NCBI GenBank assembly: GCA_021292105.1
Contig: CM037857.1
Span: 38,416,916 to 38,480,915 of the forward strand
Reading direction: 5' to 3'
Length of the DNA: 64,000 bases
Source of the DNA: Anadara kagoshimensis
Lineage: Eukaryota > Mollusca > Bivalvia > Arcoida > Arcidae
The position numbers were made by a program, and so were the translations under genes. The notes below the pieces were generated by a model. The model was given only the letters and a program-made list of their open reading frames with translations, was not told the DNA's origin and searched no databases. Below are positions 1 to 64,000 of this stretch, in pieces. Each line of letters begins with the position of its first letter. Position 1 is the first letter of the stretch.

Positions 1-54
1 TTCGGCTACTCGACCTACTATCCGTGCATCAGTCTCTTGTATAACAATATAGCT
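1..54 (-). CDS. Possible partial next exon (cytoplasmic tail)
   Basis: From a possible acceptor GTATGTACAG at 55-64 a phase-0 frame runs open to the window edge, reading SYIVIQETDARIVGRVAE. It would follow VIKSK of the TM7 exon. The polypyrimidine tract is poor and the stretch is short, so this is only a candidate. Confidence 0.2.
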
Positions 55-204
55 CTGTACATACGCTGCTTAGTAAACCTAAACGAACATTTACGCTTAT
101 AGATACATTCGAAAAAACTACAGGTTCTCAAATAAGTATGTTTTCTCAATTGTTTTATACGTGAATCTAATAATAAATCCAGCATGAACAACAATTTTGC
201 ACAA

Positions 205-348
205 CAATTAGCTAAACAAGAGGTGCTAACCCTTCCGCAGCACCGGCCTCACTTCCCTGGTGGAAGTTCAATTGTCTAACCTGATTTGTCAATTCCAAAG
301 TATTTACTTTGCGATACGGACATTGATTAGTATGTTTGTTTTTGATTA
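205..348 (+). mobile_element. 3' end fragment of Penelope-like element
   Basis: Matches by eye the 3' untranslated end seen at 20.95-21.1, 29.6-29.78, 40.4-40.54 and 63.0-63.15 kb: GCTAAACA(A/G)GAGGTGCT, CTTCCG-AGCACC, a TTTACTTTGC block and a terminal TGTTTGTTTTTGATT. Confidence 0.6.
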
Positions 349-623
349 TGAAATAGTTTACACCTTCAGAAGCAAATAATTATCGCCGTATTTTGTATAG
401 CTTATATAGAAATCTGGTCGGTACAAAATGGTCGTGTTTGTTTTTACTTACTCGAAAAATTACAAGGTTATTTGTTTAGCTAAATGCAGTCGGTAATTGT
501 GGGTTAGGTGTATGTCTTGGGAGATTATTAAATTCAGTTACTTCTACATAATAATGCTTACCATCCTTTGGTAATTTGTAATTTCAAGAGACCATTTTCT
601 TTTACAGTTTATGTAATAATTAC

Positions 624-751
624 CTTTGATTTTATAACACCAGCAAATGTATAAATAAATGGATTGATTGCAGAATTTATCGGCAGCACAAAGACAACTA
701 TCCATGCATAAACCCCTCTAGGAATAAACACTCCGGATAACGCCAATACAA
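624..751 (-). CDS. Exon: TM7 of the receptor
   Basis: Acceptor TTGTTTCAG at 752. It encodes VLALSGVFIPRGVYAWIVVF and then LPINSAINPFIYTFAG, ending VIKSK in phase 0 with a GTAATT donor. NPFIY is the rhodopsin-family NPxxY motif in the LGR form, so the seven-helix domain is complete here. The cytoplasmic tail must be on further exons to the left. Confidence 0.92.
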
Positions 752-3700
752 CTGAAACAAGTTAAATACACGATAAATTCTAATAGGATAGGGGAGGTAA
801 TCCCTATAAACAAATGATCATTTAAATAGTATGTATTTTTTCAATTTGACTTTACACACGGCGTTTTTGACATATTGCATCTGTTATAGATGTAGATGTG
901 GAATGCACTTTTGTGGCGAACAACAAAACTAGACTTTGATGGTTTTTAAATTAGATATGAATCAATCTTTTAAAAAAATATTTTGTCAAAATAAACAACT
1001 GTTTCTGCTTTTTATTTTACTCATTTTCAATCGCGCAGGAGTCGCACAATTTTTGCAAATAATAATGTATATTTTAGTGCATATTCTATAGGGCAGGATT
1101 TATGGTTTACATTATAAATTGGTTTTTGGCCCGTCAAACATTTTTAACCCGCTTTGTAAAATTTGATTAACAATTGAACTATTTAGAGATGGCGTCCACA
1201 GTCAATATGAATGCCAAACCTTTGAACGACAAACTGAATAATGCGCGATATTTGTTTTTATAATTTTTTAATAGTTTTGAGGGTTTATTTGCATTTAGTT
1301 CTGGGATCATATTTTCGAGCGTTTCGACCACGATATTGAACGTGCAAGACGTGAAACTGTAGTCACACGAATATGTACTGTGTATTTACGTATACTACCT
1401 GGAGTAGTTGTGTATTACGTCACCAATATCGTCTTTGATTCGTTGCTCATCCGTTGGAAGGACACAAATGCATGTTCTATGATGTTGTAAAAATTTAAAC
1501 ATGCAGTAAAGGAACTATCTATTTCAGTGAGGACAATTTTCGATTTACACACCGAAACTTTGTAAAGTTTAAAAAACGACTCGATTATCAAACACAAAGG
1601 CATTTGATACCACGAGAAATTAACCATTTGGCAACATGGAAGCAGCCATTTTGTTTTTCAGGGTATAGTTTCGGAATGAGAATTGCCAATATTAATATCA
1701 AAACGCAATGATGTGGGCGTTTGGCATTTATAGTCATATTACTACCATTGCTCTCAAACTAGAAGAAATATAGGAAATACTCAAGGACAATGAAAATAGT
1801 ATTATATAATTACAGTTATACATATTTTGACAAATATTTAGTGAAAAAATTCAACATGTCCCATAGGAATTTAACTTAAGGATTTAAGCATATAATGTCC
1901 TAAATTTTAATTTACTCACCCATAATTCCAATTGGAATCCAGCAAAAGAAGTCTGTCATTACGACCCATGCCAACATATATGCAACAGACTTTTCATTTG
2001 GAGTCAATTCTCTTTTTGTTTTTGATGCTGACATTAATATTTCTCTGAAAATCAAAATCTGACCTATGCCAAGCAAGCAAAACAGGGCAAAATTTACCCC
2101 CAGGAATAATACAACCGAATATGTCAATCCATCCTGGAAATATGAAGTAATTGGCAGTGCAATGCAGATACCAGAAGTGGAATAAAATTCAGGATAAGGA
2201 AACACGGGAATAAATGCAAGTATGAAGGCAAAAATCCAAAAACAGAATGATATTACTCTGCTTATTGATTTTGTCAATCGTTTCCCGCCTAATGGATATT
2301 TAACAGCCAGAAATCTGTCAATTGTTATTAAGAATATAAACCATACAGACGCCTCGCTGGACATTAAAGACAACATTCCTGATATTTTACACAAAGTGCT
2401 TTTACGCCAGTCATATTCCATCCACGCATAATGGCCTCGAAACATTGCATCGTGTACAGCTATGATTAAAAGATAAAACCCCATCAAACCATCCGAAAGA
2501 CTTAAATTATGACAAAAATGTTAAACGTCCCAGTTTGCCGTTTATCAATCAAAAGCCTTTTTATAAGTACTCCAATATTTCCGACAAAAGCAAAAACTGC
2601 CACAAGCCATAGAAAAACTCTTAAAACAGGGTCCTGGATAAGATCTGTGCAACTTGACACATCATATATTGGTGCGTAACATGCTTGGACAGATTTAGGT
2701 TGGATGCAACAAAAGGAATAAGAATCACTGTATATAATTTTTAATTCGTTGTTCGTTTTGAATATGTCAGATGTCAACTTTATGTCGTTACCGCGCATGT
2801 CAATAAGCGCCAGATATTCAAATGGATGAAGCACAGTTTCGCCGATAAAGTTAATATTGTTAGAACTGATGTTAAAGTGAATAATTTTGCTCATATTCCA
2901 GAAACTCTCTTCATTTAAAATGAAAGCTTTGTTGAAGAAATACTCAAATTTGTTATATGTTTATATGCCGCAAATGTGTCCTCATAAATATTTTCTACGA
3001 GAGATTTTCCCGATAGCTCTAAAGTTTCTATGATTTCAACATTTCTGAATATTTTAGCTTTCGTGATCTGTCGCAGAACATGAATAGAAGAAGCCAGTGG
3101 TGTTTCAATTTGCCTTGTGTAGTTTTCATTCTCTGTTTGTTCATCGTATCTAAGATACAGTGAACATTCTGAAGAAACGAATTTCTTTAACGTGATGAAT
3201 TTAGCAAAAGGGTGACTATCCCAATTCAAAAACCCCGAAAGTCCTGGTTCATCCATTATAGGTTCCGATAGTGGATCGCAGTGTAGCTTTAGAACACCCT
3301 GTGAACAATTGACGCTGCTGCACCTTTCACAAAAGATTTCATCGATACCCTCAAAACAGGTTGGTATTCCGTCACAGATCATTGAAGCATTCAAACATTC
3401 CCAATAACCATAGGTTCCCCAGCAGCGCGCGTATTCAGGACAGCTTGGTGTAACATCTAAAATAAGTAATATATAATAAATTAAATAGCATACTAAATAA
3501 AATTACTCGGAAAAAGTCTTATAACTACTAACACAAGAAATTAAACCAAAATTAGCCAAACCAAAATATACACACACTGAAAACTGATAATATAACTCCC
3601 GAATTGAGAATGTTAACTGAGACATATTGTGTTCTATATTTTATTTACCACAATACATTGTCGTTACAAAATGAAAAAAGGTCTCCCGGTAAAGGCATGG

Positions 3701-3913
3701 TCTTAAAAAGCCGGATTACAGATATCAGCCTCTTTCACGGCCCAGTGTTGAATTCCATTCAGATAGATCGTACTAGGAGAAAGTTTGACAGCTGACATCT
3801 GAATGTCAGTGAGCTCCGATGAAATCCACTATCCTTGAAATGTCCACCTCTTATATAAGTGAACTAGCGCGACACGCCACTTCACGCCATTTCAATAAAT
3901 ACTTGGTTAAAAT

Positions 3914-3965
<52 letters not shown>

Positions 3966-6900
3966 GAGAAACTCTTTCAATTTATATACATTTTATTTAA
4001 TTAAAATGCAAAACGCGAAAGCAGTAGGTGATTTATATTGCCATGGCAATTTTCATCGAGTAATTTTATGGTTAGACGTTGGACGAAAATAGTTAGATCT
4101 TGAACCCCATTTAACTTAAAATTGGATTAGATGTGTTCTAACCCGATTCCATTTGTTACTGATTACATTCATGTGATCTAGTCTGAAGTTTAAAAAAATC
4201 GAGTTCATAAACCTGACGTAATTTGTGTTTGTTGTTTAAATGTTGTCAAACACTGAAATAAGAATTACAAGTATCGAGATAAAATATCACCAATAAAGTC
4301 AACGATCTTATTAAAACTTACCAACTTACTTACTTACTATTATCATAACATTCTTATAAAACTGAAATAACGTGCAAATTTACCTTTAGATTTCAGTTTT
4401 ACGGCTTTTATTCCATTGATGGCGAACATACCCTTTGCAAGACTTGGAGGGCTATTGAAAGTACCTGTCCATTGATGAGTTTTTCTATTGAATGCATCAA
4501 TTTTATAACCTGTTCCATAATAACAAATGTTTCCTACAATGTAAAATAAAACAATACCCGCATTCAATTCGATTTTGTATAAAATAAGAAAATGATATAG
4601 ATTGATTTAAATGACAACGTAACAGCGAAATTACTCGATACTTTATTCAATAATAACGCATAAATAGATTTTGTCTGAATTTAGTAGCAGCCTCAAAAAT
4701 AAATCGTCCCTCCCCCAACTTTTGTCTGATCCAATATGGGTCCGGGGTCCCCTTTTATATATTACTAGTATATGAGTTCGTTATAACATGGTGATGAAGA
4801 ATATATATGGGTTATTGGCAATTATTGTAAATAATGTAAAAATATTGATTATATCCATAACATTTCCGGTCAAAAAAAAGATCCTGGGTCCAAAATTTAT
4901 ATATATATAGATTACATGTTTCATGCCGATGAAGAATATATATAGATTATAGGTGATTGTCATTATAATAAAAAAGTGTTTTTTGGGGTCCAGAAAGTCA
5001 TAAAAAACAGGTCTATTACATATGACACTGTATATTTGTAGAAAGTTTTAAGTTTGTAGCTCTTGTCGTCTTTGAGAAAAACACTGGACAAAAAAAATTT
5101 ACAGAAGAAAAAAAGAAACAGTACAAAAACAAATAAGTCGCCCCCGAACTTCTTTACGGGGTGATTTAATAACATGTATTCAGTGCATAGTCACAATGTA
5201 ATTGGCAAAACTGTAAACGTGTTTATTTTCGCGGTGTACTAATTTTCGCTTATTTCGCGGTCGTTTGTTTTGCCCGAAAATTATATTATACTTATTGTGT
5301 TATAGTGCATTTTTAAAAAAACGCGAAAATTCAACTACGACAATATGTTTAAATTTCCCATATCGCGAAAATAAATACACGCGAAATTAAATACGTTTAC
5401 GGTAATTTAAACTGAAGATTTTAAGTGTTTGTAATTTAAACTATAATTTGATTATCAAACCTTTTCAGAATCATTTTATTTCATATATTATTAATATACC
5501 TGTTTTATTTTTGCAGCACTAAACGGTCTTCCTAATCATTATTGTTTGGACTAAAATCGTTGAAATCCAACCATTCAAAAGATGTTAAAATGGGAAGGAT
5601 AGAAGGACCAAACTGTATTTTACCAAATGCACATAAGGCAATACTTTAAACGAATAAGTAGAGCTTAGTTGTTTTTTGTTAATTGAAGGATTTCCACTTG
5701 AGGCTCAACAAATAGTTCACTTAAAACTCTTTGCTCAGCTAAATATTTTATATGTTTGCATCTACTGATAGACTCAATACCATTTGTTTATCTGCAACAC
5801 TATGGAGAAAATGCAATAGCACACTTAAGCCCTATAAGTATGATATAAGACACATTAGAACATCAGATTAGAAACACTACCACAAATGTCATACACCGCT
5901 TCAACTTATGTTTAGATTAACCCTAGAGATAATTACACATTATACCAGTGATAATTTTACAGCACAATATTGCGATGCGATATACAATTCATCAAAGGTG
6001 CTTTGACTAAAATTGTGAAACCAAAATTTCTGTATATTTTTTTTCCAGATTTAGCTAAGGAAATACTTTCCTTAAGGTAGTATGCCTTAATTTTTGAGAG
6101 TTTTCATATTTTAACTAGCAGGGAATCTAGATAAAGGTATATTTCTGACAGTACAAAAGTATTATCTACTAACAAAAATTGTTTCGTCTTGACTAGCTGA
6201 AAAAGTAATACTGAGACCTGAAATATTGTACATAATACTATGTGTAAAAAACGACATTTTCATACAGGCATTATATATGAATCTCAACTAATGGTGTACA
6301 CAGAACTTGAACTGTATATATTTCCAAGCTGGTAAATTGCATTAACAAGTAACATAATAAAATAATCAAAAACTAAGGTATACTCTCCCATGCATTTCCT
6401 TAGCTAAACTTGGTTTAATATATTTTTGTCCTTTGGATAATATTTCAACCACTTGATTATTTTTTGGTTTACAATTTTAGTATATGCAACATCAGGTACG
6501 TATGAAACGAAAGGTACATGTAACTACTAGTAACTATATCCAAGATAATTTTTTATTAAGATACATCATACTTAAACAATATTTGATGTTGGTCATAAAA
6601 CATTTTGATGACAATAATATACAGTCAAACCTGTCTATAAAGGCCACACATAAGAAACAGTAAAATGGAGAGATATTGGTGTATAAAAAGGCACATTTTT
6701 CTAGTGAATTGTCTTTATACAACTTATAAATATACAGCTCATTACACAAGAAATGTCACACCCTAATTTCTATAAAGAAACATACCCCTGTTACAATAAT
6801 AGTAAGAACAAAAACGTGCATTTCATTTAAAAAAAGATCTACTTCGAGTCAGTGTCATTGCTTAGTATCAACTAAAGCTAATTAAACAAGCTAATTTACA

Positions 6901-8726
6901 GCTAGTATTTTGTAGAAGCACATTTTACTTGAATAACACAGTGAGGGAGCGTGTGATTAAAGTTTTGACATTCTGATGTCTTGATCTGATACCAGTGCTT
7001 TTTAACAGACTGACAAAACTCTATTGACGATTCCTGACTATCGTCGTCTTCTCTCGTTTCAAGAGAGTCCCACTAATTTTCAATTCATAAGAGGATATTT
7101 TCCAGGCCAGGCAATACAATTTCGTTGTTTCTTGTACGCAATTCACAATGAAAAATCCTGCTCAAATTCATGTTTGAGGAATTATGTCATAAAATAGCAC
7201 AGGCATACTTTAGCAGGTTATTGCCGCTTTAAATACTCAACGCTATCAAGCAAATAAAAGAAAGTGATTCACAAATTTATTGTGACTGTTTGGTTTTTTC
7301 TTCAGAAAAATAATTAATCTTTTAGCAAGACCTTGCTCCTGCTCATGCATCTAAATCGAAGACGTTTTTTGTAAAAATGAACAGTACTATCCTTGACTGG
7401 CCCTGGAATTTTCGCAATATAACTCAAATTGAAAAAAGTGTGACTTCCTTAAAAAGAAAGAAAGCGCAGATAGTCCAAAAGCGTTAACAGAGTTTAGGCA
7501 ATCTGTTAAAAATTACCGATATCAGATAAAGAAATTAGATTGTCAAAATTTGTATACCACACTATCTTGTCGTATTATGGCTGTTTTTCAAGCTTCTACA
7601 AAGTACTAGCTGCTAATTAGCTTGTGTTGATACAAAGCAATGTCAATGGTTAATCACTTCTAAATGAAATACAATTTGTTGTATTTATATTTTTGTCCCA
7701 ACAATTATCGTATTAGGGGTGAAGTTTATTTATGGAAATTAGTGGATGACGTATTTTGTTTAATGAGCTGTATTTATACATGTGTTTTTTTATATCGTCT
7801 TCGTATTTCATTGTTTTACTTTAATATTTTGTCAATCGCGCTAATTATTGCAAAGTACATCTATCGAAAAACACCAATTTTTATTACATGCATATGATAA
7901 TTATGTTAACTTATAATGGTTTACCAGAGTAATCCAAAGCAGATGGTGCATTTAGGTTATTAGACGAAATGGTCATGTTATATCCATGTGAAGACGGTAA
8001 TGCATCAAGATCTCTGTGGACAATTTTATCTTTATTAAGCCAATACAACCTTCCATTCATATAATCGACAGAGAATGAGTATGGTTCTTTAAGTGATGTT
8101 GATTTTAAATATACATCTGTTCGTTTTCCGTTTACTCCGCTCCTGTAAATCGCAGCCTCTGGTTCCCAAACGGACCAATAAATATGCCTGAAATAAAATC
8201 ACAATATTGTTGATATAATAGTATGATATGTGTTTTGTTTCCAAAATCATTCTGCATAAATTGGACGTCACATTGTTTCATGTTCCTTTTATTCACAATT
8301 TAATTTGATTACACTCGTGACAGTTGTAGCTAGCTTAACAAGAGCTGCCGCCAACGGAGCTCCCTGTCCTGCTTCGATATTAAAATTTCTTTTGCTTTAG
8401 ATTTATAGATGGACAAAGATTGGAATGTTTGTTTTTTTATTTTCCCATAGCGAGAGCGTTATTTTAGAACGGTAATGTGACGGAACATTGCCCGTTCTAT
8501 AAATTCTATCAAAACCCAATTGCGATTAAGTTAAAGAATAATGCAATCATATTTCTACTTTTCTCTGTAAGTCGTATGTAGGAAGTAGACGTATGTAAGA
8601 AGCGGCGTAAAAATATCGACACGTCTCTCGTGCCAATGAGAAATGCTATCCTTGCCAGTTAAACTTTAATGCTCACGCAAGTCACTATATTATGAAATAT
8701 ATTCTTTGATGAAATGAATGTAACAG

Positions 8727-8779
<53 letters not shown>

Positions 8780-11700
8780 TTAGAATTCTATTTTTGTACA
8801 GTTCTGTTGATGCCAAGACGGTCTTAAAAATCAATTCCGAACGGGCACTCGAGAAAGATAATATGATTATTGAAATTTCGTTTAAACTATTATGGATAAA
8901 GAGAGTCTTATTAATAAATATTCAAAATTGAAACACATTGAATACTTGCATCACCAAGTATCTCAAAAGTATTGCATGGCCAAGTATCTCAAAAGTATTG
9001 GATGACCAAATATCTCAAAAAATTGCATGACCAAATATCTAAAAAGTATTGGATGACCAAATATCTCAAAAGTATTGGATGACCAAATATCTAAAAAGTA
9101 TTGGATGACCAAATATCTCAAACGTATTGCATGGCCAAGTATCTAAAAAGTATTGCATGGCCAAGTATCTCAAAAGTATTGCATGACCAAATATCTCAAA
9201 AGTATTGGATGATCAAGTATCTCAAAACTATTGCATGGCCAAGTATCTCAAAAGTATTGGATGGAAAAGTATCTCAAAAGTATTGGATAACTAAGTATCA
9301 CAAAAGTATTGCATCACCAAGTATCTAAAAAGTATTGGATAACCAAGTGTCTCAAAAGTATTGCATGGCCAAGTATCTCAGAAGTATTAGATGACCAAGT
9401 ATCTCAAAAGTATTGCATGGCCAAATATCTCAAAAGTATTGCATGGCCAAGTATCTCAAAAGTATTGCATGACCAAATATCTCAAAAGTATTGCATGACC
9501 AAATATCTCAAAAGTATTGCATGGCCAAGTATCTCTAAAGTATTTGATGACCAAATATCTCAAAAGTATTGCATGACCAAATATCTCAAAAGTATTGCAT
9601 GACCAAATATCTCAAAAGTATTGCATGACCAAATATCTCAAAAGTATTGCATGACCAAATATCTCAAAAGTATTGCATGACCAAATATCTCAAAAGTATT
9701 GGATGACCAAGTATCTCAAAAGTATTGCATGGCCAAGTATCTTAAAAGTATTTGATGACCAAATATCTCAAAAGTATTGCATGGCCAAGTATCTCAGAAG
9801 TATTGCATGACCAAGTATCCCAAAAGTATTGCATGACCAAATATCTCAAAAGTATTGCATGACCAAATATCTCAAAAGTATTGCATGACCAAGTATCTCA
9901 AAAGTATTGCATGGCCAAGTATCTTAAACGTATTTGATGACCAAATATCTCAAAAGTATTGCATGGCAAAGTATCTCAAAATTATTGCATGACCAAGTAT
10001 CCCAAAAGTTTTGCATGACCAAATATCTCAAAAGTATTGGATGACCAAGTACCTCAAAAGTATTGCATGACCAAATGTCTCAAAAGTATTGCATGGCCAA
10101 GTATCTCAAAAGTATTTGATGACCAAATATCTCAAAAGTATTGCATGACCAAGTATCTCAAAAGTATTGGATGACCAAGTATCTCAAAAGCATTGCATGA
10201 CTAATTATCTCAAAAGTATTGCATGGCCAAGTATCTCAAAAGCATTGCATGACCAAATATCTCAAAAGTATTGGATAACTAAGTATCACAAAAGTATTGC
10301 ATCACCAAGTATCTAAAAAGTATTGGATAACCAAGTATCTTAAAAGTATTGCATGGCCAAGTATCTCAAAAGTATTTGATGACCAAATATCTCAAAAGTA
10401 TTGCATGACCAAATATCTCAAAAGTATTATATGGCCAAGTATCTCAAAAATATTGCATGGCCAAGTATCTCAAAAGTATTTGATGACCAAGTATCTCAAA
10501 AGTATTGCATGAATAAATATCTCAAAAGTATTGCATGGCCAAGTATCTCAAAAGTATTGCATGGCCAAGTAACCAAGAAACTCAAAAGCATTGGATGACT
10601 AAGTATCACAAAAGTATTGCATGACCAAATATCTCAAAAGTATTGCCTGGCCAAGTATCTCCAAATTCATGGCCAAGTATCTCAAAAGTATTGGATAACT
10701 AAGTATCACAAAAGTATTGCATCACCAAGTATCTAAAAAGTATTGGATAACCAAGTATCTTAAAAGTATTGCATGGCCAAGTATCTCAAAAGTATTTGAT
10801 GACCAAATATCTCAAAAGTATTGCATGACCAAATATCTCAAAAGTATTATATGGCCAAGTATCTCAAAAATATTGCATGGCCAAGTATCTCAAAAGTATT
10901 TGATGACCAAGTATCTCAAAAGTATTGCATGAATAAATATCTCAAAAGTATTGCATGGCCAAGTATCTCAAAAGTATTGCATGGCCAAGTAACCAAGAAA
11001 CTCAAAAGCATTGGATGACTAAGTATCACAAAAGTATTGCATGACCAAATATCTCAAAAGTATTTCCTGGCCAAGTATCTCCAAATTCATGGCCAAGTAT
11101 CTTAAAAGTATTGGATGATGAAGTATCTCTAAAATATTGCATGACCAAGTATCTCAAAAATATTGCATGACTAAGTATCTCAAAAGTAGTGCATGGCCAT
11201 GTATCTCAAAAGTATTGCATGATTATTTAACTCAAAATATTCCATGACCATATAACTCAAAAGTATTGCATGATCTATAAGTTATAATAAGTTAAGTTGC
11301 ATAAGTTTAACGAAATACCTGTAACTTGAGACAGGGATGTAAACTATCATTTTGCTGTTAAAATTGAAAACAGATTTTTACTCTCACTTAGACTTAATAG
11401 CTAACAAAAACACAATATGACACGCCGGAAAAACTGTTGAAAGTAAATACTGCATTTATACGTATATAGAATCTTACCACTTCAATATAGTGATTAAAGT
11501 GATTAAAACATAATTTTATACAAATTATCAACTCTGAGATTAGATATATGCGATTTGGTCGTTGTTCTTTATATTGTACGTTTGCAAGCCTTTTCTCTTA
11601 AGACGTATATATGTGTTCGACAAATTTAAAGACAACAATATATTGCGACAAATAGTTATAATGTTCCCAGCTTTTAAAGGAAATTGCATTTGATTAATGT

Positions 11701-14700
11701 TTAGTTTTATTGGTTTTTTAAAACTCACCCATGAAATGAATCGATTGTCATGGCTACGATTGGAGAGTTGGATTTCACAACTGTAATTTCTTTACCATCT
11801 CCCGTGAGTGATTTACCTTTAATGGTTTGGGACGAAAACACACACCAGTAAAGCATTCTTGTAATCCAGTTAACACCTATTCCACATAGCCAAATTTCAT
11901 CTCTCTCCTTCACCACTAGCTGTGACCATCCTATGAAACACAGATGATAATACAGTTTGTTAATTTAAAACGCTTGGTCCATCTGACAAATGAATTTGAA
12001 ATAGTTTCATTGGATTTAAGAATTTTAGAAATACACGCGATACATGCAATCAGACACATAACAGATTATAACATCATATAAAGTTATATCAAATATCGGG
12101 TTTCAACAGATCAAAATGCGGAAAATATGCCAACTGTCAACCGCATTCTTACTGATACCTTTGAAAACAAGCAAATGAAGTAAAAGACGTGATTTCAAGA
12201 GAGAAGTGAGGCCGGGTACCAAGGAAGACTAAGTACTTGTTGTCTCAGTTAGATACACTCATTAAGCGCGTAATAAAAATGAGAATAAAAACTACATGGA
12301 AGTATGAGACGTAAAATATATCCAACACGATCTTGAACAGAGACATGCAACTTATCTTTAGTATGTGACGATGACCATTAGCTCTTAAAACCCCTAGTTC
12401 TGTTGGTATTTTTGCTTTTATTCTGAGTCTGTTTGAACCATGTATTTGTCTGCAGCTTTGCCTCGTTGCATAAAGAGCATTTTGTACGAGCAAGCTCTAC
12501 CATAAATTGGGATAGGGTGTTAATAGTGAAGCAAATATGTCGTAGGTAGGGTAAACAGGTATATCGCTGCATAAAAACGAACCATCACGTTTGTCAAAAA
12601 GTGAAAAAGTTCGTGACAAGTATTTACCAAGATATATGTAAAACAGATATAAATATCTCCTCTAATAAAAGGTCGGTACTTTTAAACGATGAATGACAAT
12701 ATCTCAGTGAGAGCAGTGACATAAAATATTTGTTCCACAGGATAGGTTAGTCCCTGTATTTTTTACATTTACAGGGCTATTAATAAATTACGTGTTACGT
12801 CGATTCTTTTCCGTAAGTTTAGATATTGGAAGAATGGCCCCTTAAACTTCAGTTTTAATGCAATGGCTTGTGTAAATACCTTTGAGGTCCTTTCAAATTC
12901 TGAGTGATTGTTAAAACAGTTATTACCTTAGGTTATACTAAAACAAGATATGTAAATTATTACCGGCCAACCCAAATGGTGATCTTCTGATAACTGGATC
13001 AATCATGCCTTCCGTCCAGTATACGACGTTTTCCACGGGATCGAAATCATTGTATCCTGGAACATTTGTACCATTATTCTGTCTCATAGTAACCTTTTTA
13101 TATTTGTCATCAAGCGATATAGAATATACACCGCATACTTCTGTTGTAATAATTGCGTCAGCTATGTCTACAATGAGATTTTAATTTTATAATAATGTAA
13201 CCCAAGGCTAAGACATGAATTTTTCAAAAAAATGACATACCATAAACATGTAGCTTTGAAGGCAAATCAAAATACCTAGTCACATTTGTATTTTTGCATG
13301 TGTCAAAAGCCATGATCATCATTGGGCAATAAAGTTAAAAAATGTTTACTATGAAGCAATTTCTCGACAAAATAAGTGATCATATCCATAGCTAAATAGT
13401 CAAACATACAGATACACTTTCTGTAATAAAAACTCTTGAAATATAAACCAGATTCAAGGTCATGAAACATAATTTGTTTATAGACAACAATTTTGTCGAG
13501 TTTTATTTAAAAAAACCTTCAAAGATAAAAAATGAAGTTTAATATTAATAATTATTAATAAATTACAAATGATGTAATGATTCGACGTTGATATAGACGT
13601 GAAACGTACAAGAGAGACAGACATTACCGTCAAAGCTTTAAAAATATTGGTATGAGAACATTAAGAACATTACGAAACTTACTCGGCAATAGTCACTGAG
13701 AATAGCCAGTTGTTTGTAATTAAGATATTACAAAACAACAAGATATCCGGAATACAAAGAAATGTTACTGAGGGCATAAATATCAAAAATAAACTTGAAA
13801 CTTGAAAAAAGGCACTGTAATGTATTATAGCCAGTATTGTTTAAGTCATTTGAGTCGTCCTATCAGGCGAATTGAATTAAACTTATGGCTGGTGATATAC
13901 ACAATATACGATGAACCTAATCTAACTTGTTTTAAAGATGTGCACAATTCTTCGAATTCTTAGTTAACCGGCTACTAATATTTGCAATTATTTTATTTTT
14001 CAATGTTACATTACCTGTGAAATAATCTGACGGTACGACTTCATCAAAATACGAACTTCTGTAACATTGGCAATTGAGGTATGGAATCAAAGAGCATGGA
14101 TCTATCACACACACATACAAAAAGAAAAACAGAAAAAGTAAAATAACTTCATAATTTAAAGAGTGAAGCAAACTAAAAGGTAATATCAGAATATTTATAA
14201 AATGTATGTCAAAATGAAGTGTAATATCAATTCCTAGTTTATTTAGTGTAGTTTGACTTTTACAAGTCTAAATGAAATTACCATAATTATGACCTATTAA
14301 AAACAAAGATACAGTTAAATGCTTAAATCACAACCACCCCTAAACACCTAAACAATGATGATTGAAAAATCTTAATATAGGTGTACAGTTTACACGTTGA
14401 ATTTCATCAGCAAAGTGAGGTCATGTGCTCCGGAGAAGTAAGAACCTCCTGTTTAGCCTGGAGGTCTTAAATTGACGACTGCATTAATTATAAAATGCGT
14501 ATGCCTAAATTTTTGTTTACGACTAGACTCATTAAGGTACCATTAGGAAATTTTATTTGGTCTTTTCCAAAATATGTTGTTACAGTGACAGTAGCATCAG
14601 AAACAATATACCAAGCCAAGTCCAAATCACAATACCAAAGCAAAGTAAAAACTTTGACAACTGGCAAATAAAGTTACATGTAAAACACATTTACTTTTAT

Positions 14701-15638
14701 CAGGGAAGTTTGGCCGGAATTTTATCCTGAAGATAAGCTCCTTCTGGTTAGCTAGCTTCACCTATCAGCATACACGAAAATATTAATTAATATCCCTTAT
14801 GTGAAACACGTTATCGCAAAAAACAGTGAATAAAATACCAGCGCACACGAGAACGAGGTTTGTGTCACAAGCAATGTTCGATTCTGTAGTCTGTCTAACC
14901 GATTAAACTGCTGAAGTTATTACCATATCAATGCATGTAGACATGTGACTGGTCAATCACGTATAACGAATCAATTGTGCCTGTTAAATAGGCAGTATAT
15001 TAAATAGTAAAATAACATTAAAAAACTACCTTTAATGCATTCCTTCTTTTTAAGCACCATATACCCATCTCCGCATGCACATGAATAATTTGCAGGGTAC
15101 GGGGCGGCCAAACACAAATGGCTACAACCACCGTTATCTTTTTTGCATTGGTGCATGTCTTTTTCGTCTTCTTTCTTTTTATCTAAAAATTATATTTTAT
15201 ATTTCAATTAGAAAAAGTTTTCAAGCATTATATTTTATTACGTTTATAACTTTGAATAAAGATATGAGTGGCGTTTTGGTTTTTTTCGTCCCAGTCAAGA
15301 TCACTTAAGGTCACGTGGCCATGTAAGACATGGATACCCCGCGTTTTTAACCATGTGAAATTGTTCTCAACCAACAACTTCCCCGACGTCTTAATCACTT
15401 ACAAAGGGTTAATTGATGATATCACCGGAGATTAACGCTTGCCGCTCCGTAAAAACCTGTCCTTGTTTAGATGGGTGTATAAAAACTTATCAATCAAATC
15501 ATTAGTGTATATGTTTATATATGTATATCTTGTCAGGTTCCGGTAGACCAAAATTATTTAAACATTTAAATTATCCCCTTATCGTATAATTGGTTACCTC
15601 TTCTACGAAAAAACATAACCTTGTTTGTAAAGGTTTTT

Positions 15639-15679
<41 letters not shown>

Positions 15680-18600
15680 CTGTTAGTTATTAGAATGAAA
15701 AATTCTTTTACTTGTTTTCCAATAAATGTGTTACTTCATAAATGTGTAGTGTTCATTTTGTAGGCACCAGAAGATTTCATTATTCGGTTAATTGTCATCT
15801 GATGTTATTGGTTTTAGTGGATATTAATTTTTAATGTAGTTTTAATAAAAAAAATGATCCAAATGTTAGTAAAAGGACATATTACACAGTTTTCAAACTT
15901 ATATTGCCAGTTAAAACTCATCAATATACAATACTAAACATCTGTGACATCATACTAGTACGGTATATTGAAGCTATTAGAATTTAGAATTGTGACATCT
16001 ATTTTTTGGATTTTAAATGCTAGAATGGCAATTTACAGGGCAAGACAAAATTGTCAGGTTCCGGTAACCTAACTGGTACAAATAGTCAGACAATGGTAAC
16101 TTATAAGTGACAATTTCTTTTGCCATTCCAAAGTTTGTACAGGCATTTCATATGCACATATAGAGACAGTGTTTGGTTAAATAAGATTTAAGTGAGCGTA
16201 GAAATAAAGCATTGAACAAAATCATTGTTCCATTGACCACAAACACCACCGGTGGTGCAGTGGTTTATGAGCTTTAACTTTCATCAGTGGTTTATTGTTC
16301 AATTGGCCCTATCAACCGCCAATGGTCCCAATGGTTCGGAGGCCCTAACTATCACCAGTGGCCCCCATGGTTCAGAGGCCCTAATCATCACCAGTGGTTC
16401 AGTAATTCAAGGACTCTTAGTGCATTACAAACTTGGTGGTTCAATGGTACAAACATTTTCTTTATATGGAAATAAATCAAATAATTAAGAAAATTAAGAA
16501 TAATTAAGAAATGATAAAACAAATACTTTATAAAAAGTATAAACTAGGAAACATTTATATTTTTATCTAACTCTATCAGATCCGCAATGACCAAGAATCA
16601 TGTAGAGAATTCGTTCAGCTATTAACTCTACCTGCCTGATATATCACCCATATTGAAGGTTAAGTTCGTTATTATAATACTTTCTGAACAAAAATAAATC
16701 GACTGTAATCAGGAAGTTTGGATTCCAAACAGAATCAATTTAGATAATTATCAAAAAAGAGTAAATTGTATTTTTATCATTGAAATTCCGAGCCCATTTT
16801 CATAATCCAGTCAATTTTCATTTGATGATATTGTTTTTTAAATGAAGTTTTAATAATAAAATATTCAAATTTCAGCAAAAGGGCATATTACACAGTAACA
16901 AATATTGCCGGTATAAACTGATTAATATACAATACCAAAACACCTTTGACATTATACTAGTACGGTATATTAAAAACTCTAGAATTGTGACATCTATTTT
17001 AAACGAAGTGTCAAACTTATAAGTACTACCTGCCTAATGTATCACCCATTATGAATGTAAAGTTATCCGTTAATACTTTCTGAACAAAAATAAATCGCCT
17101 GCAACCAAGAAGTTTGAATTACAAACAGAATCAATTTAGATATTTATCAAAGAAAAGTAAATTGTATTTTTATCATAGAAATTCCAAGCCCAATTTTCAA
17201 AATCCAGTTAATTTGTAATTTGATGATATTGTTTTCAGTGGACTTTTTTCAATAAGGTTTTTATAATGAAATTATTCAAATTTCAGGACCAAAAATTATT
17301 ACACAGTGATAAAACTAATATTGCCAGTGTAAACTGATTAATATACAATACAAAAAAGCTGTGACATTATACTAGTACGGTATATTGAAAATTCTAGGAT
17401 TGTGACATTTATTTCAAACAAAGATTGCCAAACTCAAATTATTTTTAAGTAATAAACCGTATTCAGTACTAAGGCATACAGGGATTTTGGCAATTCTAAA
17501 AGACATACACAACAAGTATATTGTTGTAAAAACTAATAAAGCTTTCAACAGCATTATTCTAATTTGTAACTTTTTTTATTAAGGATCTTGGTTTAGATAA
17601 TATATCGGATAACCTTACATATAGTAGAGCTAATTTTACCAAAGATGAAGTTTTTTCCAAACATAAGGGGGTTCACGAGTCTTTCAGTATCAAACTTAAA
17701 GAGGAAGAACAACTTGACCTTCCTTACTTGTATTGGATTCCTTAACTTCATAAAAAATCCATAGAAGGAAAAATATTAGCAGGTTCTTCTTAATGTCTTA
17801 CTAATGCATACTCAGTATATCTAACACAGTCGTCAAAGATGGTCTTCAGTCTTATTCAGATAAAGTCTATTCTATATTCTGGTATCAACCGAATGTGACT
17901 TCTTAAAAAAGAATTACTTAAACATATCCCTTCTTATACTTTATTTCGTGTAAAAAGTATAAAAACATTTGATTTTTCTACACTTTACACCACTATCCCT
18001 CATTCTAAATTGAAAAAAAAACAAATTATTCACTTATTCTTTTAGAAAAACGGTAACCCAAGATACAAATATCTTGTAGTGAAATAGGACGGTTATTTAG
18101 TCAAACACCATACGGATTCCAAACAAATGTATACTGAAAATACCAATGTTGGAGTTTTTGATAGACAACATATTTGTTGTGTTTGGTAATTTTCAGCAAA
18201 CCATGGTATACCAATGGGTAAAAACTCTGCAACATTGCTTGCTGATTTGTTTCTTTATTTTTATGAAGCGAAACCTTGTTAGTTCAGGAGAGAAGACTGT
18301 AGCCAAATCATTCAACTCCACAGATATATAAAAGACGTTCTGTCTATTAAGGCCAAGTGGTACAAACAAGTTTCTGATGTTTTCTATACTTGTAAAACTT
18401 TTTGAGGCTCATCTGATAATATATCAGATAATCTTACATATAGTAGAGCTAATTTTACCAAAGATGAAGTTTTTTCCAAACATAAGGGGGTTCACGAGTC
18501 TTTCAGTATCAAACTTAAAGAGGAAGAACAACTTGACCTTCTTACTTGTATTGGATTCCTTAACTTCATAAAAAATCCATAGAAGGAAAAAATATTAGCA

Positions 18601-21600
18601 GGTTCTTCTTAATGTCTTACTAATGCATACTCAGTATATCTAACACAGTCGTCAAAGATAGTCTTCAGTCTTATTCAGATGAAGTCTATTCTATATTCTG
18701 GTATCAACCGAATGTGACTTCTTAAAAAAGAATTACTTAAACATATCCCTTCTTATACTTTATTTCGTGTAAAAAGTATAAAAAACATTTGATTTTTCTA
18801 CACTTTACACCACTATCCCTCATTCTAAATTGAAAAAACAAACTTATTCTTTTAGAAAAACGGTAACCCAAGATACAAATATCTTGTAGTGAAATAGGAC
18901 GGTTATTTAGTCAAACACCATACGGATTCCAAACAAATATATACTGAAAATACCAATGTTGGAGTTTTTGGTAGACAACATATTTGTTGTGTTTGGTAAT
19001 TTTCAGCAAATCATGGTATACCAATGGGTAAAAACTCTGCAACATTGCTTGCTGATTTGTTTCTTTATTTTTATGAAGCGAAACCTTGTTAGTTCAGGAG
19101 AGAAGACTGTAGCCAAATCATTCAACTCCACAGATATATAAAAGACGTTCTGTCTATTAATGTCAAGTGGTACAAACAAGTTTCTGATGTTTTCTATACT
19201 TGTAAAACTTTTTGAGGCGCATCTGGAAATGCAAAAAAAATATAGGGGTCCCCTTTTTACTTTTTAAGCTATAAAGCGTAAAAAATGTAACGAATCTTGG
19301 GATTTTAACATGGGCTAAATAGGAAATCGCTATTTTTCAGTCACTGGAAAATTGGAAAAAGTGTTGAAAAAATAACAGCTTGTCCTACAAGATTTTGAAA
19401 AACTAACATATTGTAGTTTAAAGTTTGAATTTTCTAAAAAAAAAAAAAAAGTTAAGAAATACATATGTCTCCTTGATCGATTTTTCGCTATAAAACTTCA
19501 AAGGCGTAATCTGATGCGAAAATATGACCAAAATTAGCAATAACGTCATGAATTTTGACGAAATCGTAAAAGAATCGGTAAACTTGTCATCATGCCGTGA
19601 ACTACCTAGGAGTGTTGTATCTATGCGTCTTGCTGTAATAGTTAATACTTTATTTTAATGATTTGTATACAAATTATTTGATAAATTAGATTATTTTGTA
19701 TTCCTAGTCATTTAAATTACAGAAATAATGATAAAAAGAAACATAAGTACTTCGGAATAGCAAAAAAACAAAGCCTTATCATCCGAAATGAGAGTCAATG
19801 ATGACACTTCAAAAAATGCATGAAGATGGGCCAGTCAGAGTCTGGAAAATATTGTTAATGGCTTCATTTGAAATATTTTAAAGATTTTTATTTTATTTTA
19901 TTTTTATTTTTATTTTATTTTTTTTAACTACTAGTATTGAGACAAAATCTTGACTGGAGTAAAAAATCATTAAAATCGAAAAATTTTACTTGACCAGAAA
20001 AGTGATTGAAAACTACCGTGCTCGAAAACACGTCATTCAAAAATTCCGTGCGTCATCAATAAAAACACTCCTAATTTCAGTATAAATTTACATGACGTAA
20101 TTGCAAATATATTTTAAAAGTCAAAGTGTATGAAAAAATATGAAAATTCTAAATTTTTAAAATCTGAAAGAATTTTGAAAATCGAAACAATATTAAAAAA
20201 GATATCATCAATTAAATTTTGTGGAAAAACGTCTTTATCAATTGAAAGTATCAAAGGTAATTCTTCGTGAATCATTGGTATCTGTTGAATTTATTCGTGT
20301 ACTATATTTATGATGATTTTCTTGTATAATTTCATTTTATCTTTTAATTGATAGACATAATGTATTTCACTCCCTGAAAATAATTTATCAATAGTAGAGT
20401 TACTTTAAATAAGAAGTTAAAATAATACCATCATAGCGCATACATGTAGATTTGTACGCGCAGTGCGTAACCTAAGCGTCCATTTGTACCACTTGGCCTT
20501 AACAATTCTAAATTTGTACAGGTAAATACCATCTATCCTAAGAAGTCTAAAAAAGATGAACCTGCTTCCCCAAGTTCTGCTTAATATTTACACTTATACC
20601 TCAATCATGGCATCCGCGAAAGGCTACATTTGAAACTGTACGACAAACGTGATAAACTTAATTTTTCTATATTCACTTTCCTTACTATGCAGCAATAAAC
20701 CTGTTTCTCCTACTTATGGAGTATTTGTTTCCCAATTTATACGCTATGGCACATCTTGTTCTCACTATTGGAACTTTATATAACCAAACAAGCTGCTTAC
20801 AAATAAATTGTTGAACCAGGATTATTGCAAGACTAGGCTTATTAGAGGTTTTATGGCTATCATCACAATATTGTTGATAAGTTTGATGTCTCTGTGTCCA
20901 GGAATTGCTATCTCATAGTTCCATGTACCTTTCACTCGATTTTAATTACATACATGACGGATGTAGCTTGCTAAACAGGTAGTGCTTACCATTCAGGAGC
21001 ACCCAGTCTTGGTTTTCTGGTTTACGTGTGGTTAACTTGTGAGTTTCAAAGTTTTTACTTTGCTTCTGGATTGTGCTTTGGACATGGATTAGTATGATTG
21101 GTTTTTATTTAAATTCTTGCTGTCTTGATGTTAACACAAGAATAATGAGTTATTGTTTGTAAATCAGTAATTACAACGTTTATTAGTCAAATTTCTGACA
21201 GCGTAGATACAGATAGAATGATCAGTTTTCCGCTTGTCCTGATTTATCAACATTTAGTGTAACAGGTCGGTAATAATAAGTGGTAGTTAGAACTCTGTTA
21301 AGTGTACTGACATTATGTTAAAAAGACTATCTTATTCACATCATCATTAGTTTATTTCACTTCTAACCGACTAATTATAATTAAGTAAATGTGACCAGTT
21401 TACTCCATTAACCATTTAAGTAAATTTAACATTTTTAACCATTTAAGTAAATTTGACCTGTTTTAGTAAATTAAATGCTGTTCTTGCCTTGTTTATTCTG
21501 GTTTTGATGTCTTTGTCTCCTGATATAATCCACACAATGCTCTCCTTTTTGTAATGTGGACCTAAACTGTTTCTATTTAATTCACCAGAAAAGATTTACA

Positions 21601-24600
21601 TTTTGATTAAACCAATGTCAAAGGTCAAGACAAGTTCCCATAATTTAGTTTTGATTTTAGGCTTGAAATGCCTTATTTGTATAAGCTGTTAAAGTGGTCT
21701 TTAAATACTCAATATTAGAGATTTATAATATAATGTTAACTTCTAAATGATCAAAGCAATATTTAAAGAAAGTAAAGTAATGGAGCTGTGCCCCAGTCAA
21801 GATTCTTTTATTTTAGTGATCAGTTCTATGATAGTGGAGGAAACCAGGTGTGCTGGAGAAAACGACAAGGCTTCTGCAAGCTGATTGTAAACTTGTTTAA
21901 ATTTATGATCTGCCAAAACCAAGATTTAAATCTTGGCACTGAGAGGTACTGTGATCCGTAAGCTTGCAATTTAGACCAACTTGGCCTTAAAAGCCCCTGA
22001 GATATTAGAATGGAAAAATAACAATTTTTAGTCATTTTACGGAATAACGTCAACAAAAATCGCTTACCTCATTTTCAGAAGACACGCAAGATAATATGAT
22101 AACTAAACATTTGATGCAAATATTTGTTTAAAAGTAATGTTTTATGTTACAAATGGGTAACAATATGAGAGAAATATATTTCAGACCCTCCATTATCTTT
22201 TTTTAAGATATCCTAAATTCACACCGGTGTTGGATTATATTATTCTAACAACTATGACCAGGGTGCTAGATTTTTGTGTCCCCCCGGTTAAACAAATCAC
22301 ATAAACAATCTACCAAAATAATTTGGATTTACTTTTAAATCGATTCTATAAGAAAATAAAAGGCATTCCGGGTGAGGCACAATCAACTACGCAAGCTAAA
22401 GTCCTAACGTCATAATCATTTTAGGCAAGAACACCAACAAAAACCGATAACGTCATTTTCAGAAAACACGGCTGATGGCATAGAAACTCAACTGATGCAA
22501 ATATTTGTTTACTAATCGCGTTTTATGGTTCAGTGGAGTGAGAAGAAATATTCTACACCAGAAACAGTATGAGAAAGAGATACCTCAAACTTGAATGAAT
22601 ATTTTAAATGTCCAGACTTCGACTCGCTAAATCTCGTTCTGTTCTAAGGAGGAAAATATTCATCGTCGTCTGAGATATCTATTTCATACTGTTACCGGTG
22701 TAACATTCTATCGTTCTTACTCTTCTGCACCAAAAAACGCGATTTGTAAACAACAAATATCCCGCTTTCATGCAACAGTCCTTGTCTTCTGAATGTGATG
22801 TCATCATTTCTGTTGACGTTCTTGCGTAAAATAACTATGTCATCATGAATTTGGTGTGTGTGTGTTTCATCAGGAATGATCTTCATTTTTTCATGGAATC
22901 GGATTTTAAAGTCAGATAAAACCAAATATTGCAGAGGATTGTTCGCTTGATCTGACTCAAACAGGACATGGCATGAAAATTTAGCACCTGTGTAAAAAGT
23001 AGATTTCCTGGTTACAGGCGTGAGAAAAATGTTTTCAGTTGAAGATACTATGGTCCTTATCTCCATATTAAAATAACAACCAGTCCATATGCATTACTTT
23101 GAGAATATTTCCCAGTAAAAATGGGAGAACCGATTGCAATTTCATTATCTATGCGATTTAGGTTTACTAAACTGCAAGTAAGAGTTTTAGGTTGTTTGTA
23201 TGAAATTCATTAACTGGGTCTGACATGCTAATTTATTATTGCATAACTGGGTGTATTGCAAGGTTATATTAAATTCCTATCTACCATCATACTAATTTAG
23301 ATTTTTTCCGCATGCCACATGCTCAACAGCGGTCTTTTGAATGATAATATTTTTCAAATTATACAGTTGTGTCGAAAATTATCATTGTCATTCTTGTGTC
23401 TGGTTTATTTATGCGCTAAATGTCACAAGCATGGAAATTAAATACAGCCATATGCATGGTTGTATCACACCTATCACATCAGATAGGTATGTGTCTTGAA
23501 CATGACAGGCTTCGTTACTGACTAAAGATCTGCGATTAAGATTCCTCTTTCTATTACTGATGTCTATTACTTAATTACTTTTATGCAAGCCTCTTCCAAT
23601 ACAAAAAAAACTTACCGGCCAACATTAGGTTTGCGTTAAAAATCTGTAAATTCTTCACACCGGTGGTTTTAAGTTTTCTGTAATTCTCCCCGGTATCTTT
23701 ATCGCATTTATACATATCTCCTGAGAAGTATGTTGTCCAGTAGATTGTGTCTTTAAATACTGCGATTCTGTAAGGCTGAGGGAAAATGGTACTGAGAATT
23801 AGTTTTCTGTCAGATCCATCGTAGTTGCATCGATGTATCTGACCTAAGCTTGGGTCAGTCCAGTATACGTGTTTCTTCTGCAAGTCCAATGCTAAGCCTC
23901 CTGGGTAATATACATTTTCATATGCAACAAACATGTGAGAATTTAGATCTCCGTCCATGTTTATCCTAACGACTGAACTATATCCACCAGCTTTTCCAAA
24001 AAACATATATCTGAAACGAACAACGAATGTTTAAATCAAACTAAAAAGAAACAGTCATTTGTGAATACATGTTTCATAAATCTGTACTTAGTAGCATGAG
24101 ATAATCACTAGTTGAAGTTATAAAATAGCAATATATCTTTCGGAACAAAGAAATATGTTATTATGGTTTGTTAACAAAAGTACATGTGCCGGCGCATATG
24201 AATGCATAACGTGATAGTGAACTATAGCTGTTGTTAGAATGCGACATCTTTACCCCGACCGTAAAACTGCACATATACTTCAATAAAGATTAATTCTATT
24301 TACAAAATGTTTGCATTCGAATTTATTATATATTATTTGTTTAATACTAGTATAAAAATTGTAAAAGTATCTACGATTAAATCAAAATATCTATGACATG
24401 TAACCCTACCCATTACCTTAGATATTGATATGAGCCGTTAGGTATGTTTTAATCAGTACATTTCTGATACAATAGCTAGCTAGTCAACTGGAATACGGGT
24501 GTATTTTATCTATTTCATCGGGGAGTGTTTTACACGCCAGTATAAACTTCCAATTCACTAATCGCACGTAAGGTTCAAATAAAAAAACAAGCATACTAAT

Positions 24601-27600
24601 AACAATATAGGATATGAAAAACCTTATGATTCATAAATTGATTCTTTGGTCATTCGGGTATTAGATGTCCAATTTTTATCTTGGCAAATACACAAGTAAG
24701 ATTAATAACTGATTTACCCTCTATCAGAATCTACTTTTAAGGTAACTGGAAAATCCGTCTGACCAGAAACCAAGCTTCTCTTATACTCGCCTTTCCCATT
24801 AGATACTTTTATCGTCTGTTCTGATATCCAATAAATGTTTCCTAATATCCAATCTACAACAACTTCATTCACTTTTATATCAGATATAAATTTTACTGAC
24901 AATGTATCTACTTTTCCATTTGTGATATTTACGGTGTTAAATTGGATTGTTTTGTTGTCATCGTTTGTCCATAAAATGGATGAGCCGCCATAATTCATAG
25001 TAAGTCCCTTTCCTACGTTTATGTTATATAGCGCAACAGATATGTTAGGATTGTTTCCTTGGATACTTTTAAGTTGCAAGGACGATTCATTAGACATCAA
25101 TAGCCAAGGATGATCGAAGTCTGAAAAATTAAAATTTCACGTTTGACAATTTTATCAAATTTTATATAAAAGAAGTATATGATTATAGTCATCATTATCA
25201 ACTTTAAGGTTGACAAACTCGTGCCGAACTTTTAACTGCATTTATAGGTGGCCCAATAAACGTTTGACATAATTCAAAAAGAGCTAAGACGTCAAATTAA
25301 ATGGAAAATTTGATGATACGCAAAAACTGCAAAATGTATCACTTGCCTTGGCGAGTAATGTTATGACAAAAAAAACACAAATTAAAAGTCTTTGATTTCT
25401 GGATATTTCGTGATAACTAAACCTTCTAAACACTTTGAAATGGACAAAATTGGTTACACACGTGGTCTTCGAACAAGGAAGTTAGGTCTGGTGCTCCGGA
25501 AGGGCAAGCACCTCCGCTTAGTAAGACACATCCACGTCACGCGTGAAATACAAAGTTAACGGTTAGGTCAAGATGCAACTTATATGAATTTAATAGCAAC
25601 AGAAACCGATCGTTCTTGGAAAAGATAAAAAATACAGAATAGTTTAGAAGTTTGTCCTAACTTCATTACATGTATTTAATAATCTTATGTATATGTATAT
25701 ACGAGACTTACCAGTGTCGAAATTACAATTTTTCTCATCAGTCCCGTCAATACAATCATTGAACGTGTCACACACTTTTGATGATGGGACACATAGATTA
25801 TTCGGACACTTTAAGTAATTACTCCCACACTCTGAAAACACAACACAAATATATGTATTTAGAGTAGTTGGTTCAAAATTAGACTATGGAATATAAAAAA
25901 TTTATTTATGTATTTATTTATGGTTATTCCAATAAATCTTTTATGGAAAACTTGGTTTAAGCAACTGTTTTAAACTTCTAGCTTTCCCTGAAACAGTGCC
26001 TCACAACGGAATATGACATGCAGAACGCATTGCTGTAAAATTAACACTGGTATAATATGTAATTAACACATAAAAACACATTGATAAACACGTGTTACAC
26101 AATAACTGAAATATACTGTACAATATCGTTTTCTTCACTGTTCGTCAAGGTCATGGAAAAAAATCAGTGAAGGATATGGTGATGGGAAATGTCAACCATG
26201 CACCGATATATCTAATTAGCTACAGCACAAATACAAATACACAAACTTTCATAATTTATATTGCTCCACCCAATAAAATATAACAAGAACTGTAAGAGGG
26301 CAGCAAAACATCAAAGATAGTTCCGTTAATGAAATTTTTCTCAGTGTCAGAAAGAGATATAAATATATGGAGTATTGCTTATTACCAACTATTTTATTTG
26401 GTCATCACTTTTGATGCGGTTTTCGATATTATGACATGACAATTGTATTAAACACAAATACATTATAAAAAAATTCGTTACAGTTACTTTTTAAGAGTAT
26501 TCGATTTTCTTGTAAAAAGTCATAACTATTTATACTTTACCTGAATGATTTTGGAATTGATATCGCATCTGAAACCCCATTCCTTGATATGCCGTATTTG
26601 TTATAAACATCATGAAAATGACGCTCGTATTTGATACAAGATCAACTCCAGCCTGTCCACAAATTGGACCATATTGTATGGATCCATCAGAAATACGTAT
26701 CACGTCGGAACAACTTTAATGCATAAATTATTAAAATTAGATAAATAAATGCATATTTACGATATAAAAGATGCTAGAGTAAATAAATATAAACGTAACT
26801 ATTTAAAAAAAAACTTTTAAATACAAAGTAATTTTCAAATATATATTTGTGACATTTTGATTAGACGAAGCATTTGACAATCTCAACAAGGAAAATATTT
26901 TCGATAATAGTCAAATCTGTTCTGCTATGAAGTACATGTACCAGGACGATGAATATAGTGTTTTAGAAATAATATGATTTACCGTCAATATATGTTATGA
27001 TTGGAAATTTCCAGCTTGACCAGCTTCTTTCTTGATTTTTAAACACAAGTACTTTACTGTGTTACAAGTGTCTCCATTAATATCATAGACTTTTGTGATT
27101 CCGGAAAAGTTTCCGATTTTGCCCTCAGTAAATTTGCATAATCGGATATTGGTGTACGCAACACGAAACGAAAAAAAATATATCTACGCAAAATCAAAAC
27201 AGCGATAATTCATCTATAAACAGTTATCTATTGTCAGAAATATATTGTTGCCTAAATTTGCTGTTAGTTACAATAAAAAAATCTTGAAAAACGAAGGTAT
27301 GCTCCCTTATGCAAAATATTCCATAGCTTTTGATAAAATATATGTTGGTCCTTATTTTATATTTTCAAGAACTTGAAAAAATTGTTTTCACAATTTTACC
27401 AAGCACTGCTGATCAGAAATTGTATTCTGAAACGGCCATCTAGTCTTTTGAATTAAAACTTGTATAATATGTACTATGAACCGTAATTAATAATAATAAT
27501 ACTAATGACGTAATGTAGCTACGCTACATAGTAACACCCTGACGGTTGTTGTAAAACATAAAAAAAAACTGTGATGATTTATTAAGTGTTAAAACAATAA

Positions 27601-29000
27601 TTAAAATACTCGCTATATTGTTATTATTTAATTATAATATATAACTATTGTATCATTTGTTTGAATTTCCTAACATTACAATCATATGGAAAAACTTACT
27701 CAGCATTATAGTAAAACAAATCAAAAAAATCAGATAACAGACGTATATATTTTCCGGGAGGAGCTTCGATCTTCCATTGACAGAACAAATCTGGAGGATA
27801 CAAACTGTGGTTAAAATGTTTATGTGATGTTATCAATCCAGTGTTTTCATCATCAGGTACCATTTCTCCGCACTGACCTATATAAATTATGTAAAGGTAT
27901 TTCTTTTTAGGAAAAAAGACTCTAGACACGCGCTTCAGCTCGTCGAGTCTTGTTTATTAAGTTAAGAAATGACATTCTTTTTTTCGTTATCGATGCAAGT
28001 ATGAATAACAATGACCAGTCCAAATTGCATAACGGCAAAGCCGTTCATGTATAATTTGGACTGGCCATTGGTATTCATACTTGCATCGATAACAAAAAAA
28101 GATTGTCATTTCTTTTATTTACAATCTTCAAATTCAAAACAAAAACTAAATACGTAATACCTTGTATGTATTTTAAAACAGTTAATTTTTATTCTGCCTC
28201 CACACCCACCGTCAGTAATATGGAAGCGCCCACAACCATTTCCGAATTACAATCCAGAAGCACAAACGATTACAAAAAAAATTCTACCACTCGCCATAAA
28301 TTTATTTATACAACTTCAAGAAAATCAAAATTTCATGTTAAAACCACATGTACATCGATTAACTGTTGCATAGAATAACATTCCTTATTGTATTTAACCG
28401 TAAAAAGTTAAAGTCAAAGGGTACTTTGTGATTGTGCTGTATTTGTATTCAAACGCGGTGATTTGACGTAACAAGTTGATGACGTATTTACTTGATGACT
28501 TTTAATTATTATGTATAGCACTATGACACACAATTGCTCAAAATATTTCATAGAAGGAGAAACAATGACAATTGTAAATATTAGTGTTATGAACTCCTTG
28601 TCATTACATGTATATTAAAATGTAACTTATACTTTTTCAAACACAATTCTAACATCCGAGTTTAAACTTTGAAAATTAAAAAATTAAGCACAGCATGTGA
28701 AGTTCCTCATTAAAAGGAGGAAATAAACTCCGGAAGGGTGCGCGTTTAGTCTAACTAGCTTCTACAGCAACGGGCGAAATAAAATTTAAGAATGAATTCG
28801 AAGTTAACATTGGAGTATGGGAAATTAAATATATCGAAAATAATTCTGCTTTTAGATGTCAACATACATATCAACAATAGGTTAAAGTCAGCACAAAACG
28901 TCGGTGTTCTTGATATTACCAACAATTTTATTTAACAGTTTTGTTCCCGTAACAGGCCTAAGTGTATTAACTGTGAGACAAATACATCGTAAGCAGTGAG

Positions 29001-29080
<80 letters not shown>

Positions 29081-32000
29081 TCAATAGTAACGACATGATT
29101 TTGGTTTAAGACCAAATATAAAACATTATTGAAGGAATAAATCGTATATTTTAATTAAATTTGGATATATGACATTCACACGTTTCCCAAAATTTTGATT
29201 TTAAGAGAAATATGCTCTGAATAAGAACATATGTTTCGGCAAACATGTTATTAGTTTTATACATTTTAAGCTGTATGACAAACGTAATGACTACACTTTT
29301 TGCATTGTCAACATTACTTTTCTATGCAACAATATACCTGGTCTTCCTGCGTATTTGTTTCCTAAGTATACGATATGGTAAAGCTTATTCTTACTATGTT
29401 GACTTTACATAACAAAACAAGCTGATTTTCAATAAATTATTGATCCAGGAATATTGCAAATCAAGGCTTATCAGGACTCTGAAAACGTTTTATGCCGTCA
29501 TCACAATATTGTTGATAAGTATGCCTCTGTGTCGAAGATTGCCCTAAATATATTAAAAACCTCATAGTATCATGCCATGTAACTTTCACGTTCAGTTTTG
29601 ATTACACACATGGTGGTCGTAGATAGCTAAACAGAAGGTGTTTATCCTGCTGCATCACCCGTTCTCACTTCCTTGATTGAATTTTTCGTGGTTAACCTGA
29701 TCTGACAGTTTCAAAACTTTATTTTGCCTTTTGAATTTTGTTTGAACATGGATTGGTATGTTTGTTTTTGATTTTGCTACTTAATATTCATTCTTCTTTA
29801 CTTTTAAAGAATTTATGGTGGTCGTTTCATGCTAGCTCAAATCATCAGTCATGGGAATACTTTTTCCAAATGATTAGATATAAGTGTTTTCTTTTGCAAA
29901 CTTGATGACATACGTATTTGTAAATTTATAAAATTTTAGTTTTCTTACCTGTCACGTTACATGAAGCTTCATCGTGGAGCAAGGTGTCAGCGAAGGAACA
30001 ATCAAGTACGCCATCGCAAATATGCGCTTGAGATAAACATCTACCCTCTATACATCGGTAGTAATTAGTAGGACAATCTAAAAAAACATGAAAAATTAAC
30101 GACGTGACAGCTAAAACGAAATATGAAAAATGAACTTGAAAAGACGAATGAAAAAAGAAACAAACACAAGTCAAATATAATCTTTAAAATAATTAAAAAA
30201 TTATGTTCATTGTCTCTAAAATCATAGAAAAGATGTTATATATACTAGGGCAATATCGATACACTCGTCATCTTACTGCTAGAAGAGAGAAATGACGTTA
30301 ACTGTCGTGTAATTTATCCTATTGGCCTATTTTAATTTTTCTATAGCAAGATAGTCTTGCCTCTTGAAAAATTGACTTGTCTCATAAGAAACAATATCCC
30401 AGTCAAAAATGGCTTATGAAGCACATTTAAATAAAACAATAAATCGATGTTACATTTAATAATATAGGGTTATTGAACTGATATTGTTAAATATTGTCCC
30501 GAGTTGACTCGATATTTGCACAAGCATGCGAGGGACAATCGTATGACATCATAAATGACAGCGTCATGTGACAAAGCGTGCAATATGAAAAAAAATTGAT
30601 TCGGGAAACCTCGGACTGCAACAAAGTTTGCGTGCAAATATTGATATATATTGCACGATAACACCTCGGGATTTATCCTTTAATTTATATGTGATGCATA
30701 TATTGCTATATAATAATGTCATATAACATATAAAATACGTTTATAATATGTTTAGCATTCTATGTAAAACACTGTCTTAACTTAACGTAGAAGTGAAAAA
30801 TTGAGTCCAACCATAAGAAAGCCATGAATCAAGACGCAGGTGGGAATTTAATTATATGTTTTAATTTAATTATATTATGTGTTTTAATAAAAGAAAAAAG
30901 TCACTTAACAAATATAAATGCAGTTAGTTTCGCAAAAAAGTATATCGGTCATTTTGTCGTCACCAGTCGCAAAGATGACATTATTACTTAATATCATGGA
31001 TTCAGTAACAACATTTAAAATATACTCAACAAAAAAGTTAGTGACCGATGTATAACAGATAACAATCCAAGAACTGAAAAAATATAAACACCATCTGTAT
31101 TTTGTTCTTGTTCTCTTCATGTTTCAAATGATGTAATGAAGAAAAGATTTTTGTGCATGAAATCAAAACTCATTAAAACATTACGAAAAGTGCGAAGATA
31201 AAATGATATGATTTACGTTCTAAAAAATAATATAATGTATTTGATGCGGTTCTTAACTTTTTTGTTGAATATATATCTTACATACTATACCTGTGTTAAT
31301 TTTATACGAGGGGAGGTCAAAAGGTTCATAGAACGGGGTATATAAACAACCATACATTTTATTATTATTTTTCAATATAGTTCCCATTTATCCCAATGCA
31401 CTTAGCCCTCTTTTCTTTCAGACTGTCTACATCTTTGAAATAGAAGTCTTCGGTTTGGTTCTGAAACCATGCCTCTGTGGCAGCCATAATTCTATCATTA
31501 TCAGAAAATCTGATTCCCCGTAAATGGGGGTTCAAATTTCTAAATAGGAAATAATCACTGGTGCCAAATCGGGACTGTAGGGTGGCTGATTAAGTGTGAA
31601 CTTGCATTAACGAATCGCTGCTTGTACAATCCTTGACTTGTGCACAGGAGCATTGTCGTGAATAAGCAATACCCTTCGGCTAAACTTTTCCCTCCTTTTT
31701 GATTCAATAGCAGCTTTCAGCTGCTTCATTAGATCAGCAGAGTAATCCAAGTGATAGAGATTCCAGCAGGTTTATAATTGATTAACAGAACACCCTTAGA
31801 ATCCCAAAACACAGTGATCATGACTCCGCCAGCTGATGGTTGGGTTTTGAATTTCTTTGGTTGGGGTGAGCAAGGGTTCTTCCATTGCATGGACTCCTTT
31901 TGGTTCCTGGGTCCCAATGATGAATCCATGTTTCATCACCTGCTACTAAAAGTAAATGGAAGCTCCTCGGATTATCATTATAAATGCCAACAAGCTCATG

Positions 32001-35000
32001 AATTGACTGGCGTCTTTGAAAGCGATCCTGCACATTATGATTTCTGGGGACCCAACTTGCGGATACTTTTGACATCCAAAGATACTCGTAAATAACCGTG
32101 TATACACTTCCATGTGAAATGTCATACTCCCTAGCTATGTCACTAATCCTTATTCGACGATCATTCAGATTGAGGGTCCCCACAGGCGTAACAATTTACT
32201 TTGTGATGACATCAGCTGGCCGACCTTACCGTGGGTTATCCTTCAGTGAGGTGCGTCCACGTTTAAATTCAGCTGACCATTTTGCCACTGGGGAATAGGC
32301 GGGACCACTGTCATCGTACACCTCGGCCATTCGCCGGTGAATTTTTTTGGCATTTGATCCCTCTACTGTGAGGAACTTTATTACTGTCCTAAAATCAACA
32401 TTTTCATTTTCCATCATCGCTTGATGGTCGCCAAATTTGAATGCTTTTGAGAATTACACAAATATGTTGTGACAAATAAACTTGATATGTTTTAAAATGG
32501 CGGAATGTTGTATTGTCTAAATAAGTAAAGAAAATGTCTAACGCTTGGCTAAATACGCTGTTCTATGAACTTTCTGACTTCCCCTCGTAGCACTGGGTGA
32601 TCGTTTCGGAACATTATCTCATCAGTAGTGCTATGGCCAAAATTGTAAAACAAAAACAAAAATTTTTCAACGTGTTGAAAAACATCCAAAGAATCAAAAT
32701 ATATTTAACCATATTTAGCTAAGGAAAAAATTTGCATGAGAGAATAAATAATTTTTTTATACTTTAATTAGCTGTACATTTAGACAGTTGTTTATTTCTG
32801 GCAAAACAATAGGTTTACGATATCCTCGGGATGCTTAAACCCGCCTGCAGATATACCGGCGTAGTAATTAAAATTTCATACCGTATCCTATCTAGCAATA
32901 TTTTAGTTGAAATATTCGTTTTATTTCACCCGCGAAAGACTTTTGTGGGACAGCTTCATGAATATTACATAAATTTACTTGCAGACGAAAACAATATTGC
33001 TTCAATTCATAGTAAACCAAAGAATTCCGAGGCAGTTCTGGATAAAATAAAATAATAATAGTGTGTATCAATAAAAACCTTGAGTTATTTAACATGCAGT
33101 TATTGTCACTAGAACGTGTATCGAAATGAAGCCATTATTAAGGTAGTTCCATACCTTACAAATCGCTTGAAAATATATATTGGAATTTTGATATGTTGTA
33201 CATGGGCATGAATTATTCAACATGCCAAAAATTGAGGGTAGGTTTTCGACTTGTTTAAGAAGTTCCGAAGCGCCACCTGGTGGTCATTTTCACGGGATAA
33301 ATGATCAAAGTATAACCACTGGTGTCAAAAAATAAGCTTTAATAATTTTTTGTCATTCTTAGAAACCCAAAGTGTCTTGCATTTAACTTAACCATTATGT
33401 CATGAAAATAATTTGGACTAATGGAATTTTGCTTCCGATCACGTGGTGATTTTCTACAGCGCCACCTATTAAGAGAGAACATTTGAAGTCCGGAAAACTA
33501 AAAGAAACACCTTTTCGCTAATTTGTAGATACTTAAAAAACTAAGTCGAATACGACCCCTGATTTTCACATATATTGCACATGAATATATACGTTATATT
33601 TTCTAAAACAAAAAATAGGGGGTCGTCAATAGGGGTTTTTTTTTCATAAAATTGCATCAAAATCCTGAAACAAGAAAAAAAAACTTATTCGGGACATAAG
33701 AAGACGCCATTAATGTCCTAGTATACTATAATGAACTCAATTTTTTGTTTGGTATTAACAAATAAACAAAAACACTGACTGTGAACTATTTTGATTGTGC
33801 AAAACAAAACCAGTTTTAAATAATATATGGTCTGTAGCCATAGCAACCGTTACCAAACACAGATGAATTAAAGTAGAAAAAGAATTCGTATATATTGATG
33901 AAGCGTTCTTGACACTAGGCCGTCAAAATGAAACGCAAATAAAAGAGCATAGTCAATTTGACACCGAGAAAAAATATTATACATTATGTTTATTGAAGAA
34001 TCGCCGGTCAGTTTGCGTCATACTATCTGTATTTAAATTCGCCGATAAAGTCACATGAAGCAGCATTCACAACGCAGCCATTCAAATTTTAAGCGGTGTA
34101 CTAAAATTATTTAGAATTTTTAGCGTCAACAGTATAGATCTTTCTTATTTCTAATAAAATATTCATTTAGTTTAGTTCTTTAACATCATACTCAAAATTG
34201 ATATTGTGAACTATATTCGTTTGTGAATACAGAAAATAATAATGATACGAGTTACAGTGTTCCCGCCATAATTCTGTAGGCGCCGAAGACCAAATTATTC
34301 ATGACGTCATGGATAAAAAGACGTCAAATCTGACATTTCGACCGTACGCACAAAACGACGACGTCACCATGGTATGGAACTACCTTAGGTAGTTCCATAC
34401 TTTACAAATCGCTTGAAAACATATATTGAAATTTTGATATGTTGTACATGGGCATAAACCATTCAACATGCCAAAATTTCAGGGTAGGTATTCGACTTGC
34501 TTTAGAAGTTCTGAAGCGCCACCTGGTGGCCATTTTCACTGGATAAATGATCAAAGTATGACCACTGGTATCAACAAATAAGCTTTAATAATTTTTTGCC
34601 ATGCTTAGAAAACAAAAGTGTCTTGCATTTAAATTAACCATTATGTCATGAAGATTATTTGGACCAATGAAAGTTTACTTCCGGTCACGTTGAGATTTTC
34701 TACAGCGCCACCTATCAAGAGAGAACATTAAAATCCCGGAAAACTAAAAGTATCACCCTTTCGTTTATTTGTAGATAATTAAAAAACTAAGTCGAATACG
34801 ACCCTTGATTTTCACATATATTGCACATAAATATATAAGTTTGATTTTCGGAAACAAAAAATAGGGGGTCGTCAAGCTACTTTTTTCATAAAATTGCATT
34901 AAAATCCTGAAACAAGAAAAAAGCCTTATTCCTTACATAAGAAGATACCATTAATGTCCTAGTATACTAATATGAACTCGATATTTGTGTTTGTTATTAA

Positions 35001-38000
35001 CAAATAATTAACAAAAACACCGATTTTGAGCTATTTTGGTTATGCAAAACAAAACCAGCTTTAAATATCATATGGTCTGTACCCATAGCAACCGTTACCA
35101 AACACAGATAAATTAAAGCGGAAAGGGAATTAGCATATATATTGATGAAGCGTTCTTGATTCTAGGCCGCCGAAATGAAACTCAAATACAAGAGCATAGT
35201 CAATTTGACACCGATAAAAAATTATTATACAGTATGTTTATTGAAGAATCGTCAGTTTGCGTCGTGCTATCTGTATTTAAATTCACGGAAAAAGTCACAT
35301 GAAGAAGCATTTACATTACAGTAATTCAAATTTTTTAAACGATGTACTCAAATCTTTCAATTATTTAGAATTGTGCCCTCAACAGCGTATATCTTTCTAA
35401 TTTCCGTTAAAATATACAATTAATTTACTTCTTATAACTAGCACTCAAAATTGATATTGTGAATTATAATCTTTTGTGAATGAAAAAAAATCATTCTAAA
35501 CAATACGCGTAACAGCGTTCCCGCTAAAATTCTGTAGGCGCCAAGAGACCACATATTCGTGACGTCATAGATGAAAAGACGTCAAATCAAACATTTCGGC
35601 CATACGCACAAAACGTCGACGTCACCATGGTATGGAACTACCACTAGAAGGGGGTTTTACCGGAATAATTGCGAAAATCCGGAATAATCAGACCAAATCC
35701 GGAATAAACCAAATTAAACCGGAATTATCAGGTAAAGTCCGGAATAAACCGGTAAAATCCGGAATAATCAGGCAAAAATCCGGAATAATTGGACTTTTTG
35801 GTTACGGTAAGTTTTCCGTAATCTAAAAATTACGGTAAGTGTCTGATTATTCCGGAAAATGACTCATTATTACGGAAAAAGTCTAATTATTCCGGCAAAT
35901 GTCCAATTATTACGGGAAATTTTCTAAAAAATAATAATTTGTTAAAAAAAATTTACAGTAATAATTGGACATTTGCCGGAATAATTAGATTTTTACCGTA
36001 ATAATCAGTCTTTTACCGGAATAATCAGACAAGTTACCGTAATAATCAGACGCTTACCGGAATTTTTAGAATCCGTAAAATTTACCGTAAAAATATTCTT
36101 ATTATTCCAAACCCCCTTCTGATATATTTGGTCCAGAACGAGACTTGCCTAGATCTGGACCAAAGGTTTTGGAACGAGGGTAGATATTTATTTCCTGTAA
36201 ACGTATTTATTTTCGTGGTGTAATTGTTTTTGCTCATTTGGCAGTCGTTTGTTTTGCGTGAAAATTCAAACTGGGCGAAAATTATATTATGCATATTGTG
36301 TTTTAGTGTATATTACAAAAACGCGAAAAATTATCTACGCAGGTATGTGTAAATATCCAATACCGTGAAATTAAATACACGCGAATTTAAATACGAATAC
36401 AGTATCTGGCAACACTAGTAGCGATTGGCTTTTTCTTGAACAACATATATCAATTCAAAAATTTGAATTAAAAATCAATTTCAACGTTATCAACCTATCC
36501 TTACACCTCTGATTTTAATTGTTGAAAAAAGAATGTATACTATTTAACAATGTAAAATCGTTTCAAGCACATGTAGACAACACTGGGCAATACTGAAAAA
36601 GTTTTTCAAAAAGATGCATACACAATATTTTGTAGAAGCGGCTATTTTAAATGTCAAATCGAGACATTTATGCACAACTAGACACCTTAAAATTCAAACT
36701 GTTCAACTGTGAAGATGATCAGACAGTTGATTTTAGAAACGATGCCATAAGACAGAAGGGCGAATGGATGGGCGGACGAACGGGTAATTACAAAAAAAAA
36801 AAAAAAATAGAGAGCAGTTAATCAGATCTATAGTCTACAATTCCCAGTGGTGATGTTTAAGTCATTATAATTAAACCACTGTCGCGAACGACTGCGACTC
36901 TTAAAGTATTAAAGTGAAATTTAGATGTATTTATAAACAAAATTTGATCTGATATTAGAATTCTCGAGGCACTGAAACATATATTGTCCATTTCGTCAGG
37001 TTATGCGTTTTTCGTATACACTAGAAGAGGATTTTACCGAAATAAATGCGAAATTCCGTAATAGTTAGACACTTTCCGTAATCTTTGCAAAAATCCGGAA
37101 TATTTAGATCAAATCCGGAATTTTTAGACCAAATCCGAAATAATCTGACAAAATCCGGAATAATTGGTCAAAATCCGGAATAATTAGAATATTTTTACGG
37201 TAAATTAATTTTACGGATTCTAAAAATTCCGGTAAGTGTCTGATTATTCCGGTAACTTGTATGATCATTACGGTCAAAACTGATTATTACAGTAAAAGTC
37301 TAATTATTCCGCCAAATTTCCAATTATTACGGTGAAAAAATAATAAATTATAATTTTTTGGAAAATTTCCCTTAATTGGATATTTGCCGGAATAATTAGA
37401 CTTTTGCTGTAATAATCAGTCTTTGACCGGAGTAATCAGACACTTACCGGAATTTTTAGATTACGGAAAACTTACCGTAAAAAAAATAGACCAATTATTT
37501 TTTTCCGGATTTTGCTGGATTTTACCTGATTTTTTCGGATTTTCGCAATTATTCCGGTAAAACCCCCTTCTAGTAATAGTACAAGTGAGATGGGTTGCAC
37601 AGAAAAAATTACTCATGTAGACCAGTGAAACTAATTCTACCATTTAATCCAGTACTGGTCTTCATTTTTATCTTTGGTCATCGCTTATTATTTTTATTTA
37701 CCATTTATTTCTACGATTTTATAAGAAAATCAGAAGAGTACGTTGATTTCTCCAGCCATGATAAATACATTGTGCGCACCATATCGTATGATAGGTACAA
37801 AATCGACTCTGAGAGAAAAATAAAAAGTTCAATTCCTTCAACTGTTTTGTGTTCTTTTATTATTTTTGTTTATTTTTTTCTTCAATCAAACAATAGTTTG
37901 TACATTTAAGAAATAAGCTGGAAGTTACTACATATATAGCTACGAAAAACGTCACTGCATATATAACGTGTCTTTACTACACATAACGGAAATTTTTACT

Positions 38001-41000
38001 ACATATAGCGTAGGCACTACAAATAGGGGCTCTACTATGCCCTAAACCCATGTTAAAAAACGATATCCAATTTTTTCAAACTCTGAGATGCCAAATTTTG
38101 TTCATAATATAGCCCTGACATTTTAGCAGTCATAATATTTAATGGGATGTAGCTATCGTTATTTTTACAGAATAATAAGTTTTCATGTTTTGTCGGATAA
38201 AGGGATAGCGGTAGTTGTCTGTGAAATAATACACTAAGTACGGAATTACATTTTACAATGTATTTTGTTTTTATTTGATTTTTCTTCATGGTCTTTATCA
38301 TGACCTGCTTTTTAGTTGCAACCCTTGTTTTTAACAGACTTTAAACTGACTTATTCACATTTTAAATTTCACCCAGGATGTTAAAGATGAAAAAAATTCA
38401 GGTGGAGATGCATATCTCGGCAGCATGTGCATTGATTCTTGTTCTTCTTTGAATGGCACGGGATCTCTATTCGATTCTAAAGGGAATGCTCGACATCATA
38501 CACTCTCAATTTCTCTCTAAAATGCGGAGATACAAATGACGTCATAGAAATAGATATATGACGTTATTGACATAAAATGTGACGTCGACTACTCTTGCCT
38601 ATAATAATTATCTATTTCATTAATTTTTAACCACAAAAAAACATTTTTAGTCAAGATTTTACTGTTTTAATATCATCGGCCCAATATCGGCCCACTGGCA
38701 CTGAAAGAATAACAAAATCGGCCCAATCGGTCCACTGGCACTGAAAGAATAACAAAATCGGCCCAATCGGCCCGCTGGCACTGAACGTACATGACAATCG
38801 GCCCAAATCGGCCTGCTGGCACTCTAAGGGTTATAGACCACTATGTTAGCAGCATATTTCCTGCTTCACTACAGATTATTATCATCATGGTTTCTGAAAG
38901 TCTTATACATTATGTAATGTAATTGTTTAACTTTATTTGTATTTAAGCTTGCATATTTCCTGCTTCACTTCAGATTATTATCACCATAGTTTTCAAAAGT
39001 GATTTACGTTATGTAATACTATCGTTTAATTTTGAATGTATCTAAGATCGCATATTTCCTGCTTCACTACAAATTATAATCATCATAAGCGTATTCTAAA
39101 GGGACATTTAAAACAAATCTGTCGAAAATTTAACAGTAAGTTAACGAATAAATGACGAATCGGTAGCTGATTTCGGCTACTAATCAATTGTATGTTGTTC
39201 TTTTATCATCGTCATCCGCTACATATACTTTTGATCTTTCTGATACTTATATGTAAACCACTAATTATATATTAGCCACTCGACAGCACAACCTTGACTC
39301 TCTCTCTATAGCTAAATGTCAAACTCGGCAGCTATGTATTGTATATAATTGGTAATTCTATATACAGTAATTAATGTCATTCAAATCTAAATCACAATTC
39401 AAAAAAAAAAAAATTAAAAAAAAAAAAAAAACCATTTGACAACTGGTTGGTAAATTAAAATTATTCACGTTAACTTCCAACAATGAAGTGGGATAGGGAA
39501 TTCTTGCGGGGTAAAGACCTCTTCTCTAACTAGATCTTTACACCCACCACATGTAAAAACAAAATTAAGTTTTATAAAAACTTTATAAGAATGTTTTATG
39601 CTTTTATGTTTCAATCTATAATGCAATTTGTAACCATTGCAACGGGTTTTTCTCTCAATTTGTTGGCTCTTGATTGATCATGAATGTTGTATTTTGTAAG
39701 TTCTTACCATGGTCGGATCTTAGAGAAAAACAATGATTTTTACCTTGAGAGCTTTCAAATTGATACTGCAACAGGAAATTATTCCGTTTTGTTATTGTTT
39801 TTCCTTTGGTTAATTCATTCCATACTACCGATAAGTAGTTTCCCGACGATACGATATTTACTTCCATTCTGTTACAATATAGACTTCCTATTTGGGACTG
39901 AGATAGGTACATACTATTGAAAAATGTAAGGTGGCTGAAATGACACCTAAAACAAACAAAAAATGTTAGTACTCATATGACTTAAATAATATAAATGTGT
40001 TATTATCTTTCCACAGTAGAACCTCGATTTATAGCCACCTTTTAATTTATTCAATCAAATTATTATGAAACAGAGCACAGGGTATATTTTGAAGAAAAGC
40101 ATAGAACAGATGGATTCTGGTACTTCAAATTGTTGTGGCGATGTGTGAGGGGGCAAAGGTATCGAGGGGCATCATAATGAGGGTTTATTTCATCATCTAT
40201 AGTTTTAACAAATTTATTGTATCTCCATTCACGTTTGTAACAGTGTGGGTTGTAAATTATGGAATTGTAAACTCTAGATCTATAATACGTTAATAAGAGA
40301 AATTCAACTGACTATAGTGCATGTTGGTTTGATGTTTCATGTCTCTGTGTTTAGGATTGCCCTGGATTATTTGACGTCCCATGTTCTTTCACATAATTTT
40401 ATTAAACAGGAGGTGCATACCCTTCCGGAGCACCTGGTCTCCATGGTAGAAGTTCACATGTTTAACCTAACTTGTCAGTTACAAAGTTTTTACTTTGCTT
40501 CTGGATTGTGATTCGGACAATGATTAGTATGTTTGTTTTTGATTTTATATGATTCAAATTACTGTAACGAGAATCAACGGAGACCATAAACTGTCTTTAT
40601 GGAAACCTGCTATAAATGATGTAAGTGGTTGCTAAAGCTATATGAGGAAATCAACAAAATTGTCATATTATAATGCTAAGAAATATCTAAATGAAATGTT
40701 AAAAAAATATCTAAGCTATATTATAAATATTAAATTATTTCAATCAGAGAATTCAAAAAGTTATAATATGACAATTCTAACCAAAGCTTGGTACACACAT
40801 TAGCTTATACATACGAGTGGTGAATAATGAATGACCTTTGTCTGTAATATTCGGAATAACAGAATTATAAACGTTTTACAATTTATATAAAAACATATAA
40901 AAGTATTGTTGCATTTTACTTGCACTTAATACAAATGTATGTCAGGCGTTACGTGTATCTGTAGTAAGAATGTACATTTCATTCGTAACCAACGTAAGTA

Positions 41001-44000
41001 ACACCTGACCCCATTCTCTTAGTGGGACTTCACAATTATATCTTGACTTGCCAGTTTTGATTTATTTCATTTTATTCTTACAAAGTAGTTTGAACATGGA
41101 CAGGTATGATTCGTTTAAAGTTCATTCTGCGAGCTCAGGTAAAATTATTTTTCATATTACAAATGATGGACGGTTTACCATAAAATATTCATAATTATAC
41201 AGTACTCTATAGAGACCCAATACGACAATAGAGACTGTCACAATCAACCGTACTCATAACAATAGACTTGATCAACTGATACTGATCAATAGAATCTACT
41301 ATGAGTATCCATGTAGGATAGGGAAATCGGTGTCTTCCCACTCAGCCAACATTTTAAAATTTCCTATTCCCACTTAGCCAACATTGTAAAATAAACATTT
41401 AAGATTTCACCTGGAAAGTTTTTGCTATAGTCTTTTTCAGCAAAATTGTTTTGTGGTGCTGAATAATTAAAGTAGAATATCATTCTAAGTTCAAAATTAA
41501 ATATTTTATTATAAAGTTAATGTTAACAATGCATATAAATAAAAATATAAATAGTAAATAAATAAATATTTGAAATAAATAATTAAATATTTGGAATAAT
41601 AATTAAATATTTGGAATAAATAATTAAATATTTGGAATAAAAAAATAAATGTTTTTGATGGTGAATATTATTATTAAATATATGTGTCTGTAGAGGATTG
41701 GTCAATTAAGACAATTATGTTTTAAGATTTTTAGGATTTTTTCCGCTTTGTTTCAATAATCTTTAACAATCTTTACTGAAAACTTAGCAAAATGTCATAC
41801 ACATTAAATAAACTTGCAAAGATATCATTGAACAAAAACATTATACATGTATGTATTAAACCTTAATTCATTTCTGTGTAAATATTGCAAGTTTAAACTT
41901 TTAAAGCAACATTTTAAATTCATTTTTTTCATTAATTGAAATATGCACGTTTGCCTGTTTCAATAAGTTATACAATTAAACAATTGATATAACTGAGTTT
42001 TTCTAAAGATTAATAGTATAAAATATTTTATTATTATTCTTTGTTGAATATTATAATAGCTTTGTTGTGAATATTTTTCTCTAAAAACTTGAATTCATGC
42101 ACCTTAGCTTCATAACTTCTTAACATCCGAAATCTTGTCGAGTCTTTGACAGAAATATTCAACGCCGAGGGTGAAATTTCCCTGTCCTACATAGATAAAC
42201 TCGTAATTGATTCTTTTTCTTCGATTGTAATGGTAATTTTTTGTTCTAAATATGAGTAACATCAGCATCGACGTCATTTATGAAAATTTAACTGTATTTA
42301 ACGTTTACACAAATATAACCATCGCATGAAATGTAAATGATTTTGGTTTATACAAAATGTATAAACTAAAAAACAAAGTTATTTATATAAATTCTAATCT
42401 ACCTAAATGAACATTTAAATTGCAATGAAAATTTCTCAATTTTGTCATTTTCCTGCACAATGACGTTATGACCGCACGTGGAGGTGACGATAGAAATTTC
42501 TACCATGAAGGCTTTATCTCAAACAAAGAAAGATAGAAGAAAATGTTATATACAAATACCATCCATGACCTATACAAACTTATATTTGTCATAAATTTAT
42601 GCTATAATCATTGTCAAATTCCGCTTGTTGAATTGAAATATTGAAATAGCAGTATTTGAAATTGATAGCTCAATGTAATTATCTTAATGTATGCACGATT
42701 TATTTTCCTTGAAATTTATGTGGGGAAATATAAAAATGTGGGAAATATATATTTTTTCACTATAAAAACACTATTTTATGTGGAAAACATAATGACATCA
42801 TAATAGTAATAATGATGTTTTCAACAATATGATTTTGTGAAGATTTTTAGTTTGGAATAATATAACAAGTTAAAGCATGGATGGCAGATGAACTCTAACT
42901 ACGGTCCTGTAAATATCTACTCATTAAAATACAAATGGCATATATGTAACAATAAAGTAAATTACAACCAAAATAATCAATTGGTGTTAATAATTTTGTT
43001 GTTTCTGAATCTTCTGATATGTCCAGTCTTTGAAAATACCAGAAGTTCATTGCTTGTAAGATTCTCATTTTTCATTATCCTGAAATAGTGAATTGTGGGT
43101 TATTACTGAGAATCAGTATTTAATTGCTTTTGATTTGGTTTCAAAAAGAAGAGACTTTTTAAAAATAGGCGAAACTTATAGCCTATTTTGTTATTTTTAG
43201 AACAAAAGAAGTCATTCCCGCTAAGGATGTCACTAAATTTAAAAAAAAAAGGTCAAAGATAATAATGCAATTTTGTCAAAATAGGTTTAATTATGTCGTT
43301 TATAATAAAAGTGATTGTAAAAACATAACATAAAGTTTTGAAAAATACAAATTCTGAGAGATAGGGTAAATTAAAATACCCTTCAATACAAATACAGGCA
43401 TACCTCGCAATATGACACAAATTATAACTTTAAAAACTCAAAATCAGTATTATGAATTTCTTTTATCGTCATGTTACAAAAATGTTATATAATTTAAAAC
43501 AATGGTCAAATTTATCCCTATTTCTTTTTTTTTTTTTTTTAATTGTTTTGAGTTTCCGATATTATTTAGTCATTCGCTAGCGTACCACGTGGTCAATACC
43601 CCTGAACGATTGTATGGATCGTTTTGGAAAACGTTCATTATGAAATTTCCCAGAGGAACGCCATTTTTCAGAAACATATGAACTTAAGCGATTTCATCTC
43701 CAATGGAGATAATTGTTCCGAAACGTTATGGTGTATCACGTGATACACTTGCGAATCCCAATTGTTTACCTAGGTCACGTTTAACAACTTACCTATTTTT
43801 TTGTGAGGAAAATTAACTTACATGTATTTGAAAATTATAAGCCGTTTAGTTTTTAGCTATTTATGTTTGTCATCTGTAGAGTTTTCTACTCTATAGGTGT
43901 ATATTTTTAAAAAGCATATGACGAGTTTAAAACTTGAGAACTTTTAAAATACCTTATTTTATAAAACGCTTGCACATTACACAAGCTGTTTACCAAATAG

Positions 44001-44875
44001 GTTTAGAGACAAGTTTTAAAGAATCTTCAAAATTGAGGGTCTTATTGTCATAAGTTTAATATTACTACATATATAAACCACGTTGTTTGAATCTGTTTGT
44101 GATTTGACGAATAGAAAAGAAAAGAAAATGCTTTGTTCTAAAACACATTTCGTAAACATAAGTAAATGCATAAACATCTAGTTTTAAGAAGAAAAAACCG
44201 CGCGCTTGAAAAAATGGGTGGGTGGTCATGGTCCTCCAAAAGTATCTGAACATGTCTGATCTTTGGTGAGATGGGTAGGGCTGTCCAAGAGTACTTAAAT
44301 ATGCTATATACATGTAGTTTGGAGAAGAGTTCCAGGTCTCCATGATTCATTGAAAAATACCCCTGGGTGTCGCTTTATCGTTATATCCACTATTCATTTG
44401 AAATGGGGAGTTTTATAATGTGTGGTCATAATTTTTCTATTATTTTTTGTTTGTTGTTCTTGGTTGGATTTCACTTAGCCTTAGAATGATTACAACCAGT
44501 ACCACGTGGTCTATTAAATCAAAACAAAAATATCGTTCCACGTTGAATTCACAATCCCCAAAGCAACGTAAAATGTTAAAACTGGCACATTAATTTAGAG
44601 AAGTGAACTATCAGCATAATGCTCCAAAATGGAAAGTAATTTAAACTATTTAAAATATGTAAAGAAAATAGTTTCCATGGATACTTACTGTTGGTCGTAT
44701 TTGAGATCGGAATAGTCCATTTCCATCACAATGGATTTCAGCTTTATGACCTTGTTTACTGGGGCCTTTATGGTCCAACAAGCAGATGATCGGTCTTGGA
44801 GTTTAGGTGTAGATATAAAACCGCTACTTTCTGTTAAGACTACATCACACGTTTTGGTCGACTCGTTCCCTGTGC
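624..44875 (-). CDS. Chimeric LRP-like / LGR-type G-protein-coupled receptor (16 exons traced, both ends missing)
   Basis: A multi-exon gene of about 4.5 kb coding sequence (roughly 1,500 residues). Exons, in transcript order: 44689-44875, 39744-39946, 29949-30077, 27700-27877, 26541-26713, 25712-25831, 24718-25120, 23616-24010, 15030-15182, 14015-14101, 12964-13167, 11729-11930, 7925-8187, 4384-4533, 1920-3456, 624-751. All junctions show AG acceptors and GT donors and the phases agree from end to end, mostly phase 1, as is usual for shuffled extracellular modules. Domain order: CUB, LDLa, CUB, LDLa, YWTD propeller, EGF-like, second YWTD propeller, LDLa, LRR, seven-helix domain. The last part resembles the GRL101/relaxin-receptor branch of LGRs: a plasma-membrane receptor expected to couple to G proteins. 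The ligand is unknown; the modules suggest a protein or lipoprotein ligand. The signal peptide and most of the tail are not found. Two one-base frame breaks lie in exon 1920-3456, so the locus could be a recent pseudogene or contain assembly errors. Confidence 0.85.
752..1919. other. Intron between TM6 and TM7 exons
   Basis: AT-rich intron DNA. I see no repeat, RNA or coding signal in it beyond short chance reading frames. Confidence 0.6.
1920..3456 (-). CDS. Exon: LDLa 3, leucine-rich repeats, LGR hinge and TM1-TM6 (with two frame breaks)
   Basis: Begins with an LDLa module (CPEYARC, WECLNASMICDGIPTC, GIDEIFC; the calcium-site Asp of DC is replaced by Thr). Then about four 24-residue LRRs, such as IIHFNISSNNINFIGE and LALIDMRGNDIK. 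The LGR/GRL101 hinge follows (SYSFCCIQP, SSCTDL). TM1 is at about 2562-2627 (FVGNIGVLI) and TM2 reads NLSLSDGLMGFYLLII. TM3 ends in IDRFLAVKYP, a DRF variant of DRY; TM5 and a TM6 with WVVMTDFFCWIPIG come next. The frame must shift by one missing base near 2915-2925 (inside an LRR) and near 2500-2507 (between TM1 and TM2). The exon is 1,537 bp where 1,539 would keep phase with both neighbours, in exact agreement with two single-base losses. Confidence 0.88.
3457..4383. other. Intron with (TA)n tract
   Basis: Intron before the LDLa 3 exon. It holds a (TA)n microsatellite at about 3916-3962 and is otherwise unremarkable. Confidence 0.6.
4384..4533 (-). CDS. Exon: YWTD-type propeller 2, last blade
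   Basis: Encodes NICYYGTGYKIDAFNRK and THQWTGTFNSPPS, ending in a strand GMFAINGIKAVKLKSK. The motif is degenerate (CYYGTG for YWTD) but the position and length suit the closing blade of the propeller. Phase 1-1. The next exon begins with the third LDLa module. Confidence 0.8.
5211..5403. mobile_element. Palindromic MITE, copy 1
   Basis: The termini are inverted: CTGTAAACGTGTTTATTTTC on the left and the reverse complement of ATACGTTTACGGT on the right, around a GCGAAA-rich interior. A second copy lies at 36195-36411. No coding capacity. TIR-type non-autonomous element of about 195 bp. Confidence 0.7.
6020..6450. repeat. Dispersed inverted repeat with TTTAGCTAAGGAAAT core
   Basis: An arm at about 6020-6115 (ATTTAGCTAAGGAAATACTT) returns as an imperfect reverse complement at about 6370-6450 (CATTTCCTTAGCTAAACTTG). 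Related single arms occur at about 27285-27345 and 32690-32760, so this looks like a dispersed foldback-like family. Confidence 0.5.
6451..7924. other. Intron DNA
   Basis: Intron sequence. A 30-bp piece at 6621-6650 (CAGTCAAACCTGTCTATAAA) matches the terminal repeats of the element at 61580-62170. Nothing else is recognised. Confidence 0.5.
7925..8187 (-). CDS. Exon: YWTD-type propeller 2, third part
   Basis: Two blades are visible: HIYWSVWEPEAAIYRSGVNG with KRTDVY, and FSVDYMNGRLYWLNKDKIV. The acceptor TTTATTTCAG is strong. The donor GTAAACC is at 7924. The blades keep the propeller hallmark of a small residue and Asp/Ser after YW, and the RSGVNG turn. Confidence 0.9.
8729..8777. repeat. 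(AT)n microsatellite
   Basis: About 45 bp of uninterrupted AT dinucleotides in the intron, next to the 26-bp minisatellite. Confidence 0.95.
8945..11275 (+). repeat. 26-bp minisatellite array, about 2.3 kb
   Basis: Roughly 90 head-to-tail copies of a 26-bp unit whose core is AAAAGTATTGCATGACCAAG plus TATCTC. Variants alternate GCATGACC, GCATGGCC, GGATGACC and TTTGATGACC. Because 26 is not a multiple of 3, every plus-strand frame is open for long runs and repeats every 26 residues; these frames are artefacts and not genes. Within the array 10262-10681 and 10682-11101 are a 420-bp higher-order duplication with one visible mismatch. The array lies wholly inside the intron between propeller-2 exons 11729-11930 and 7925-8187. 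Confidence 0.97.
11729..11930 (-). CDS. Exon: YWTD-type propeller 2, second part
   Basis: Contains IGVNWITRMLYWCVFSSQTI, a diverged YWTD blade, followed by KSNSPIVAMTIDSFHG, which is the run-in to the next blade. Phase 1 in, phase 2 out, donor GTGAGT. It lies just 3' (in genome terms, right) of the large minisatellite that fills the next intron. Confidence 0.85.
11931..12963. other. Intron DNA
   Basis: Intron between two propeller-2 exons; nothing recognised in it. Confidence 0.5.
12964..13167 (-). CDS. Exon: YWTD-type propeller 2, first part
   Basis: Encodes VCGVYSISLDDKYKKV (a first, diverged blade) and then DFDPVENVVYWTEGMIDP with VIRRSPFG, a recognisable YWTD blade (D-P-x-x-x-x-x-YWTE). 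Acceptor CATTGTAG, donor GTAATA. This begins the second propeller on the C-terminal side of the EGF module. Confidence 0.85.
13168..14014. other. Intron DNA
   Basis: Intron sequence, AT-rich, without recognisable repeats or coding signal. Confidence 0.5.
14015..14101 (-). CDS. Exon: short Cys-rich linker after the EGF module
   Basis: A phase 1-1 exon of 87 bp encoding DPCSLIPYLNCQCYRSSYFD and a short acidic tail with DYF. It has three Cys close together and leads into propeller 2. It may be an extra half EGF module or a propeller lead-in. Splice sites and phase fit both neighbours; the domain name is uncertain. Confidence 0.75.
14400..14460 (-). mobile_element. Penelope-like element 3' end fragment, reverse orientation
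   Basis: The reverse complement reads GCTAAACAGGAGGTTCTTAC followed by CTCCGGAGCAC, the conserved core of the dispersed 3' end. Confidence 0.5.
15030..15182 (-). CDS. Exon: EGF-like module between the propellers
   Basis: After a charged linker (KKKEDEKD) it encodes QCKKDNGGCSHLCLAAPYP and YSCACGDGYMVLKKKEC. This is the LDL-receptor/LRP type of EGF module (NGGCSHLCL, CACGDGY) that always packs against a YWTD propeller. Phase 1-1 exon. Immediately 3' lies the 87-bp exon that extends this region. Confidence 0.92.
15638..15676. repeat. (CT)n microsatellite
   Basis: About 38 bp of CT dinucleotides in the long intron between the EGF exon and propeller 1. Confidence 0.95.
15767..16015 (+). repeat. 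Diverged partial copy of the ~400-bp tandem repeat
   Basis: Shares with the two units downstream the blocks ATTACACAGTTTTCAAACTT-like, AATATACAATAC, CATACTAGTACGGTATATTG and GAATTGTGACATCTATTTT. It is separated from them by about 600 bp. Confidence 0.7.
16240..16425 (+). repeat. Short degenerate tandem repeat (GGTTCAGAGGCCC type)
   Basis: Imperfect copies of a unit near 27-40 bp, for example CATGGTTCAGAGGCCCTAAT followed by CATCACCAGTGG. It opens two overlapping plus-strand frames by chance. Confidence 0.6.
16622..17430 (+). repeat. Two head-to-tail copies of a ~400-bp repeat
   Basis: Units 16622-17020 and 17021-17430 share block order: CTGCCTGATATATCACCCAT, ACTTTCTGAACAAAAATAAA, CCAAACAGAATCAATTTAGA, then TACTAGTACGGTATATT and TTGTGACAT. 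The offset is 398 bp at the first block. Diverged but clearly the same unit; no coding. Confidence 0.8.
17599..19226 (+). mobile_element. Tandemly duplicated fragment of a Penelope-like reverse transcriptase (broken)
   Basis: Two near-identical units, about 17599-18417 and 18418-19226, offset by 819 bp at the start and 810 bp at the end. In pieces of several frames they resemble an RT family known from many fish and mollusc genomes: LPYLYWIPKLHKNP-like, KTFDFSTLYTTIPH-like, MLEFLVDNIFVVFG, and a catalytic Y-I-D-D region. I read this as Penelope-like (Neptune/Poseidon type) from general memory; a LINE origin is not excluded. Both units carry several breaks and neither can be active. Confidence 0.7.
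19227..20482. other. AT-rich block separating two parts of the Penelope-like copy
   Basis: About 1.25 kb without recognisable coding sequence, lying between the RT units and the element's 3' part. A 20-base inverted match (18347-18366 versus 20483-20502, TTAAGGCCAAGTGGTACAAA) suggests that it entered as a DNA element, but no clear second terminus is seen at 19.23 kb. Confidence 0.4.
20503..21105 (+). mobile_element. Penelope-like element: RT C-terminal part and 3' end
   Basis: Opens with degraded coding sequence that includes LKLYDKRDKLNFS and a region like PxYGVFVSQFIRYG. It then runs into the dispersed 3' end: GCTTGCTAAACAGGTAGTGC, CAGGAGCACC, TTTTTACTTTGCTTCTGGA, ATGGATTAGTATG. Same orientation as the RT units at 17.6-19.2 kb, so probably one broken insertion. 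Confidence 0.65.
21106..22691. other. Intron DNA with minor repeats
   Basis: Holds a degenerate dispersed repeat at about 21830-21985 (GGAGGAAACCAGGTGTGC, then GAGAGGTACTGTGATC) that recurs at 48.04-48.22 kb, and a roughly 90-bp direct repeat (22040-22140 and 22430-22525) around ATTTTCAGAAGACACG / GATGCAAATATTTGTTTA. Confidence 0.5.
22692..23066 (-). CDS. Unrecognised 124-residue open frame in an intron
   Basis: An ATG-started frame encoding 124 residues (begins MEIRTIVSSTENIFLTPVTR, ends KSKNDRMLHR). It is basic, without membrane segment or known motif that I can see. It lies inside the receptor's 8.4-kb intron on the same strand. In AT-rich DNA a frame this long is uncommon but not decisive. 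It could be a remnant of a mobile element or of an inserted gene. No function can be assigned. Confidence 0.2.
   Translation of the reverse strand: MEIRTIVSSTENIFLTPVTRKSTFYTGAKFSCHVLFESDQANNPLQYLVLSDFKIRFHEKMKIIPDETHTHQIHDDIVILRKNVNRNDDITFRRQGLLHESGIFVVYKSRFLVQKSKNDRMLHR
23067..23615. other. Intron DNA
   Basis: Nothing recognised. Confidence 0.5.
23616..24010 (-). CDS. Exon: YWTD beta-propeller 1, second half
   Basis: Shows the best YWTD blades of the gene: GLALDLQKKHVYWTDPSLGQ with HRCNYDGSDRKL, then DTIYWTTYFSGDMYKCDK, and a closing strand KNLQIFNANLMLA. The previous exon plus this one gives about 265 residues, right for a six-bladed LDLR-type propeller. Confidence 0.92.
24718..25120 (-). 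CDS. Exon: YWTD beta-propeller 1, first half
   Basis: Starts FDHPWLLMSNESSLQLKSI, the expected first strand of an LDL-receptor class B propeller (compare the family's PxLLFANR-type start). It contains blade motifs GGSSILWTNDD and LGNIYWISEQT, followed by VSNGKGEYKRSLVSG, the basic residue-rich turn that follows each YWTD blade. It enters in phase 1 and leaves in phase 2. Confidence 0.85.
25470..25545 (-). mobile_element. Penelope-like element 3' end fragment, reverse orientation
   Basis: The reverse complement carries GGAGGTGCTTGCCCTTCCGG followed by AGCACCAGAC, the conserved core of the dispersed family. Confidence 0.55.
25712..25831 (-). CDS. Exon: LDL-receptor class A module 2
   Basis: Encodes CGSNYLKCPNNLCVPSSKVC followed by FNDCIDGTDEKNC. 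The six cysteines and the full calcium-binding set (D, DC, DGTDE) are intact, so this module should fold and bind calcium. Phase 1-1, about 40 residues, the family's normal size. It directly precedes the first propeller, as in LDL-receptor relatives. Confidence 0.92.
26541..26713 (-). CDS. Exon: second half of CUB domain 2
   Basis: Begins with the CUB Cys after the phase-2 intron (DCSDVIRISDGS). It shows the ICGQ Cys, the SNTSVIFMMF strand and GMGFQMRYQF, the usual CUB end. Donor GTAAAGT at 26540. A clean match to the CUB fold by motif order. Confidence 0.88.
27700..27877 (-). CDS. Exon: first half of CUB domain 2
   Basis: Opens with GQCGEMVPDDENTGLITS and continues with YPPDLFCQWKIEAPPGKYI, the classic CUB N-terminal half (Cys, G-x-I, YPP, C-x-W). 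It ends FYYNA with a GTAAGT donor in phase 2, at the same structural point at which CUB 1 is split. Confidence 0.9.
27964..28114. mobile_element. Long hairpin (MITE-like), ~62-bp arms
   Basis: The left arm AAGAAATGACATTC... GTTATCGATGCAAGTATG and ATGACCAGTCCAAATT is answered by its reverse complement ending TGTCATTTCTT. The loop is about 25 bp (GCATAACGGCAAAGCC). It lies upstream of the CUB 2 exon in the intron. No coding. Confidence 0.8.
28115..28997. other. Intron DNA
   Basis: AT-rich intron. A weak possible reverse Penelope-like 3' fragment lies at about 28700-28770 (ACCCTTCCGGAG on the minus strand). Otherwise nothing recognised. Confidence 0.4.
28998..29078. repeat. Compound (AC)n(AT)n microsatellite
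   Basis: About 28 bp of AC followed by 50 bp of AT dinucleotides. Confidence 0.97.
29250..29785 (+). mobile_element. 5'-truncated Penelope-like element (RT C-terminus and 3' end)
   Basis: Starts with a recognisable piece, FKLYDKRNDYTFCIVNITFL with NNIPGLPAY, the same region as at 20.6 kb. It then follows the same order of blocks (CATCACAATATTGTTGATAA, CACACATGGTGG) to the terminal TTGGTATGTTTGTTTTTGAT. Several breaks; inactive. It lies just left of the LDLa 1 exon. Confidence 0.7.
29949..30077 (-). CDS. Exon: LDL-receptor class A module 1
   Basis: A phase 1-1 exon encoding one LDLa module: CPTNYYRCIEGRCLSQ, then HICDGVLDC and a final HDEASC. All six cysteines are present. The calcium-site part is unusual: several residues are inserted between the DC and DE elements (DCSFADTLLHDE), where the family normally has DCxDGSDE. 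Confidence 0.85.
30078..31304. other. Intron DNA
   Basis: First part of the 9.7-kb intron between LDLa 1 and CUB 1. No recognised feature before the mariner element. Confidence 0.5.
31307..32587 (-). mobile_element. Mariner-family DNA transposon, 1,281 bp, transposase broken
   Basis: Termini are inverted: CGAGGGGAGGTCAAAAGGTT on the left and, reverse-complemented, CGAGGGGAAGTCAGAAAGTT on the right. They are flanked by TA duplications at 31305-31306 and 32588-32589. The transposase runs on the minus strand from an ATG at 32417. It shows the N-terminal helix-turn-helix region (FRTVIKFLTVEGSNAKKIHR), a GRPADVIT-like linker, then GDETWIHHWDP, and in other frames an HDNAPVHKS-like and a YSPDLAP-like segment, giving the mariner DD34D layout. 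The length is that of a full mariner. It needs at least three frame changes to read through, so it is dead. It lies inside the receptor's long intron. Confidence 0.93.
32590..33138. other. Intron DNA with an arm of the AGCTAAGGAA repeat
   Basis: About 32615-32790 resembles one arm of the inverted repeat at 6.0-6.45 kb (ATATTTAGCTAAGGAAAAAA). The rest is unassigned. Confidence 0.4.
33140..34386. mobile_element. Non-autonomous TIR element, unit 1 of a head-to-tail pair
   Basis: Begins AAGGTAGTTCCATACC and ends with its reverse complement GGTATGGAACTACCTT. Internal landmarks: GCGCCACCTGGTGG, TACAGCGCCACCTAT and ATAGGGGGTCGTCAA. No coding. About 1.25 kb. Confidence 0.8.
34387..35642. mobile_element. 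Non-autonomous TIR element, unit 2 of a head-to-tail pair
   Basis: Same termini (AGGTAGTTCCATAC ... GGTATGGAACTACC) and the same internal block order as unit 1, in the same orientation, with scattered differences throughout. It starts at once after unit 1 with no spacer beyond a base or two. Confidence 0.8.
35644..36122. mobile_element. Foldback element of CCGGAATAAT subrepeats, copy 1
   Basis: Ends CTAGAAGGGGGTTTTACC and (on the right) CCAAACCCCCTTCTGAT. The left half holds repeats of CCGGAATAATCAG type; the right half holds the inverse, GATTATTCCGG and TTACCGTAATAATCAG. The whole can fold back on itself. It directly abuts the TIR element ending at 35642. Confidence 0.8.
36195..36411. mobile_element. 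Palindromic MITE, copy 2
   Basis: CTGTAAACGTATTTATTTTC on the left and TTTAAATACGAATACAG on the right; the interior has TCGTTTGTTTTGCGTGAAAA as in copy 1 at 5211-5403. Confidence 0.7.
37021..37572. mobile_element. Foldback element of CCGGAATAAT subrepeats, copy 2
   Basis: Left end CTAGAAGAGGATTTTACCGA, right end CCGGTAAAACCCCCTTCTAG. The interior again has direct CCGGAATAATTAG-type repeats that become their inverse in the right half. It is about 70 bp longer than copy 1. Confidence 0.82.
37573..38671. other. Intron DNA
   Basis: AT-rich intron; a 104-residue plus-strand frame at 37595-37909 shows no motif and is probably chance. Confidence 0.5.
38672..38822 (+). repeat. ~40-bp tandem repeat, about 4 copies
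   Basis: Unit core ATCGGCCCAATCGGCCCACT followed by GGCACTGAAAGAATAAC; the last copy is diverged. Confidence 0.85.
38845..39085 (+). repeat. ~100-bp tandem repeat, 2.5 copies
   Basis: GCATATTTCCTGCTTCACTA, then AGATTATTATCATCAT, occurs at about 38850, 38950 and 39047, following directly on the GGCCC repeat. Confidence 0.8.
39086..39743. other. Intron DNA
   Basis: Holds a short poly(A) run near 39400-39431. Nothing else recognised. Confidence 0.5.
39744..39946 (-). CDS. Exon: second half of CUB domain 1
   Basis: The phase-2 junction puts a Cys codon first (CHFSHLTFF). It is followed by a second Cys (GSLYCNRMEV), the CUB signature IVSSGNYLSVVW and a closing LLQYQFE strand, then a short linker with one more Cys-free turn (SSQ). 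The donor GTAAAAATC is at 39743. Together with the previous exon it makes a CUB of about 115 residues, the family's usual length. Confidence 0.8.
40335..40545 (+). mobile_element. Penelope-like element 3' end fragment
   Basis: A residue of coding sequence (VSVFRIALDYLTSHV) followed by the conserved end: AGGAGGTGCATACCCTTCCG, GAGCACC, TTTTTACTTTGCTTCTGGA and the TGTTTGTTTTTGATTTT terminus. Confidence 0.65.
41310..42192. mobile_element. Candidate TIR element of ~880 bp
   Basis: CATGTAGGATAGGGAAAT on the left matches the reverse complement of ATTTCCCTGTCCTACATA on the right. The interior is very AT-rich and includes four 19-20-bp tandem copies of TTGGAATAAATAATTAAATA at 41560-41645. No coding. 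Only the termini support the call. Confidence 0.45.
42193..44688. other. Intron DNA between the two CUB 1 exons
   Basis: AT-rich. Near 43590 and 43735 are perfect short palindromes ACCACGTGGT and GTATCACGTGATAC around E-box-like CACGTG cores. Otherwise nothing recognised. Confidence 0.45.
44689..44875 (-). CDS. Exon: first half of CUB domain 1
   Basis: The acceptor is TTTTTATATAG at 44876 and the donor GTAAGTATCC begins at 44688. The exon reads TGNESTKTCDVVLTESSGFI and onward, with the CUB pattern of an early Cys, an SSGFISTP turn, a second Cys before W (SACWTIKAP) and an acidic VMEMDYSDL strand. It enters in phase 1, so at least one more 5' exon, carrying the start and signal peptide, must lie further right, but I could not identify it. 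Confidence 0.8.
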
Positions 44876-44955
44876 CTATATAAAAAAAGAAATGTATCAA
44901 GTGACAGTGCAGTCCATAGAACACCTCTTTAAGTACCATGTGCTACATTTTGAAG

Positions 44956-45296
44956 AGTTAAATTGAGTTAGGTGTCTAACGTCCCAGTCAAAAATATTTC
45001 ACATATATCGAGACGTTGCCAGCTGTAGGCGAAAGTGCAGAAACTTTGCGTGTGCGTTGCGCTGATGGCATTATACAGCAGGGTTCTTTAGCGTGCCAAG
45101 CCCACCGTGACACGGGACCTTGTTTATTTTAAGTTCCTATCCGAAAGAGCCGTGACTTTTATTTCGTAATGCCGAGCGCTTGGTGAAAGAACAGTCACTA
45201 CTCACTTTCAAATCTTGGGTCAGACCCTGCCGGGGTTTTAACCTAGAACCATCCACTTACGGAGCAAGCACTCTACCAACTGAGCTACCGCAGTGA
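44956..45296 (-). mobile_element. tRNA-derived SINE, copy 1
   Basis: On the minus strand the head reads CACTGCGGTAGCTCAGTTGG TAGAGTGC (A box) and GGTTCTAGG (B box). A conserved body follows with CACGGTGGGC, GACGTCTCGATAT-like and TATTTTTGACTGGGACG. Same family as copies at 49.4, 58.4 and 62.6 kb. The pol III boxes are recognisable, but this is a retroposon and not a tRNA gene. Confidence 0.85.
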
Positions 45297-45560
45297 TTAC
45301 ATCTGGAAGACATTATTTCGATGTATATGCACATGACAAAATGATCAAATTTCCAGCATTAAAATAGAAGTTTTAGTGGGTCCGAATCAATCAATAAAAA
45401 GGTCATGTATGGTTTAACTGGACAGACATGTTACAGGTGTCTAATTGAATTTTGAAAAAATGATAATTTAATGTTTTAAAAAAAACAGACCCAAATTAGC
45501 AATAAATCTTATCAGTTCAAGCTATATAACACATAAAATTTGGTCATTTTGAAAAATAAC

Positions 45561-45561
<1 letters not shown>

Positions 45562-45595
<34 letters not shown>

Positions 45596-47345
45596 GTCAT
45601 TTATTTATTTATTTACTTCCTTTTATAGAGATATACAAATATCTAATTATACAAGTAATAACTTAATTGAACAGTTATACGTACATAAAATAATTAAGTA
45701 ATAATGCAAAGTGGAACAAGTAACATATATACATAGGGGTATTCAATCTATGCATGATGATGCGTAACTATAGATTGTTAGCATCTATAACAAGATGTTG
45801 GCTAAATGACCAAAAGATCCAAACACATGTGGTATATTCTCTCTCACGGGTTTCGGTGTCACTTGCAAATACATTCGTGGAGTGTTCTGTCAAATCTTTG
45901 AATTGAGCTGTAGAACGAATTCCAAGATTGGTGAAAAAAATATGTGTAACTATATCACCAGTGAAGCCCAGAGTGTAGAGAGTACAGTAATTATAATTAA
46001 ATCCCATCGGCAAGGTCCCTACTCCAGCGATTAAGAAAATGTACGTAAATGAACAGGTGATTTTGAATATGTCCATATGTTTGCAATAGATAGGTTATTG
46101 TTGTGTAGAGCAAGGGATCTCTGAAAGTCATTGTCGTTAATTGTTCTATTTAACCATTGTGGGTATTCTTTTACAGTTTTGGTAACAATTTGTGTTCATT
46201 TGTGTTTTGACGGAAAGTATTAAGGGTCAATATAATTCTGTAGGTAATGCAGTATTTGATATTTGGTAAGAGAATTGATTATTTTTCAGTATAATGTTTA
46301 GTAGGTTGAAGGAAATGCTGAAGAAGACGCTTTTTAAATATCTGTTTAGTCAACAATTTATTATCAATAGTGCATAATCTTCCAAGAAACATAAGTTTAC
46401 GTTTTTCTACTTCAGCTGGAAGTGGATTTAAACCACATATACTCTGCGATATCCAATCTTGTCCTAAAGTAGAGTTGTTGAATGTGTTTCACAATGGAGT
46501 GTTAAAATTTGTTGAGAGCGTCAATATCCTTATTCCGTAAATTGTACCAAACTTTTGAACCTCTGAACCATAGAGAACTGTTAGCAATACTACTTATTGT
46601 GAAGGTTTATGTCCCAGTCACTCATTCACGGATTACCTAGGCGGTACCACTACGGATTAAATTTCACGGATGACCCTGGAAAAGCCAATTTCCGTAGTCC
46701 GGCACGGATCCGATATGGACGCACCAGTAAGTAGTTAACCGTAACAAACCGTATAAATCCTTGACGAGTTCGGGCTTACTGATAAGCACTGGTTAATACG
46801 GTTTTGGTGGGGACTAGAACGGATCAGTATGTTCTAATACGGTTTAGTAAGGATATACATGTACTACGGTTGTTTGTTCGGTGGTCAAATTTTGAACATG
46901 TTCAAAACGTGTCACGGATATAGAAATACTACTACGAATTACTACGTATGACTACGGCTACTACGAAAGCTACGGACCAATACAGATAACCAAGAATGAT
47001 GCCGGATCGTATTCGTGGCTAATCCGTGGAGGTGATCCGTGTGACTGGGGTATTATAGTGGTAGTGGATTAGTTAGTGATTGTTGGATCCCTTGGATTGA
47101 GAAAAAAGCATTGCGTCTCTTTGTACATATTTCTATAGTTCTTTGAAATTGATATGCATTTTTAGAGAAGTTTAATACCGAAATGATCCACTTCTCGATC
47201 GATCTTCAACTGATGGTTGCCAATAAACTAATCTACATGTACTTGACAAGGTTTCAGATCAGTGAAAAAAATTACTTGCGGTTTGACCTTAAGCAAGCTT
47301 TTAAATTGAAATTCTTCAGATATTTGGCAACTAAATTTAAAATGT
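45562..47345 (-). mobile_element. LINE 3' end, decayed, with (GAT)n tail and a nested TIR element
   Basis: Translated pieces on the minus strand fit the C-terminal part of a non-LTR polymerase: SSIANSSLWFRGSKVWYN, LPAEVEKRKLMFLGRLC, LLTKQIFKKRLLQHFL, and a late CTLYTLGFTGDIVTHIFF segment. It ends in (GAT)n at 45562-45596. A TIR element at 46611-47050 splits it, since similar LINE-like coding (about 47060-47345) continues on the other side. Many stops; inactive; the 5' part is absent. Clade not determined. Confidence 0.65.
46611..47050. mobile_element. TIR element (~440 bp) nested in the LINE
   Basis: Termini GTCCCAGTCACTCATTCACG and, inverted, CCCCAGTCACACGGATCACC. Flanked on both sides by TAT, which may be a 3-bp target duplication. 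More GC-rich than its surroundings and full of TACGG/CCGTA words. No coding. Confidence 0.65.
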
Positions 47346-47389
47346 TCAATTGATATTTACATAGTAGATATGACAACTGGTTATTGCCT

Positions 47390-47579
47390 TTTATCTTTCA
47401 TTTTGGTATAACAAACAATTTATTGCCTTTGTGTGAGGGAGATATGAACATTTCTTCACCCGCAACCTGCAGCCGCGAGACCCAAGGGATATAGGACTTG
47501 TTAAAGGTGAATAAAGATTCCTATCTCCCTCACTCAAAGGCAATAAATTGTTTATGATACCGAAATGATAAATAAAAAA
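47390..47579. mobile_element. Hairpin MITE with ~60-bp arms
   Basis: Left AACAATTTATTGCCTTTGTG then TGAGGGAGATA; right is the reverse complement TATCTCCCTCACTCAAAGGC then AATAAATTGTT. Complementarity extends outwards through CATTTTGGTAT / ATACCGAAATG. Confidence 0.8.
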
Positions 47580-48039
47580 GAAAGTTGTTTTTGTCAGCGT
47601 TGGGAACGACAACGTATCTCTCTCCTACTCCTTTTTAATCCTATCGGAGGCGAACGCTAGAACGTCGAGACCTATTCTCTATCAGTGGCGTGACATCATT
47701 GTGACCTTCCGGTTTGTTCCGAATAAGCGCTATATAAAACAGGGAAACTCGAGCGCTTGAGAAAAATATAATATTTTATATCCTTGCCATTTGACTGCGC
47801 TTATCTAATCAATCTTCAGCATCTATAAATGAGGTATAGTCAGTGATGTATTGTGCCAATTCCAATAGTTTTTATCACGAAAAAGCAATCATATATATTT
47901 ACTAAGTGATTTGAGTAGTTTGCACGTTATTATGAATAGCCTTCCTTAGTTTTAGTAGCGTTGAGTGAATCAATCGGGCTTCAAAAGTCAAAATAAAAAA
48001 ATAATATTGTTTTTCATTAATACAACTTTGTCTAAGTAA

Positions 48040-48220
48040 AGACTCGAGCTCCCATAAACAGTTACCAACCCGAGTCGCATTGAGTGGAGAGAGGTTATGG
48101 TGTTTAACGACCCGGAGAAACCACTGACCTTCAGGAAGCTATTACTAAGTTAAGATTCGAACATGGGACAACGAGAGGCACTGTGATCGGCGTTTTAGAC
48201 CATCGGCAACCAAGACAGAG
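48040..48220 (+). repeat. Degenerate dispersed repeat, SINE-like
   Basis: CCCGGAGAAACCACTGACCT, TTCGAACATGGGAC and GAGAGGCACTGTGATCGGCG resemble the copy at 21830-21985. TTCGAAC could be a B-box remnant, so a tRNA-derived SINE is possible. Confidence 0.45.
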
Positions 48221-48312
48221 GGCTTTATCCATATGAACCAATTGGGCACGTGCGATCAGAGAAAGCCAGCCGTGAAGGTATCCAGCTGTTTCAAAATGGT
48301 AGACATTGCGTC

Positions 48313-48428
48313 AACCCACTTGAAAAAATTACGCACTTTGAAAAAAATTCAAATCGCGTTGAGCTTGTCCCGGATGTAACGCAATTTGAAAAATAATTCA
48401 AAGTGCGTATTTTTTTCAAACTGGGTTG
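48313..48428. mobile_element. Hairpin MITE with ~48-bp arms
   Basis: CAACCCACTTGAAAAAATTA, CGCACTTTGAA and AATCGCGTT are mirrored as AACGCAATTTG, TTCAAAGTGCG and TTTCAAACTGGGTTG. The loop is GAGCTTGTCCCGGATG. Confidence 0.8.
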
Positions 48429-48566
48429 TTACAGGACATCAACAAAGCTGCAAACTTGTTTAAATGATGACATGAGAGGTTAAAGAGAATTGTAGTTGTG
48501 CATCTTAAACTTGTTATTTCAAAAATACACTACAGTACAACAATGAAGATAATGTCTTACTGTATA

Positions 48567-48840
48567 ATGAATGAATGAATGAATGAATGAATATAAATGG
48601 TTCAGAGTTTTGCCAAGTACATTTAGGAAAATTAACTGCTTAGAATTTTTTTACTGAGTTTTGAGAACAAAATACCATCTGAAACAGTACCTGTGATAAA
48701 CAATTAATATTTGTGCTAAATACCATTTAAATATCACAATTTCCAAAACCTCATCAAAATTGATGACCAAACAAAAAGTTTAAAGCAGTTTGCGGCCGAT
48801 TTCATAATTTGTTCCGAGACCTAGAACTTCCAACACATAA

Positions 48841-48892
<52 letters not shown>

Positions 48893-48899
48893 AAATAAA
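48567..48899. repeat. (GAAT)n and (TAAA)n microsatellites
   Basis: (GAAT)n at about 48567-48592 and (TAAA)n at about 48838-48899, separated by unremarkable sequence. Confidence 0.9.
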
Positions 48900-49420
48900 T
48901 GTTTATACTTACTAAAATTGACTTTGAAGACAACAAGCCAGAGATATATGTAATACTTCATTTTCAACTGTTAAACTGGAGATTTAATCCATTACGTTCC
49001 AGCACAAGCAATTTATACGACAGTTTGCAGTTAAACGACACCGACAACTTTTAACATTTATATTGCAATTAGGATAGAATATTTATCATTTAATATATTT
49101 GATGATATTTGTCTATATTAACCACATGGGGAATGACTGTTATACTACGACAAAGGCTGCTGGATCCATGCTTATCTAATCATACTACACGACTTTTCAC
49201 AGTAATCAGGGATTGTTTTATAATAACAGCAAGTGTCATCAAAATGAAGAACAATGTGGCATTCAAATTCAAATTTCAAACGAAATAATGTATGTACTTA
49301 TACTTATAAAGAATCAATTAAAATACACTCATTAAAATTTCTTTATAATTAAATAAACAGGTATAAAATGTAATCTTTATATTACATACAATACAGACAT
49401 GTGGAAAGTTTAACTCTGAG

Positions 49421-49745
49421 CTAACGAGTTGAGTTGAGTTGAGTAATGATGTGAAACGTCCCTGTCAAGAATATTTCACTTATATCGAGACGTCGCCAGC
49501 TATAGGCGAACGTGCAGAAATGTTGCATGTGCTTTGCGCTGATGGCATTATACAAGGGGTTTTTTAGCGTCCCACGCCCACCGTGACACGGGTCCTCGTT
49601 AATTTGAGTTCCCATCCGAAAAAACCGTGCCTTTCATTTCGTAATACCGAGTGCTTGGCGAAAGAACAGTCACTACCCTCTTTTAAGTATCGGGTCAGAC
49701 CCGGTCGGGTTTCGAACCCACAACCTCCCACTTACAGAACTGAGC
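49421..49745 (-). mobile_element. tRNA-derived SINE, copy 2, with (CTCAA)n tail
   Basis: Same body as copy 1 (CCCAGTCAAAAATATTTCAC-type block in plus orientation, CGAGACGTCGCCAGC, CACCGTGACACGGG). The B box is GGTTCGAAACCC on the minus strand; the A box is eroded. It ends in about four GAGTT units at 49427-49445. Confidence 0.85.
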
Positions 49746-50560
49746 TTGCGAAAATGAATCAAAGCTCGGCTGTCGATTGGCAAACATAAGGCAATACCTG
49801 AGGTTTAAAAGCTCCCGAGAGATAGGTAGCATCTGCCGAGAAACCTGTAGAGATATTAGCCAGCGAGGGCCGTACTTATGCGTTAGCTTAGTGTTAAACT
49901 TTCGACAGGTCTGTCGTGTGCTACTTTTGAATGTATTATTTTATAAAAAGTCGAAGGTTTGTACCATACAAAGATGAAAACATTCGTCTTTCATGTGCTA
50001 CTTTCTAGTTGTATTATTTCATTAAATTTTAAAATAGCAAAGTACAATAATTCACAGAACCCACAAATTTATCAAAATTATTGGAAACAAAATCCCTTAA
50101 GAAGAACAACAATATGTCAAATGTTAAATCATATACTACTTCGCATAAGGTTTCAAAGCCATACATCATTATATATATATATATATATCAGTTGATGTGT
50201 TCTTCAACTTTTCTTGTTGAATATATATTTAAAACCATCCATAAATTATTATACTTGTTTAAACTGACTAGTCATATCAATACAGACTAAAATCACCACA
50301 AAATTAAATCATTGAAAACATGATTCTATAAGAGCTGAGTCAATATCATGTTTTTCATCTTTTATCTTTAAAGATATATTTGCAAAGATTTTAGTTTTTT
50401 TTCCAAACATACCGAAAAAGTCGAGGAAAATGTGTTTTTTTTTCAAGAAAACTAGCTTTGTTGCTTACATTTATATAGTTAAATTTGGTTCTATTTTCAC
50501 TTGCTGCAGAAACTTCAACGTTTCAATTTTATAAATGATGGTCATTTTTACGGCAAATAT
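49746..50560. other. Intergenic or 5' intron DNA
   Basis: A short (TA)n at about 50169-50190. No gene or repeat recognised. Confidence 0.4.
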
Positions 50561-50654
50561 ATAGAGGATCTTGCATGAGTGTTTATATAATATTGAATTT
50601 ATTCAACAAGTTTAATAAATTCAATATTACATAAACACGAATGCAAGATTCTAT
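50561..50654. repeat. Hairpin with ~40-bp arms
   Basis: TTGCATGAGTGTTTATATAA then TATTGAATTTATT is mirrored by AATAAATTCAATATT then CATAAACACGAATGCAA, with a 10-base loop CAACAAGTTT. Confidence 0.8.
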
Positions 50655-51454
50655 TTATTATATAATACCATAACACGGGTTTTTCGTAGATTTAAAACTC
50701 GTCTTCTCATTAAAGGAAAACAGCTGATTGACCGAAACACAAGTTCACTTAACTGTGTACATGCGCCAAAAGTAATCCTGTTGAAATATTAAAAGTAAAC
50801 AATAGTCTGTCAGCAGGATACAATAACAAAAGAAACATTTTCAATTTAAATACAATGTATCTTCTTTTAGAAGAAAAGTACAAAAGTCACAGCTTAAAGT
50901 AGAATCAACAAACAATGAACAACTCAGTGTGAACTAGGTCAATTGTGTGACGTCATAGCGCTTACTCTGGAATGTCAACAACCTGGACAATTGTTACTCG
51001 GAATCGCTATCCATGATTATACTGGCCCGTAGGAACTGTTGATTTGTTTTAATAAATATGGATTTGAATGTTTACTCCGGTGACTGGTCCTGCAAAAATT
51101 GTTGATGATGACTTGCGAAAGCGTGAAGTTTAGAACTGATGGAAACTGTACCAGATGATTGTGTGGATTTAATCTAGATTGTGCTGGCTGTCCATTGAGT
51201 ATCTTGGAAATTTCTTTGTGTTGATCGGTATTTATGTGAGAATAATACTGTTAATGGATGAAAATACGGTGACATGTTTGTTGTTAACGTATAGTATAAG
51301 TAGTACCGTGCGTAGTGGGTAAGGATATAACCTTATTCACACGCTTTTATGACGTCACACTCATTCAATACGATTTTTATTGTATGACCGTATTACATGG
51401 ATTATTGAGTAGATAATATAATAAATATCTGTATAGTTTTCATTGTACTAGTTT

Positions 51455-51875
51455 GATGGGGTATATAGGAAACACCATGTCTGTCTGTCTGTCTGTCTGT
51501 CTGTTCGTCCGTGTTAAAGCGTGTCTGGGCCATATCTCATAACTGCTTTGGACGACTGTCAAAAAACTTCAAATGAACAATCTTTATGGTCCAAAAACGT
51601 TTCATGACCCTGAACCAAGATCATTTCGAAAAGGTTAAGGTCGCCTGAATAGTATGTTTGAAAATAGTGTCCGGGTCATATCTCATAATTGCTTTGGACA
51701 TCTATCATAAAATTTCACATGAATTATCTTCATGGTCAAAAGGTGTGTCATGACCTTAAACCAAGGTCATATCGGGAAGGTAAGGGTCGCGGGAAAACAT
51801 TTAACCCTTGTAGATGTTTGACCGGGTTATTAGGCTCTCAAGAGACAGTGCTAGTTTATATAGATGGCAGTATAT
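51455..51875 (+). repeat. Dispersed mollusc-type repeat, copy 1, with (TGTC)n
   Basis: Begins around GGGGTATATAGGAAACACC, has (TGTC)n at 51479-51503, then CATATCTCATAACTGCTTTG, GACGACTGTCAAAAAACTTC, CATGACCTTAAACCAAGGTC and GGCTCTCAAGAGACAGTGCT. An internal duplication (GGGCCATATCTCATAA / GGGTCATATCTCATAA) is visible. No coding. Confidence 0.75.
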
Positions 51876-52078
51876 GTCGCATGTGATCAATAGTATGGAC
51901 ATTTAATTTGTTTCTTGGTGGTGTAGCATTGAGTTACATCTAATTCTAAATAATATAACTATTCGGTTTTAGGTGCGAAATTATATCTGCTGAGTTGTAA
52001 AATAATCAAAAAAAATATTACAGTGCTACAGCCCTACTCCTATCGAATGAAATGGACCCGACATCAAAATGAGATCGC

Positions 52079-52080
<2 letters not shown>

Positions 52081-52119
<39 letters not shown>
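52081..52119. repeat. (GT)n microsatellite
   Basis: About 38 bp of GT dinucleotides. Confidence 0.95.
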
Positions 52120-52186
52120 TCATCACAAACCTATGTTGATAAAGATTTGTCTGATGTTTTTGGTGAAATTGGTTCACCCTTTTCAG

Positions 52187-52187
<1 letters not shown>

Positions 52188-52224
<37 letters not shown>

Positions 52225-54886
52225 GTATTCATATTTTTATTCAACCTTCCATATATAATTACAATGTGCATAGACAACAATAATTACATGACACATAACC
52301 ATTTAAATACTTAATTTACATCGTCTATAATATTTTTCAACAAATTCCATTTCTTTATAATATAATTAGTCTTTTAGGGTGTACAAAAACAAAGAATATA
52401 TTTCTATTTTATAGTATTATTGCAAGAGTCGCAATGCACCTGTGTAGTTGGGAAGTACTTTTCTAAATCTGCACAAATACATGTAAATATAATATTTAAA
52501 AACTAAAAAACACAGCTTGATACTATCTTTTTGAGCATGGTCGATGACTCCAAATAAAAACAATTCTTTTTTCTTTTCAATTTCAACTCCATATTTTTGT
52601 TTGATATCATCTAATAATTTAAACCAAACTGATCTAACGTGCATACATTGGAAAACAGGTGCATTACAGACTCCTTTGTTTCAAAACAAAATGTACACAG
52701 TTCTGTATCAGACAATTTACATTTAAATAGTTTATCGTTTGTAAAAACAATATTATGGTTTATTTTGAATTGCAAGGATTGCAACTTCGTATCATCAGTG
52801 ATTTTGAAAGGGGAGATGTAATTTTTTTTCCAGTCTTCTTCTTGCAGTTGGCAATGAAGCTTATCAATAAATATAGTTTGAACTCGTTCTGGATATTCCT
52901 TAACAGTTTTCAAATATTTGATGTAAAAACTTTTAGTTATTTTTTCTTTACTTTTCAGAAGTTTTAAATTATCGCTAGATATCTCATCTAATTTTTTTGA
53001 GGGATTTATCATACGTTTCCATTCTTTTGGAATTGAATGTATTAAACTATTATAATATAGTTCATTTACATTTGAATTATACAATGTATTGCACTCCTTG
53101 CAATTCAAAAAAGAACCATCATCTTTAACAAGATCATTTATAAAGAAAATATCTTTCCTTGCCATATCACTATTAAAAATCATCTTGTTTGCTATTTTCA
53201 TATAAGGGTTACCCAAAATGGTTTGGGAAAGAATGTCAGCAGGGGTTGTGGTAGCATTCTCATTTAATTTTGACCAGTTCCTAAACACATCTACCCAGAA
53301 AGTATTTAACTTGGACGCACATTTTATTAAGCCTTGTTCACTCAGAAACGTTATTTTGTAGCCACCTAATAATTCTAGCTTATCTGATAACAGCAATTTC
53401 CAGGTGGATTTGTTTAATGGGTCAGCTAATTTTTTAACCTATGATGTTTTCAAAGCTCTATAAAAAGACCGTATGTGAGGTACAGAAAGCCCTCCTTCTT
53501 CTCAGTTAGAATACATAATTTTTCTTTTAATTTTATCGCAACTTCCATTCCATAAAAAATTAAAAATCGAATTCTGAATTTCATTTGTTATTTTATCAGG
53601 AGGATCTGGAATTGTAGAAAATACTTGAATTAGAATTGGTAATGCTAGAGACTTTACTACAGTTATTTTACCCATTAGAGTTAAATTACGAAAAGACCAG
53701 TTTTTAAGAACGTTTTTAAAAGCTGAACACTTTTCTTCATAATTGTCTATATAAAAAGGCGTTTTTTGCAGATTAAATTTGATTCCTAAAAGTTTGAAAC
53801 TTCCATTTTTGTTCCACTTTAACTCTATAAAAGTTTTAAGCCGCTCACCACAACCCCTTTTTGCCCCAATCCATATAGCTTCCGTTTTATCAAAGTTTGC
53901 TCTTAGGCCAGAACAGTCAGCAAAAGCGTCAAGTAATACAATGACCGAATTCAAAGATCCTACATCATCATCTAATAACAGACTAGTGTCGTCCGCATAT
54001 TGCGATATTAAATATTCAGAATCATTAACAGGAATACCTTTAATATCAGCCGATGGTTTTTAATAGCCCCACTTAGTAGTTCGGCAGCAATGATAAATAG
54101 ATAGGGAGATAAAGGGTCCCCTTGGCGGACTCCTCGTTCTATTGGGAAAAACTCAGAGCTGTGTCCAGTATATAGCACGCAACTTGTTATATCAGAATAA
54201 CAAGTTTGAAACCATTTTATTATGGATTTCCCAAAACCAAAGAATTTCAATGACTTTTCAATAAAATACCATTCAATAGAATCAAATGCTTTTTCAAAGT
54301 CTAGCAACAAAAAGATGCCTGAGATATTTTCAGCTTTAGTTTTTTCTATCATATCATAAATTAGTCTTATTGATTCTCCTATAGACCTTCCTTTTAGAAA
54401 ACCAGTCTGTGTTTCACTTATATTTTTATCCAAAATGCGTTTTATCCTGTTAGTAATACCAGCTGAAGCGATTTTGTAATCGATATTTAGCAACGAGATC
54501 GGTCTCCAATTTTTTCAATAACATTTCAATTTACCCTCTTTCGGAATACAAGTGATAACCCCCTGTCTTTGCGTGATTGAGAATTTGCCTATTTTATAAC
54601 CATAATTTAGGGCCCTCGTAACATATTCCTTTATATCGGTCCAGAAAAATTTATAGAATTCTATTGTGAAACCATCTAGTCCTGGCGATTTTCCATTTTT
54701 CATACTATATAAGACACGTGAACATTCCGAGTCTGAAAGATCTCCTTCCAAAGAATCTGAGTCAGTTTGTGTAAGTTTATTTATAAAAGGATTATTTTGA
54801 TCAAAAAATATGTGTTCGTTTTTATCAAGTTGTAGATTACGGATTTCAGAATTGTAGGCGTTTGACATAGGAAATATCTAGCAGAA
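52188..54886 (-). mobile_element. 5'-truncated L1-like LINE with poly(A) tail
   Basis: A poly(T) run at 52188-52223 is the 3' poly(A) tail of a minus-strand element. Upstream coding blocks, in order: MKNGKSPGLDGFTIEFYKFF (54515-54868), LLLDFEKAFDSIEWYFIEKS and RGVRQGDPLSPYLFIIAAEL (54008-54493), a YADDTSLLLDDD catalytic block in another frame near 53990, KTEAIWIGAKRG and LLGIKFNLQKTP (53502-53954), and a C-terminal domain with CTFCFETKESVMHLF (52611-53396). This order is that of L1/Tx1-type reverse transcriptases. The endonuclease and ORF1 are absent. At least three stops or frame changes disrupt it. Rather well preserved otherwise, so moderately young. Confidence 0.93.
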
Positions 54887-56284
54887 ATATTTCATTTTTC
54901 AACAATCAACTAGTTATAGAGAATGGCGAAAACAGAATTTATATAACAACAAAAGTACGCTTGTAACAGTAAGCAGAGCCAGAGAAGGATCACATTTAGG
55001 TGAAGACGTGCTTCAGATTATTATTTTCAAAAATGTTTATAATAATGTTTTATAAATATCTCTTGTATTTTGTAAGTTAGTTAAAATGTAAGCTTGAAAA
55101 GGAATACTGTGTATTCGAAATACTAGTATATTGCGATATGGAGAATCATGCTGTCGTTAGTTTTTTATTTTATATTATTATAATCGCCAAACCAATTAGC
55201 AATGAATTGTGAAGTTTACACACAGATGGCTGAAACATGTCAATAAAATGATTGGACACACTTCACCCTCTTGGAAATTTACGAAATGAAAAGATTACAA
55301 TGGGAATTCATATCTGATATATCTTAATTCAGAATCCAATATGTGTGAATAATAATGTTTGATAATAAACTAAAGATTTTACAAAATTTTCAAGTAAATT
55401 AATAAATTCGAAAATGATTTATTTAGAACGATTTGTCAAATTTCTTAGAATGGTCTTCTAGAGACTTTATATAATTGTAGTAAAGAAAAAAAGAAATAAA
55501 GATATCTTTAATATTATTTGTTATTATTATTTTATTTATTTTTTTGAATAAAATATTGTTAATACTAAATTGATTTTTGGCACTGAATAGAGTTAGTTAG
55601 CAGCATATAAATGTCAATGTAAGTAGTTTTTTTCGCTATCGGCAAAGTAATGTCTAATAGGTTTTGGCGCTAAATATTTAATGTAATTAAATATTATTTC
55701 AACATTATTATAATTAGATACAGGTGACAAAAAGGCAAACTAGTAGATCGCATGAGGGTTGTTTTAGAAGTAGAGTGATATGTTAGGTTTCTACAACTTG
55801 CTCTTAATTAACTTCATGATAATTTTATAATGTATGTTTTTATTGATATAGAACCATCACAATCAATAATATATTTTACAACAAATAGAAAAATAGTGAT
55901 CACGTGACAAACACCACGTCATAAACACGTCATTTTACAAATATTAGATCTCTTTTAAAATTCAAATTTAAAACGAACTGTTAGTGGCGTTTGTCTTGGT
56001 GACGTATATCTAACAAAACAATAGATATATCTATAACTTGGCCAATAATGCAAATATGAGTGATACAAATATGAATGGATATTTACTTTGTATAAAAATC
56101 TAAAATTATGATTTATTGCAATCGATGTAATATAGTTGATGCTGACAGAGGAGGTGAGAAACAGTTACATAAAACAGCTGTCTAAAATGTTTCCAATTTT
56201 TTTTCAAACTCTTTGATGATATTTTGAATATTTTTAAATCGAGCTTTGTGATAGTTTACAACTTTTACCTTGTCGCAAATACAA
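54887..56284. other. AT-rich DNA without recognised feature
   Basis: I see no gene, RNA or clear repeat here. Confidence 0.45.
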
Positions 56285-56560
56285 AAGAAACTAGAACTGT
56301 CTCTTGAGAGCCAAATACCTCTGCCCCAACATGTACACGGGTGTAATGTTTTCCCGCGACACCGACCTTAAGCTTTCTGATATGACCTTCGTTCAATGTC
56401 ATGACATGTCTTTGGACCATGAAGATTATTCATGTGAAGTTTTTTTGACAGTCGACGAAAGCAATTCCGATGACCCTTAAACGATTTAACTCGAACAGAT
56501 AGACAGACGGACATGTAGACATGGCGATTCTTATTCCTATATGCCCCCTCTCAAACTAAC
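56285..56560 (-). repeat. Dispersed mollusc-type repeat, copy 2, inverted
   Basis: Reverse-oriented relative of 51455-51875: CTGTCTCTTGAGAGCC, CGCGACACCGACCTTAAG, GATATGACCTTCG, GACCATGAAGATTATTCATG, GACAGTCGACGAAAGC and a short ACAGACGGACA remnant of the (TGTC)n. Confidence 0.7.
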
Positions 56561-56904
56561 CGTGTACGTCTCTAACCGTGTTGGAATCGCAAAAACGCCC
56601 GTGTAATACGCAAATAAGGCATGTTATAATCGCAAAGCCTCGTTTCGAATCAAAACACAGAGTAGGTTGTTGTTACTTCGTACACCGTTTCATACTTCAG
56701 TTATAAGCATGACAACTATCATATACCCAACAGAACAAAAAACACATGAGCGCATCTTCCAAAGTTTTGGCCACTTAAATGAACCAGTCGTTTCTTCAAA
56801 CACTTCGGATCAATTTTAAGGTAAAACATTAACGTGTATAGACAAAAGAACTTCAATATATTAGCAAAACTTTAGTACAAGTGCAGTGAGGGGGATATAG
56901 TAAT

Positions 56905-56905
<1 letters not shown>

Positions 56906-56950
<45 letters not shown>
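56906..56950. repeat. (GT)n microsatellite
   Basis: About 43 bp of GT dinucleotides. Confidence 0.95.
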
Positions 56951-57039
56951 TTTGGTTTTCGTGTATTTGAAAGAAAACCGTACATTCGTTTGAGATGAAA
57001 CTCAGTTGATTTATTATGGTGGTGAGTGGTATGGCATTG

Positions 57040-57530
57040 CTAGAAGACTTATAGCATATCCAAGATGGACTACAAATAGCAAAAAACTGTAAATGACCCT
57101 TACAGCCTGATTTATGTACCAATTTTGTTGAAATTTCAAAAATACAAAATAAAGCTCAGGTAATTAAACATATTTAACAGGTTTTTCTGAGAAGTTTATA
57201 GCTTACGAAATATAGTGTACATAAAATGGTCGTTGTTACTATAAATGCAAAAACCTATAATTGGCGCTAACATCCTATTTGTAATATATCAATTTTTTAT
57301 AATTTTAAACAAAGAATTCTAGTTAATAAACATATTTAATAGGTCCTTACGTCAATCGTTTTAATTTTTGAATTATGGTGTATCCGAGATGGTCACTGTT
57401 ACTATAAATAGCAAAAACCGATAAATGACTATAACAGTCATCTTTATGTATCAATATTGTTAGACTTTTAAACATATAAAATACAACTCTGGGTACTAAA
57501 CATATGTAACTGGTTTTTCCTTTAAATTTA
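57040..57530 (+). repeat. Degenerate ~170-bp tandem repeat, three copies
   Basis: Recurring order: AAGATGG-C, TACAAATAGCAAAAAACTGT, a TATGTA-CAAT-TTGTT block, and TAAACATATTTAACAGGTTT. Copies start near 57055, 57225 and 57385. Confidence 0.65.
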
Positions 57531-58390
57531 AGTTTGCGTAATATTTATGCAATATGCAAATAAGGTGTATTTATAGCCTTTGATGTGTTTTTGATCACAC
57601 CCCACATATTTTACAACCAGTTGTCAGTAAAACATATTTCACCTTGTATGGAATTCACTAATGTTCACAATTTGCGAAGGGATAATGTTCTCTAAATACC
57701 TTGTTTTTATTTAATTTCATGTAGGGGTATATTTGTTCATGATGCACGCGTTCTTTAAATATTTAATGTGTTATTGGCATATTGATGTAAACATCTGATA
57801 ACGGAATTTTATTGATCAATTTTGAATTAATTATTAAAAATGATTTCAATAGGGAATTTAATGTGTTTGAGTAAACTAATAGCACGAACATTGTGGTTCA
57901 ACAAGGACTTCTATTATTGGTAATATTTTACCCTTGAATTCGTGAAGTTGATATGTTCAAGTTTGTCAGTGACAATTGAAATACAATGTTACACGATATA
58001 ACTAAATGAGAGTCGTGGTATTTTATGTTCCAGTTATTTATATTGAGATGACGGTCCATAGTAATCAGTGTCCCTAAAATTTGTTTGTCTCATATTGTTT
58101 TATCTTGTTTGTATGTTTTATCATATTACTATGTATTATTCATATTTGAATTAAGCAGTTGTTTTTTTCTGTTTTCAAATATTTTTTCTATATTGTTCCA
58201 ATCTTTCGCTTTGATTGTGTTGAGAGTTTTCGGATTCAATCGTTTGTAATTACCAGATTATCCAATGATTTTATTTTTATGTTGTATTTGCGCCTAGCTT
58301 CAGACCACTTCCGTTTCGATGACCGAAACAAATCTCTCTAACTTTTTTACGCTTATGTGTGACTTTCATCAGTTCTCAAAATTTTTGGAA

Positions 58391-58395
<5 letters not shown>
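57531..58395. other. AT-rich DNA without recognised feature
   Basis: Nothing recognised. Confidence 0.4.
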
Positions 58396-58452
<57 letters not shown>

Positions 58453-58745
58453 AAATGGGGTTGCACGTCCCAGTCAAGAATATTTCACTAATACCGAGAC
58501 GTCACCAGCTATAGAGAAAGTGGTAGAAATATGGCCGTTGCCGTGCACTCAAGGCAATATGAAGGGCGGGTTCATTAACGTGTCACGACTTCTGTGACAC
58601 AGAGCATCGATTTTCAATGCCCCTTCTGAAGGACTCCGTGACTTTATTTCTAAATGCCGAGTGTTTGGCAAAAAAACATACATGACCTATTTTTCAAGTA
58701 TCGGTAAAATCCGCCCGGCTATCGAAACCATGATCTCCCACATAC
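58396..58745 (-). mobile_element. tRNA-derived SINE, copy 3, with (CAAT)n tail
   Basis: Body blocks CACGTCCCAGTCAAGAATAT, CGAGACGTCACCAGCTATAG and CGAGTGTTTGGCAAA match the other copies. The 3' tail on the minus strand is (CAAT)n, seen as GATTGATTG at 58396-58455. The tRNA head is eroded. Confidence 0.8.
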
Positions 58746-59739
58746 GTTGATATATTTTTTCCACAAGTCTTCATTTGCATTTGCAAATTCCATTTAATAC
58801 CTCGTAATAATCATTTATTAAATTTGATGATAGGTTAATCATTTTAATAAATGATACGCAAATACTGTTGAGATGTTTTTACACTGCTCGATGATGGTTT
58901 CAGATGGGTTTTTTAAACATATTTTTGCAGGTTTTTATTTTTTCTATTTTTATAAAAGCAATAAAATATAAATCGTAAAACCATTATGTTATCATATATT
59001 ATATATTATATATTCTATGGATATATTTTAATACTATAGAAATGAAATTAATTTATCTATTTTTATGGAAAAATGAAATGATTTGACATTTTGCACACTG
59101 CATAATTCGCGTAGTGATTTGGTAAACATAGGATATAGATCAGAAAAGTAGTTCCTGTATTAGAGCCAATCCAATCCATTCATGAAATGTAACAGAAAAG
59201 TTTGACCAATCAAAATGCTTGATACAAAGAAGACTTAAATTATAACTTAATGATACATTATTTTTGTTTCCTATTAATGACACCCCATATCATTGGCTGC
59301 ATGTTGCTACTTCTTGTAGCCGGTTTGGTTGAGCTAATGGCTAAATGCTAAAAGATCGCATACTAAGCAAAAATAAAACAAAAATGTTTTCAGCTAAACA
59401 CGTCTTGTCTTATGACAAAAAAAAAAGAAAAGGAAAAAAGATAAAATTTTGTCTAATTTTGCGTTTTGTATATTTTTTTATTTCCTAGGAATAAGATGGA
59501 TTGCAGTTGTTTCTTTTGATATTCTGTTTTAGGGAGGGAAGCATTTGGTCTATTTTTGCCCAGGTTATTTTTGTTTAAGAGAAATAGTTGATACATCTCA
59601 TCAAAATTGACATTACTTGCACTTGAAGTTTACAAAACCAGAACTAGTTATTTTATTAGATAAAATTTTATCCCCATGATATTGTTTTCTGACGATATCG
59701 TAAATAGGAACGAGTAATATGGGAAAACGATAGAATATC
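58746..59739. other. AT-rich DNA without recognised feature
   Basis: Nothing recognised. Confidence 0.4.
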
Positions 59740-60386
59740 AATCAAATAAAAGCTCTTTACTCGAGAGAAAATGTGACATTTTCCTCCACCTGATAAAGGC
59801 TAAACAATAACTACATGTTATCACATGGTACATAACTGCATTGACTCCGGGAATACGTACGTAATTTATGTTAATTGCACTGCAAACATTTTATTTTAGA
59901 TGGACTCTGGTTGTGTTGGTAAAATTTGAATAAAATAAAAGATCTTTACTCGAGAGAAAATGTGACATTTTCCCTTACCAGATAAAGGCTCCAGGTTGTA
60001 TACATAATTGCCTTGACTCCAGGAATAACGTGCGTTATTTATAACTGCTCTTGAAACAATTTATGTTTAGATGGACTCTGGTGGTGTTGATAAAATTTAA
60101 ATTAAATAAAGGATCTTTACTCGAGAGAAAATGTGACATTTTCCTCCATCAGATAACACAGGCTAAATGAAAAATCCATGCTGTGAACATAATTGCCTCG
60201 AGTCCAGAAACAACGTAATTCATAACTGCATTTTATTTTTAGATGGACTCTGGTTATGTTGATAAAATTTAAATTACAAAAAATATCTCTCATTCCACCT
60301 GATAAAGACTTTACAATAACTCCATGATATATATATATATATATTCCACCTGATAAAGACTTTACAATAACTCCATGATATATATA

Positions 60387-60430
<44 letters not shown>

Positions 60431-60520
60431 TATATATAATTTATTGACTCCCGGAGTAACGTTATTTATATCTGCAAACACGTTTTATTTTAAGATGGGC
60501 TCCGGTTATGTTTATAAACG
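59740..60520 (+). repeat. ~180-bp tandem array, three good and one degraded copy
   Basis: Each copy has TCTTTACTCGAGAGAAAATG TGACATTTTCC, CTGATAAAGGCT, TTGACTCC-GGAATAACGT and TTTTAGATGGACTCTGGTTG. Offsets between the first three are 189 and 171 bp. The fourth is cut by (TA)n at about 60330-60445. The core GAAAATGTGACATTTTC is near-palindromic. Confidence 0.85.
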
Positions 60521-61579
60521 ATTGCTGACATTTACCATGTACTAAAAGAATCACTTTGTAACGCACTTTTTGTGACAAGATTTATCTCTCTTTAACGGTT
60601 AGTCATTTAGATACTAGTACCCAACAACTGCATATTTTTTTCTATTGGTCACACTTTCAACGTTTTGGAAACATCTCCATGGAGATAAAGTCAAAAGTTG
60701 CACTTATTTCTTTTAAACTACGAAAATTGTAAACTAGGAAAAAATAAAACATGTTATACAAGAACAAAACCAATTGTTAATGACAATACTATATTTATGA
60801 CAATTTTGGTGGAAAATCACGTGGTTCACTTTCAAAGTGTTTACCTTGCTTGTCATTTTAACATTACAGTCAAGTTTGTCCCTAAAGACACATCCAAGGG
60901 GAGCAGTGAAAAAGTACCTTTATGGACAGGTGGCCTTAATATACAGGTTCAAATAATATGAATAAACGACAACAGGAATGCAATTCTAATGGCCTTTATA
61001 AGCAGGTGGCCCTTATATAGAGGTGGCTGCTAAGGCAGGTTGGACTGTACTTTACGTACATTATTTGGTTGCTATATTCAGTTTGGTCTCCATGTTATTT
61101 TTTTTTCGCCTACAGTATTGGTTAACTTGAAGGGCCATTGACGTCTAGTCGCTTACAATGCTGTAGAATTAAATTAAGTGTATTTAAATTTCGTGATGAC
61201 CGACTAGATGAACATCTACATTATAAGCTATTCTATTGTAATAATAGGCTACGTTTTTATCGACCAATAATTTTTAAAAAACTTTCCCTCCTAATTATTT
61301 GAACAACACTATTTATTCTTGAAGCATTTATAACCAACAGTTAATTATTCCGAAGTTTAAAAATAAGCTGCTAGTCAAATGACATGTATAATCTTATTTT
61401 CGATCATTGTGATTCATGAAAATGGTAAGCTTCATGCATATCAGTACTAGCCACAGTTTCAAAAATCATCGCTGTAAGTTCAGATGTTGTTTCTTAAACA
61501 TTTTTTCCGATTTTAACGCTGAGAAGAAAAAACAGAGAGTCGTTTGTTTAAATACGACCTGCACAGCTTCTGTGTAACA
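60521..61579. other. AT-rich DNA with one orphan element end
   Basis: At about 60990-61050, GGCCTTTATAAGCAGGTGGC and CTAAGGCAGGTTGGACTGTA match the termini of the element at 61580-62170, so this is probably the end of another copy. A further GGACAGGTGGCCTTAATATA lies at 60924. Confidence 0.5.
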
Positions 61580-62062
61580 GTCGAACCTGCCTTAAAGGCC
61601 ACCTCTATATCAGAGTTCCCTGCTTTAAAAGACCAGCAAAAGTTTATCCTAAATGCTATTCGTTCGTGCAATTTGAACACACACACATACATTATAAGTT
61701 ATACAGGGCTTTGGCAGGTTACACGGCCCCATGTACCCCGTCAAAGATTTATGTGCGGCTCAGGGTACATTCATCTTTGACGGGGTACATGGGACCGTGT
61801 AACCTGCCAAAGACCTGTATAACGTTTTTGTCACTCTTCAAAGCGTTACCAGTTGGATCTTTTGAACTTCCATTTCGTATGTGACTTGCCTACGTTGTCG
61901 CCATGTTTGTTTACCGTAACTAGACGTCAGAGATGTACGAGTTACTTCCCTTTTACCTCTAAACGTCGCGTGCTTTCATGTACCCCGGCAGATTTCCGAA
62001 CATCGTTCCATGTTCCCAGGCAAGTTAACCAATCGCTATGAGAAAAATTTCTTTGAAGGGTG

Positions 62063-62122
<60 letters not shown>

Positions 62123-62170
62123 CAATTTGTTTACCGTTTCCATTTGGTGGCCTTTATCGACAGGTTTGAC
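61580..62170. mobile_element. TIR element with internal 51-bp hairpin
   Basis: Left end GTCGAACCTGCCTTAAAGGC CACC; right end inverted GTCAAACCTGTCGATAAAGG CCACC. Inside, 61698-61823 is a strong hairpin (GTTATACAGGGCTTTGGCAG ... CTGCCAAAGACCTGTATAAC) with CATGTACCCCGTCAAAGAT in each arm, and (AT)n at 62067-62119. Related ends occur at 6.62 and 61.0 kb. Confidence 0.65.
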
Positions 62171-62554
62171 GATAATAATATTCATTTTAGTGCAGGGTGA
62201 AAGAACTATCATTTGTGTTAGCTCTAGTATTTATATCGACTAAATTATTGAATACAATTTTCGGAAATAGGTATTGACTTGATTTTCCGAAAATTAAGGG
62301 GAAAACATATAAATGTAGGTCACCTGTATTACATGAATATCTACAACTCAGCAAGTATAATCAATTAATCTTATAGCATTTCATAAACGTGTGGTGACAT
62401 GACCACCCAAGCTTTATGACATAATCAATATGTACATAAAAATACGAATGAAGAACTGCTGCGTGCGTGTACATAATATACATGTATTCAACACATTATT
62501 AAAGTATGTCACAGAGATAAAAATGCAAGTTCATCGTAGTACGACATAGTCCCA

Positions 62555-62690
62555 TTAGAAACATCTCTTGTTCGGAGCGGAGGTATGGTTTCGAACCCGG
62601 CCAGGTCTTGGAACCAGGTAGTGACGTTTCTTTCGCCAAGCACTCGACATTTAGAAATGAAAATCACAGTGTCAAACATTAATAACCAAA
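62555..62690 (+). mobile_element. tRNA-derived SINE fragment, copy 4, plus orientation
   Basis: TGGTTTCGAACCCGGCCAGG (B box) followed by CGCCAAGCACTCGACATTTA matches the proximal body of the other copies. The A box and distal body are missing. Confidence 0.7.
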
Positions 62691-63000
62691 GCCTGGCTTC
62701 ACAATATACATGGTAAGGAACCCTCCTTAATCGCACTGCAAAGCTAAAACTTTACTGGCACCTCAGTAGTAGTTGTTGACGTTTCGATAAAAGTGAAATA
62801 TCTTGGACATGGACGTCAAACTCCGTTCAACCAATAATCAATTGTCAATTTTCTTATTGTCGCTATCCTTTGTAGAGTTTGTTTTTGTCATTTTCAAGTT
62901 TGTATTGCCGGTTTTTTTACATTCTCTACCGTCATTCTTAAATGTAATTGTAACTTTTCTCATTTTCAGATCCCATGACAAAACTCTTATAATTAATTGG
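62691..63000. other. DNA without recognised feature
   Basis: Nothing recognised; a plus-strand frame of 74 codons here is hydrophobic by AT-richness only. Confidence 0.4.
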
Positions 63001-63150
63001 ATGCACACGCGTGGCAGCTTAAGCTAGCTAATCAGGTAGTGATTCGCCTTGCCGAGCACCCGGCCTCACTGATGGGAGTTTCTGTGTTTAACTTAACTTT
63101 CCAGTTTCAAAGTGTTTACTGTACTTTGGAATTGTTATTTGGTCATGAAT
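63000..63150 (+). mobile_element. Penelope-like element 3' end fragment
   Basis: GCTAGCTAATCAGGTAGTGA, GAGCACCCGGCCTCACTGAT, TTTCAAAGTGTTTACT and TTGGTCATGAATTATGA follow the order of the dispersed 3' end. Confidence 0.55.
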
Positions 63151-63627
63151 TATGACAATAAGAAAAAGTCACAACAATATATATGTTCTCAGTTTTCTTA
63201 ACTTTAACAAAAATTCGATATACACAGATACATTTGACAACGAGAAAGGTGACAGGTGTGCTCACTTTGCTGTCAGGTTTTAAAAAAGTAAGAATAGCAT
63301 TTGAGAAATGTGAAAACTGGTAATATACAATACACTATTCTTCTGCAAGAAATGTTAGAAATTCAACTTGCAATTGACGTTTTATATCAACCATTCTAGG
63401 GACTTTTTAAAAAGTGTGATTCAAGCTTACAAAATAACAATGTAATTAACAGCTTCCAAATACTCAAACAAAGGAAGGAAATGTAACTGGACGAAATATA
63501 CCTGTAAAATTATACGGTTTTCACTTTTATGATACGCATAAATTCAACTTATTTCACAAAAAGCATTAAAGTGCCAAGAACTACAAATTATGTTTCCTAG
63601 GAGATTTGTAATCAACAGTCCCAACTG

Positions 63628-63840
63628 TAATTGACGTATCCCCGGCCACGCCCACAATATTCCGACAAAGGCCACCATCACGGCACCAAAGCAGCGCCAC
63701 GGCAACTAATGACGTACAAGTGTCAGTGACGTCATAAAACGGCGCAATTCAGGCCAAGTTTTCATTCTTTTTGCGTGTAATTCAAGCAAGCCAGACCTTT
63801 GTCGGAACATTGTTGGCGTGGTCAGCGATACGTCAATTAT
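63628..63840. mobile_element. MITE with ~46-bp terminal inverted repeats
   Basis: TAATTGACGTATCCCCGGCC ACGCCCACAATATTCCGACA AAGG on the left mirrors the right end (CCTTTGTCGGAACATTGTTG GCGTGGTCAGCGATACGTCA). GC-richer than its surroundings; the centre has TGACGTCA. No coding. Confidence 0.85.
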
Positions 63841-64000
63841 CTTGTGCTGTTTCATGGTCATGTGTGCTTGTTTCGTCCAATTGTTATTTTATGTCTGTTG
63901 TTTGATTAGTTTTCATGAAGTTCTCAACTGTAATCCTTACAAACTACTAATCATCCTGGATATAACTGACGTCCCCTTTCATTTTCACTTTTGATTTCAC

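Follow-up and report, generated by a model that had tools for sequence, protein, structure and literature searches.

The window, the whole 64,000-nucleotide stretch analysed here (C1:38416916-38480915 in the genome assembly that we searched, 1.115 Gb in 36 contigs), carries on its minus strand a gene for what appears to be a fused receptor. Fifteen exons with agreeing phases run from 44875 to 624, where a preliminary description of this DNA had counted sixteen; that number is reached with a candidate signal-peptide (SP) exon at 48961-48913. The modules follow each other in the order SP-CUB-LDLa-CUB-LDLa-propeller-EGF-propeller-LDLa-LRR-7TM, with one exon for the signal peptide, two for CUB1, one for LDLa1, two for CUB2, one for LDLa2, two for propeller 1, one for the EGF module, four for propeller 2, a single exon spanning LDLa3, LRR, hinge and TM1-6, and one for TM7. 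A second, collinear copy, in which some insertions are absent, lies about 400 kb away at C1:38013055-38053804. In both copies, all 16 exons have canonical AG/GT splice ends and consistent phases. The exons of the window copy are, in order of transcription and with the evidence for each:

48913..48961, minus strand: candidate signal-peptide exon, MKYYIYLWLVVFKVNF; phase-1 donor GTAAGT, in frame with CUB1
44689..44875, minus strand: CUB1, 5' half; Pfam CUB, phases
39744..39946, minus strand: CUB1, 3' half; exon scan, phases, Pfam CUB
29949..30077, minus strand: LDLa1; cysteine pattern, phases
27700..27877, minus strand: CUB2, 5' half; Pfam CUB, phases
26541..26713, minus strand: CUB2, 3' half; Pfam CUB, phases
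25712..25831, minus strand: LDLa2; Pfam, cysteine pattern, phases
24718..25120, minus strand: YWTD propeller 1, first exon; LRP2/LRP6 match, followed by a phase-2 intron
23616..24010, minus strand: YWTD propeller 1, second exon; Ldl_recept_b, LRP match
15030..15182, minus strand: LRP-type EGF module; FXa_inhibition 1.2e-9, EGF_LRP2 1.5e-7
12964..13161, minus strand: YWTD propeller 2, exon 1; LRP match, phases
11729..11930, minus strand: YWTD propeller 2, exon 2; LRP match, phases
7925..8187, minus strand: YWTD propeller 2, exon 3; Ldl_recept_b 4.6e-4, LRP match
4384..4533, minus strand: YWTD propeller 2, last exon; assigned by position, the best LRP stretches stopping before it; 0 mismatches between the two copies
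1920..3456, minus strand: single exon for LDLa3, LRR, hinge and TM1 to TM6; interrupted here by two one-base frameshifts, open in the second copy
624..751, minus strand: exon with TM7 (NPFIY); splice site, phases

Under the thresholds of our scan, the exon at 48961-48913 is the sole signal-peptide candidate upstream of CUB1 that is present in both copies. The module boundaries of the gene are nearly all of phase 1, a phase-2 intron lies inside each of CUB1, CUB2, propeller 1 and propeller 2, and intron lengths range from 591 to 9666 bases. Exon 1 of propeller 2 can be read in frame from the acceptor at 13161 in either copy, and from one at 13167 in the window copy only. A break of the second copy at this exon, as a wrong acceptor had suggested, could be ruled out, since an acceptor a few bases on keeps the frame in both. 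At the other end of the gene, the donor of the last exon at 624 belongs to the best 0.9% of GT sites; no convincing exon for a C-terminal tail follows within the window.

As the preliminary description had suggested, the spliced protein of the window was submitted to a profile search, with X placed at the frameshifts. Pfam recovered CUB (1.3e-15, two stretches), Ldl_recept_a (6.5e-11, two stretches), the FXa_inhibition EGF (4.5e-8), LRR_8 (3.4e-7), Ldl_recept_b (4.4e-5) and 7tm_1 (1.5e-28), the last over profile positions 1-260 of 260 and thus all seven spans. LDLa3 (3442-3320) stayed under the Pfam cut-off (0.74), yet the LDLa cysteine pattern is there. Scanned exon by exon, the signals were weaker: LDL-b appeared in one of the two propeller 1 exons, without a match to 24718..25120 alone, and in one of the three propeller 2 exons scanned, with no Pfam match to either 12964..13161 or 11729..11930 alone. 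Among solved structures, RXFP1 is nearest to the LRR-7TM part (1.4e-48, in an alignment that spans hinge and 7TM), followed by the unnamed GPCR 8w1z (3e-28), LHCGR (5e-27) and LGR4 (6e-16). The stretch from LDLa2 through both propellers matches LRP2 and also LRP6, the latter from propeller 1 via EGF into propeller 2. Propeller 2 by itself matches LRP2 at 5.6e-57 and LRP6 at 4.1e-27, mostly over its middle, and these values rule out a chance match. Together with the phases, the Pfam, LRP and RXFP1 matches bear out the modules, their order and their strand as first described.

The 7tm_1 match across seven spans makes the receptor a class A (rhodopsin) GPCR, and the succession of LDLa, LRR, cysteine hinge and 7TM makes it a type C (relaxin-receptor-like) LGR. 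At the same time, the LDLa, EGF and YWTD propeller modules are those of the LDLR/LRP family; in place of that family's single span and cytoplasmic tail, the propeller block continues into LDLa-LRR-7TM. The receptor has three LDLa modules, not the long LDLa array of the GRL101 type. Its 7TM retains DRF in TM3, CWIP in TM6, NPFIY in TM7, the TM2 aspartate and the cysteines of TM3 and ECL2.

It is conceivable that the locus holds two neighbours instead, a secreted or single-span LRP-like gene ending past 4384-4533 and a GRL101-like GPCR starting before 1920-3456. The intron at this junction (4383-3457) is 927 bases long and among the shorter introns of the gene. Ranked with leave-one-out weights from the receptor gene's own exons, its splice sites fall in the top 0.6% of the strand's GT sites (donor) and the top 0.4% of its AG sites (acceptor), a strength that argues against two genes. 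The content of the intron points the same way: it holds no candidate for a signal-peptide exon, and its polyA words are at chance level (three, against 2.7 expected). One weak candidate for a terminal exon is nevertheless present (acceptor 3616, score 4.4); its 21 hydrophobic residues, with no tail, would suit a separate upstream gene, but none of the three polyA words follows this candidate within the intron. A start for a separate downstream gene could be sought at 5175-5103, ahead of the last propeller exon, where a sequence weakly resembles a signal-peptide exon; it is one of ten such candidates in 60 kb and would need to skip exon 4533-4384. The prevalence of phase 1 is also compatible with two genes: because nearly all module boundaries are of this phase, agreement at a single junction says little by itself.

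Evidence bearing on the junction also comes from the rest of the genome. With the 7TM exon as query (84 of 527 candidates scored), at least 80 further loci were listed; these 80 leave out the two copies of the receptor gene and secondary N-terminal pieces. A propeller-EGF-propeller query gave 59 matches outside the two copies. Within 40 kb of 19 of the 80 listed loci, and on their own strand, a propeller match is found upstream; this makes 23 pairs, compared to none on the opposite strand. Seven pairs have the match downstream on the same strand, six of them involving the upstream propeller of another listed locus and one being unassigned. The LRP-type EGF module, for which the best 150 of 1716 candidates were scored, is found upstream on the same strand at 16 of the listed loci, downstream on the same strand at two and on the opposite strand at none. 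Uniform placement would lead to about 0.08 pairs for the propeller and 0.2 for EGF. In union, propeller or EGF stands upstream on the same strand at 25 of the 80 listed loci (counted by hand), and at none on the opposite strand, a bias that speaks against two genes in the window; the true gene number may be smaller, since there may be allelic pairs among the 25. These queries revealed no LRP-type module upstream of the other 55 listed loci, and the 5 kb upstream of one unlinked locus held no module.

Classical YWTD genes do exist elsewhere in the genome, as the two-gene arrangement would have it. As a control, the LDL-b profile (PF00058) was run across the genome and has 85 matches, none of them within 40 kb of a listed locus, the nearest being 565 kb from a listed GPCR; the GPCR-linked propellers are too divergent to show in the PF00058 list. 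No listed GPCR lies downstream of 36 of the 59 propeller matches, several of which coincide with LDL-b loci, while others lie inside clusters of GPCR loci. Clusters of propeller- or EGF-linked LGR-type GPCRs, several of them tandem, are seen at C3:64-67.5 Mb, C9:18.2-18.8 Mb, C5:22.4 Mb and C3:12.2-12.5 Mb. Several 7TM matches are paired on one contig with equal or near-equal scores, as if two haplotypes were present in one assembly. The CUB-LDLa head has strong matches solely in the two copies of the receptor gene and weak ones elsewhere; weak CUB and LDLa matches to it fall in one place at C5:6182098-6207219 on the minus strand. No relatives could be confirmed among viral contigs and in a collection of prokaryote genomes.

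The arrangement recurs in a paralogue at C8:24637600-24657599 (minus strand), where propeller exons, two EGF exons and more propeller exons are followed by an LDLa-LRR-7TM exon. In the 7TM this gene is 39% identical to the query, and in propeller exon 1b 22%; its propeller sequence seems to be more extensive than that of the window gene. Compared by eye, its propeller has a phase-2 intron at the same place as propeller 1 of the window gene (before MFF), and its last propeller exon meets the 7TM exon in phase 1-1, again as in the window gene; the recurrence of this junction at 39% identity in the 7TM argues against two separate genes. When the C8 propeller exon itself served as query, 13 of its 15 matches (its own included) preceded a listed locus on that locus's strand. 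Also opposed to two genes is the build of the 7TM exon, which is opened by an LDLa pattern after a phase-1 acceptor at 13 of the 27 loci scanned (L009, L012-L037), 12 of them credibly, as one acceptor looks wrong; the remaining 14 had no match to the LDLa pattern, some having shortened frames. To be weighed against one fused receptor are the two frameshifts of the window copy, the 55 listed loci at which no LRP-type module was detected, the limitation of strong matches to the CUB-LDLa head to the two copies, and the place of the window gene in a 7TM tree (below). Considering the strength of the splice sites, the recurrence among paralogues and the phase 1-1 junction in one of them, we judge two separate genes to be highly improbable. 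As first proposed, the locus very probably encodes one receptor, with an LRP-like ectodomain on a type C LGR core. On the same kind of evidence, it is likely that this is a multigene GPCR family of one animal lineage, in which an LRP-type YWTD-propeller ectodomain on a type C LGR core would wire capture in the style of lipoprotein receptors to G proteins.

A tree of 7TM exons was built from 36 family rows and RXFP1 (one further row, L019, was dropped for stops). In it, a single clade (100/99) unites 11 of the 12 propeller-linked rows. The window gene stands outside that clade on a long branch, beside 21 rows without a detected propeller (93/84), so that the label 'propeller-linked' requires two changes on the tree. 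Both an older fusion, with later loss or divergence past detection, and two fusions are compatible with this topology.

In the window copy, the fused-receptor gene is either broken or mis-assembled. Exon 1920-3456 ends in phase on both sides, as described before, but its frame is interrupted by two one-base shifts, the first in the LRR, near 2920, and the second ahead of TM2, near 2510. In the second copy, its counterpart (C1:38014352-38015890) is open, as is the gene throughout, with 16 exons, 0 stops and 1490 aa. Unique blocks of the two copies are about 90-98% identical. The exons differ at 24 of 4470 sites and the introns at 303 of 15021, as counted over the best stretch in each of 11 introns; this count leaves aside the two longest introns (38/904 and 44/6288) and the one that bears a satellite (279/2798). 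With the two longest included and the satellite intron left out, the sum by hand is about 385/22213. The satellite, 89 copies of a 26-base unit at 8946-11273 in the P2b-P2c intron, is present in both gene copies. Codon changes between the copies number 12 nonsynonymous and 10 synonymous, at about 3536 and 934 sites, respectively (P=0.008), where drift would be expected to give about 17 to 5. In the 7TM exons there are 0 nonsynonymous and 2 synonymous changes. The introns round these exons are nearly identical as well (junction intron 0/927 mismatches, the next 8/1169), and for this reason the likeness of the 7TM exons is no strong sign of constraint, and the low exon divergence is in part local.

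Two explanations for the broken frame come into question. The window copy may be a young pseudogene, either an allele or a duplicate of a functional fused receptor, a reading that we hold at somewhat less than an even chance. It is favoured by the open frame of the other copy and by the presence of two frameshifts in one exon, compared to stops inside the match at only 4 of the 80 listed paralogue loci, a count that overlooks frameshifts which merely shorten a match. The near-identity of the copies round the 7TM exons, introns included, weighs against it, since any loss would have to be very recent; assembly error may also account for the frameshifts. Alternatively, and with a probability that we likewise place a little short of one half, the frameshifts stem from errors of assembly or sequencing, and the assembler has failed to merge two alleles that are both intact. 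The collinearity of the copies, their likeness of about 90-98% in unique blocks and their insertion differences fit unmerged haplotypes, and several other 7TM matches occur as near-identical pairs; however, 76 of the 80 listed paralogue exons in the same assembly are without stops.

Within the open-licence literature searched, we found no described GPCR with YWTD propellers, in agreement with the preliminary description, although a description outside this literature, or unnamed database entries of this kind, may exist. The likeness to RXFP1 and RXFP2 (type C1 LGRs), which comprise the nearest solved-structure match, lies in the LDLa-LRR-hinge-7TM succession; we know of no propeller in RXFP1, whereas in the receptor described here the single-exon LDLa-LRR core comes after more than 900 residues made up of CUB, LDLa, EGF and propeller. 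With LRP2, LRP4, LRP6 and LDLR it shares LDLa, the LRP-type EGF and YWTD propellers, arranged propeller-EGF-propeller as in LRP6; it differs from them in its 7TM, LRP-type receptors having a single membrane span and a cytoplasmic tail. As far as the available text of the respective sources goes, RXFP1 bears a single LDLa at the N-terminus and nine LRR (PMC9545775), while the Lymnaea receptor GRL101 (type C2 LGR) has twelve LDLa and six LRR (PMC8286064, PMC11863921). By this description GRL101 resembles our receptor in combining LDLa, LRR and 7TM, but no CUB or propeller is described for it in the text available (PMC8286064, PMC11863921). Nematostella and Trichoplax are known to have type C LGRs whose N-terminus carries additional CUB domains, again like our receptor; the extras named in the accessible part of that source are CUB and fibronectin type II, not YWTD propeller or EGF (PMC9545775). 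The LDLRR-GPCRs of Ciona also carry LDLa repeats on a GPCR and have been proposed as sensors of lipoproteins or large protein complexes, but they are without LRR, and the available account describes no propellers (PMC2396169). A choanoflagellate survey, in the text available, counts LRR and LDLa among the extra domains found on rhodopsin-type receptors (PMC12716839).

How might such a receptor work? The ligands captured by LRP-type receptors include lipoproteins, Wnt-pathway proteins and protease complexes, while relaxin-type LGRs signal through G proteins in response to small protein hormones; in RXFP1, the LDLa-LRR-hinge block acts on the 7TM. By analogy, signal peptide, CUB-LDLa-CUB-LDLa, propeller-EGF-propeller and LDLa-LRR-hinge-7TM would form one cell-surface polypeptide whose ectodomain may capture a secreted protein or lipoprotein-like ligand. 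Binding would then reposition the LDLa3-LRR-hinge block, which could act on the 7TM as in RXFP1, and the 7TM would couple to a G protein, a step made plausible by the key motifs that it has kept. An endocytic or decoy device, whose 7TM signals no longer, appears unlikely to us: LRP-type modules are found mostly in uptake receptors and no tail beyond TM7 turned up within the window, both of which would fit such a role, but the retained DRF, CWIP, NPFIY, TM2 aspartate and TM3-ECL2 cysteines weigh against it. In the signalling receptor that we favour, the comparison to Wnt co-receptors is an inference from the LRP6-like order of modules alone. The many family loci, several of them clustered, suggest a recognition role, in immune, chemosensory or uptake sensing, rather than that of a receptor for one conserved hormone. 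That some GPCRs read large lipoprotein-like ligands has been suggested for GRL101 and for the receptors of Ciona (PMC2396169, in the text available). With both halves in one chain, the present receptor would offer a direct test of this idea, and its paralogues a set usable for ligand screening. It would also illustrate the extent to which phase-1 exon modules can be used to remodel the ectodomain of an LGR.

Apart from the satellite, the window contains several repeats and remains of mobile elements. In the intron between the second CUB1 exon and LDLa1, the stretch at 32453-31368 (minus strand) carries remains of a transposase that we take, from its frame motifs, to be mariner-like; the surrounding region, 30529-38842, has no match of at least 300 bases in the second copy. 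The same holds for 54877-52614 (minus strand), with broken frames of what is presumably a LINE-like reverse transcriptase. At 17596-19225 lies a tandem repeat with a unit of about 0.82 kb, where each unit resembles the second copy's other unit to about 97%.
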